Source: Sapria himalayana
Lineage: Eukaryota; Streptophyta; Magnoliopsida; Malpighiales; Rafflesiaceae
DNA length: 64,000 nucleotides
Direction of reading: 5' to 3'
Assembly (NCBI GenBank): GCA_029783825.1
Contig: JAREIK010000801.1
Location: 7,973,571-8,037,570 of the forward strand
Made by a program: the position numbers and the translations under genes. The notes under the pieces were generated by a model. It was not told the origin of the DNA and did not search any database. It saw only the letters and a list, made by a program, of their open reading frames with translations. Below, in pieces: positions 1 to 64,000 of the stretch (positions are counted from its first letter, which is position 1; each line of letters begins with the position of its first letter).

Positions 1-289
1 ATATACTTGGTGGAAAACATATATGAAGGGCATATTAGCAAGAAAAACATCATAACATTTCTAATGTCATGATATTTAAATATCAATACATACTTAATGA
101 GAAGTTATGGTGATCTTACATGGTCATAACTTTATATAATTCATGATGTTCATTTCATGTCATGCCTCCACCACCTAGTTGTCACTTTTTTTTCATTGTG
201 CAACATATTCTGCAAGGTAATGATATTATTTTAAAGTTGTGGTTGTATTTATTTAAACATAAAATCAAAATCATACCATAAAAAGTGAT

Positions 290-540
290 ATTTGTCATGA
301 TATTCTTCATCATTTTGAACTATACTCTAAAGAGGAATTTCCTAAGTCATGATATTTTTTAGAATCACGACCTTATTTTTGTGTATCCGTATGATATCAA
401 GATATTGTTCACGACATCTCATGACATTGTGCTTTAATGAAGAATTTCTTGCATCATAACATTTTTCAGCATCGCGACCTTATTCATACACATCCATGCT
501 GTGTTGTGACATTGCTCGTGACATCTTATGAAATGATGAT
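290..540. repeat. ~54-bp periodic palindromic repeat array (array 1)
   Basis: Copies of a loosely palindromic motif (GTCATGatattttttag..cacgacc) recur about every 53-54 bp, beginning near 294, 346, 400, 454 and 507. The most obvious level is a ~107-bp tandem duplication (332-438 against 439-540). The same motif and spacing recur at 17760-18117. Weaker copies may extend left to about 66-168. Function unknown; it could be the LTR part of an old retrotransposon or a minisatellite. Confidence 0.55.
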
Positions 541-1613
541 CAAGACAAGATTTAAAGTTTATTCAATATTATGACTTCATTACAATGTTATCATATTGAA
601 TTCATTAAACTGGTGAGACCTAAAGATATAAAAAGTGAACTAAAAATATTATAGAAATAAAACCAAGCAAGGAGTGAAAAACATGATGCAATCAAATGCT
701 ACACCAAGATGCACCACCTTCCTCAATTAGGAAAATAATTACAAGTCAAATGCGAAGAAAACTAGTTTGTAAATAAGATCTAAAAACTAGATTCTATGCT
801 AGCTATCATTTGGAATGCCCAATTCAATGAGATGATTCTCCAATATAATGCTAATTAGTATCTATGGATGATTTATGTAATTAAGTATGATGAATATGAT
901 TTTATTAATCAATAATTGAAGTATTACTATGCTTTGACTATTAATAGATATGAGTATTTATTAGAATATAAATTTCACCATAAAATAGATGTTTGCATGT
1001 TAGCTATGGTGGACAATGAGAAGCAAGCTAAGAAATACATTCTTGAGGCTAGTGTCATTGGGAATGATAATCCTTTGATTTGTTCTTTGTGTGATAGATC
1101 TACGTGTGAAACCCCTAGATTCATATAAGTTTAATTGATATGAGTATGATGCTTATGAAACTAAATACATGAATATTGTTGTGATTTGTCCATTATGTAT
1201 CTTATAAAAAGAACGACCCTCAAATAATGTGGAGATTATTTAGAATGTCTAACTAAAGGTTTCACTAATTCTTAGGAGTCATGTATTAACTATATAAGAT
1301 GGTGAGAGGTAAGTTATATGATACATGTAAGAATATATATTTTATAAGATAGTGATGTGCCTATGATTATTTTTCTCTTGTGTGAATTCCATGTGTGGAA
1401 TTGCTAGAGAGACATATATTAAATAACAATGATCAATTAATATACAATTTAATTGATCGTCAACACAATATATTAATTGTGATATATTTTGCTATTTATA
1501 TTTGAAGACATATATATGTGGTGATAGTTATATAATCATTTTTCTCTTATATAACTTCAATAAGTGAAATTGCTTGGGAGACATATATTAATTGATCATA
1601 AAATTAATCATTA
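541..1613. other. AT-rich stretch without a supported gene; faint copia tail
   Basis: No intact gene is visible. Positions 1231-1272 translate on the plus strand as GDYLECLTKGFTNS, which resembles the LTKG motif near the end of copia polyproteins, but the match is short. A direct duplication of about 90 bp follows (near 1345-1430 and 1512-1600), each copy holding a variant of GAATTGCT..GAGACATATATTA. The 70-codon open frame at 916-1128 matches no family I know. Confidence 0.3.
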
Positions 1614-1900
1614 CACTACAACAAAACAGGAAATTAATGATTCTTTATATCTTGACGCTTTCAGAAAATGTCATTATTCTATTTGTAATTAGACATTTAA
1701 TGACATTTTTCTAAAAGCGTCATTATTTGGAAAATATATTAAGTTTTTATGGAACTTACTAGAAGTGTCATTGTTACTACAACAAAACTTAAAATTAATG
1801 ACGTTTTATATCTTGACGCTTTTATAAAATATCATTATTATATTTGTAAGTAGACATTTAATGACACTTACTAGATGTGTCATTGTTAATACTAATAGGT
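1614..1900. repeat. CACTA left terminal and subterminal repeats
   Basis: After the CACTACAACAAAAC tip come alternating units such as TTGACGCTTT, TGTCATTATT and AATGACATTT in both orientations. A second tip-like sequence, TACTACAACAAAACTT, begins at about 1777, so the end appears internally duplicated. In En/Spm-type elements such subterminal repeats bind the element-encoded TNPA-like protein; that role is inferred here. Confidence 0.6.
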
Positions 1901-2564
1901 TAGGAAAATTGCTTAACTCCTTAAAAATTTCCAAGGTAAAAGGGGCTGAAAATTATAAACATTGTCACTTTTATTAGTGTCATGTATGTGAAAAAATTAA
2001 TTTTGAATTTATAGATTTGTAACAAATTTCTTATTTATTTTTTTAATAAGTAATAATATTTTTATTTTTACTCTAGATTAATAAAAAAAATTATCAAATT
2101 TTAGTTCAAAATTATTTATTAAAAATAAACAGAAACTTATGATAAAATTAAAAAATATCTAAATATTTATACATTCAAAATTGTATTTTTTATTTATAAA
2201 ATCAGTAATAATATTAAATTTTAAAATATAATTTGTTAATATTTAATTTATCCCTAAGAGAAATAAAAATAAAATGTAAATATAAGGTGATTTAATATAA
2301 TTATGTGAAAAATTTAATATTATTTTTAACTTAATTATATTGAATAATCTATTGCTAGAAAGAGTTGCGCTTCTTCTTCATCATGTTCGGCCATTTCCAA
2401 CAGCTCGGGTTAAAGCTCGCGTCTTCGAAATCATTGGCCATATTTATAGCATTCTATAAGTTTCTCCATTAAGTTAATAATTGTATCAGCTATTCGATAT
2501 CGTTAACCTAATTAATGAATGTGAACGTGTTCCGAGTAATTTAGCATAAAACGTAGTATTATAA

Positions 2565-2880
2565 ACAGAGGACGATTCCTCGGGAATCCATCCCATGAAA
2601 GAGCTGATCTTATAACTTAGCATAAAAAACTATGAATAAAACACAGAAGCCCAAGAGTAATTTAGCTCTATTTTTCGGGAGCAATCGACGAGAACAGCGG
2701 AAGAGTTGGGGTGAACTGACACAATAAGCACTGCCTTTGTTGGAAACCTTTTCCTTCGCCGGAGAATACCAATCCACGGTGTCGAGGCCATTTGTTAGTT
2801 TGGCACCAATCATTTATGGGATTCCGTCTCAAGGAAAGTAGTGATTTGAAAATTCTTATTTCTATCTCTGATTCGATGAC
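2565..2880. other. Unique insert in the small CACTA element
   Basis: This segment is less AT-rich than its surroundings and is absent from the corresponding position in the large element. The minus strand has a 67-codon open frame (2610-2813) that I do not recognise. It may be a captured host gene fragment, a known habit of CACTA elements, or internal sequence lost from the larger copy. Confidence 0.35.
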
Positions 2881-3870
2881 CTTAGATTTTTTTTTTGTAG
2901 ATTGAAAATGGGAAAAATTGTGATTTTGAATTTAGGCTTCAATACTTTACCACAACATTGTAAATTACATTTTCACCCTTATAAAACATAATTATTATTG
3001 CAAGGCATAATTTTTTTTTCATGTAGCCGATATTTTATCAATGAATCTTAAACTATTAGTTGATTGGATTACTATTTTTGTGTAATCAAATTGAATTTGA
3101 AATTACATTACATAGCATCTCATCGAGTTTTTTTGATGTGTTGGGAAGATGACAAGTAATTTAACTTTTCATTTTATTATATTTAATTGATTTTTGTAGT
3201 ATTTTTTCATGTTGTTTGTGAGATCTTTAAACTCACTACACAATATAGGTTTTAAATTAATTATTATTGTTTTGTATTTTAAAAAATTTGATTAACTTTT
3301 ATGCCATTATTGATAAATCTCCTACTTTATATTTTATCCATTACTACTAACTCTATTTTTGTTGTTGTTAAATTTGTTTAATCGTATATGTCAATTATTA
3401 TATTAATTATTTTATGATATGTTGTTATCATTGAAGTTTTTTTTTTCCAATGCTCCATAATATAATTTTTTCTGCAAATGTAAGTATTTATTGTTCATCT
3501 TTTTTTATGCAGGTTACATTATTTGGAAATTAACTCTCAACTTTGTCAGGCAAGCATGAACCAGTTTTATGGAGATAAGGCACAATTAGGTTGCATATAT
3601 CAGAAAATTTTAATTGAATTTAAGAAATGAATGTTGAAATTGTGTTATATATTTTTTTGATTTGTAAGAAGTCCGAGTTCCCCTTTGTACTCGAAAACTG
3701 TATTCTTGGTATGGATTGTAAAGAATATTATTCTTATGTGCATGCAGTATTACAATAACAAGTGAAAATATATTTACAATAATTATTAAATTTAAATTTA
3801 TTTAAATCATAATCTTCCTTGATGCTTTTACTAAGTGTCATAGTTTTAAAAAAATTTATGATAGCTACAA

Positions 3871-4010
3871 CATATAATGATGTTTTTTTGCAATGTCGTA
3901 GAATAATACCTCGACGCTAAAATTAAGTGTCATTGTTAATAAAAAATGACACTTTATTTTAGTGTCAAGGTATGATTCAACGACACTGCAAAAAAAAACA
4001 TCATTATATG
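3871..4010. repeat. Subterminal hairpin, copy in small CACTA
   Basis: A 140-bp foldback with arms of about 60 bp begins CATATAATGATG and ends CATCATTATATG. The loop is a short AT-rich stretch. It is the counterpart of the hairpin at 4575-4711 in the large element. Confidence 0.7.
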
Positions 4011-4115
4011 TATAGACTTTTTATGTCACGCTAGTGGATGACACTATCGATAAGCGACATTATTTATATATAATGATGCTTTTAAGCTTCATTGATTATG
4101 GTTTTTGTTGTAGTA

Positions 4116-4466
4116 TTATCACAATATAAACAAATGATGATAGCCCTATTATCATCCTTTACTAATGAAAGAATATCATCTCAACTTGTTTATTTGGGTT
4201 TTGGGTCAGTGACACACTTTTAGTAAACTAAATGAAATTAAACTTGTAAATATTCTTTTTCTATTATAATTCATAATTATTTGTTTGAATTATGTCAATT
4301 TCACTTGAACTCATTATTTAATTGATTCTTAATAAACTTGTATTGTGAATCATAGTTATGTACTTAATGTCAACCATGTATATGTTAAAGGTCAAGCTTG
4401 TGATTGCCGGTTATTTTGAACTATAATGTGGAACTTTAAAAACTATGCAAGTTCACGTAGAGAACA
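4116..4466. other. Spacer between the two CACTA elements
   Basis: This 351-bp AT-rich spacer separates the facing ends of the two elements. It begins with the TTA target duplication of the small element and ends with the ACA target duplication (4464-4466) of the large one. No gene is seen. Confidence 0.5.
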
Positions 4467-4574
4467 CACTACTATAAAAACCATAATCAAAGATGCTTAA
4501 AAAGCATCATTATATATATATATAATGTCGCTTATCGATAGCGTCATCCACTAGTGTGACATAAAAAGTCTATA

Positions 4575-4711
4575 CATATAATGACGTTTTTTTGCAGTGT
4601 CGTAGAATCATACACTGACACTAAAATAAAGTGTCATTTTTATTAACAATGATACTTTATTTTAGCATCAGGGTATGATTCAACGACACTGCAAAAAAAT
4701 GTCATTATATG
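4575..4711. repeat. Subterminal hairpin, copy in large CACTA
   Basis: This 137-bp foldback has arms of about 64 bp, from CATATAATGACG to TGTCATTATATG, around a ~9-bp loop. It matches the hairpin at 3871-4010. Because it is kept in both copies it belongs to the element's subterminal region and is not a later insertion. A transcript across it would fold into a long hairpin RNA. Confidence 0.7.
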
Positions 4712-6129
4712 TTGTAGCTATCATAAATTTTTTTGAATACTATGACGCTTAGTAAAAGCGTCAAGGATGATTATGATTTAAATAAATTTAAATTTAATAA
4801 TTATTATAAATATATTTTCACATGTTATTGTAATACTACATGCACATAAGAACAATATTCTTTACAATCCATACCAAGAATATAGTTTTCAAGTACAAAG
4901 GGGAACTCAGACTTCTTATGAATCAAAAAAAAATATAACACAATTTAAACATTCATTTCTTAAATTCAATTCAAAATTTCTGATACATGCAACCCTTTTG
5001 TGACTTATCTCCATAAAACTAGTTCCTGCTAGCCTGACAAAGTTGAGAGTTAATTTACAAATAAGGTAACCTGCATACAAAAAGATAAATAATAAATACT
5101 TAGACTTGCAGAAAAAAATATATCATAGAGCATTGGAAAAAAAACAGGAATGATAACAACATATCATAAAAATAATTTATATAACAATTGACATATACGA
5201 TTAAACAAATTTAACAAAAACAAAAACAAAGTTAGTAATAGATAAAATATAAAGCAGGAGATTTATCAATTATGGCATAAAGTTGATAAAAATTTTTTAA
5301 TACAAAATAATAATAATTCATTTAAAACTTGTAGGTGTGTAGTGAGTTTAAAGATTTCACAAACAACTTGAAAAAACATTACAAAAACCAATTAAATATA
5401 ATAAAATGAAAAGTTAAATTACTTGTCATCTTCCCAACACATCGAAAAAACTCAATGAGATGTTATGTAATGTAATTTCAAGTACTATTTGATTACACAA
5501 ATATAGTAATCCAATCAACTTATAGTTCTAGATATATTAATAAAATATTAGCTGCAAGAAAATAAAATTATGCCTTGAAATAATAATTGTGTTTTATAAG
5601 GGTGAAAAGATAATTTACACTGTTGTGGTAAAGTATTGAAGCCAAAAGTCGAAATCACAATTTTTTTCATTGTCAATCTACAAAAAAAAAATCTATGGTT
5701 GACAACATAAACAAAAGATATATATGAAAACAAAAAAATTTTAATTACATATTTAAGTTTTGAATAATTAATTAAAAGTATGAAGTAATAACTTTGATAT
5801 CATTAAAAAAATACTTTTATTATCACAATAGTTCATGGACCATTCCAAAGTTGGAAGATCTCCTAACTTGACCAAAAAAAAAGTTTACCTTTAAACGCCT
5901 AAGAATCATGCATACAATATACGAACGTAATTCAACATATAAAAATTATAGAAGTATAATGAATGTGTAAGGAATATACTAAAATGTCTTCAAATGATTA
6001 TGTCGAACAATTTACCTTCAATCATAGTTTGGGTCAAAAAGATATAAATTATGAACCTCATCAAAAGTTAAAGTTAGAAATCCCAAAATTTGTTCATGCT
6101 TCAATACAAAAAGATGCCCCCAATGCTTT

Positions 6130-9100
6130 TCAAACTAAGGAAAGTATTAATTGAGTCACCAACATCACCCATTCAGATCGTACTTCATTCAACTCATCTT
6201 TGTTGTATGATTTATTCCCATTAAACTATAAAAAATAAAGTATTATCTTAATCAATAAAATTGGAAAATTAAAAAAACCTGATATATTGAAAAACAACAA
6301 ATCAACACATACCTTTGTTGTTAGACATCCTTGATTAAGAATGATATCTCTCATATATCTTATCACATAGTATCCAGATTCAACACTACCTTGTTGTCTT
6401 GGGCACTGAATGGAAAATATAATCATTATATATATATAGGGGTTACTTGCAAGACTTATTGTAATAAGTTTAAAATAAAGCAGAAGAAACTAAATATTAT
6501 ATTACTCAGTTAATGAGTTATGTACCTCTAGTTCAACCCAATTAGGGTCTCTTTTTGATGATGTATGTTTTTTAAAGTGAAGATTTATTTGAGCCCTGCA
6601 TTAAAAGAAAAAATTTTTGTTGCCAACAAATGCTTCATTCTTTGATAAGAAGGGAAAAACTTTCATATTAACAATGTCTTTAAGATCATCTAAAGGTTGA
6701 TGATGCAAGGAATCAAGGTAATAGGCAATCAAAGTCCTTATTTCAAGTACAACCAATACCCAATGACAACTACAAAATTAATATTAGTGTAACAACATAA
6801 CATTTATAATTTGATAAATATGCATACTTATAATCTTACTTTTGTTAAATATCTTACCTTGGGTTATATGGAATAAAAACAAAATCTGCATTATTTGCAT
6901 TCATCAACTGATTAGCTATAACCCTTGACTTATTTTTCTTGCTTGCTTCTCCCAATCCAGCTTTGGAAACCAAGGTCGGATTTACAAAAATAAATCGCTC
7001 TACCTCTTTAGCATCAACCATCTTTTTATGCAAGTGCCTGATTTAAATTCACACAATATTTAAAAGTTTTAATATTTTAATTTAACTAATATTAAAATAC
7101 AATTCTCATAATGAAAAATTAAAGCATAAATAAGATAGTTAAATTATATGAAAAACATATTAAATGTTTATCTTACCATATATAGAACATAAGGCAAATA
7201 GATGACACCTCTGTTGATGATATTATGATATCCATATCTTCTTTCATGAGGAAGGTCTTAAATGACTGTCCAAAAACCTCCTCTATGATTTCTACTGCAT
7301 GTATGATCTCATCATTTAACATACGCCCAACTAATGTAGCTAAGTTCTTGATATCTACAAGATTCTCATCATTTAAACTCAATGTTCTCTCTCTATTACT
7401 ATGTTTCTTAAATATCTTTTAATCCTATCAAACATAAAATATCATTGTATAAATAAGAATTATCCTAGATAAAATTGTTTTATTATTATTAGTAAAAAAT
7501 TTTTTATTTATAAAAAACACATACATGGATGCGAAGAGTAGTAGGAATGACAAATTGGGCAGACCATAAAATTTGATGCCCAATAGCATCTCCAATAGTG
7601 GTAATTTGGCTTGGAATAGGTATAGGAAGTAATGCATTTAGATCATAAAAAACATTCACAGCAACAAGGAAGTTAGCACCACATTCAAGTACCATAGTTC
7701 CAGCTACAACAACATTTTCTTTTGTCCCTATGGCCAATTGAAAATTCCTTTCCTGTAAAATGAAACTTTATTGTTTAGTCATATGCAATCATCTAAAGTT
7801 GATAATTTCCAAGTAGAAAAGAATTTGTTAGACAAAATTGAGTTATCATAACTTAATGAGCTTATTAATATAAGTTATCATGCTAACTTATATTGAAACA
7901 TTACTTCTATATTTTAATGTCAACTAGGTAAGTTGATATGAAAATTATGAGTTTGTGTTACCACATTTATATTAATGAACATAATATTAAATACAACTTA
8001 CCTTTTTTTCTTTTAGCATTAGTGGAGTGTGGTCTTCTACTCGATGTTTTGGTTGCTCAACAATTTCAGGAAGGACAATATGTTTTTGGAGCATGTTAGA
8101 GCTACCAATATCAGATTGAGGTGTGGTGGATACCATCCGAGAGAGTTGGAATACAATCTTTGCCTCAAACTTTGAATGTCGCTCTTATGATTCTTTAATA
8201 AATTCCCACAAAGCACTATTTGCCATAGAATGAAAATAATGTCATGGAGTATAATTCTTTTTTTTAGTTCGTACTCGACCACTATATTCTGGAGTTCCCA
8301 ATGCTTCAGTAAGTATGTCATTTCCATTGAAACTCAAACTGCTTTCTTGTGACTGTTGCAACACCATATCCCGATACACAATTATATTATAAAATTAAAT
8401 GTCATATTGGTTAATATAAATAAGTTTTTAACGTAAATGAAATATTTGTTCCATAACTTATACTTACAATCTTCTCAACTACTGGAATGACCACTTCATC
8501 ATACGTGCCATCTTTTTTAACCATCACTTTCTTCCATAATACACTTCTATCAATGACTCTAGTAAAGCCAGTTTCTACCGACTTTTATAATATTGCAATG
8601 TAATATAATGAGTCTCTAGGAAAATTCAACATTAAATAAAAAGTAAAGTAACAACATCTTTAACTTACCATCTCCGCCTCAAGACCAGCATATCCCTTCC
8701 TACTAAGATGATGATTATAAATATGTTTTTTCCTTCTTTCCTTTTGAACTTCTCTAAACTCCTACAATTTTTTATTTATATTAAGTAAGGAAAAATTGAG
8801 AAAATACCATGAAATTAATTAGAAATTTACCTGAAATCTTTGAGTCAATCTTTCTTTGACAAAAATTATCCAATCTTCATCTTCAATAAAACTGTATTCA
8901 AATGGTGGTTTTTTAAGAAGCTCGAGTTGATCTCTGAATGGAATGATATACTTTACTGTCAACATGTTCTTGAAAGTTATAAAGCACTTACCAATTGTTT
9001 TAATATAGTTTCTTCTACTTTTACAATTCAATGTAAATGCAGCCTAAAAGTAATGAACATAGTTATTAGTTGTTAAAAATAAATAAAATTAGAAAACATT

Positions 9101-9397
9101 ATAAATAGAAAAAAAATACAAGTTTACCTCAATAGAGTCCCACAATTTATTCTTCAATTGCTTAGGTACATGGTACCAAGTGCTATATCTAATTGGGACC
9201 ATGATACATGCCAATACCCCTAAATAACTTGTGAGATGCACTGCAGCTTGTCCGATATAAACACATTCAACATTATACTTAACTGAAAGTTTTATTCCTT
9301 TGCTCCTATTCTTGATAATCATTAGCTTTCTTGTTATCCCTCTATATCTATTTCTTGTAGTAGCTTTATCTTGTTGTTCCATTTCCATACCTATCAT
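6130..9397 (-). pseudogene. CACTA second gene: transposase_24 with C48 (Ulp1-like) protease domain, broken
   Basis: This gene lies downstream of the TNPD-type gene on the same strand. The N-terminal part (9397-9125) reads MEMEQQDKATTRNRYRG..., then LSVKYN, SSYLG-like and VPKQLKNKLWDSIE motifs of the plant transposase_24 (Ptta/En/Spm) family. A second exon (about 9030-8830) has KYIIPFRDQLELLKKPP. Positions 8320-8240 give NGNDILTEALGTPEYSGRVR, diagnostic for the family, followed by an in-frame TGA at 8242-8244. A C48 cysteine-protease domain follows: CHWVLVVLEI with the catalytic His at 6763-6765, YYLDSL with the Asp at 6712-6714, and CPRQQGSVESGYYV, where the usual Cys is Ser (TCT, 6376-6378). 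The reading ends at a TGA at 6130-6132. Introns and frameshifts separate the blocks. The intact family protein is thought to assist transposition; this copy is not functional. Confidence 0.85.
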
Positions 9398-9680
9398 AAA
9401 AATAATAATAATGTTTAAAAAAAGTACAAAGATATAAAAAAATATTTAAAGGGAAAAAATTAACTAATTAAAGGCATTACCTAATCAGATGTTTTGCATA
9501 AAATATAATAATGTCAATTTTTAGAATATTATCAACTTGTCATTAACTAAAATTGAAAGAATAACATTCATCTAATAATAGAGACGAATAAATTAACTAG
9601 TCAGCATACATTTAAAAAACAAAAAACTTTAGAAGCATATCAATTCACAAAGCCATAACAAAGATAAAAATTGGATACAT

Positions 9681-12600
9681 TTATGATTTGTTCTTGACCC
9701 AAATTCCCTCGTAATCATCCCGATTACAAATTTTATCAGATTCATCCAATGCATCAAATAAGATATGACTAGATTGTATTCAATAGAAATGTCTATGGGA
9801 TCATCATCATTTGCTCTTTTTGTGAAATCTTGTTAAGGAGTTGAGAAAACAATTGACCATCTTGGATTAAGCTCATCTTGTACATAGAAGACTTTCTTAG
9901 CTTAGGAGGCTAATATGAATAGATCTGACTTATGAGCCAATCTGCTAAAGTCAAATAAGGTAAACCCAAGATCATCGATCCTGATTCCATTATTATTATC
10001 AACCTAAACACACTTGAAGACTGTAATTCTGAACATAGTATAATCAAGGTCCCAAATCTCTGTAATAACCCCATAGAAACAAAGTTTCCCGAAAATAGGA
10101 TTTTTATGCTTAGCACTAGCAATTTGCATTATCGTTGATACAATACTAACTCTACTATTTTGGGTAGCTAGTAAATCATAACGCTCCTTGGTGTTATATT
10201 GATATCCATTAATGATGTAACCATTATACTTTATCACATAAAGGCTTGGACCATCAGCTATCCATTTAAAGGTTTCAGATATAGGTTCATTATTTTTCAA
10301 TGCAACTTCAACCTATAGAAATAAGATACAAATATAATTTAAATGGTAACCACTAATGAAAATGAAAAGGAAAATTTAATAAATCATTGTAGTACCTTTT
10401 TTCGTAACCAAAAGGTAAAAGTACGAGCATGCTCATCCTGTAACCACTTTTGCCTTTTTGATTGACGTGGATGTTTCGCTTTTAGCTATTACATGTGCTC
10501 TCTATGAGGTCATGTATAAAAATTAAATAATTAGAATAATATATAATACGTACAACAAATAAAGAAATAAAAAGTTAGTGGTGCTTACTCAATATAAGGT
10601 TGGACAATTGATATATTTTCTAACACATAATGATGTGCTTGTAACCATAAATTGGATTCGGCCTTCATAGTATGACCTCCAAATTTTGGTGTCCTGACTG
10701 TAAGGTCAATGTTTGAACTACCAGGAATTCTAATTGCTTTCACATTTGATAAGTACTATGTATAAAACTCAATACATTTTTCTGCAATATAGCATTCAGC
10801 AATACAACCTTCAGGTCTAGTATAATTTTGTACATAGCCTTTTAATACTTTCATAAACCTTTCAAATGGGTACATCCACCTAAAGTAAACCAGTCCACAA
10901 AGTCTCACTTCTTTTACAAGATGCACAGTAAGATGCACCATGATATCAAAGAAAGAATGTGAGAAGTACTTTTCAAACAAGCATAATGTCACCACTATCA
11001 CATTTTGTAACTCATCTAATGAAGGAACATCAATGAGTTTAGTATAGAGAGCATTGAAAAATAAACTAAATCTACAAATGGCATTCCTCACATGCTTGGG
11101 CAAGATAGAACATAACAAAATCGGCAAAATTGTTGCATTAATGCATGATAGTCATAGAATTTTTAGCCATCAAGTTTAAAGTCTTCAATTGACACGAGGT
11201 TTCGAAGGTTCGAACTATATCCATATGGAACCTTCAATTGTGAATGTGTTTGGAAAAACACCTTCTTTTCATTTGTAGAAAGTGTATAACATGCAGGAGG
11301 GAGATATGTTCTCTTCGAATCAAACATTGGTGCCAATTCGCTCCTTAAGCCCATATCTACAAGATCCAAGCGAGTATTAAGGCCATCCTTTGTCTTACAT
11401 ACACTGTTGAGTAATGTACCAATAATGCTTTCACAAACATTTTTCTCAATATGCATTACATCCAAATTATGACGAACATGAAGATATGTCCAATAATCAA
11501 GATCAAAGAAAATTAATTTCTTTTTCCAACAAGTTGTATTGTTGATTTCAGATTTTTCTAGAATTACCTTTTTTTCCCCCAAAAATTGCAAATTCCATTG
11601 ATTTTTTTTAATATTTCCTCGCCAGTCAATATTTATGGAGGTGACCCGAACTCATATTTTCCATCAAAAGCTTTCTTTTGTTTCCTATAAGGATAGTTTC
11701 TTGGAAGAAATCGTCTATGTATAGTATATGAGTTCTTTTTTCCATGCTTTAACCTACAAGAATATGTTTCTTCTCCACATATTGGACAACCATAATATCC
11801 TTTAACTTTGCATCCTGACATGTTTCCATATGCAGGAAAATCATTTATTGTCCATAAAAAATGACTCTAAAAGTAAAGATTTCTTGTTTATGTGCATCGT
11901 AAACTTGAACTCCGACCTCCCACAATGTTTTAAGATCTTCTATTAGCGGTGCTAAATAGACATTGATGTCATTGCCAAGTTTTCATGGACCTGAAATTAA
12001 TAAAAATAACATCATAAATTTTCTTTTCATGCACAACCATGGAGGAAGATTGTAAATTATCATGAGAATGGGCCAACAACCATGTTTACTATTAAATGAA
12101 CTATGAGGATTTATGTCATCTGCAGAAATTGCAAGTTTCAAGTTTCTAGGTTCTATTGAAAACTCAGGCCATCTGTGATCAACTTGCTTCCATGATTGTG
12201 AATCTGATGGATGATGTAATTCTCATCAAAATTTATTTCTTCAAAATGCCATATGAGCTCTTTTACAATTTTTGATGATAGAAACATTCTTCTAAATCTT
12301 GGAATTGGAGGAAAATACCACATTACTTTTGCAGGAACTCCTTTTCTCCTCTTAGTTCCTGTGTTTTCTGTCTTTCACCTCAAAGTTCCACAAGTAGGAC
12401 ATAAGGATGCATCTTTCAACTCCTTCCGATAAAGTACACAATCATTTGGGCACGCATGCATTTTCTCATATTTCATTCCCAAAGAATTTAATATCTTTTT
12501 CGCTTCATACATCGACAAAGGAAATTCATTGTTTAAAGGCAACATTTCTATAAGAATTTGTAAATGTTCTGAAAAGCTAATATCAGACCATCCAAAACGT

Positions 12601-13048
12601 GCTTTCAAGTTGTATAATTTGATCAAGGCTGACAATCTCGTAAAGTTTCTGCAACCAAGATATAAAGGTGTTTCTGCATCTTGTAGTAATCTTGCAAAGA
12701 ATTAAGGATCATATTGACAATCCTCTTTTGCAGCTTGAACCATTTCTATTGTATACGTTGATCATCAAATTGAAGTCTATCATAATGTTCTACTCTTATG
12801 AAAGGTGGGCCACTTGGAGCTGCCTCTCCATGCCAATACCATGTATGGTAACTCTGATCAATTCCAAAGAAAAACAAATGGTCTCGAATCATTTGAGGAG
12901 TATTGAAAATCATATTACCATATTGTAAGCATGGACATTTAATGGAGGTTTTATTTGCAGAATTTTATATTGCAAATGCAACAAAGTATTTAACTACATC
13001 TTCATATTCCTTCAATCTTCTATCCTTTGAGATCCATGAACGATCCAT
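9681..13048 (-). pseudogene. CACTA TNPD-type transposase (transposase_21), broken
   Basis: The start is the ATG at 13046-13048 (MDRSWISKDRR), a usual N-terminus for plant TNPD proteins. It continues with IKCPC and YHTWYWHGE, but there is an in-frame TAA at 12965-12967. Positions 12635-12375 give LSALIKLYNLKARFGWSD-like and HACPNDCVLYRKELKDA motifs. About 12350-11880 contains KVMWYFP, YNLPPWLCMKRKFMM and ISGP. Positions 11821-11633 contain GCPICGEETYSCRLKHGK and HRRFLPRNYPYRK. Positions 11591-11163 contain HNLDVMHIEKNVCESIIG, the transposase_21 core. DUF4218 (11127-10756) and DUF4216 (10300-10004) follow, ending near DDYEGIWVKNKS with TAA at 9681-9683. Several frameshifts and stops interrupt it, yet all domains are present in order, so decay is moderate. 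The intact protein would bind the element ends and catalyse transposition. Confidence 0.92.
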
Positions 13049-15278
13049 TTTTAAAGAAAAAATTAATTCCAATAGATATCACACTTCAAATGGAAGAACT
13101 CATCAACATTTTAATGTTATTCGTTGAGCAACCTCTTATTTATCTGTTAAACGAAAATTCAAAAATCAATTTAATAAAATATTAAAATGCATGTCAGATA
13201 TAAGATAAAAGAGATGAGCAATATTTTTTGTAATATTGTTGAATTTGTTAACATATACAAAAATATTAAAATATTATTTAAAAATGAGAAATTATTTCTC
13301 ACAGTAAGTTTGCTTCCTAAAAAAAATTATTCAAACAAAAAAATATCATTTAATTATACTTTAAATCAAAGCAAAATATGATAAAAGTCATTTTATAGAT
13401 ATGACATTAAATGTCTTTAGGTCCTTAGGCTAATTGATTTCAAATTGTCATGACTATAGAGCACACATTTTTATGAAATATTGCATCATTTTTTTCCATT
13501 CTGTCACTGTCTGATAAACATAGGATGAGAGAACAAAAAGAATAACATGTATAAAAATGATATGAGATAAAAAAAAGAATGGATAAAGACATGCTCAATG
13601 CCAACAACAAGAATTGTCTACTCTTTATCTCTTGTAATTATCAAATTGGACCTTGCAAGATGAACTGGTGACTGAGCCTGAAAATGGGAAATGGAAAAGA
13701 AATCATTATTACTCTGTGGTAGAATAGTAGCCTGAAAATAGGGAGTAAATAACTCAACTAAGGCAAAATCACCGATAAAACCAGCAGCAACATCACAAAA
13801 TCTACATATAATGATGGAAACATAACTAATTAAACTTCACAAAATAGCAACACAAAACACGATGCTGAATATATGATGCATAAGCCATGTACAACTCCAC
13901 TTTCCACAGTTTGTAAATCAAAGCCGTGTAGAAACTGATGACAATATTATTTGACTATAATTTCTATCTTTCGATCACAATTTTAACTCCTTTTCATCTT
14001 TTTATTCTGTCCTGCCAATCTACAAAAAAATATCAGTATAACAAGGGTAGCCATTAAGCATTATGTATTTTGGTAACATATATACTAATTTAACAATAGA
14101 GGGCGGTGATGACTTGTCCTGCATCGCGTAATAATCTATTCACTGAGATAATTTGCGAGAATACAACAACCCTGAGGAAGAAAGATATAAATAAGCAAAG
14201 AGATTTCCATCAATGAAGAAATGAAAAACGAAGCCATAGAGAAGCAGGCCGAGACTCTTCCACTCGACTCTTCCGGTTTGTTGCCAGCGCCATTTTAATA
14301 CCTATTACATATTTTACAAATAAAATATAATAGCTAATTTTTTTCAATTCAATACATTCATAATTAATATATACATATCAATGACACTTATAATAGTGAT
14401 AAGGTTTATATTTTTCAGTCCCTTATTAGTCTTAACAAGCTATTATTCTTAACAATCTATTAGTCTTATCAATGAAACATCTAGTAAGTCTCATTCAATG
14501 TCTAATTACAAATAGAATAATTACATTTTATGAAAGCATCAATGTATAAAACATAATTAATTAGAAGTTTTGTTGTAGTGAGTGAAGCATCAATAGTAGA
14601 GAAAATGAAAATCAGAGCTTGCTATAGGAAGACACATAGAATACGAGATCGTGAGAGAGAGAGTGGCCAATAAGGAATTGGGTTAGCTCCGAGCGAGGAG
14701 AACAAGAGAAGATCAAATTCAAGCTAGTATTGGGGGGAGTGAAAATGAAACATATCCTCTAAAAGGTAGAAATGCGATGGAGAAGAAAGCATCCATGAAA
14801 GTAACTTTCTAATATGATAGGATTCTGCAACCTCCACATCCAAGTACAAAAGAAATCAATAAAAATGAAGAGAAGGAAACAAAAAAGTTACACTTTCACC
14901 CCTAGTTTTACTCTGAATTAATTCTAAATAGGAATCCAAAGGCTCACTGAATTAACTCATAATTGTCATGATCACATTCCCACTCGCACATGTCCAGATA
15001 AATCCTCTCCCATAACCAAACATGAGAACATAACGTTTATTTTTCCCCCCTATCTCTTTTTCTCAACTTGTGAATTATGATAAGTTTATGCATAATATAA
15101 GATACAAAACAGAAGAATTTGGAAGAAGCTACGAATAAATGCAAAATGATCGGAACACGTTCACATTCATTACTTAGGTTAACATCATCAATTCCTAGTG
15201 ATTCAATGCACTTTTTTTGATAACAGTTAAAAGTATGGAAGAGCTTATACAATTATAAACTTAATGGAGAAACTTACA
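13049..15278 (-). other. CACTA 5' non-coding region with a probable leader intron
   Basis: On the minus strand a GC-richer block (about 15390-15278) ends at a good splice donor (CCT|GTAAG, 15273-15277), which suggests a non-coding leader exon spliced toward the TNPD start at 13048. The ORF at 15037-15252 has no recognisable domain. Apart from the internal terminus at 14325-14580, nothing else is seen here. Confidence 0.4.
14325..14580. repeat. Extra internal CACTA-type terminus
   Basis: The block ends TTTTGTTGTAGTG at 14580 and is preceded by subterminal sequence closely resembling 15740-15960, including a GTCTTAACAA..ACATCTAGTAAG stretch. It is a complete CACTA 3' end inside the large element. 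I did not find a matching 5' terminus with the same tip. It could be the remnant of a nested element or a duplicated end. Confidence 0.6.
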
Positions 15279-15879
15279 GGATGCTAGAAATATGACCAAT
15301 GATATCGGAGACGCGAGCTTGAACCCGAGCTGTTGGAAATGGCCGAACGTGATGAAGAAGAAGCGCAACTCTTTCTAGCGATAGATTCTTCAATATATTA
15401 AATTAATTAAAAAATAATATTAAATTTTTCACATAATTTTATTAAATCACCTTATATTTACATTATATTTTTATTTTTCTTAGGGATAAATTAAATATTA
15501 ACAAATTAATTTTAAAATTAAATATTATTACTTATTTTATACATAAAAAACTCAATTTCGAATGTAAAAATATTTAGATATTTTTTAATTTTATCATAAG
15601 TTTCTGTTTATTTTTAATAAATAATTTTCAACTAAAATTTGATAATTTTTTTTATTATTATAGAGTAAAAATAAAAATATTATTAATTATTTTAAAAAAA
15701 ATAAATAAGAAATTAGTTACAAATCAATAAATTCAAAATTAAATTTTTCACATCCTCGACACTAATAAAAGTAACAAGGTTTTTAATTTTCAGCCCCTTA
15801 TTCCTTGGAAATTTTTAAGGAGATAAGAAATTTTCCTAACCTACTAGTCTTAACAATGACACATCTAGTAAGTGTCATT

Positions 15880-16122
15880 AAATGTCTAATTACAAAAATA
15901 ATAATATTTTATAAAAGCGTCAAGATATAATGCATCATTAATTTTAAGTTTTGTTATAGTAACAATGACACTTCTAGTAAGTGCCATAAAAACAGAATAC
16001 ATTATCGAAATAATGACGCTTTTAGAAAAATGTCATTAAATGTCTAATTACAAAAAGAATAATGACATTTTCTGAAAGCATCAAGGAATAAAATGTCATT
16101 AATTTGCTATTTTATAGTAGTG
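15880..16122. repeat. CACTA right terminal and subterminal repeats
   Basis: Mixed-orientation units AATGACACTT, AATGACGCTT and AAGCGTCAAG lead to the tip TTTTATAGTAGTG. A tip-like GTTTTGTTATAGTAAC near 15950 mirrors the duplicated tip of the small element at 1777. Confidence 0.6.
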
Positions 16123-18772
16123 ACATTGTGACTTTGTTATGATGGTTAATTTTATTGGTTAGATAGTGTCCCAAAATCTCAATGGAGAGGGTCTATTGAC
16201 AATAAATATCAATAAGTATATGAGTTATACGAATAGTAATGATGACTTTTATCAAGATATTAATCACATATGAATTCTATTAATAGTTCGGTCGACTAAT
16301 GGTGAGACAACACTACTTTAGTAGAGAAGATGATTAAGGATTTTAGTAAAACTATAAGATCCTAGAGTTTGTCCATTTTCATTCGTATGATGTATATTTA
16401 AATAGTTTAATTCATGTTAAATTATGATATAAAATAAAAGGTTAAATTATTATCAAAATGCCCATTTGCTCTAGTGGTATACAAGATGGTTATCACAATT
16501 AGGCTTGTCTCAATGATGATTTCCTCATAGTTGTTCACTTGGTATTTTACAACATAGATAATAAACTATCTTTGCTCGAGAGTCATTTACAAGTCTATAC
16601 ATTTTAGACAACTTGTCAATTACACTTGATGATTACTTCGTATGCACAATCTTATTTTCTAGTAATGGGTATCTTAATGATTTTAAATTGATGTGATCTT
16701 AAAAACATGTGCATATTTGGCTTTGTATGTATTATACTTGCATAATTAACATATGTCATCCTCAAATCTCACAAGTAAGAATCATATAAGTAAAACTAAT
16801 TCAAATGGTTGTCACTACCTCATGAGTCACAGCCACTCATGCATGTCATATTGATTAACTATCACCATCCTTCACAGTGATCATGTGACAAACATACTAA
16901 AGGTGAAACCCTTATGAAATTATTTTATAAAATATCTACATCATTTGAGAGTTAACTTTTATAAGACATGTATAATTGATTGGCTTGGTAAGAGTATTCA
17001 TCCTTTCAACTTCATGAGCATGATACTTGTAATGATTAACATATCTCAAATTTGACTTTTGACATATATATTTGTCTCATACATCATGATTGAAAAAGAT
17101 TTATCTTCATTTTCTACCATATGAAAAAGTGAGCCTTGTGACTTACTTATCATCATCTAACACAATAACATGTACATACCGACTAATAGTAAAATTTCAA
17201 TTTTAGTTCTATTTAATCATTAATTCCATCCATATCAATTTTATAATATAAATCAAACATAAAAATTAAATATCAAAGTATCCATATATCACATAAATCA
17301 AATAAAGTAAATCATTTACCTCAATTTAACTTAATACGAGAAAAGATTCAAACGAGGTATAAGAAAAAAAATATGATGAATCATGGGTTTTTTCAATGAT
17401 AGCCCTTAAAAGAATCTAGGATTCAAAGCCTTAAATCTTAAAACCTTTATATTGAATTCCCAAAATCTATCATATATAGGTGATTTGAAAGTCATGCCCC
17501 CAACTCAAGGGTTTAATCTTAGTATTTCATCCCTTGATTGCTTGTAGATCTCCTAGTTAGGGAGTGTGAAAATCACCTTTAAGATTATTGTTGTGCTTGG
17601 TCCAGGGTAAAGAAGACGGAAGGTCAATTAGCTTTCAAATCAAATCTACTTACTTTTTCCATGTCTTTTATACTTTATAAATTTTAGGTATTTTCCAAGT
17701 AGGAATTTATAGCTTTGGAATGAAATTGTGACTTTGGTTTTTTGTCCCTTCAGCTAGAAGTCATGGTGCTAAGAAGTACTCGTGACATTGGATGATCTCT
17801 ATAATCTATACCCAAAAGTCATGGCACTAAAAAGTGATTATGGCCCTTTCCTTTTATACTATATCATAGAGTTGTAGTACATGGAAGTGACTACAACATG
17901 TGTATTTCATCTTTGTAATACAAATGTTATGGCATTAGAAAGTGGCCATAGTTTTTGCAACCAGCCAATATATCAAATTCATGGTGCTAAGACATGGCCG
18001 TAGCTTTGAATTCTTTTGAGGAAAAAAATCACCACCTTAGAAATGACAACAAGTTGAGTATTATCATCTATAACTTTCTATAGCAAAGAGTCATGACAAT
18101 AGGAAATGATTATGATTTATGACTTACGAATATTAAACTTTAATAAAGATAAAGTTATGTAGCATGAACATGGCCCCAACTTTTAGAACTGGTGGGGTAT
18201 TTGGTTACTATGATAGAATTAATGTCATAATCATTTAAATATTATTAGATAAGTGCGACGGTGACTATAAGATAATATCACAGCAAAAAATATATGTTGC
18301 ATAATTAAACAATTATGTTAATGAGGTGGTAGAGTCAAGATGTACAAAGATTGACATGATTAATTATGGAGAGTTTCAGTCAAAAATGAATGCCAAAACT
18401 AATTAATAAGATTGATCATCATCAAGTCATCAATTAACTTCAAAAACACAATAAATAACTACTATTCATCAAATGTATCAAAACTACAATTTTGCTCTTG
18501 ATTTTCTCTATACCCACACACACATACACACACTCATGGTCATTTCTATACTGATGAAATAAATCTATTTTTCAAATTAAAATTGATATATGATCATCAA
18601 ACATCATTGAGAACTCAATAAATATCATTAAACATATCCACATTTAGTCATTATAAACATAAATAAAGTAAGATTACATGTCATCACATATATTTGAGTG
18701 AATAATAAATTATTATATATGATAAAATGTATTAAAAATACATCAATGATATTAATATTATCAAACATGTAA
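16123..18772. other. Unassigned AT-rich block, possibly an old LTR element
   Basis: No coding region is recognised. The stretch from about 17340 to 17700 is less AT-rich and unlike its neighbours. It leads into the periodic array at 17760-18117. A CA-rich tract lies near 18510-18535. The block may be LTR or untranslated sequence of an old retrotransposon, but no boundaries or coding motifs were found. Confidence 0.3.
17760..18117. repeat. ~54-bp periodic palindromic repeat array (array 2)
   Basis: Seven copies begin near 17760, 17819, 17873, 17926, 17978, 18030 and 18090, spaced 52-60 bp. A typical unit is GTCATGGCACTAAAAAGTG followed by rTTATGGCC, an imperfect inverted repeat. The 17873 copy reads GTTGTAGT..AGTGACTACAAC, where the sequence changed but the pairing was kept. 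The same motif and spacing occur at 290-540. Confidence 0.6.
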
Positions 18773-18998
18773 TGTAAAATTGGTTGGTGAAATATCGAAT
18801 TGCCCACATTGGACTATTGGAAATCTAATTGAGATTTCTGATTTTTCTTTTATAAAGGGATGTTCCTCCTCTTTTTAAAAGTATCTTAATCTCAATTCCC
18901 TTTTAGCTTTTATTTCAATTATTATATTATCTATTTTATTGTCTTAGGGTTGATTTTTTTATTTTCAAATTATTATTATTGATTCTGTTTTTATAACA
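18773..18998 (+). repeat. 5' LTR of copia element
   Basis: The shared core with the 3' LTR is GAGATTTCTGATTTTTCTTT, then TATAAA, CAATCTCAATT-like and CCTTTTAGCTT stretches. It starts TGTAA and ends TTATAACA. Confidence 0.8.
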
Positions 18999-19129
18999 AT
19001 GATATTAGAAGTGAGGTTTAGGATAATAACTTATGTGGTTAATACATATCTAAGAAAGTTATGTCAAAAGAGCATTTATAGCCTCAAAGAGGGTATTACA
19101 CCTCTCCACTCACCTGGGAACTTTTTTGG

Positions 19130-22100
19130 TATATTAATACAAATAATTACTATTATTTTCAATTACTATTCATTATAAAAATAAAATAAATCACAACAAA
19201 ATTTAAAATAGAAAAATTCAATATGAGTAAATATTCATTATAGAAAATAAAAATTAAGATAAATTTGAGAAAGGATAATTTCTTAGGATATTTCATCATT
19301 ATAAAAGTAAATATTCAAGGCAGAGTCACTTCATAATATTTTTTTAAAAGAAGACTTTACTATATTGGGTCATAAAATAGAAGAAATTGAATTTGCTAAG
19401 ATTTTATATTAACGTCTATATGATTCATATGATCAACTCATCATAAATCTGATGAATATTAGTCGGATAGATGGTCTAATCTTCAATGATATTATCACCA
19501 CCATCTTAGTAAAAAAATGCAAAAAACAAGAAGGATGGGTGTGCAAATACATAGCAAGTAGAAGTCTTGATGATGACATGAAAGAGATCAATAGAACATG
19601 GCCCTGGTGTGAGTCAGAATTATGGTAGATTAAAATCAAAAAGTAAGAAAAATATTATGTGTTACAACTATGACAAGAAATGATGCTCCAAAAGAGATTG
19701 TTAGTTTAAGAAAAAAAGTATGGATGCTAAGTTATCAAATACTTAAGGGAATATTACAAGTATCAATGATGATGGTGATATCTCATACAACATGGTGATA
19801 ACAATAGTTAAAAGTATAAATTAATTTGGTGATGTGTGTTTACTAGACTCAGGAGCTCTGATATATGACATCTCGAAAAGATTAGTTCCACAAATATGAA
19901 TCAATCTCAAGAGGTTTTATGCACAATAGTGCTAATCATGCTTTAAAGATTATTGGTATTAGTATTATCAAAATAAAAATATTTGATGGACTTGAAAAAA
20001 AATTTATTATCTCTAGGAAAAATAGATAATATTGGGTGCACGACTTATATAGAGAATACGATGATAAAGTTTGTGAGAGGTGCACTTATTGTTATGATGG
20101 GAAAAAAGATATTAACAAATTTATTTATGCTTAAAGGAAAATAGTACATAAAGCTGATGCATATGTTGCATCAATTAGTTAAAGAAAAGAATCAATGATA
20201 ATGTAGCATCTCAGATTATACCACATGTCAGAATAAGATTAGAAGATTCACTTAACAAAAACCTATTTTTTGGGCTCATATTAGTAAACTTACCGTTTTG
20301 TGAGCATTGTATTAAAAGTAAACAAAATAGATTGGTATTTAGTAGATCAATTATAAAAAGTAAATGCATTCTAGATTTGATACCTTTTAATGTATAAGAA
20401 TCACTAGAAAATATCCTAAGGATGAGAAAAATATTTTATATCTTTCATTGACAATAACTCAAGGAGATGTTGGGTGTATCTAATCAAAAATAAGTCAGAT
20501 ATATTTTCAAATTTTAAAGACTTCAAAGCATAGGTAGAACTTGAAACTAGGAAAAAGATTAATTATTTATAAACAAATAATGAGAGTAGCAATAAGTCTA
20601 TAATGGTTTTTTCCATACAATAGTTCACACTCACATATATGCTACAATAGAATGAAGTAGCATAATTGTTGAACATAACTTTTGTAGAATGGATGAGAAT
20701 AATGACTAGGACTGTAAATCTTTCTAACTATTTTTAGGCAATTGTAGTTAGTACGTTATGTGATAAATCAATCATCATCAACTACATTTGATTTAAAGAT
20801 GCTGATTGAGATGTGGACTGGTAAGCTAGTTAATTAATCTACTTTATACTTATATAGATATTCTGAATATGTGATGTACAATATCCAAGAAAGAATAAAG
20901 TTAGATTCAAAATCTAGAAAGTATATATTTTTAGGACATTATCAGTAGAGATATAATCTTTATAGATAATTAACTACAAATAATTTATGACAATGATAGT
21001 ACATTGAAAGAAGTTTTAGAAACTATCACTGTGTAAGTAGAAAATAATTAGAGACAATATGTTCTAATATCTATAAATGAAGACCCATAGCAAGAAGTAC
21101 AATAGTAAGTCGAGTTTGAGGCTCTAGCAGTTAGTTAGCCAACATGTGATAAAAGACTACCAACTTAACACTTGGAGTATATTACGAAGAGTAATATTGT
21201 ATATTATCTTCTAACAAAGGATACATCTTTGTAGATGATAGTAATGAAGAAAGAAAGTGAAGCTCTACACAAGAATAAAACTTAGAAGCTAGTACCATTA
21301 CTACTAGAAATAAAAACCATTGGTATTGAATTGGTTTACAAGATCAAGTAAGATAACAATGATCAAGTAGAATTGTATCATAAAAAATTAGTAGTTGAAA
21401 GATGTACTTATAAAGAAGACACCGACTTCAAAAAGATTTTTCTCCTATGGTTTGTCTTATAACAATTAGAGTTGTAATAACTTTGTGTGCTATATTTGAT
21501 TTACAATTGGAGAAGTTGAATGTCAAAACTGTATTTCTTCATGGAAAAATTGAAAAAGAAATTTATATGTTCTAGCCAAAATTGATTTGTCGAAATATGT
21601 AAGAAAAACTTAGTTTATAAGTTGCAAAATCTCTATATGGTCTAAAATAGACACCAATATGTTACTATACGAGATTTGATTCATTCACCAATAGCCTTGG
21701 GTTCAATAAACTCAGTTCATACTATTATACTCCTACAAAAGGTTTGAGAATGTAAATGATTTTATCATTTTATTATTTTACTTGGATGAGATGTTGTGAC
21801 AGGCTTTAACAAAAATCAAATCTAATAATTGAAGGCGAAGTTGGCTAGGGAGTTTGATATGAAGGACTTGAGACTAGCAACCAATATTATTGGATGCATA
21901 TATACTAAGACATAAATAATAAGAAGATTTAGTATTCTCAATAAAACTACTTTAATATGATTTTGCAATGATTCAACATGCAAGGTAGTAAGCTAATCTC
22001 TACCACACTTCCTATTAATTTCAAGTTATCCTCAAGTATATATCATAACTCAAAAGAAGAGATGAGAAAGATATTATGAGTACTGTATGTATCAGCACGG

Positions 22101-22720
22101 GAAGTTTAATATTTGTAATAATTTATACGAGACCAGACATTGCACAAGTAGTGGAAGTAGTTAGTCAATTTATGACAAATCATCATAGAGAGCATTGGAG
22201 TACTATGAAATGGATTTTTAAATATATTATAGGAACCTCAAATATTACAATATGTTATGGATGTCAGAGCATATTGGTAGAGACTATGTTGGGAATATTG
22301 ATAATAACAAGTTTATCACAGACTATATTTTTACTCTTCCTAGAGAAGTTATAAGTTGGGTTTTAAAGCTATAGTCTATCGTGTCTATTTCCATAATAGA
22401 ACTAAAGTATATTGCAGATACACAAGCTAGTAAAAGACAATATGATTGCAGATGCTATTAGAAGAGTTTTAACATAAATTAAAGTTACTTTATTTTGTGA
22501 TGGTCAAAGTACTTTACACGTAGCAAGAAATTTGACATTTTACTTGAATACCAAATATATCAGAGTACAATATCATTTAGTATGCGAGAAAGCTAAAGAA
22601 GAAAGTATGGATATGCAAAAGGTTTATACTGATAAAAACATAACATATATTTTGACCAAACCGATCAACACTAACAAGTTTGAATGATGTGATACTTCAT
22701 GTGGCTTAACAAAAACATAA
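19130..22720 (+). pseudogene. copia gag-pol polyprotein remnant
   Basis: Motifs appear in the canonical order but in shifting frames. A gag zinc knuckle near 19662-19705 reads CYNYDKK*CSKRDC, with stop and substitutions. The protease motif LLDSGAL lies near 19845. The GAG-pre-integrase region (about 20270-20340) reads PFCEHCIKSKQNRLVF, followed by the integrase core with FIDNNSRRCWVYL (about 20440). Reverse transcriptase shows KTVFLHGKIEKEIYM near 21520-21570 and KSLYGLK near 21630. RNase H shows TRPDIAQVVEVVSQFM near 22130 and ends with LTKPINTNKFE near 22660. Many stops make it non-functional. The order protease-integrase-RT identifies copia and excludes gypsy. Confidence 0.88.
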
Positions 22721-22763
22721 GCAAATATAAACAAGTAAGAAAGATAATTTTCAAGTGGGAGAA

Positions 22764-22986
22764 TGTAACATCAAAATAGTTAGTGAAACACACCTTTCCC
22801 ACAAATCAAAATCTATTTGAGATTTCTGATTTTTCTTTTATAAAAGGAGGTTTCTCTTTATTTGAAAAGTATTCCAATCTCAATTTCCTTTTAGCTTGTA
22901 TTTTATTTGTTATATTATTAATTTTATTATCTTGGGATTGAATTTAATATTTTCAAATTATTATTGTATGTTATATTTTTATAACA
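22764..22986 (+). repeat. 3' LTR of copia element
   Basis: Homologous to 18773-18998 with visible substitutions. The purine tract CAAGTGGGAGA lies directly upstream. Confidence 0.8.
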
Positions 22987-23528
22987 AAATATATTAGAGT
23001 ATCATCAAATTTTATCAAAGTTGTCAAGTATTATTGACAAAATAATAATATATGAGATAAATGTTGCAGACATCATCTAATAATGTCATTAGAAAAGATA
23101 AAATTTGATTAAATTTCAATGAAAAGAATCGAATAATTTTATTAATAAAAAATTCATTAACTACATTTAATAATAATTGAATAAAATTGAATACCATCAA
23201 AACTAGTTAGGAAAACAAATAATGGAATAATTTCATGTTGGTAAAATAACCCTTTTGGTATTTTTGTTTAGATAATAATTTAATAAACAATGTTTCTTTG
23301 TAAGAAAATATTGAAGAGATTATTGTCATTATCCATTAGTTTGAGCTCATTTTCCACTATGTTATATCTATATTTTATGTAGAGGATATGAGATAGTGAT
23401 GGATAATATTTATTTTATCTATATTTAGCTATCATTAAATTTTATATACAAATAACTCAATGGTATTGACATATAGGCTTATTATTTAAATATTAATTTA
23501 ATAATCATTATATTTTATATACAAAAAA
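22987..23528. other. AT-rich intergenic stretch
   Basis: Nothing recognisable is seen between the copia 3' LTR and the long-TIR element. Confidence 0.4.
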
Positions 23529-24046
23529 GGGAGAATCATGTTTTAGGGTGTTCCCCTAGAAAAATTTAAGAATTTGAAACTTATATCTTAAGTTTGAAAA
23601 AAAATCACCAAAATCTTAAAATATTGAAAATTAGTGCACTCTATTATGTTCATCCTAAACTACCCTCACCCTCTCTCATCGCTACTCTCCCATTGGCCTC
23701 GCTCTCTCCCATTGAACTCAATGGAGCTCCATCGATCTTTTATAGCTCATGGTCGCATCCTGGAGCTCGACCTAGAGCTTCATCGAGTTCGTCTTTGAAC
23801 TCCAGAAGCTCGACGGAGCTCCACGTCGAGCTCGCTGAAGCTCCACGAAGGAGCTCGTGGAGACGAACGAGGGGGGAGAGGGGTGGGGAGAGAGGGGCGA
23901 GAGGTGAGGGCATGGGGCGAGGACGAGAGGTGAGGGCGTGGGCGAGGGAGGAGGGCGAGGACTAGGGGCGAGGGCTAGGGGCGAGGGCTAGGGGTGAAGA
24001 TGAGGGAGGGGTGGGTGCTAGTGGCGAGGACGAGGGAGGGGAGATA

Positions 24047-24588
24047 TAGAGGTGTCAAACGGGCCGGGCCGGCCCGGCCCGGCACGAGGCACGGCATGGT
24101 TTGGCCGTGCCTGGGCCGGCCCGGCACGATAAAAAAATGTGCCCGGGCCCGTGCCGGGCCCGTGCGAACAAACCACGTGTCGGGCCGTGCCCGGCACGAG
24201 CCGAGTCGTGCCTGGCCCGGCACGAGCCGAGTCGTGCCTGGCCCGGCACGAGCCGAGTCGTGCCTGGCCCGGCACGGCACGCCGGCCCGCGTGCCTGCGT
24301 CGTGACTCGTGAGTCGCGACTCATGAGTCACGACTCACGGTCACGACTCACTGAGTCGTGACTCGTGACCCAATCGGGCCCCGCCCCCGGTAAAAAGACC
24401 GCGGGTCGGGTCCAAACAGACCCGACCCGCCCCGCCCCGCCTGCCCTGCCTTGCCGTGCGCCCGTGCCCACGGGCCGTGCCGTGCCCGAATTTAAAAAAC
24501 TGTGCCGTGCCGGGCACGGCACGGTAGCACGGCTGGGCACGTGAAAAACGGGCCGTGCCGTGCTGGGCCGGCCCGTTTGACACCTCTA
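24047..24588. mobile_element. Young hAT MITE (542 bp), CpG-rich
   Basis: It begins TAGAGGTGTCAAACGGGCC and ends with the inverse GGCCCGTTTGACACCTCTA, flanked by the perfect 8-bp target duplication GGGAGATA (24039-24046 and 24589-24596). The interior is highly GC-rich and rich in CpG, with three copies of a 26-bp unit at 24193-24270, each containing the palindromic core CACGAGCCGAGTCGTG. There is no coding sequence; overlapping open frames on both strands only reflect the base composition. The intact duplication and CpG content suggest the most recent insertion in the window. Confidence 0.95.
24193..24270. repeat. 26-bp tandem repeat in hAT MITE, three copies
   Basis: Exact copies start at 24193, 24219 and 24245. 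The unit contains GGCACGAGCCGAGTCGTGCC, a near-palindrome. Confidence 0.85.
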
Positions 24589-24728
24589 GGGAGATAGTTT
24601 AGGATTTACGAATTTGGAACACTTATTTTTAATTTATTTTTTGTTTTGTGATTTTTTTAAAAATATCAAAATATTAGTTTCTAATATTAAAAATTTTTGG
24701 GGAAATAAATCAAAACATAATTCCCACC

Positions 24729-24865
24729 TTATAATTTCGTCGTTTGATAATATGTTGTCTTCAAAAAGTCATAATTACTTTTAAATTTACCCGGAGAGTG
24801 TCATAGGCCGATGGTCGAAGTCTTCTGTTACATAACCGGTCATGCGACTCGAGAGAGAAGGAGCC
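24729..24865 (+). promoter_or_regulatory. Probable 5' leader / proximal promoter of the ELMO gene
   Basis: Only 137 bp separate the long-TIR element from the start codon. The segment becomes less AT-rich toward the ATG and contains CTCGAGAGAGAAGGAG just upstream of it. No clear TATA box is visible, so the transcription start is either here or inside the transposon sequence upstream. Position is the only basis for the call. Confidence 0.35.
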
Positions 24866-24997
24866 ATGAGGAGGAGGATCCATCCTGCAAGCACCAGCGA
24901 CAACATGAACGATCATCTCGTCTCCCCTGGGGCTGATATTTTAACTAAGCCTCTTCTCACTAATACCGACCTTTTGCCCGATTATCTGCCCACAGAA
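24866..24997 (+). CDS. ELMO/CED-12-domain protein, exon 1
   Basis: The 44-codon exon starts at ATG 24866 (MRRRIHPAST...) and ends at ...PDYLPTE with donor GTGAGC at 24998. Plant ELMO-domain proteins start with a similar basic stretch followed by a (N)EPLL-like motif, here LTKPLL. The four exons in this window join in the same phase and give a continuous ~138-residue N-terminal part that aligns segment by segment with what I recall of that family. The ELMO domain, named after the animal engulfment protein ELMO/CED-12, is linked to regulation of small GTPases; the plant members' role is poorly defined. The catalytic ELMO core lies beyond the window. Recognised from memory, without a database search. 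Confidence 0.8.
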
Positions 24998-25069
24998 GTG
25001 AGCCTCTGTGTTTGCGAGTAACTTTATCTGTTCACTAAAATGGTTTTTCAAGATGCATACGCATTGTAG
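24998..25069 (+). other. Intron 1 (72 bp)
   Basis: Donor GTGAGC, acceptor TTGTAG. It is a minimal intron with no insertion, in phase 0. Confidence 0.75.
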
Positions 25070-25172
25070 GTAGTCGATTCAAAAGATATTTGGATCTTGA
25101 AATTTCGTAAAGAAAGCTTTTGGTGGGCGTTTTGGCTTCCAGAATTGATTATTCAGTGGTCACAATGGTTAG
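25070..25172 (+). CDS. ELMO/CED-12-domain protein, exon 2
   Basis: This 103-bp exon encodes VVDSKDIWILKFRKES, then FWWAF, and ends PELIIQWSQWL plus one base. Known plant ELMO proteins have DIWE..RKKEH..W..LFS.LI.QW.QWL at this position, so the spacing of the aromatic residues and the QW.QWL motif are the key evidence. The acceptor is TTGTAG (25064-25069) and the donor is GTATTC at 25173. The exon ends in phase 1, which matches the start of exon 3 at 33881. Confidence 0.85.
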
Positions 25173-25602
25173 GTATTCACATAATGTTTATAAAGTTGAT
25201 GTTGCTCCTGTACTTAACTGTATTATTTATTCAATAAGATATAATAGTTGAAAATTTGAGTTATGATTTAAATTATCTGAGTTTTTTTTCACGTGACATC
25301 ACAATCATCTAGCTGTCAGTGGAGGCTATTTTGTTCGAGCTGTGTAGCTGTAGCTGTAGCAATTTTTTCTATCCTCTCACTTACATGGATTGTAATGTAG
25401 CTATGTATATTTTTGAAGCATGACGTGATGCTTCATATTAATATACATATATTTGAAAATCGTAGTTTTAAATATAATGATATTTAATAATTATTTCTTG
25501 ATATTAACTATACATATTAATATATTTTACAATAAATTGAATCTCATATATTATCATTTCAAATATATGAATATAAATTAAAATGTATAAATTACTCATT
25601 AT

Positions 25603-25839
25603 TAGAGGTGCTGCAACAAGCGGGATGGGGAGGACCCAACCCTCCCAATAGCTGACACAGTAAGGTCGGGGCAGGTGATGCTTTTCCATGACTTAAAAAA
25701 AATAAAAAATTTTGTTGGAGGTAGTCCTTAGTGGCTAAATATGATGCTGCTCGGGGTTTCTCCCAATGGCCAGGCCAAACATGCATCAAGCTGGTCTACC
25801 CAAAATTGAGTTGGGCCATAGTCAGTTTGTTTGAACTGA
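25603..25839. mobile_element. Small hAT-like MITE (237 bp)
   Basis: It starts TAGAGGTGCTGCAAC and is flanked by CTCATTAT (25595-25602) and CTCATTTT (25840-25847), a 7/8 match to an 8-bp target duplication. The right end (TTTGAACTGA) pairs only weakly with the left. It is much more GC-rich than the surrounding intron. Confidence 0.5.
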
Positions 25840-26264
25840 CTCATTTTTAATACATCTACTTATAATCTTTGTTAAAGCATATTTCAAATATTATTGAAGT
25901 TGACTATATAAATTATAGTTTTATAAGTATTATAATTATTGTATAAATTTTACACATTCAAATCATGCATAGTTTATTTAATCATTTTTATAAATGTCTT
26001 TAATGATTTATTTCATCTTATACTTTTTCTACTTGTAAATTTAAATATTTTTTAATTGATGTTGAGTCATATCTCATTTTTATATGTGATGAACAATAAG
26101 TGAAGAATCAAAATTACATCCAATAATACTCAAACTCAAAATATAAGATATATAAAATACCCCAAATATAATGAGTTAATACAACAGTCTTCCTATTAAG
26201 TATGCAACTTGAACCTTATATATTATTGCGTATTTTACCGGTAGGTGCGTACTTTAGACTCTCT

Positions 26265-26310
26265 ACTGACATGTTTCACTGACATGTTCTACTGACATGT
26301 TCCACTGACA
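26265..26310. repeat. 13-bp tandem repeat, 3.5 copies
   Basis: The unit is ACTGACATGTTYC, with one or two differences between copies. Confidence 0.7.
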
Positions 26311-27043
26311 AATATTAAATTCTAAAATCTTTGGTATAAAATACGTACTTAATTGGGATGCATACTTAAATGGGTGCTTGCTTAAGCGAGAGGTTACTGT
26401 AGATTGAAATAGCTCACATATTAGTTCCTTCAAATTAATAATAAAATAAAAAATAAATTGATAAAAAATTGAAAACTAATAAACTGCAACATTCTCATTC
26501 AAGGTAGTGCATAAACATTAAGAACATCAAACTCAGAGGAAAAATATATAAGATAAAGTTTCTTCTAAGCATTTGTAAAAATATCTGATGACAAATTTAT
26601 TATCTGAATATAAACTATGATAATGCTCTTATTATGAATCTTATCATCGAGGAAAAAGTAATTTATTTTTATATATTTTATTTGCTCATAAAATATTAGA
26701 ATGAATTTTATAAATCTTATTGTCAAGCTATCACAATAAAGATAGGCGATACAAAAAGTGAATATTGATATCTCTTTGAGTATGTCTCTAATTCAAAGTA
26801 TTTTACAGATAATCATTATCATCATCTAGAACTTTTTTTTTGTATTATATCTTAATATAATTGATTTTTTTAATTATTTTTTATTTTTTTATTTTTTTTT
26901 ATTTTTTTAAGATTCAAAATTATTTATAAGAAAAATATAAAAATTCATGGTAGATATTTTTTTGTACCAATTATTTTGCTCGAATTTGAATATTCTATCA
27001 ATTATAGATGTCCATGTTTACTAAAAGATATTTTTAAGTCTTT

Positions 27044-27047
<4 letters not shown>

Positions 27048-27077
<30 letters not shown>
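27048..27077. repeat. (AT)n microsatellite
   Basis: About 15 AT dinucleotides inside a longer AT-rich tract. Confidence 0.9.
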
Positions 27078-27083
<6 letters not shown>

Positions 27084-28999
27084 TATCAATATATGATGAA
27101 TTATATTTGAGTAAACATATTAAAAATAATTTATAAAATGATAACTATACTGACCTCATAAATTATATTTGGTTTGGTGATAATTATATATTAATTTTTT
27201 TGGATGATTGTTCTAAAAATAATATAACCAATTGGAGGAGTCGTATCAGATAATAAATTAATATATGAGTCAATTAGAATATTTTTTGAAACATAATCTA
27301 ATAAATTAATCTTTGTGAGTATATCAATCATATATATTATTGTGATAATATAATATTTTATCTAGAGTAAGTTAATTTTGTTCAATAAAAATATTTTAGC
27401 ATGACATGATTTTTTATTTGTAATAGTGATTTAATATATTTTTTGAGTTGAATTATTTTTAATCATTTATATTTCATAATTAGAATATAATTCAGATACA
27501 CAATAAATAAAATTATTTTTTCATCAGATTTTTTTATAAAAATAAAGAAAAAACTTATAATATGCATGCATAAATCAAACAAAGTAATTGCCTGTAAAAA
27601 TCTCATAAATTAGATTCTTATTAACAATTTTAGGCTATACAATATTTTTTATAGTTTTTAGAGTATTTGATTGTTTTATTTACAATTAAAGTTATTTCTT
27701 CATAATCCATATACTTATATTACTTAAGATTATAATAAAGAAATATATTTTTCATATTTAGTTGGTATATTATCTACCTGTTAGATTGTCATCGACTACT
27801 ATAATACTATCGTACTTAATGATTTTTTAGAGATTATTAATAATTATCATAATATTCAATGAATAAATAAAGTAGTAAAAAAAATAATTGCTTATTATGT
27901 GTGTATTGGCTCAATTGATAATTTATGCGTGTGAAGTGGAAGAATGAGTTATAATAGTAATAGCACTTGAAAATCAAGACGGATTTTTTGCTATCATATT
28001 AGGGAGAAATATTGAATATCCCTTTTTTGGAGGGGTTATAGTGAGAGATTTTTGCGAGGATAAATTTTAATTATATATGAATATGTTAATAAATTTTAAT
28101 TATATTGAATTTGGAGAGTGAAAATCTTTTAAGGTAGGGTGTTATCTTACAGGCTTAAATGACACAGTAGTCTAAGAGTTTTCAACACTACAAACTTATT
28201 GAGTAAACTAAGAGACCTAATCACACAAAACTTAAAGTAATCACTATGAGAGAGAGAGATTATTAAGCTTGCACAAACTAGATACGTGCCTACTTAGGAG
28301 CCAAATGTTATGTAGTCAATTTCTCTAATTTTGGCTTTTGATCATTTTTTGAAAGGGATATAGGAGGTATGTTCAACACATAATTTTACATATTTTATCA
28401 TATTTTAATTTACTACTTTTTTTATTTTTTATTTTTTCCTTAATAATATTAGTATACTTTTATTTTATTTTTATTTCTTTTGATGGTAGTAAAATATCTA
28501 AGTCTCATTGTGAGATATTATCTTATTCAAGATAATATCAGACCATGATAAAAGATATATATATCCTTAGTTCTAATAGAATTTTGAAACTAGTATCATA
28601 ATTTTTAGAAATATTTATTGTTAATTATAAATAAGTATTCATTATAAAGATATGGTAGATCTTGTTAATATAAGACTTATAATGAGTGAATTTACTTAAA
28701 TATTTGATGTTGATTATCCTAATATTTTTTCTTTAGTGATCAAAATAGTTTTAGTATAAATTTTTATATCATTAGTAGTATCTCATATTTAATGTTGTAA
28801 TTTGTTTATTTATTTTATTATTTTATATTTTTAATGGGAATACTTAACTTGTGAGCTATTTCAAATTATATGTGATTAATATTTTTCTATTTCTTTATTA
28901 ATTCAAACATAAATAAGGATATACAAATCATAAAGAACAAATTGGGTATATTGTACAATGAACAATCATTAAGACAAAAACATCCATGTAGATACATAT

Positions 29000-29318
29000 T
29001 TTTTGTATTGGTATGCACATAGGCACACATGCCCACTTTTTTGTGAAGGTGTGTGCACATGTGCTCATCCACACAGACATACATGCATGCACATTTATGT
29101 GCAAGCACACATAGTTGCACATGTGTGAATAGGTTTGTGTAAAGGTGCAAGGTGGAGCATGTGGTAGTTTTGGTGGTGGCATTAGGGGTGGTGATGGCTT
29201 TGGTGTCGATGCCTTTGATAGTGATAATGATGGTGACAGCGATGAGTATAATAGAAGTGACAATGGTGATGATTCTTTCATGGACAAAAATGCTAATTAT
29301 GGTTGTGATAGTTTATAG
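29000..29318 (+). other. CA/TG-rich then GGT/GAT-rich low-complexity tract
   Basis: From 29000 to 29150 the plus strand is a mix of CACA, TGTG and CATGCA words. From 29133 to 29318 the plus strand has an open frame of 61 codons without an early ATG. It encodes a Gly/Asp/Asn-rich peptide (GGACGSFGGG ... DSDNDGDSDEYN) ending in TAG. It probably arose from degenerate GGT/GAT triplets. I do not recognise a protein family. Confidence 0.4.
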
Positions 29319-29334
29319 TAAGAGAGGAGAGAGT

Positions 29335-29362
29335 TATATATATATATATATATATATATAAT
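29335..29362. repeat. (TA)n microsatellite
   Basis: Fourteen TA dinucleotides directly after the GGT/GAT-rich tract. Confidence 0.9.
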
Positions 29363-30640
29363 AATGGAGATTCTTAGTTCATATATATACTCCAGAAAAG
29401 GAGCTACAACAGAGATAATTATTAGATATTATTTTTAAAGAAGAGATCAAAAGTTTTATATAGTATTGAGAGATAGGCTGAATGTCAGAGTCATTAAAGT
29501 GTCTTCTAAAGTTTATTTATTGTGACACTTATAATTACTAGTGATGAGTATACAAAATTTATTCTTATGATAGTAATAAATTAGTTCTTTTTAGTAGGTA
29601 TTACTTGTTTTATCTATACTTTTATTCTAAATTTTTAGATTATCAACACACGAGCTAACAATCATATTATTTTAATTATATCATATTTATTATATTTTTT
29701 TGTTTTAAAAATATTATTATAATCAATAATAAATAGAGATTGATTATTTGTTTGTATATTGAGATTGATTATTTACTTGTATATTTTCAGGTTGGTTATC
29801 CATTAATAATTAAATGGAAAATATTATATTTTGATCTTAAAGATATTTTGGTCTTAGATTCAAAGATATGTTAGTTTGATAAGTTTATCAGAGTTTCCTA
29901 TCTTATATACTAGTATGATTAAATTAGGAATAAATTTGGTTTGATATATTCTGATCTATGAGGATCTAATAGAGATGCAATAAGAGAGTAATTTAGGTAT
30001 TTGATTATTTTTGTTGAATTATATAGATAATCATCTTATTTAGGTTATACATATTTATTATAAATTTTTCTTTATTTTTTGGAGTATTGATAATATGATA
30101 ATTTTGTTGATTGTCTATGTTGATATTATTTTGATTATGAAAAATGATGAGTAAAAAATCACTTAACTTAAGGAATTCTTTCAGGTATAATTTTAGTAGA
30201 AAAATCTTGTAGATATTTTTTAGTCATAGAAATTGTTTATTCTACAAGTAATATCATCATTTCACAAAGGGGATATGCACTTGATACTATTTAATATATT
30301 AATTTTTTGATTTGTGTTGTAACATATATTTATATTAATTTAGATATTAATTTTATTTTTGATTATACTATTTATAAAAAATTATAGATAAAATTAATTA
30401 TTTAATAATGATCAGATTAGATATAATAAACACAAATTATAATTAATTATTTTTTGGATTCTTTTTTTGTATATTTATCTTAATTTTGTTTTTTGCATAC
30501 TGAGGTATATAACGAAGTTTCTAAGATTTGAGTTTCTTTCGGGGATTCGAGATGGGTACTAGCATGCATTGAGAGAAGGTTTACGAAAAAATTTTATATT
30601 TTTATTGGAGACAATATCGTCTCATGAAAAAGTAAAAGCA

Positions 30641-31596
30641 AGGAAGCACGGATACAACTCCCTATAGGCGTGTCCACGTGTCGGACACCTGGACACTGGA
30701 CACGATATGGGCACGGCATGGATACGTGTTCGATATGTCACGTGTCATATCGTTGATCAATCCATATCCGATACGTCACGTGGTATATCGGATAGATGTG
30801 TTGGTTGTCGTGTCCATGCCTATAATGCCCGACGACGTCACCCATAACGGCCAATGGCTTATTCTGTGAGGCGGCGAGGGTGGGCATGATTTTGTGGGGC
30901 GGGGAGGGTGGGCGTGATTTTGTGGGGCGGGGAGGGTGGGCGTGATTTTGTGGGGCGGGGAGGGTGGGCGCGATTTTGTGGGGCGGGGAGGGTGGGCGCG
31001 ATTTTGTGGGGCGGGGAGGGTGGGCGCGATTTTGTGGGGCGGGGAGGGTGGGCGCGATTTTGTGGGGCGGGGAGGGTGGGCGCGATTTTGTGGGGCGGGG
31101 AGGGTGGGCGCGATTTTGTGGGGCGGCGGGGGACGGGCGCGATTTGTGGAGAGGAGGGCGCGATTTGTAGGAGGCAGGGGCGGGCACGATTTTGTTGAGA
31201 GGCAGGGGGTGGGGGCGCGATTTGGGGGGGGGGGGGCTGATTTTTATAAAATAAAATATTTTTATAAAAAAATTATATTTTTATATAATATAAGATTATT
31301 ATTAAATATTATTTTATAAAATAATATAATTATAAATATTATCTTATAAAATAAAATAAAACATAATATTTTAATTTTATAAAATAAAAAAAATATATTT
31401 ATTTAATAAAATAAAATATATTATTTTATTTTATAAAATACCTAATATTTATAAAGAATAATTTTTATTTTTATTTTTATTTTTTTATCATGTCGTATCT
31501 TAGTCGTATTCGTATTCTAGTTTTTTTGAATTTGCCGTGTCCTCGTATCTTGAGGTATCGTATTCTCGTGTTCGTGTCCGTGTCCCTGCTTCTTAG
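30641..31596. mobile_element. hAT MITE (956 bp) with G-rich minisatellite
   Basis: The 8-bp target duplication AGTAAAAG is exact on both sides (30633-30640 and 31597-31604). The ends are CAAGGAAGCACGGATAC and, inverted, CTAAGAAGCAGGGACAC. Subterminal regions are rich in GTGTCC/GGACAC words (30668-30800 and 31555-31590). The interior holds the 28-bp minisatellite (30865-31240), then a strongly AT-rich part. There is no transposase. Open frames on both strands across the repeats are artefacts of the 28-bp period. It is inserted into copia fragment A. Confidence 0.9.
30865..31240 (+). repeat. 28-bp G-quadruplex-type minisatellite
   Basis: Nine complete 28-bp units run from 30865 to 31116, and degenerate units continue to about 31240. 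The seven units from 30893 to 31088, and the one after, carry GGGGCGGGGAGGGTGGG: four G-tracts with single-base loops, a pattern known to form very stable quadruplexes. Units 4-9 are identical at every position, which indicates recent spread by slippage or unequal exchange. Confidence 0.92.
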
Positions 31597-32160
31597 AGTA
31601 AAAGGATTTAATTGTTTTAAGATTCAATATATAGATAAAGTTCATCATGATAATGCTAGTTATTTGTGAATTATATTCAGTGCATCATCTACTCTAGAAG
31701 ATTAAATTTTTATTTTTTATTTTACTATTTTTTAATAGTATAGTCAGATGGTAAAGTATATAGTCTCAAATTTAGTATTTCATGGGTAGACAAATTATAT
31801 AGATATGGATTATTTCTTTTTTAGAGAAAATATTTAGAATGAGATTATTATTATCATCATATATTCATATAATATAGTAGTTAGTTGAAATTTTTAATAA
31901 GGTCTTGAAGTGATTTGCACTTATTTTTTTTTTCAAAGTTTGATGCTATAGATTTGTATGTATTGACTTGATAAATGTATTATAGTTTGCTTATTTATTT
32001 TATTATTATATATTTATGATGGGAGCACTTAATCCATGGGTTGCTCAAATTCATTTTTTTAATTTTATAATGACATGATTGCATGATGTTATATTTGTAC
32101 ATTAATTATATTTTTCTATTTTTTTCATATTAATTCATATAATTGGAGGATACACATGTT

Positions 32161-33480
32161 ATATATGAAGAATGTATTTCATCATGGTAATTTTGAAGAG
32201 GAGATATATATGGCGCAATCACATTGGTTTCGAGCAGCAAATGCACAACTAGTTGTATATTATGGATTATATTGCATGACTTAAATTAGTTATCGAGAGC
32301 TTGGTTTACGAAATATTTATAGGTAGTTATTTTATTTGGTTTATACATATATATTACAGTTTGTTTTTTTTAGAGGTATATTAATGATAGGGTGATTTTT
32401 GTTGATTGTTTACATAGATGATATTCTGATTATGGAAGATGATGAGTAGTGGATTATCTAACTTAAGGAGTCTCTTTAGTCATAATTTTAAATAAAGGAT
32501 TTTGAGCGACTTATATATTTTCTTTGTATTGAGATTACTTATTCTATGAGATATTTTCATGTCATATAGAAGATATGTGATTAGCACTCTTGTATATGTT
32601 TGTCTTTTAAGGTGTACTTTAACAAATATTTTTATTTATTTAATTACTGACTTCATTTCTAATATGATCATTATAGTTGACTTTTCTATTTATAAAAGAA
32701 TTATAGGAAAAATTATCAATTTGATTATGATCAAATCAGATATAATATGTATAATTATTATAATTAGTTTTTTCTTAACTATTTCTCAATAAATTCACTT
32801 TGATATAACTCTTTGCATATTAAGGTATGAGAATAAATCTCTGAGACTTGTGATTTGTGTCAGAGATCATTGATACTTGCAGTTGATTGAGTATTAAGAT
32901 TCGAGTTAAGTACTAATATGTAATAAAAGAAAGTTAATGATTGGGTTTTGTATTTTTTAGAGGTAATTTATTTTCTAAAAAAGTAAATGCAAATAGTTAT
33001 TCTAAGATCAATAAAAAGAATGAATTTAGAGTGATGATGACAATTATTTCTAAGATATTTTTGATATGTTATTTGCTCTAGGAGTTTTCTTTTCAAGCTT
33101 TTTATTATGATAGTCATACAATAAGATATATAATCTTAAATTTAATATTTTACGAGCTGACGAAATACCTAGAGCTGGAATACTTTTTCTTTAGAGAGAA
33201 GATCCATGGAGAGACATCAAATTATTTTAGTTTTTTAAAAATTTGACGTTGTGAACTTGTATGAATCATTTTGATGGAGGATATTATATTTTATTTATTT
33301 ATTTTATTTTATTATATATTTTTAATTAGAGTACTTGACTAATGAGTTGCTCTAATTCTATCTGTTCATTTTATATGAACATGATTCTGTGATGTTATTA
33401 TTTAGTATTTTTATATATTTTATTTTTTGAATTAATTCATAATAGTTTTTTTTTTTTTTTTTTTTACTAGTCTATTAAGG
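32161..33480 (+). mobile_element. copia fragment B
   Basis: It begins abruptly in reverse transcriptase: VKNVFHHGNFEEEIYMAQ at 32170-32220 matches the copia FLHGxLEEEVYM box. YVDDILIMEDDE follows at about 32415-32450, DFSIYKRIIGKIINL at 32675-32720 (RNase H side), and a region homologous to 31604-31930 at 32930-33200. An LTR-like sequence (AGAGTACTTGACTAATGAG) follows near 33327. Gag, protease and integrase are missing, so it is a 5'-deleted copy joined directly to the LTR of fragment A. Confidence 0.65.
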
Positions 33481-33880
33481 CATGTTATTTTTTTGTCCAT
33501 TTCATCATTAATTAAACATTTGTTCATTTATCACTTTTTTGAATTATCTTCAACTCTTGAAAAATATTTATTGTGCAAGATAATCTTAGACAATAATGGA
33601 TCACCACATGAATGCCTATTATGAAGTATGAACATATCAAGATATAGCCAGACATCACTACAAATCTTAATTGTTGGTATCTTTTCTCTGTGTTGGTAAC
33701 AATTTAGAAAAATGTTAAGGTCTTAAATATTTACACAAATGAGTTGGTATAGACATAGAGCACCAATTTCAGCAAAATGTGTGAGTGCTTGTATTATATA
33801 TGCTTTTTCAATTGTAAGGTGTTTTATTATAACATTGCGAGGAGCATCATTGTATAATTGATCCTTCTTTGTTTTTGTAG

Positions 33881-33993
33881 TGAATATTTTTGTAGCAACT
33901 GGATCACTTCTTGGGAGATTTTTACCAATACATTCTACTAGTCAAAATGGATCAGGCAGGATGCTTCTTGAAATTTGTGTTGATCCATTACAG
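33881..33993 (+). CDS. ELMO/CED-12-domain protein, exon 3
   Basis: The exon begins after the acceptor TTTTTGTAG. Its first two bases complete a Val codon with the last base of exon 2. It encodes NIFVATGSLLGRFLPIHST, then SQNGSGRMLLE, and ends CVDPLQ before the donor GTATCT. Plant ELMO proteins have (A)NIV..SGSLFGR..PF..xxQ ... LSPLQ here. The retained frame, splice sites and family match argue that the exon is still used although it lies between 8.7 and 22.3 kb of transposon-rich intron. Confidence 0.85.
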
Positions 33994-34711
33994 GTATCTC
34001 TGTAGGTTTGTTGGTGATCTAAGGACGTGTTTGTTTTGCATTCCTGGTATTATGTTTATATAATTATTTTATGTAATGAAGTCATGCCTTAGTATGATGA
34101 CAAGTATATTCACTCAAAAACAATAGATTCTGGGTTCAAGACTATTCGATGTAGTCTCTCTAATATATTGGTGGTAAGACTTGTTGAGATATATACTTTT
34201 CTAAGATGTTGGATTGAATAGAAACTTGGTGTGCTAGGTATGATAACAATAATTATTTTATGTAAAATTTAAGTTGTATGGGTCTTAGGGTAGTTCGATC
34301 TTCGGTATTTCTTCAATTCATGCTTTTCATTAAACCTTGATTACTTTATCCAATGTATATGATAAGAAAATGGATAGACTGCTAAGCTATCTCAAGAATT
34401 CAGAACTTGATGCATACAATGGAGCATATACTTTCCTGAAGCTTTGTTGTGTCTCTGAGCAATTCTGTTCGATTTGAGGGGTGTCCAGGTGACAGTGCTT
34501 CTTTATAGTATTCTGTCCTTTTACTCCGTGTACAGTAGGAGACAACAGATTAGTCATCACCTTAGTCTCACCTCATACTCATGGTACTTTATTTATCTGT
34601 ACACTATGTGGAGTTAGTGTTGACAACTAAACTCACTCTAATTTGTATCATTACTAAGCCTTACTAATTATGTCTAGTAATTAACTGTCAACTATGAGAA
34701 AGTTATTGAGC

Positions 34712-37700
34712 TAGAGGTGTCAAACAGGCCGGGCCGGCCCGGCCTATTTTTTTAGATCACGGCCGTGCTTTTGTGTTGGGCCAGGCACGGTCTGGCCAAA
34801 CCTGACCATACGGGCCAAACCAGGCCGTATAGGCGCGGGCCTGGTTTAATTTTTTTTTAAATTTTAAAGTTTAATTTTTTAGTTTAAATAAAATATATAT
34901 TATATTATATATAGAATTATAGATAAAGTATAATATATTACAATTATAAAATGAAAATTGTTAAAAATTTATTAAATTATAAAGTTTAATTTTTTTTATA
35001 ATTTAAAATAAAATTAGTTTATAATTTATTAGAATTAAATTATAGAGTTTAAAATTTTTAAATGAAAAATTTAAACAAACAAATAAATTAAACAAAAAAT
35101 TTCATTAAAAAAAATTTAAAAGTCAAAAAAATCAAAGCAAACCAAATGAGAAATGACCAATCAGGCAATCAGTCATTAGATACCGAAGGTCCGAATCAAA
35201 TAAATTCAAATTTCAACGTAACGTAAAAATAAAGCGTACAATCAATAAAAAATAAAACATCAAAATCAAAAAATATTAGATCATCATCAATCATCAATCG
35301 GCATATCATGAGCATCATCAGCCGCAATATCAAGATCACTATCATATAGATCATTGTCATCATCAATCAACTCCTTCATTTTCGTAGTGGATGCGGATGC
35401 AGTCCCTGTCCCAGCTCCAGCATGATCATGGATGCTAAACCTCGAATTCTCTCAATCCTTCAAACAGGCCAAGGCCTCAATAATATCTGGACGTAATCTC
35501 GATCTCCTATTCGAAATCACATTCACTGCAACAGAAAAAGCAGACTCTGATGCTACGCTCGACACCAGAGGAGTCAGTAGATCCCGTGCCATCTTAGATA
35601 GCACGAGAAAGGTGGACTCATATAATTTTTACAACTGTAATATATCAAGATTCTTAGTATCAGAATGTGATAGGATTGAGCAGTAATTGATATCTAAGTA
35701 CGGAGAAAGCTCATTTCTATGTGATGGTCCACCCTGACGTTTCTTCCTCGCTAGCTGAATGAAAAAATCATCTCCGAACAAAGTATCCATGTTCATAATC
35801 ACAGTCTCACTACTATTACTACTATCACCATACCTAGTATCGTAGTATGTAAACAGATCGGTCAACTTCTCGTGAATGAACTCTTCAGGTGGATCTTTCA
35901 TGTTCATGCACGAGGAAATGTAAGTTAGAGTATTTTCTATCCATTCCACCTTAATCCTAGGGTCCATGCATGCAGTGAGGTAATAAAGAGATGAAACGGT
36001 GGACCAGTATTTTAAGTACTTTATTTCATCTTTGCAACCATATGGCTAAGTGTCGGGTCAGCTCGATACTTCTTAAATATGCTACTAATATTGCATATGC
36101 ACCTGAGTGCAATGCAAGTTGTGAGCGTATAAACCGACGAACACATGTTCTTCGTGTCATAAAAAATCTTCAGGAATTTTATTTATGAAATTCCTAAAGC
36201 CCAGTCAGTGTCGTCAATAATAAGTTCATCACTCTTATAATTGGCATAGTCGGATATTACGTATTCGTATCCAACATATTACTCCAATATCATGTACGTG
36301 TAATTCCAATGATATCTCACATCTGATTGGAATTTTTTCTTCTTAAGATTCGCAGACAAACAAAGACTATCAAACTCTTGTTGTCTGTGAGGAGTGCGAA
36401 TATATTTTAGTGCATTACGTGTATTTTCTAAGGTGGGGGAACATACCTTCATACCTGTTTGAACAATCAGGTTAATCACGTGATACATGCATCTGATATG
36501 AAAAATCTCTCTTAATGGTGCATCTCTAATATTCCTAACAAACATGTTAATTGTCACTTCATTATTAGATGCGTTATTGAATGAGATACTAAAAATTTTA
36601 TTCTTAATTTTATATTTCCTAAAAATTTTCATCATACACTCAAAAATGACCGGGTCATCATCAGGATGAAGAATCATAGAGAATCCTAAAATTTTTTTAT
36701 TCATAGTCTAGTTAAAATTTACATTGTGGCTGGTAAGACATGCATAAGATGATTCATCGTGACTTGTCCAGATATTGGACGTCACGGACACCACTCCACT
36801 ATATGCCATAAATTCATTAATTATTTTATATTTTTCTAACTTATATAATTTTAATATGTCATTTCTAGATGTGGGCCTAGGAATTATATGATAAACAGGC
36901 TGAAAATATATCTGTATGATGCGCAATACTCTCGATTTTTCGAAAATCTAATCGAAAGATTCATCAATGTGATAAGTCTGGCCATGCCGTCTCTACCTAA
37001 CTCGCTGGAGTATATGAAAGGAATAAACTTTGAGACTGTATTATATCCAGTCTCAAAAAATGCAGTGCCAAGTTGGGTTTGCCTAGAATCGAATGGATCA
37101 TGTTTTTTGGTGCATTATTCGGCATGACTCTTAAGGTGCCCAGTCCCAAACGAACTCTTACAAGTTAAAATTTTCATACAATATTTGTACTGTGTCATTT
37201 TTTCTTTCTTATTCCTAATATTTTTTTTTGTTTTATTATATTAAAATGAGTCTAAAATATAGAAGCCCTTCTAGTTTTTTGTTTTTTAGAGGTTTGCGTT
37301 GAGATCACTGGAGAAACCAAAGTTTCAGCAGTTTTAGACTTCTAAGTAAGATTTTTATTTTCTAAATTTAAATATGTTTTATTAATTTTTGTTATTTTTA
37401 GAATTTTTGTTAAATAAGACACTTATGTAGAAACTAGATGATAGATTTTAGATTTAACTATTTTAGGACTAGAGGGAAAGAGACTAGACTAGAGACAGAC
37501 TGAGAGAGAGAGAGAAAAAAAAAACTTAAAATAAATTATATGGTAAAGCAGTGAGGTTGATCACGTGCACGATGTATCACAGTCTAGCTCAAAATTTGAA
37601 ACCCGAGTTGAGATTCCCGAAAAGTCAAGTCAAATGACGAAATCACGAGTCTCGAGAGAGAGGAGCAAGATTTTTGAGAGATTAAAAATGTGAGATTTGA

Positions 37701-38259
37701 GAGAATAAATGTTTATGAAAAACATAAATATTATAGAGAGGTGGGGAGGATTTTATAGATTAAAGAAAATAATTTTTTTTAAAAAAACAATTTTTTTTAC
37801 TTTTTTTAATTTTTTTTAATATTTTAGGGGGCAGAATCCGACGGCCCTCGTGATTCTGCCCCCTAGCAGTTGGAGGTGAGATCCAACGGTTAAAATATAA
37901 ATTTTTTTTTAGCCCAAGGGGGGGGGGGGAATCAGGTCGAGCCGGGAGGGACCGTGGGTTGGGTTCGGCTCACCGGGTCACAATAGGGTGAGCTGTGACT
38001 CGTGAGTCATGACTTGTGAGGGTGCGGGAAGCTGGGAGCCCAGGTTTGCGGGTGCTGGACCAGGTGTGACCCCGAACCGTGCCGATGGGTCATGCCACGG
38101 GCCACCGAACCATGCCGGGTCAGGCACGGCACGAGGCCCGGTTGGCCTTGGCACGGCACGACACGACACGGCATAGGTTGTGCCTTACCCGGGCACGACA
38201 CGGGCCCGGGCACGGGTAATTCCCGTGCCGGGCCGGCCCAGCGTGGTTGTCACCTCTAC
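34712..38259 (-). mobile_element. hAT transposon (3,548 bp) with transposase remnant
   Basis: It starts TAGAGGTGTCAAACAGGCC and ends GTTGTCACCTCTA, flanked by TATTGAGC (34704-34711) and CATTGAGC (38260-38267), a 7/8 match to an 8-bp duplication. GC-rich subterminal blocks rich in GGGCCGGCC and GGCACG words lie at both ends (34712-34840; 37920-38259). The transposase is on the minus strand. The left interior (34850-35110) is extremely AT-rich. It is the longest complete relative of the MITEs at 24047, 49304 and 60841 and could once have mobilised such copies. Confidence 0.9.
35287..37198 (-). pseudogene. hAT transposase (BED zinc finger + hATC), broken
   Basis: The first Met I can place is at 37196-37198, although the true start may be further upstream. 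A BED zinc finger follows: YKYCMKILTC ... GTGHLKSHAE, then an in-frame stop, then C and H ligands. Positions 36926-36708 contain VSVTSNIWTS, matching the DxWTS motif near the first catalytic Asp. Positions 36704-36279 contain KILGFSMI, IKNKIFSISFNNAS (where the family usually has DNAS) and IRCMYHVINLIVQ. Positions 35967-35629 start the dimerisation region. After a frameshift, KMARDLLT, VSSVASESAFS, SRLRPDI and ALACLKDWE complete the hATC domain, with a stop at 35287-35289. The protein resembles the plant RICESLEEPER/Ac group. The altered Asp and several stops make it inactive. Confidence 0.88.
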
Positions 38260-39533
38260 ATTGAGCTATCAACTCTGAGAAAGTAATGGTAGGAAATAAT
38301 CACTAAAAAATTGAGGCCTAGATGTCTAGTATTGTAGAGGACATAATTAAAGAAACATGAAGACGAGTGCCATATCCCTATCCCTTGAAGCAACATTTAA
38401 GGAATCTCAGTCATATTCATAAGTGTCCAGGACACAATCACAAAACTCTTGAACAACAAAATGCTCCAGCAATCAAGTTGGAAACATATAAACATTACCT
38501 CATAAACGTGTGCCTTGTTTCTAGTGTAAAAAATTCATATTCGTGTCTGAAGCCATGAAGATGCATTAATAGGTATCACTGCATTGTTGGATAGTAAAGT
38601 ACACATTATTTCTTAACTGTGCAAGCATGGTATGCTTATTGACTATTGTTGCAACATGGGAGTTGTTGGATATAAATCAAGAATGCAAACTTAGTTTTGC
38701 TCAATCATAAAAATTCTTTGGGATTAATAGAACTTAACTATGAGATTTATATGCTTGCTTTTTAGAATTACATTTATATTTAATTTTTTGTACAATCCTT
38801 TTTCCTCTAAAGTATATTACTTTAAAGTATAATTTCTTTTAAAAATTCTCTTTTGACGGTCAGTTCTTGCTAATGAAATTGTATAAATGGATAATATATA
38901 CAATTTTTGGCCATTATACTTTTTACTAGATAGAATTTTAATTGAATAGCTATAGAAAATAAATTAGCGAGTAAAGAATAAAATGATTTTCGTTTGTTAC
39001 AACCCCTTTGAATGAATCTGCATGTCATGAAGGACCCTATGCACCAGTTGATGGTCCTCCTTTAAAAGGTCCAACAATGAGATACCCTGATAAAGGACAT
39101 GTACTTTTTTAGTGAAATGAGGATTGGCTCTAGCGTCACATTGTTGACTGTTTCACCTGCTTTATCTTCCTTCGATTGCTGAACCATCTGAATGAACTAT
39201 TCATCTGCCATCTCAACATGACATATATCTTTTTCCTTGATAGGGTTGAGTAGACTAATGATTGATATTTGGTTGTTGATTAATAATTGATGAAATATAT
39301 TTGGAAGCATGTTGTCCAAGGATGCTTCCTTTTGCTTTGCTTCCCCCTGGCTTGAATTTCATCATCCTCTATGATTGTATTGGCAGCTTCCAAGAGCCCG
39401 GTCACATGCTAATAATTTTTGATAGTTGTGACAAAGACATCTTCTCAAGCTATGAAGCATCACTGCATAGCCTTAATCTCTCCTAAAATATTAAATAATG
39501 TCAACTGAGAGTATACTCTAAGGGAGGGAAGAT

Positions 39534-39981
39534 TGTATTTTGTTGCATACTTGATTCAAATGATTATTATGGGTATTTAACTAACTTATAAATAGGGTGC
39601 ATTGTATTGATGGATGGATAATTTTTTGGATTAGTGTTTAGCTAGCTTATAAATAGGATATAATATTTGAGGGTAATCTTTTTATACCATTGTTTTCATT
39701 CATTCTCTTTTGATTTCAGGAGGTCATTTTGGTCTGATATAATATTTTTGTTTAAAATTGGTAGGTTGGTTTTGAGGTTTTATTAGATGTAGTTTATCTG
39801 ATTTTTGGAGGTACGACTAGCAAGATATTATTCTCTGTCAGACCTCATACTAATTGGGAGTTTTGTATACTACTCATGACTTTTTTTTATTTTTTTCAAT
39901 TTTTCTTAATGATTTGATTCTTTTTTTGCTGATTTTTTTTTATTTTTTATTCTTTTTTTTACCTTTTATATTCATCTCTCA
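39534..39981 (+). repeat. LTR (448 bp) of an unassigned retrotransposon
   Basis: It runs from TGTATTTTG to TCTCTCA. It is preceded by the purine tract AAGGGAGGGAAGA (39520-39532) and followed by TGGTGTTAGAGATTC (39984 on), a close match to the initiator-Met tRNA primer-binding site. Two TATAAATA boxes lie at 39587-39594 and 39648-39655. The sequence on either side is too decayed to assign. Confidence 0.6.
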
Positions 39982-40850
39982 GTTGGTGTTAGAGATTCAT
40001 GTTTTCATTTATATAATTTTATAGCCTCCTTTATCACTCATGGTTAATGCTCATTCCTTATCCTATATTCTTATTCTTTTTTTACTTATATTCTTTGATA
40101 TTATTAAAGAACTAGTCAATTATTCTTCAATCATGACTATCATTTACATTGAGTAGTACTATTGTATGTTCAAATTTATTTCTAATCATTTCTGAAGGGT
40201 GAAGACTAGTTAGCATGATTGTCAATAATGTTTTTTTAATTATTCTACTTGACTTTTGAATTTTACTTGATGTTAGAGTAATAATGATTTTTTTGAACAT
40301 ATTCTTATTATTTCTTTAGGCTGTGATGAGAGAAATTAAAATAAAAGTATTTTTCAATGTTTTAATAGTGACTAAATTTTGGTCGTGTTGATCACTCTAA
40401 AGATTTATGTTCATTGAACGGTTCATTGGGTAGGAGTGCCAATATGGGATGTTCAACCCTCTTCGTTGTGAGATAAGGATATATATTTAGAGTTGACTTA
40501 ATGAGTTGAGTAGCTATGCCCGACAAAGTGGTATTACCTACAAAAACATAGGCTTGCACGACATGACTTGCAAAACACTAGGCTGAAGGTGCCACTAGCT
40601 AGCACGACATAATGTGTTGCTCGAATGCTCGTTTGGGTCATATTTGGCCTGGGTTCCCCTAGCAGATGGGATGTGCTCGAGTCATGCCTCAGGTGGCATG
40701 AACTCAAATCTGCATATGACACGTGATTCACATGTTGGATGGACACTGCCTATGCCCATCTCCATTTCAATTTGATCCCAATCTTTTCAACACAAAAACT
40801 AGCTAGTAGCTTGAGCCCTTACTAACTATTAGCTCGAGACCATGTTAGCT

Positions 40851-42010
40851 TAAATGTGTCAAATGGGCTATGCCATGTTGGCATAGATGATTTCTATGTG
40901 GCCTAACCATGCCATCATGTTGTGCCGAGCATGATAAGGCTTCTAAACCATCAGTTCATGCTAGATTGTGTTGGTTTTTGGATATAAATATAATTAAAAT
41001 ATTTTAAAAATTTAATTTTTATTTATTAAAATTAATATATTAAAATGAATTAAAATAAAATAAATAATTAAAAAAATTTGATATTTGTTTCAAAAAATAA
41101 AAGTATTTAATAAAAAAATCATTTTATTTCACAATCAAGAGTAGAATATGATATATCATACATACATATATATATAACATATAATGAATTATAAGATCTT
41201 AAGTCCATAATAATATAATTGACAAAAAACTAATGACAATATGGTATTATATGCAAAAAAAAATTAAAAATCACATAAGTCATCAATTGGTGTCTATGAT
41301 ATGCTAGTGTATATGCTGATGTGGATCGTCATCATCATGCATGCATTTGAATATATCATTAATGATGATTTTAATATCTTTAATCTTTATATTCTATGAA
41401 TCATTTGTTAGTAACTCTTATGTTTTATCCTGAATGCTAATCATAAATCTTTTTAGTCATTCAGACATATAAGTATCTCTATGATAGTTTATCGTAATCT
41501 CAATCTTTTATCTAAATTAGTATTAATTACTACAGAAAGAGAAGACTCCAATGTATACTAAATATCAGAGGGGTCAATAAATTAAATGTTATCTTAGATA
41601 GTATGAGATATATGAATTTATATGATTTCTACCAAATCAAAATATTAAAATATTTATAATAATCATGTAATATAATAGAGCAGTAATCAGTATCTATGTG
41701 TTAAGATAGCTTTCTCATAATCGATGAACTACCTCATCATATGTTTCTAGCTAATTGAATGAAGAAGTCATTGTCTTCGAATACGATATTCATGTTTATA
41801 ATCGGAGTATGACTATAACTTGGGTTGGGGGCGTGGGGCTGGGTCAGGGCATTGCTCGGTTCATGCTGAGAAAGAAAGCCCATGGGCCATGCTACTGGGC
41901 CTTGCCTGGCCTAGCATGTGGCCTGGTTGGCCTAGGCACGGCATACACGAACCGTGGAGTGATCCGGCATAGGCGTGGGCACGGGCACGAGCACAACATG
42001 GAAATATGCT
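40851..42010. mobile_element. hAT deletion derivative (~1.16 kb), old
   Basis: The left end TAAATGTGTCAAATGGGC is a mutated form of the family tip. The sequence then follows the left third of the 34712-38259 element, including its hATC-coding region (about 41280-41820). At about 41820 it jumps to the GC-rich right-end region, so the middle of the transposase gene was deleted. The right tip is not recognisable. No target duplication was found. Confidence 0.6.
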
Positions 42011-45000
42011 CGCCTATTGGATATATAAAAAAACTCAAATCATTAGTGATAAATTATGCTTGTTTTTAATTAATTCTCAATGTAATTGGGCCGTTTGAGA
42101 TGTAAGGAATAAAGTTTTTATAGGTCATAATTACTAAGTTTTTAAAAAATGGATTTTTTATTTTTATTTGATAAATGATCATTTTACAGAATAAAAATGA
42201 AATAAATATTTAATTATGTCAAATAGATGAATTGATAAGAAGAAAAATATATAGATGAATTTTATAATGAATTCTTTAAGAGAGATCCTATTCATAAAAT
42301 TTATTGATATTTTTTTTATGATTAAGATGAGATAAATTATTTAAATTACGTGTTAGTTGAATGAAAGAAGATGAAAATAATATTGTTCAAGCTATAATCT
42401 ATAACATTTTAAATTTTGTAATGATAAATGTTTATAATTCAATTTAAAACTTTTAATTATTTAATTATTTATTTCTATTAACCTATTTATGATATATTTA
42501 ATTTTATATATATAGAAAGGTTAGAATTTAAAATAACATATTTATGTTAGAACTTAGAAGTACATTGTCTTGACTCAATATTGGAAGATATTAGTAAATT
42601 ATCACATATCAAGAAGATAATAGAGATGATCATATCTATAAGCGACTATATTTATAATAGAGCATGATTTCTCATGATAATGTGATTTACTGAGCAAAGA
42701 GAGTGGTTGAAGTTTGTAAAGACTTAGTTTGTAATGATCTTTATTATATTATCTCATATTAATGAATAAAAAAATAACTTTTAAAAGATATTTACTTATT
42801 CAAATTGGATGGAAAGTAAATGAGTAAAAAAGAAAAATAGAAAAAATATATCCAATATAATTTTTATGCCTTATTTTTGAAATATGGTAATTTTTTATTT
42901 GAAGATGTTAGGCCATCTTGTATGTGTTTTTTGCTAGGTGAATGATGAAAACAAATTTTTTATGAGCTATATTTATGCGGTCATGAAAAAGGCTGATATA
43001 GGTGATTATCAAAATTATAATGAGTGACAAAAAGTATAAGGAAATCATAAAAATTATTCATAGGAGATGAGAGATTTAATTTTATTTTTCTTTTCATTCA
43101 GATGGTATTTTTTGAATTTAAGATATTATTCTGATACAAAAGGATTAAGAGTTGACCTAAAATCAAAAATTTTTGAAAATTTATTTAAATGTATGACGAG
43201 ATTGATGAAAGACAAATTTGAACAAAATAAAATTATATGATAACTTATTTAAATGAGTTTGTTATTAGAACAAAAGAGAATAACTGTTTAGGCTAATTAT
43301 ATAATTTAATCAATTAGTGCATTGAACTTGTTATATATTTTTGGTTAAAATATGTGAAATATTCAATTGATAATTTATTTATATTAATTATAATTGAATG
43401 ATAGAATATATTTGGATCTAGTACTATAAATTTACAAAAATTTATTTTGTGGATTCTCAATCTAACATATTGTGTATCTAGATGTGAAAGAAAATTTAGT
43501 ATTTTTAAAAATATAAATTACTAAAATAATTACATGTAATTAAAATTGTCATTATACTATTATTTAATATAATATATAATCATGTTTTTTTTATTCATAA
43601 TAAGAGGGAAAATATGGTGGAACATAAATGATTAAATGATTTGATGTATATTAAGTATAATCAAGCTTTGATGAAAAGATATTAGAGTATCATATTTTTA
43701 ATTCTATTTTTTTGAAAGATATATATGATAATAATGAATGATTGATATGAAGAATGAAGATTAATGTGCTGTAAAAGATGATTTAATGCTTGAAGCTAAT
43801 GATTTAACATGAGATGATATTTTAAGTTTTAATTGAGTTGATAAAATTAGAGTTTATATTGAAAGCGAAAGCAAGCTCCAGCAAAATACTAATATTAAAG
43901 TTAAGATTATAAAGCTTTAAATATACTTCTATTTTTGTTTTGCTTGATGAAGATGAAGAAATGATTTATTTATCGAGAGAGAAATATGAAGATAAAAAAG
44001 TACGAGAGTGATGATGATTTTGTAGATTTAAAATTTGAGAAAGATCTATGAGCATTTATTATGTTTGTTATGTTGAGAAATACTAATAATATATATATTT
44101 TTTATATTTGATGAAATATAATTAAAGTTTGAATTTAGATTTTGCATGTTTTATTGTTGAAATTGTATTTTTTTACTACATCCGTTTTGAAATGATAATT
44201 CGATATCGCGTAAGAATTTGTTCTGAAATAATGATCTGATATGATAAAGTAAAGTTTAATTCATTTATAAAGTTAGTTTTACTACATTGATAGCTTCCTA
44301 GTTACAACTTGATAGTTGCAGGAAGATGCATCGATCCAATTATTTATAATTGATGGCTTCCAATTAGCGGATCTTGCACGTAACATAACATGGTCAAATT
44401 ATACACCAATCGAAAGCTCTCGAAAAGTTCTTTGCAAAAAATACAGTCATGAGATTTTCCTGATATTTGGTTATTTATTTTTAAAAAAGTACGTGAATCA
44501 AACTATCATTTAGAACGGAAGTAATATTTTAGCATTTTGAATGTATGTAATGATTTAAAGACATTAATAATATTGTATTTTATTTTTGATGTCTTTTTCA
44601 AAGTATATCTTATTAATAGATAAAACTATCAATAATATTTAGTGAAATATAATATATATATATATATATATATAAAGGTAAAATGTATCTCACAAAAAAA
44701 GTTTGTATCTTAATTATACATTATGCCTTCATGTCCTAATAGATTATGTGCTTTAAATACCTGAGTAAGGCACTCATAATAACTATTGATATAGTTAAAA
44801 TTTTATTTTATATTTATGTTATATTTCAATTATTTATGTATTTGATTATTATGTATTATTTATATGTTAATTTTTCTTTTTGTTATTAGGGTTAGAGTTT
44901 ATTTGTAAATAGCACCATAATGTATCATATAATTTTTAAGTTAATATATATTTTTTGCATTCTTATGAATGTATTAATATGATATTAGAGAAACTTTTTG

Positions 45001-45446
45001 ATCTCAAATTTGAAAATTAACAAAAGTAATTCTTTGAATTCACTTGATAATTTCTACTACATCGTGCTTATTAAATACGTACTTGTTATTAGCTCGTGCA
45101 AACATCATTATGAATAATTGATGGTTCACCTAAGATGTGTGAACAACATATCTTTGGAAATTGGATTTAACTTAGATGACAATGTGATTCAGTGATTGGC
45201 AGATGTATGAGTCTTGTTCCTCCATTGTTATTATTGCTACAATTTGTTGGAGAAGTCAATTGAGGCTTATGGTTTGAATCAATATATTTAATTTTTATTT
45301 GACGAGGTTTGTGGTTTTTTTTTGGGTTATAGTTTGTGCCCTATCATATTGTTGGGTGATTATCATGACTCAAAAGTTCATTGGTGTTGAGCAATTTGAT
45401 TTTGTTGTAGTTGCTTATGTTTTTTATTTGTTTTAATGTTATGTTG
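42011..45446. other. AT-rich intronic stretch without recognised features
   Basis: No family motif was found on either strand. The only notable item is a (TA)n tract at 44652-44674. Confidence 0.4.
44652..44674. repeat. (TA)n microsatellite
   Basis: About eleven TA dinucleotides. Confidence 0.85.
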
Positions 45447-45940
45447 TTGGGACTTGGGAGTACCTAACATGTAGGATGCTCCAATATGATTTGCCCATTA
45501 TAATAAGAGCTTTGTCTATATGTATTTTATAATTGAATGTTATTATTTTTAATATTTTTGAGTTTATAAATATAAGAGTGAAGTTGATGGTAATAAACCT
45601 TTGAGAGAAAAATATGTGTATTGTACTAGCACAATGCGTGTATCTTTTGCAACAGTGAAAATCTTGTATAATTATCGTTCACAATTAATTTGTATAGTTT
45701 GTGCACAATTAATGTGCACAATTTGTGCATAGTTGCTGTGCATCAGTACCCTTTGCATTGATGGTGTGTTGGTTGGAGTGTCGGTGGTGCATGACGGTGC
45801 ACTCAATATTGTTTTGGTGCAATTGAGGCAGCCCAAAACAGGGTTACAGCATAATTAGGGTGCCCTAAATAATTAGGATTCTGGGGCAATTTTGAATTTC
45901 TTGTTATTTTTACTCTAATTAGGGTTTTGGAAAATTTTTT
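45447..45940 (+). repeat. LTR-like remnant with GGAGYACC..GGWTGCTCC motif
   Basis: The start, GGGAGTACCTAACATGTAGG then ATGCTCC, resembles the LTR starts at 32017, 59648 and 62372. The following ~400 bp share word patterns with 59648-60080. It is probably a solo or partial LTR; the end is approximate. Confidence 0.4.
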
Positions 45941-45966
45941 ATATGTGGATTAATGTTTATTTTAAG

Positions 45967-48900
45967 TAGAGGTGTCTAATAGGCTATGCTGGGTTGATGT
46001 GGCCTGAATTTTGGTGGCCCACTTGGGCCACCATGTCGTGTCATTCATGACATGCAATGGGTGCCCTGCGATGTCGTGCCGACGCGAGAACATTGGAGGC
46101 CAGCCTGACATTGGCCAGATGGCTTCCTCTCTCAATTGGGCATGCTGGGTCAGACCTGGTCATGCTGGGTCTTGTTGGCAGTGGAACAACACTGCCATTG
46201 ACCAAAGTCCTAAACAAGATAGTGGCCAGGCCATTGTAGTGCAGTGCCTATCCCATGGCCTAGTTTGCTGGTTACTACCACAGTGTCATTACACTGACAT
46301 TCGCAGTATGACAAATAAATAAATAAATAAATTTTAAAGTTTTAACTTTAAAGTATAATTTTAATTTTTAAAAATAAAAATATTAAAATTAAACTGCACT
46401 ATACTATAAATTAATTTATATATATAATTCAGCTGTCAATAAAAAAAAATATATTTTGTATTTGCGGTATGACAAATAATAATAAATTAAAAAATTTTAA
46501 AAGTCATCAATAACAACAACAACAACATGCATCACCCTTTCGTAACCAACCGGTCTCTGTAGTATGATTCAACTCATTATGTCAAATAATGAAGTTAGTA
46601 GTAATCTTAACATTTTTTATATTACATGAGTTAGCATTTACTAGTAGTTTTTATATTTTATTTGAAACACTTATCATTAAATCCTCATAATTTGTTGGGC
46701 ATAAAGTGCTTTTATAATATGTGGTCTTAGTTTATATTTTTTATTTGAAATAATATTTATCAGACACATAAAAATATATTTTTTGCAACTCTAAATATTA
46801 GAGGGGTCAATAAATCTTGTATTATCTTAAATAACATATGAATTCATATGACTTCTATTAATTTAATATATTTAAATTTTTATTATAATCATGTGATATG
46901 ATGAAATATTAATTAATATCTAGATAACCCGTTTTTATTTGATAGATTACCTTATTATTTTATTAATAATATATCTATATTTTTATTATTATTATGTGAA
47001 TTCATATATTTTATATTAATAATATATCTAAGTAAATTCATATAATTTTATTAATTCAAAATTTTTATTATCATGTAATAGGATGAAATATTAATCAGTA
47101 TCTAAGTATATAGACAACTCGCTCCTATCCAACAGATCATCCTATTATTTGTTTCCAACTAATTGAATAAAAAAGTTATTGACTCTGAATATAATATTAA
47201 TGTTCATATGGAAAATAACATTAAATTTAAACATTTATTTTTAAATTTAAATTTTAAGTAAAATTTTAATTTTTAAAAATAAAAATATTAAAATTAAATT
47301 ATATTGTACTATAAATTAAAATGAATAAAATTTAAAAATTAAAAGTCACCATCAACATCAATAATAACATGCATCACACTATAGTCCTTTGATATTCGTG
47401 ATTATTCTATATCTATAGTGTGATTTAGATCATTATGTTTGATTCTGAAGTTAGTTGTTGTTTCAATATTCTCAATGTTATATGAGTTATTATTTATTAG
47501 AAGCTTTTTTATTTTATCTAGAATACTAATCATTGAATCCTTATAGTTCTTTAAGTATAAACTTGCTTCTATAATATATGATAATAATTTGGATTTTTTA
47601 TCTGAAATAATATAATTAGTCACAAAAAAATTGATTTAGATGTTATTTTAAATATCATAGGGGTCAGTAGTTCACGTATCATCTTATATAACATAAAATA
47701 AGTGAATTTATATGATTTCTATTAGTTTAATATATCTAAATTTTTATTATTATCATATGATTGGTTGAAATATTAATCAGTATCTAAGTATCGAGATAAC
47801 TTGTTACTATTCAATAGATTATCTTGTTGTTTGTCTCTAGCTAATTGAATGAAAAAATTATTTTCTCTAAATATGATGTTTATATTCTTATTTGGAGCCT
47901 CGCTATAATTATCATACTTGGCATTGTATTATGTGAATATATTTTTATTTTTTGTGAATCTAACTATTTAGTTCTTCCACTTTGTTTATGTAGGTGGATA
48001 TATATTTTAATATATTTTTTATTTCTTTCATTATAATATTAAAATCTTTATATGCAGCAAAGTAATAAATAGATAGAATAAAGGATCAATCTTTTAATCA
48101 ATGTGTCATTTATAATTGCTAAATATACTATCAATTATAGTCTTTTATAATTAATAAACATAATAATAAGTTTATCATTTTTATTATTGATATAGTAACA
48201 TATCACATATTATTATTTAATTAATAATTTTAATATCAGGTATGTATAATTTCAATGGTTTCAGACATCTCTTTGAAAAATTTTTTTTTTAGGCCAATTG
48301 ACAAATATAAAGTATAAGTTTATTATATGATATATATCATAAGATATTTTGGTGATTTTCTTATATTTTTTAATGTAAAAGAAATAATTGTTATTTTTGC
48401 TTGCATCATTACATTAATTATATGACATATATTTAAGATGAAAAATGTCAGAAAATTTTTTTTTAATGGTTCTGATAAACATGTTAATATTGTTATTATT
48501 ATTTAAAATATTATTGAATGTAATATTAAAAATTTTATTTCGAATATCATATTCTTTAGAAATTTTTGTCAGACATTTTATAAATATGTGTCATTATGAG
48601 GATAAAGAATATTATGAATTCATAAAATTTTTATTTAATTTTTACTTAGAATCAACATAGTAGGTGATGAAACATGCAAATAAAATGTCATACCAACTAC
48701 TCTAGATGTTAGACATCATAGAGACCATTCAACACTATATATTTTTTAATTTTGTTAATTTTTAAATATTTATTTAATTTAAAATATTTTATTATGTCAT
48801 TCATATTAGTCGACTTGGAAATTCTATGATAAATAAGTTATAAGTAACTTTCTTTAGTATTTATTTTAAGATCTTTTGATTAATAGGAATATCTATTTTA

Positions 48901-49018
48901 ATAATCAATTTTACCATGTTCTCTCTCTCAATGTAATTATGATAAATGAATGAGGACAATAAATTTTAAGTTATTTAACCCCGGTGGCTTTGTCATTAAA
49001 TCGAGTTTCCTTGGAATC
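45967..49018 (-). mobile_element. Degraded hAT element with internal duplication, right end missing
   Basis: The left tip is TAGAGGTGTCTAATAGGC. The interior follows the 34712-38259 element from its left end through the hATC and central transposase regions (46790-48850). The last homologous stretch, ending ...CCTTGGAATC at 49018, corresponds to about 37085 in that element. The sequence then switches directly to another hAT tip. The hATC-coding region is present twice in tandem (about 46320-47210 and 47215-47880). Most CpG sites have become TpG or CpA, which indicates age. Confidence 0.65.
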
Positions 49019-49303
49019 TAGAAGTGTCAACTTGGTTGTGTGGCTCAGGTACGACATGATTTAGTCGTGTTTGGCATGACATGATTCAGTTATGCCTGGC
49101 ATGATATGGTTCGATTTAGAATTGTCTTGGTTTTTGGCATGGGAGGCATTGCACCGCATGACCCAGTACAATTGTTTATGTGGGCTAGTTTTGGTCCTGA
49201 TCAAAACTAGCCCAAGGCTAACACGACCAAGCTTAACTCAGCTTGGCAAGACTCAGCACAACCCAGTACAACCCAGTACAACTCGACCAAAATGTGTGCC
49301 AAT

Positions 49304-49782
49304 TAGAGGTGTCAAATGGGATGTGTCGGACTGGCCCGGCCCATTTTTTTCAGGCCCGACCATGCTTTCGTGCTGGGTCAGACACTGCACCGTTAATGTA
49401 CCGTGCCGTGCCTGGCCCAGCATAGTTTTGTGGAGTTCAGCTCGGAACGGGCCCGTGGCACGATCCGCCGGGGTTCAGCCCGAAATTAAAAAAATTCTGA
49501 AACCCTAAATTAAAAAAAATTAGGGTTTCGGCGCACCCGAAACCCTAATTTTAAAATAAATTAGGGTTTTGTCATCCTCGTAACCCTAATTTTAAAAAAT
49601 TTTGGTTTCGGCAAGGTATCGTACCAACGGGCCACCGTGCCGGGACAAGCACGCCACGACACGATTGTGCCCTGGTTGGGCACAGCACGAGCCCGGGCAT
49701 GAGAAATTTTCTTGCCGAGCCGGCCCAGGCACGGCCGAATCGTGCCGTGCCTCGTGCTGGGCCGGCTCGGTTGACACCTTTA
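49304..49782. mobile_element. hAT MITE (479 bp) with perfect target duplication
   Basis: It starts TAGAGGTGTCAAATGGG and ends TCGGTTGACACCTTTA, flanked by GTGCCAAT exactly on both sides (49296-49303 and 49783-49790). Its interior includes three copies of an AAACCCTAATTTTAAA-like unit (49500-49600) and GC-rich ends. It is younger than the surrounding hAT sequence. Confidence 0.93.
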
Positions 49783-50689
49783 GTGCCAATGAGTCATACT
49801 AGGGTGTCAATTTTCAAATTTAGTTTGACATAACATGATCCTTTCGATATATCTACCAATATCAACTATACAATGTTTGTGTATTGATCGACATATCTTT
49901 TAAAGTGACTAGTACAAATGAGTTATGAGATGTAATTTGATGGCTCAAAAAAATATTAAAAAGTTATTTTTTTAATTATAGCTGACATGACAGTGAAAGA
50001 CACTATCTTGTCAATGCCTTCTCAGCATCTGAACAAGCTATAAAAAGAGTAATTGTTTAAAAAATTATTGCTTATTTTTTAAAATGTGATCATGCCAGTA
50101 TGTCATGCCACCATGCTTGCCACGACATGAGGCTTTTTAGTCTCTAGCATGGCAGGACACGAGCCATGTCTAGCGGTGTCATGTGGGTGTTGGAAGTTCA
50201 GGTACGACATGAGGTACGGTTCGAAATAGCCTTGTTGGGTCATACATAACATGGTTGATAACTGTGCTTGGGACCATTGTCGTGGCAAGCCTGTGACACT
50301 ACTTATGTTGTGTTGGGTTGAAAGCAATTGTGACTTATGCTAGGCTAGTCATGGATGTGTGAGTGGTACATTGGCATGTTCCACATGAGCAAGGGGCATG
50401 ATCATGTGGCATAAGGCATATGTTTAAAAAAAACCCAGCCTCTCCTTATTCGTTATGCTAACCATAATAGATAAGAATCCCCTACCTCGACAATGATAGT
50501 GACATGCATTATCATGTTATTGTTATTGTTAATAATAAAGATAAAAAAATTATATAGTTTTATTTTATTTTTTATAGTTGTTAAATTTGTTTCTAAAAGC
50601 TCTTGGGTAGAAATATAACATATCTTGGAATTATTGTTTGGTAAATGAATCTTTTAAGTTGGTCTTTTCAGTTCATGCATGAGGATGTG

Positions 50690-52110
50690 TATGTCATGAT
50701 GTTCTTTACGTATTTAATCTTAATTCTAGTGTTCATGCAGACAGTCAGACAATAAATAGATAGAATGGTGAATTAATACTTTAAGTATTTGGTTTTCATC
50801 TTTACAACCATATTGCTAAATATTGGGTCATCTCTAAACTTTCTAAACATGTTACTAATGTTGCATATGCACCTGAGTGTAATGCAAGTGGTGAGAGTAT
50901 GTATTAATAAATACATGTTCGTCGTATCATAAAAAATTTTTATGAATTTTATAAATCAAATTTTTATAGCCCAGTCAGTATTGTTAATAATAAGTGTGTC
51001 ACTTTTATTATTGACATTATCATATATCACATCTTTATTTGCAACACATGACTCTAACATCAGATATGTGTAATTCTAATAGTATCTCATATTCGGTTAG
51101 AATTTTTTCTTCATTAGATCCATAGACAAATAAATACTATCAAACTTCTATTGTTTGTGAGACATATGAAGAAATTTTAGTGAGTTACATATCTTTTCTA
51201 AAATGGGGGAAACAATCTTAATTCATGCTTATACTATAAGGTTAATGATATGACACATGTATTTAATATGAAAAATCTCTTCTAATAGTCCATCTCTAAT
51301 AGTACTAACAAATATGTTAATATCAACTCAATTATTAGATGTATTATCGAATATTATATTATATATTTTATTTTGAATATTATATTTTCTAAAGATTCTC
51401 ATCATGCACTCATAAATGGACAGGTCATCATGAGAATGAAGAATCTTGGTGAATCTTAATATTTTTTTATTTAATGTTTATTTAGAATATACATAGTGGG
51501 TAGTGAGACACGCATAAGATACATCATCATGACTAATCTAAATATCAAACATCACAGATATCATTTCATAATAATTCATAAACTCTTTAATTATTATTTT
51601 TTCTAACTTATAATATTTTAATATGTCATACTTAGATGTAGACCTATGAATTCTACGATATGTAGACTAAAAATAAGTCTGCATGATACTGACTACCCTT
51701 AGAATCTCTGAAAATATAATCGGAAGACTCATTATGATGATTAATTTAACAATGTATTTTCTTCATAACTCGTTGCGATATATGAAGGGGGTCAACATTG
51801 AGGTTGAACTGGATCCAACCTCAAAGAATTTACTATTGAGTTGAGTTTTCCTAGGATGTAATGCATTATATTTTTTATTGTATTATTTGGCATGTCTCTT
51901 AAGGTGCTCAGTCTCATATGAACTCTTACAGATTACTATTTTTTTATAATATTTATATTGTGCTAATTTTTCTTCGATACCCCTAATATTTTTATCCCTA
52001 ATATTTCATCTTCTAATTTTTTATTTTTTAGATATTTGGGTCGAGGTGACCGGAAAAATCAAAATTTGGCGGTCTCGAATTATTTCGTAGGATTTTTGTT
52101 ATCTATATTA
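50690..52110 (-). pseudogene. hAT transposase remnant
   Basis: The nucleotide sequence parallels 35880-37320, for example GTTGCATATGCACCTGAGTG at 50854 against 36093. Stops occur in all frames. Only homology to the better-preserved copy identifies it. Confidence 0.7.
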
Positions 52111-53151
52111 TAATTTTTTATATTTATATTAAAATTAATTTCATTATCATAATTAAAATTATTAATTATCATTTTTATTTTTTATTAGTTTTTTAATTAT
52201 ATTGTAATTAATATTATTAAAATTATATATTAATTTATATTAATTAAACTAAAACTAATACTCATAATGAGTAAAATTTTGTTTGCCTTTTGATGTTCGC
52301 ATTGCAATCAATAAGTCACATTCCAAACCGAGTCTCGAAAGTCAAAACGAAATGAGAGACCAAGAGAGAGAAAGAGATGAGAGGATATGAAAAGAAAATA
52401 TGGGAGATAGAGAGAGATAAATTATAAATTATAAATGGAGGGGGAGGGGGAGGGGGGTGCGGTATTTTATAGATTTGAAAAAACTTAAAAAAAAGCAATT
52501 TTTTTATATATTTTTTGAAGTTTTTAAAAATTTCTAAGGAGCAGAATCTCCAGGGCCTTTGGATTCTGCCTTTTAGCCATTGATGATGAAATCTAACGGC
52601 TAAAATAAAAAAACATGATTTGTTTTGGATCGTTGGGTTGGTTCGATTGTTGAACCGACCCAACAGTCACTAGTTCCAAAAGTTTCGGTTTCTGGAATCT
52701 GTAGTCGGGTTCGGGTAGGGGAGACATGATCAATAGGTCGGGCTCGGGACCAACAAAAAGTCATGCTCGGGGGGTGAGGGAGGGGTGCTGTGCATGGTTT
52801 GGGTCGTGCCGAAATACTGTGCCTTCAGTCCAAGGTATTGGGTCGTGCCTAGCTTGGCACAACATGGCACGAGCCGTTCCGAGAGTTAGCATGACACGGA
52901 CCCAAGCATGGATCTGGATCGTGCTGTGTGGGGTAGGAATGATAGAGTTTGGCCATGCCTTGGGCCGAGCCTGAGCTACCAAACCTGTTTGACACTTTTA
53001 TTTGGTTCGTGCCACATGGATGCTCTTAGCCAATCACGTGGCACACTAATTAAAAAAACCTACCACGTGTACCATTTGGGGTGAGTTTTTTAATTTTTTT
53101 TAAATTTTTTAAAATTGATTGGGCGAGGTGGGCACAAGCCAATTAGACCGT

Positions 53152-53482
53152 GCTTGCTTTCTAATTCGAAGTCTGGGTCACGATACATGTGTCAGTGGAT
53201 AGTGTCAATGGTCAGGCACCTGGGTCATGCTTGGCCCAGTACTAGGCATGACATCTCCTGGCCCTGCACGGCATGAGCCTTGCCTCGGCCCTACATGACC
53301 CTTGTTGGGCACTATTCTGGACCATGTCGTGTCGGGAAAAGCATGGCTCAGTCAGGTCGTGCCGGGACAAGCATGGCTCAGTCAGGTCGTGCCGGGACAA
53401 GCATGGCTCAGTCAGGTCGTGCCGGGACAAGCATGGCTCAGTCAGGTCGTGCCCTATCCTTTCTGCCCACTTGCTACCTCTA
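53152..53482. mobile_element. hAT terminal fragment with 30-bp tandem repeats
   Basis: It ends GCCCACTTGCTACCTCTA at 53482, a variant of the right tip of the family. The sequence immediately after resumes in hAT interior sequence (equivalent to about 36280 in the element at 34712), so this fragment sits inside another copy. Its left end was not found. Confidence 0.5.
53326..53453. repeat. 30-bp minisatellite, four copies plus a partial
   Basis: Units begin at 53326, 53356, 53386 and 53416, with 8 bp of a fifth. The unit starts GTCGTGCCGGGACAAGC. Units 2-4 are identical and the first differs at two positions. Several overlapping open frames here are by-products of a period divisible by three. 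Confidence 0.92.
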
Positions 53483-54304
53483 CATATACATCTAATATCA
53501 GATATGTATAATGTCACCGGTATTTGATTTTTATTTGAAATTTTTTAAGGCTAATTGATAAATATAGGATATAAAATTTTTGTTGTCTTTGAGATCTCTC
53601 AAAGTATTTATTAAATTAATTATATGACATATATATCCACTGTAAAAAATATTACCTAAGAGTTTGTTTATAATGATTTTAACAAATATATTAATTATGA
53701 TATCGTTATTTAAAGTATTATTAAATATAATACTAAAAATGTTATTTTAAATATCATATTTCTTAAAGATATTCAACATATAATCATATATGATGAGACT
53801 ATCATGAAGATTAATGATCACTTTAAATCTTAATTTTTTTTATTTAATTTCCACTTAGAGTCAACATAGTTGATGGTGATGCATATGAATGTATCGTCAT
53901 CACGACTATTCTAGATGTTATATATCACAAAGACCCCTCTATTGTGTTTCTAAGTTCTTTAATTTTTATTTATTTTTTTAAATTAAAATATTTTATTATG
54001 TTATTTTTATTGATAGACTTTTGAATTTTATATTAAATAGATTGGAAGTGAGTTTGCATAATATGAATTAGTCTATGATCCTCCTAAAATCTAATCAGAA
54101 GACTCATGCTAAAAATTAATTTTATTATATTTTTTTCTTTCAAACTCATTATAGTAAAAGAATAGGTCAATAAACTTATAGTTTATTCAATTTCAAATAT
54201 CTTACCATTCAGTTAAGTTTATCTGAGATCTAATATATCATATTTTTTGATATAATGATTGACATAATTTTTAAGATAGTCAGTGTTATTAGTATTCTTA
54301 CATA

Positions 54305-54341
<37 letters not shown>

Positions 54342-55285
54342 CGTTGAATTTTCTTCGACACACCTATAATTTTTATTTAATTATATTAAAATGTGTTAAC
54401 AATACTAAATTTGCTTATTTTTAAAAATTCTAGATGTATGACTCAAGATTAAGAGAAATATTAATTTATCATTATTATTTATGTTTATGTCTAATCAATA
54501 ATTATAATATTTATTGTTTATATTTTTTAAAATCTAGTAGATTAGAAGTATGAGAAAAAGAGTAATTTTTTATTTATTATGGTTAATTTATTTATTTATC
54601 TAAAAAATATTAATTAAAATAAAAAATATATGCAACATAATGCGTATTTTATTTTATTTGAGTAATACATATATTTTTCTCTACCTTATGTACTTGTACT
54701 CATTCTTCGAAGTTGTAACTCATCAAAATTATTCCATCGCTCCTACAAATAAAAATAATAACTAAAAATGACAAATGTAAAAAAAACAATGTTTTTAGAA
54801 ATTTATAAAAAAAGAAGAGAAATAAGATGATGAGAGATTATAGATAAATTATAAAAAATAAAAAATATTAATATGTTATTTATATAATTTTTTTTTGATT
54901 ATAAAAATAGTTTAAAAATTTTCTAGGTTAGAAATTTGATATCTATCGGATTTCACCCAAAGAGCCATAGAATTAAATGCATTAGTTGAAAAAAATTAAA
55001 ATTTATTATTATAATTTTAGAATGACATGGCAGTGACATGCAATCGGCTATGTTGTCATTTTACTTTTGCAAAATGAGCTGTTTTACAATGACTGATATG
55101 GTTTTTGGCCTGGGTATGTGCCCTTTTGTCATGTCGCAATGCCTCAAATGACACGAGGTCCATGATGCTCTGGTACAATCAACATGAGCCATGCCAAGGG
55201 CTGGAATGAGTTTGATCCATGCTTTGTTTTGGATTGTGCCTGGTCATTGGCCTTGCTCGGGACACCCGTCCACTTGACACCTTTA
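53483..55285 (-). mobile_element. Right half of another hAT element
   Basis: From 53490 to 54400 it follows the central and BED-encoding region of the transposase gene (compare 36290-37260). A GC-richer end block runs 55020-55285 and finishes GTCCACTTGACACCTTTA. The left half is missing or replaced by the fragment at 53152-53482. Confidence 0.6.
54305..54341. repeat. (TG)n(TA)n microsatellite
   Basis: About ten TG then eight TA dinucleotides within decayed hAT sequence. Confidence 0.9.
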
Positions 55286-55591
55286 ATTAGATGTACATTG
55301 CCACTTAATTTCAGTTAGTTAAATTATATAAAGAATGGATCATTTTTAAATATTTGTTGAGTTATGATATTTATAGAGATGCCATCATATTTATTTTTAT
55401 ATTATTTCTTTATAGGTGATAACCAATACACCATACTTCTTGCTTAGTATGAGATATTAGAGAGATTGATATCTCGACATTCTTATTCCAAAACTCGGAT
55501 ATATCATAGCTAATAAGTCTCAAACATAAGACTTATCATCTTTGGATGAAGACACATACCATAATACCAAGATATGACTTGTATTTTCATT

Positions 55592-55622
55592 ATAGTATAT
55601 ATATATGTGTGTGTGTGTGTGT
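55592..55622. repeat. (TA)n(TG)n microsatellite
   Basis: A short TA run followed by about nine TG dinucleotides. Confidence 0.85.
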
Positions 55623-56292
55623 TTACTTATTTGTCTATATCGCTATCTGGTCTGGATTATAGATTCATATAATAAGCTGTAAATTCTAAAATATTTTTTA
55701 TATAATATTGACAATAATATATTAAATCTTATAAGAATTACAAAATTAAAAATATTTAGTCGAGAATATCATTATGATGGTTGATCGTTTGAGAAGTACT
55801 CATGGTGTATGATTATATTGGAAGTCATACATTAGTGTGATAATAAATATTTTTATCTAATTGAGATAGGAAAAGTCTTGGTTTCTAAAGTTATCAGATC
55901 TAGTTTTTTTGATTTTTGGATATAAACTTATTGAAATATTAATTTCTTTTAAATTCTGCTCTAATGTAGAAGTTGTGTACTAGGTATGCGTATGACCTCC
56001 ATGAACTCTATTTTTTTATACAACATTAATTTTTAGATTCATACAAAAAACTCACCAATAAAATGATAGAATGATTGTCCAATATTTTAATATTTTTTAC
56101 CAATATATATTTCACTAAAAAGTGAGTATTTTTATATTATTGAAACATAGTATTTATGTTGTAAACAAAAATAATTATAAAAAAGTGATTTAAAAAAATC
56201 ACTTTTACTTTGTTTGAAAAATCAATGCATTGTATTCTAATTTTTATTGTTGTTTCTATTGATTGTTGATTCTCTCAAATGTGATTTTGAAG

Positions 56293-56361
56293 GTGAATCG
56301 TCTCAAAATAATACAAAAAAGGGTTAGTGTGCCTTATGATGCTTCAAATCGAGAACATCAG
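56293..56361 (+). CDS. ELMO/CED-12-domain protein, exon 4
   Basis: This 69-bp phase-0 exon encodes VNRLKIIQKRVSVPYDASN followed by REHQ. It matches the start of the plant ELMO domain, (EE)RLxxLxxRlxVPFDgSrxEHQ, which directly follows the SPLQ sequence of the previous exon. The acceptor is TTTTGAAG after a T-rich tract; the donor is GTAATA at 56362. The exon continues the frame from ...CVDPLQ. The downstream exons, with the conserved ALRxLW and MGWQGTDPSTDFR motifs of the family, are not in the window. Confidence 0.88.
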
Positions 56362-56599
56362 GTAATACTTGCTTAACTTGATGCATTTCTTTTCTTACTT
56401 ATGTTTTTTGATGTTGAGATTTTTATTGCTTTTGTTTGTTAACAAAAATTATTGATTTTGATATCCTCTCTTCACATTAAATTTATTTGTGACTATGGGT
56501 GTTAGATAGAGCATGTTTTTAGTTCTTTTCATTGAGCAATCAAAAGTTTAAGTCACTAGTTCAAATTGAATCATCTAATGCGATATGCGACTCATTTGG

Positions 56600-59185
56600 A
56601 GAAAGTTATGAACCTATATGTTTATTATATAGTTTTAAGTTAGGATAATCAAGTCTCGCAATTCTCATCTCATTTTTATGGAAATACACATCTTGCATCT
56701 AATGAGACACTCACATTAGGTTTCTCTTCGTTGCACAAAATTTTTGGAAAAGTCTCACTACTATTTAAAAGAGAAGTATTCCTATCCTTCTCAAAAATTA
56801 CTATGTTAGCAGTAACAAGTGAAGGGACACGAGCAAATACAAGAGGTGCAGCTATTACTTTGCTAAGAGTAACAACTGGACAATAGAATGATCCTATCAT
56901 AATGGTGTTTAAAAGTACATTCTTTTGGATTAAGTTTATGAATGACTTATATATTAAAAAAATCATATTCATACTCGTATTAATTCTTCTAACTTTCAGT
57001 AAGTAATACTTTTACCTCTTTATAGTATTAGAATATCTAATGAATACATAGTTAATGTCACAAGAAGTCATTTTCTCTCTACTCATAAAGAAATTTAGTA
57101 GAAGATTACAAATTTTTTTTTAGATATAAGAATTATATGAGATACAACCTAAAAGCATAGAATATGACATCTAGCTAATGAGGAAGTTAGTAGTTAACAA
57201 TATTTTCTAAAAGCATTTAGGAATACTCTTATGTAGAAAAGAAATTTGTCATTATATTCAAATATCATTTCTTTTTCTTAGCTATCTTATGTTGTGTATA
57301 AAATATCAAAATAAAATATTTGATAAAACATCATATATTTTCTTTAAAAGTAAAAATTAATAAGAAATATATTTCAAAATAGTATTACTTTTCAATATTT
57401 TAATATTACAATTATATTTAGTTTTTATTCTTTTATAAAATCTCATAAATATTAAAGTTTAAAAATAGATAATAATATATATTTAGTATAATCATCATCG
57501 AACATAATAAAATATCGTAGGTCATCATACATATTTGTTTTATAATATCTTCAAATATTTGAATGTATCAAAGTGAATTAATATTTACTAGTATTTTCAT
57601 GATCTATTCGATAAAAAATTCTTTTGTGATTTCCTTATTAACATGAAACTCGATTGTGATTTCCTAACTGATATGTTTCAATATCAATAGATATTATTCT
57701 TTTAATGATTAATTGCATAATCTTTACTTTATCCAATGATGGAGGTCCAAGTTAAAAGTGTGCATCCAACAAATCAAATGTAGCCACTTACTTAAGAGGT
57801 TCCTATGGGTAAAGAAAAATCAGTACTATCCATCTTACTTAATCTTTAAAGGAGCTATTCACCCGGTTTATCGATCTCATATAGAAATATCAAAAAAAAA
57901 TGTTACTTATTTGTTTAGTAAATTAGCTAACTAAAAATAAATTATGATGAGACTAAAACAAAAAAAAATTATTGCCAAAGCGCAAAACTCAATATTGATA
58001 TTATTTGGTCTCCTAGCTCATATAATGATGATATTAACTATAATAATATTAAAAATTTTAGTTTCTACTAAAAAAGTAAAGCGAGTGTAATCAATTAATG
58101 CCATGCATATTGGATAATGAATCTATGACATAAAAATCAAAGTAAAATGGTGAGAAAAAGAACTATAGACATAGATATATCCTAGTTAGAGCTAATAACT
58201 CCTAAAGAAAGAAATCTAGAATATTTCTTCTGAGTAAACATAACAAAATTAGTAGGCGAACATGTGTATGGTCTAGTAGTCTGTTGCACAGTCTTTAAAT
58301 CCCAAAACATATTTGACAAATACATCAACGCATCCAAGTTTCATATTTTTTTACATGTATCACAAGAATTAAACATGTTAGACATGCTTGTGTCAATCGA
58401 CTGTCATATATCTACTAGTAACAGTACATCAATTGCCAACTACTCATTTGACTAGGCATGATGTGGCTTTTTCAACAAATGTTTTATATATCCAAAGTTC
58501 ATGAATCAAATCTTCATCGACACTACCCATTTGAAATACATATCTATCTTGGATTTTCACTATGTTACCCTCACTAATTCTAGTTTTTATTTCTTTTTGT
58601 ATAAATGACACACAAACAATTTCCAAAAGAACCACAAATGCAACAGTACCCCAAAACCACACGCCTTCATGCAAAGCTCAAAACATAGACTCAACATTTT
58701 CTAAGCGCAACAACAATTTTTTAGAAGTTATATAGCAATGCCACCATACAAATGGTCATGGAAACTATCTTTGAGGCCACCAAAGTTTGTCTTGATCTTC
58801 AAAAAATGGCCATTGGATATCCGAAAACAACAATTATTCAATCACGTGCACCAAACCTAAAAAACTAACATTACCAAAAATGTCCATAAATTCACTCCCA
58901 TTGCTCTTGGCAACAGCTGCTGGTAAACTTCTTTGCCAACACTTGTAGGAGATTTATCGCCACCCAAAATACCATGTGCTGCCCTTTCCTCTACATGTTC
59001 TCTGATAGCATGTTATGATTAGAATCTTGTTTGAGTTCCGACAATAGTCAAGATAGAGGGAGAGAGGAAGGAAAAGGAGAAAAAAAAAGAAACAAAAAAT
59101 AATTTCACTAAATTTCATACAATACAAATTATAATTTCATATATACATAGTTTGGGGTTGCTCAAGAGTTGGGTGCTCCAAAACA
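56600..59185 (-). mobile_element. Minus-strand LTR retrotransposon remnant
   Basis: On the minus strand a 175-bp LTR (59185 down to 59011) is followed by TGCTATCAGAGA, a good match to the initiator-Met tRNA primer-binding site. The region below (to about 56600) has partial open frames (58674-58444 and 56972-56676) that I cannot match confidently to gag or pol. The lower limit is a guess and no second LTR was found. Confidence 0.45.
59011..59185 (-). repeat. LTR of the minus-strand retrotransposon
   Basis: On the minus strand it starts TGTTTTGGAGCACCCAAC, then TCTTGAGCAACCCC, and ends AATCATAACA. The start shares the GGAGCACC pattern with other LTR-like sequences in the window. Confidence 0.6.
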
Positions 59186-59647
59186 ATATAAAAAAAATAT
59201 ATACAATCAATAAGAATTGAACCTTTACAAACAAATCTTGATAGATGACAAACATGATATCAAAAAAGTATAAGTTGATTATCATCTTATTTAAGAAACA
59301 AAATACAAGAATTATATCTATCTTCATTGTCTTATATGATGATCGATTCATTAATGACGTGACCATGCTTTCATTTACATCACAAACACAACAATCATCT
59401 TTCAAACTGGCTATTACTGATCTGTATACTACAGCTTGAATGACAATAATAATAGGCATGTATTTATTTTTTTGATTTATATAATTAAACTACATTTAGT
59501 TTTATGTGTCTCATTTGATGGTACAACATGTATGATTTCTCTTCAACAGCTGACATTGTGATTATAATGGATTCCTAGCATCAAGATTTTATAATTTTGT
59601 TTTCCTTTATATATGTGTGTTGTAACTTCTTATTTATTATTTATTTT

Positions 59648-60080
59648 ATTTTTTGATGTGAGCACACAATATGTTGGTTGCTCTTATAGTGTTTGTTTTT
59701 TGTTTATAGGCTAGGTTTTTTTTTGATATTGAATGTATTATTATTATTTTTCATTCACAGTATGAATTTTTTATTATTCTTTGTGGGTTATGCTTTTACA
59801 TTGTATCAAGGATAATGTTTGTAAAAATCCTAAAAAACAAGTGTTGAGAGAAAATAGTGAATTGAGGTCTGGGTAACAGAAGTGTCAATGCCAATAGTGC
59901 ATTGATGTAGTGGGTACCAGGACAGCAAGCCACTGATGGCATCAACAACACGTGTGTGCCCATGTAATCGAGTGTCGATTCTAAGGGTTCAATGAAGCCA
60001 ACCTAATGTTGGCATCAACAATGTTTATAATGTGTGCTGAAGTGTAGTACAATGGGTGTCGAAGTGAAGTGTATGTATTT
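59648..60080 (+). repeat. LTR-like remnant
   Basis: It begins near GATGTGAGCACACAATATG then TTGGTTGCTC, similar to 45447 and 32017, and continues with GTGTTGAGAGAAAATAG-like words shared with 45447-45940. It is probably part of the same LTR family. The limits are approximate. Confidence 0.4.
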
Positions 60081-60840
60081 CAAATAAAAAAGGAAAATAT
60101 AGGAAAAACAAAGAAAAAAAGAAAAATACATTATGCAATGCGTGTAACTAAGTCATCGGACCATGTTCTTTTTCTCAACATATTAGAGAATTAAAAATTA
60201 ATTTATTTATTTTTGTTTTAGATCTCATATTATTTTAATTATTAACTTTTTTATTAGAGAATTAAAAATTAATTTAATAAAATTATAAAAATAATTAAGA
60301 GTAATTGTATCATAAAACATATGTCTGATAATTTTAACTTTTACTGTATTGCTCATGAGATATTACACCAAGTTTTTTGTGTTAGTATATTCTCACAAAA
60401 TTAGATTTCATAACGAAAAAATTCAAATTTAATTGAGAATATTTCTCTATGATATAAATATTCTAGAATATTTTTTAGAGATACAATTATAATCATAAAC
60501 TATCTCATAAATTGAATGTATCCTATTTTTTTTCTTCGTGAGTTTATTTAATTTTTGTATCTTGGAGAGAGATTATTTAGTTTAATTATCAAAATTTTTT
60601 ATTATAATTATTTTTTTAATAATTTCATTTTGATACATGATAAGATGATAATAAAGTGATGATTACTTATTTTTTAATTATTCTAATATCTAAAAAGAAT
60701 ATAAATATTTTTTTCATGAGCCCAGGAGCATAATATTCATAAGAAATAATAGAGTCTTTTAATCTTTCATACTCATGTAGAGTCTCATTTAGGCCTCCAA
60801 TTATTAGAGTATTATTATATATTTATTTTGAACTTGTTAG

Positions 60841-61258
60841 TAGAGGTATCAAGTGAGCTGGGTGAGTCGGGCAAGACCCATGACATAACTCGATTCATAT
60901 GTGCTAAATCTGATATGACATAGTTTAGAATCGTGCTTGGATTGACTCCATGCTGGGGTTGCATGTGCCATGCCATGACATAAGGAACTGCCTTACTGGC
61001 CAATTCTAGCCATTGGCCGCTACAGCACTACTCAGTGCCATTGCCAAGCCATGGGCTGCTTGGCCCGTGATCGACCTAGCATGCTCGATTGGGGAAGCTG
61101 GGCCATCGGGTCATGCTGAGCATACCTCTTATGTTGTTGTGCCGGCACACTATGACCTGGGTACACAATTTGTGCCGTGTCTGACACAGCATGGTGGCCC
61201 GATCGGGCCACCAAAATTTGGGTGGTGCCGAGTAGGCACAACCTAGTTGAGACCTCAA
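60841..61258. mobile_element. hAT MITE (418 bp), older copy
   Basis: It starts TAGAGGTATCAAGTGAGC and ends CTAGTTGAGACCTCAA, flanked by CTTGTTAG (60833-60840) and CTTGTTTG (61259-61266), a 7/8 match. It is GC-richer than its surroundings, but most CpG sites of the young relatives read TpG or CpA here. Confidence 0.85.
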
Positions 61259-61989
61259 CTTGTTTGTTCACACTAAGGAGATTCTCTTTTTGAGCTATTA
61301 TATATACCAACACGCACAAAACAATTTTTTGAAGAGAGTAAAATTTTAGTTGTAAAAAAATTCTTTTTGAATCTATATAAGTTGGTAACTCTTAAGTTGA
61401 TTGTAGTCTTTAAATTGTATAAGTTGAGAGTTAAAAGATTTGATTACTTAAAACTTAGAATTTATATTAGTAGAAATTAGAATATTTGCAACATGTGTAT
61501 AATAGAGAAAAGTCTCTTGAAAATTAGATGATATTGTAGTTGATTCTTATAATCATGATTTTTTATTTGTTCTCCAGAAGAAATATATAAGGTATTCTTT
61601 ACATTTTATTTTATTAGTATTATTCTCATATTTTTTTTCTTTTTTTTTTTATTATTTTTCTTGATTATAATAGTATATCTAGGTTTGTTTTTGAGGTATT
61701 ATATTATCTAAGTTGGTGCTAGATAATAATGAAAGAAATAAATATTCTTTATATTTATGAGATTTGAGAATTATTACTTCAACTTTTATGAAACTATATT
61801 CTTGGTTCTTGCCATGTGTTCATTGTGAAGATAAGTAATGATGATATGTTAGATCATTTGAATACAGACCTATTTTAGGGGGTTTACTTAGATTTTTAGA
61901 GTTTATTATTAGTATGTTTTTTTTTACTAACCATGATAGGTTTTCATATGATTATTTATTTTTATTGTGGCTTCTAATAGATAGATGAT

Positions 61990-63250
61990 ATACTAGCTGG
62001 ATGTGAAAATTATTTTTGTTCTCCATGATCTTGAAGAAGAGATGTGTATGAAATAATCTTTTAGTTTCTAGATTAGTCATAATACTCAAATTGAGTTTGT
62101 AGATTATTAATGGTTTTATACAACCCAAAATACTCTTCGAGAGTTTTTTTATTAGATTTTTAGTTATAATTATTTTATTATAGCTTATTCCTTATTTCAT
62201 CAAAAAATATTAGATAACATATTTATTTTATTGATTATATATGTGAATTATTCTGATAATGAGAGATAAAGAGCTAGTAATCACTTAATTTAATGAATAC
62301 CTACAATCATCATTTCTTATATGTTGTGGTTTGGTTTTTTCTTTGTTTATTTTTTTTTATTTTCATTATTGGAAGCACCCGACATGGTGGCTGTCTAAAA
62401 CCATATATATAATTGATGTATTTTTGAAAAATAATTCTTGATAATTTAAACATTATTTTATTTTTTTCACATCTTTTATCTTTCTCTCATTTCTTTCTTT
62501 TTCTTAAAGTTTATTGTGATTGAAACTATAAATTGGTTACAATAAGATGAAAGATTTCAAGAAGCTTAATTATATTATTTTGAGATTAAGGTGGCTTATG
62601 ATTGTCAATGTAATTTATTGTCATAATGGAAATTTATTATTTTTTTGATTGTGTTCTAGCAGATATGTTTAATGAACTAAATATTGATTATTTTTTTGAT
62701 ATTAATTCTCCAGTTGATTTTATTATATGCATGAAAAGTATAGTCAATAATATATGTTTGATTATTATTAAACTAGATATAACTTATGTAATCAATATAA
62801 TTAGTCATTTGTTAGATTTTAATATATTTATTTTGACGTAGTTATACACATACTATGATGCAGGGAGAAATTTTTTAGTATATGGCATTACATTTGGTGA
62901 TCATGGACATCTTTAATTGATCAGAATGCATATTATAACAGGGTTTCAACTTGTAGTGAGATGAAATTTATTTTTGTTTTGAGGGACTTGACATTATATT
63001 TAGGAAAAAAGCTTCTCCTAAAAATATGAGGTAAACAATAATTTCTAGATTTAACATAAAAATATAATATAGGCTGATAATCATAACTAAATGTGAATTT
63101 CTTTGAATCATGTACTTGAAGAAATATTATTTTAAGCTATTTATTTCACTAATATTTTTTGTGATATATTGATAATATGATATATAATTTTTAATCTAAT
63201 ATTTTATTAGCAGATGGATCATTTAAAAATATATTATTTTGTTTCTATAG
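61990..63250 (+). mobile_element. copia fragment C
   Basis: Positions 62000-62053 read DVKIIFVLHDLEEEMCMK in one frame, a clear copia reverse-transcriptase box. A YVDD-like sequence (IIYVNYSDNER) follows near 62225-62255. The RNase H side reads DFIICMKSIVNNICLI and LDITYVINIISHLL at 62717-62815. An LTR-like sequence (GGAAGCACCCGACATGG) near 62372 lies between these two parts, which suggests a nested LTR or rearrangement. Confidence 0.65.
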
Positions 63251-63310
63251 AAAATTCAGGATGATATTGTAGTCACAACTTACATTCTTATAATAAATTA
63301 GCTTATAAAT

Positions 63311-63570
63311 ACTTTCGAAGAGTTTTAAAAAAATCTCAATTTACTTTTTTGTCCAAAACAAGAAATTACAATATCTATCTTTAAGTTAGAGGCTTGGTGT
63401 GTAAATATCTTAAACACCAAGCTTGAAGAAAAGAGAAGTATGTTGAGCATTCTCAAAATTTTTGTAAATATATTTACGAAGAGTCTAAGAAAATCTCAAT
63501 TTACTTTTTTGCCTAAGAAAAAAAATTATAATATTTATCTTAAAGTTGGTGTGTAAATATCTTAAAGATG
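63311..63570. repeat. Diverged direct repeat (~100 bp, two copies)
   Basis: Copies at about 63311-63410 and 63473-63570 share ATCTCAATTTACTTTTTTG and GGTGTGTAAATATCTTAAA in the same order. The origin is unknown. Confidence 0.6.
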
Positions 63571-64000
63571 GTATATAAATATTGGTTGTAATTATGACAT
63601 TGTCATGAATTTTCTTTATGAGAGAAGTAATTTATTTTTATATTTTATTTATTGGTGAAATACTTAAATTGAAGGTTATCTCTTATGTTTCTTGATTATC
63701 ACATTAAAGAATAATGGGCGAAATAACTTGAAATATGGTCTTCACTCTCCACAAGTAGGTGCATAATTTAAACAATTTTACATGCACATATAATAATTAT
63801 ATGATATTTGGCATGTGCACTAGATCTTGAGATAATTGGATGTTTTTTAGTTTTATATGAGATATGATTAACTAAATTAAAAGAACAATAACTTATAGTA
63901 AATCTCATCTTTGTGTGCCCAACTAGAGACTAAATACTCTTGACTAGCTAAAATATTCTTGATCACAAAATGAAATATCAAGCCATTGATATTTCTTAGC
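63571..64000. other. AT-rich end of window
   Basis: No gene, repeat boundary or exon is recognised here. Confidence 0.4.

Follow-up and report, generated by a model that had tools for sequence, protein, structure and literature searches.

Evidence for an ELMOD_F-type gene split by repeat-bearing, kilobase-scale introns in the holoparasitic plant Sapria himalayana

We analysed a window of 64,000 nucleotides from contig JAREIK010000801.1 of Sapria himalayana and found that it very probably holds the beginning of an ELMOD_F-type gene of this holoparasitic Malpighiales plant, with nine exons that encode an intact 316-residue ELMO/CED-12 protein and with four introns grown to 8.7–22.5 kb. It provides a clean and checkable case, in the genome of a giant-intron parasite, of transposons entering the introns of a short gene that itself stays intact, and the raw sequence alone was enough to spot it from four exons of 69–132 bp each.

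Gene structure

All four exons in the window lie on the + strand, and re-reading them from the sequence bore out the splice sites and phases that an earlier note on this DNA had given. Exon 1 (24866..24997; residues 1–44; genome match at C801:7998436) opens with an ATG and aligns to homologue N-termini. It is followed by a 72-bp intron 1 (24998..25069), exon 2 (25070..25172; phase 0 in, 1 out), an 8,708-bp intron 2 (25173..33880), exon 3 (33881..33993; phase 1 in, 0 out), a 22,299-bp intron 3 (33994..56292) and exon 4 (56293..56361; residues 117–139), and exons 2, 3 and 4 were each recovered in the genome search. Exons 2–4 each stand directly after an AG and all four exons end before a GT; with junction phases of 0, 1 and 0, they combine into a stop-free frame of 139 codons.

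Further exons had been expected downstream, and five were found on the same contig in the correct order and phase (loci L008 and L009), completing the protein at 78837–92477 in extended window coordinates. These are exon 5 (78837–78952), exon 6 (79047–79101), exon 7 (91904–92024), exon 8 (92119–92261) and exon 9 (92379–92477), all on the + strand and beyond the window. Intron 4, of which the window contains 56362..64000, measures 22,475 bp in full and runs to extended position 78836; inspection of 56362–64000 on the + strand by eye and by motif gave no ELMO-like stretch, the remaining exons lying downstream of the window. The complete gene comprises 951 coding bases on one contig and one strand, and its frame continues through nine exons to the stop codon with no internal stop in 316 codons and with canonical dinucleotides at 16 of 16 intron borders. 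Four of the eight introns (2, 3, 4 and 6) are 8.7–22.5 kb long and the other four are 72–117 bp. The coding span is 67,612 bp (67.6 kb), rather than the 31 kb of the earlier extent. Scanning the window for Rfam families and tRNAs gave no matches, and one exon region, as expected, had none among plasmid records.

The ELMO domain and its homologues

The full-length protein matches Pfam PF04727 (ELMO_CED12) over residues 123–287 of 316 (E=2.7e-49; 168.1 bits versus a curated cut-off of 23.3). The match starts in exon 4; of the domain, the window encodes no more than the first ~17 residues, and nearly all of it lies beyond the window; the four window exons alone gave no Pfam match. At a threshold of E<=1e-3 the full-length protein has 1,040 homologues; of the 120 that were listed, the best four are from Malpighiales, with 54–55% identity over 100% of the query. 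Residues 1–139 align with the N-termini of the 120 listed plant ELMO homologues at a best identity of 45% and a median of 39%, and the window-exon residues line up with homologue N-termini in a seven-row alignment. When the query was just these 139 residues, extended with X so as to reach full-length candidates, 76 candidates came up, with no match at E<=1, and a PDB search with the N-terminal part gave one irrelevant match (E=2.1).

Over residues 115–298, ELMO1 chains in the PDB match at E about 1e-18 and ELMO2 at 3e-15. These chains (6tgb, 7dpa, 6idx), which we take to be human, have the ELMO/CED-12 domain in common with the plant protein by sequence match only; the animal chains are longer (ELMO1 727–733 residues, ELMO2 chain 524), whereas the plant protein is of the single-domain ELMOD type. 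ELMOD proteins elsewhere are GTPase-activating proteins for Arf/Arl GTPases. The window gene and its two paralogues all retain the catalytic arginine (DFR), which is residue 178 of the window protein and R127 in MCR numbering, a GAP-region position described as invariant and essential in the consulted parts of the eLife 2021 study (PMC8483735). The same parts report the motif WEYPFAVAG in each of the six Arabidopsis ELMODs and in the majority of other plant ELMODs, and the window protein reads WEYPFAAAG, retaining eight of the nine residues. We infer a working gene, in which the pre-mRNA would be transcribed and then spliced across the large introns; by analogy, the protein may act as a GTPase-activating protein for Arf/Arl-type small GTPases via arginine 178.

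Clade placement and paralogues

In a tree whose reference proteins came from the E and F clades, the window protein groups with 10 F-clade proteins versus 23 E-clade proteins and the two paralogues (99/98, starred). The nearest Arabidopsis clade is ELMOD_F (At3g03610), a label that depends on one homologue (P0008) named 'like AT3G03610' by its source. The 120 "F-type" homologues and another 120 "E-type" homologues were assigned from ranking and GAP residues, and the tree rows (44 and 10 of F-type, 23 of E-type) were chosen for species spread. The window protein has the same full-length architecture as the plant ELMOD_F clade (At3g03610) as given in the sections used of PMC8483735, and has in common with it an RRR(L/I)H-type N-terminus, W.QWL, GSL..R and one ELMO domain with a GAP-region arginine; unlike that clade, its domain is 63% identical (median) to those of the 120 F-type homologues, versus 84% among those homologues. 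Three ELMOD genes were detected in the genome. The earlier note had named an intact paralogue elsewhere among the observations that would count against it; the genome search found no second copy of the window gene, the two further ELMO loci, one of them an E-type paralogue on contig C2991, being much more distant.

GAP-region residues 121 and 129

The eLife 2021 ELMOD study was presumably the work of Zhou et al. It showed, in the portions consulted, that GAP-region positions 121 and 129 set ELMOD specificity, with swaps tested in Arabidopsis (PMC8483735). The window protein carries Asn121/Ala129. Among the F-type homologues, the pair is Asp/Gly in 119/120 and Asp/Cys in one (Asp121 in 120/120), and both the ELMOD_F-typical Asp121 and Gly129 are absent from the window protein. 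Within the consulted portions of PMC8483735, position 121 is always Asp outside the E clade and position 129 is Gly in nearly all A/B and F proteins, five members of these clades having Ala instead. Since Asp121 is a correlate of the clade and not its definition, our claim is that of an F-type protein by phylogeny with atypical GAP residues. The E-type paralogue reads Asn121/Gly129, having lost the diagnostic Cys129; Asn121/Cys129 was found in all 120 E-type homologues examined, and Asn/Cys is given for all 69 E-type proteins in the same portions of PMC8483735.

The specificity-setting GAP positions have been rewritten in two of the three detected ELMOD genes, and we raise as a tentative and rather doubtful suggestion that this could be the sign of a membrane-domain (pollen-aperture) pathway that has become re-specialised or loosened in Rafflesiaceae. 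A word search of one published paper gave no pollen-aperture description of Sapria; among the matches listed, ELMOD was not mentioned in the parasitic-plant literature (Sapria, Rafflesia) and the word Rafflesiaceae was absent from the related literature. For those who study pollen apertures or GTPases, what is possibly of interest is the change of GAP residues in two ELMOD paralogues, since Arabidopsis swaps at the same positions have already been tested.

Constraint and divergence

Near-invariant columns are kept in the window protein at 86 of 99 positions, versus 91 of 215 other columns (Fisher p=1.8e-14). No stops were seen, whereas substitution-only neutral simulations, run under two mutation biases to the same protein divergence, averaged 8.4 or 12.8 stops and never reached zero in 300 runs each. 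The coding sequence was under constraint in the past; the protein has nonetheless changed fast, with an end branch of 1.98 versus a median of 0.16 (about twelve times) and 13/99 near-invariant sites changed, GAP positions 121 and 129 among them. The proposal of ongoing selection is borne out for past constraint, by the lack of stops and the kept sites; with an end branch this long, selection still acting at full strength is not established, and this branch together with the changed near-invariant sites means that selection may be relaxed.

Alternative explanations

The long end branch, the low domain identity to F-type homologues, the 13 altered near-invariant sites and the gene loss of about 54% published for Sapria (consulted parts of PMC10246380) would all fit a recently decaying gene, intact in structure but under relaxed selection and heading for loss, with intron growth as part of the same decay. 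We consider this unlikely, as 316 codons without a stop, a continuous frame, 16/16 canonical intron-border dinucleotides and a retained catalytic arginine argue against it, as does the failure of the substitution-only neutral simulations to give zero stops in any of 300 runs under either mutation bias. A gene transferred horizontally from the Tetrastigma (Vitaceae) host rather than inherited is less probable still. At least 98 such transfers are published for Sapria, and a tree constrained to join the window gene with Vitis was not rejected (AU p=0.218), but the best tree (44 of the 120 listed homologues) puts the gene with Malpighiales (94/98, not starred), the top four homologues among those listed are Malpighiales, and the parts of PMC10246380 consulted describe horizontally transferred genes as compact and longer introns as belonging to vertically inherited genes.

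Introns of up to 22.5 kb make the joins less trustworthy, and this, with the lack of a Pfam match from the four exons alone, could point to four open stretches that have nothing to do with one another and carry splice sites by chance, or to a misassembly of two genes. Such an origin is scarcely credible, as the joined protein is matched by homologues along 100% of its length and the exons align in order on one contig and one strand; full-length homologues over the whole joined protein refute the chance reading. The ELMOD_F-type gene remains the preferred explanation, and the proposal of a single plant ELMO gene, divided by very long introns that carry repeats, was upheld by the ordered downstream exons and these homologues.

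Intron content in the context of the Sapria genome

In the consulted parts of the Sapria genome paper (BMC Biol 2023, PMC10246380), introns of at least 1 kb occur in 53.1% of genes, and introns of >100 kb in 23 genes. With so many genes of this kind, the architecture is already described: long-intron Sapria genes in that account likewise have continuous coding sequence and kilobase-scale introns in an AT-rich, repeat-rich genome, and the window gene shows no essential difference from them, its longest intron, at 22.5 kb, falling far short of those of >100 kb. Alone, the window gene is one more example of that pattern; ELMO itself has 0 occurrences in the main text of PMC10246380. Window GC is 28.9%, and 27.47% is given for Sapria in the same source. 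PF00504 (chlorophyll-binding), the one photosynthesis family searched, had no match in the genome, in a search whose control was found in 1/14.

The description of the introns as filled was examined on three stretches of introns 2 and 3, and these hold transposon and repeat families. Inverted old repeats occupy 27.3–30.8 kb of intron 2, next to a GC-rich 28-nt tandem array (30861–31149); old repeats in this intron are mostly 66–75% identical, with one short piece at 85–89%. Intron 3 contains a hAT-family element at 35.4–37.2 kb, whose best-scored other copies are 86–89% identical, and other repeat families at 47–50 kb, its older repeats being 66–90% identical and mostly 70–78%. The "CACTA-age" label did not hold, as the repeats identified in the introns are the hAT family and older ones and the only CACTA element identified (1614 to about 16122) is upstream of and outside the gene. 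The window has 50 listed stop-to-stop stretches of at least 80 residues, and 20 of these were compared with Pfam, giving one clear DUF4218 match, one hAT RNase-H-like match just under the cut-off and no match at all for 17 of the 20. Weak matches to OSK, PRP38 and BacA among those 20 stretches were rejected; the stretch with the weak BacA match is, by its look, presumably a copia-type reverse-transcriptase piece.

Structure of the complete ELMO gene

The ELMO gene that begins in the window is real and intact, and its coding sequence continues well beyond the window end. The window occupies positions 7973571-8037570 of its contig (C801), and a search of the whole genome (2.06 Gb, 18,497 contigs) with the Pfam ELMO profile returned six matches, of which two are on C801 and the other four fall in pairs at two further loci. 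Both C801 matches lie on the same strand as the window gene, 14.8 and 28 kb beyond the window end. Reading C801 downstream, with window numbering continued past 64000, we found exons 5 (78837-78952), 6 (79047-79101), 7 (91904-92024), 8 (92119-92261) and 9 (92379-92477) on the plus strand, in phase and ending in TGA; further exons downstream were among the observations that the earlier note had named as support. The four exons that it had placed in the window (24866-24997, 25070-25172, 33881-33993 and 56293-56361, plus strand) proved exact in position, splice sites and phases: exon 1 opens with ATG at 24866, AG precedes exons 2-4, GT follows all four, and the exons join at phases 0, 1 and 0 into 139 stop-free codons. 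Across all nine exons, every intron border is GT/AG and the phases agree. The coding sequence of 951 bases (316 residues plus stop) is spread across 67,612 bp, with four minimal and four very large introns (introns 1-8: 72, 8708, 22299, 22475, 94, 12802, 94 and 117 bp). The gene had thus been recognised correctly from four small exons, although its true length is about twice that reported. Upstream, a GC-rich block with short tandem repeats (23895-24590) ends ~270 bp 5' of the start codon in a window of 29% GC; part of intron 3 (49707-49770) matches it in inverted orientation at 86%.

Protein family and paralogues

The full protein matches Pfam ELMO_CED12 over residues 123-287 (E=2.7e-49), so what the window encodes is limited to the N-terminal extension plus ~17 residues at the start of the domain. 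With exons 1-4 alone (139 residues), a Pfam search gave no match and a homologue search found no relative; no ELMO exons were seen 3' of 56361 within the window. The full protein has 1,040 homologues at E<=1e-3. The same Pfam domain is present in every one of the 120 listed, and these are plant proteins wherever a species is named; alignment with homologues shows the N-terminus matching across all four window exons. The best four among those listed (54-55% identity, 100% query coverage), from Dovyalis, Erythroxylum, Populus and Hevea, all belong to Malpighiales. Homologue P0008 is labelled by its source as like AT3G03610, the ELMOD_F gene (PMC8483735). In a domain tree limited to E- and F-type proteins and the paralogues, the window gene joins 10 F-type proteins and not 23 E-type proteins (99/98, starred).

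When the nine exons were searched against the genome, each had a single match on C801 (exon 6 weakly, E=0.01), and the paralogue check proposed earlier revealed, beyond this single copy, only two ELMO paralogues. One is an E-type ELMOD gene (L017/L018; C2991, ~2471030-2478514, minus strand) with a branch of 0.11 in the domain tree. The other, a third ELMOD gene (L014-L015; C2950, ~3272586-3282400, plus strand), has an 8-kb intron between its domain exons and a long branch of 1.02, in a tree without A/B and C references where its own clade is unsampled.

In the GAP region (numbered by the Arabidopsis ELMOD protein MCR), the window gene retains the catalytic Arg127 and has Asn at 121 and Ala at 129; its F-type homologues have Asp121 in 120/120 and Gly129 in 119/120. 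The C2950 paralogue has Asp121/Gly129. The C2991 paralogue keeps Asn121 and has the diagnostic Cys129 replaced by Gly; Asn121/Cys129 is present in all 120 E-type homologues examined and is reported in 69/69 E-type proteins (PMC8483735). The same source describes Cys129 to Gly in ELMOD_E as lowering, not abolishing, neomorphic activity.

Constraint and rate of change

The window gene has been constrained yet changes fast. Of the 99 columns that are near-invariant among the 120 listed homologues, 86 still show the usual residue in this protein, versus only 91 of 215 others (p=1.8e-14). Neutral simulations (substitutions only, no indels) run to the same protein divergence, 300 per bias, gave on average 8.4 stops unbiased and 12.8 AT-biased, and zero stops in 0/300 runs each, versus none in the window gene. 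Together, the kept columns and the absence of stops show long constraint. However, the end branch of the gene is 1.98 changes per column against a median of 0.16 (1.13 against 0.069 in the domain-only tree), and its median domain identity to F-type homologues is 63%, versus 84% among these themselves; selection may therefore be relaxed or altered.

Origin of the gene

Rafflesiaceae belong to Malpighiales (PMC528834), and the best tree places the window gene with Malpighiales (94/98, not starred). A tree that joins it with Vitis is worse by 5.84 log units, a placement that the AU test does not reject (p=0.218). We prefer vertical descent, also because long introns in Sapria are reported from inherited, not transferred, genes (PMC10246380). 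The assembly is AT-rich, with 28.9% GC in the window, and a GC content of 27.47% is reported for the Sapria himalayana genome (PMC10246380). A genome search for the chlorophyll a/b-binding family gave no match, with the control search positive in 1 of 14 genomes, a cyanobacterium.

Intron repeats and neighbouring elements

The window gene is ordinary for the Sapria genome. According to the genome paper (PMC10246380), 53.1% of Sapria genes carry introns of at least 1 kb, introns exceed 100 kb in 23 of them, and long-intron genes are argued to be functional, so the large-intron architecture has already been described. The earlier note had the introns filled with transposons of CACTA age or older; repeats are indeed present in the searched stretches of introns 2 and 3 (27.3-30.8, 35.4-37.2 and 47-50 kb), but the CACTA element lies upstream, outside the gene. 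The ends of this degraded CACTA-type element (~14.5 kb, 1614 to ~16122) resemble CACTACAACAAAA, and it contains sub-terminal repeats and, on the minus strand at 10759-11151, a Pfam match to DUF4218. Within it lies a nested palindrome of 2.8 kb (2879-5699) whose arms are ~90% complementary.

Repeat matches at 27.3-30.8 kb in intron 2 are mostly 66-75% identical and arranged as inverted repeats, with one short piece at 85-89%. The 35.4-37.2 kb family in intron 3 has 22,699 first-look candidates, and the 40 scored are 86-89% identical, apart from the window's own copy and a single piece of 32 bases. An ORF within 35.4-37.2 kb is similar to the RNase-H domain of hAT transposases, scoring 26.7 bits against a Pfam cut-off of 27. 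Further repeats at 47-50 kb in intron 3 are 66-90% identical, mostly 70-78%. Tandem arrays were also observed in intron 2 (30861-31149; GC-rich 28-nt unit, ten copies, 96% matches) and intron 3 (53326-53453; 30-nt unit, 4.3 copies, 97% matches).
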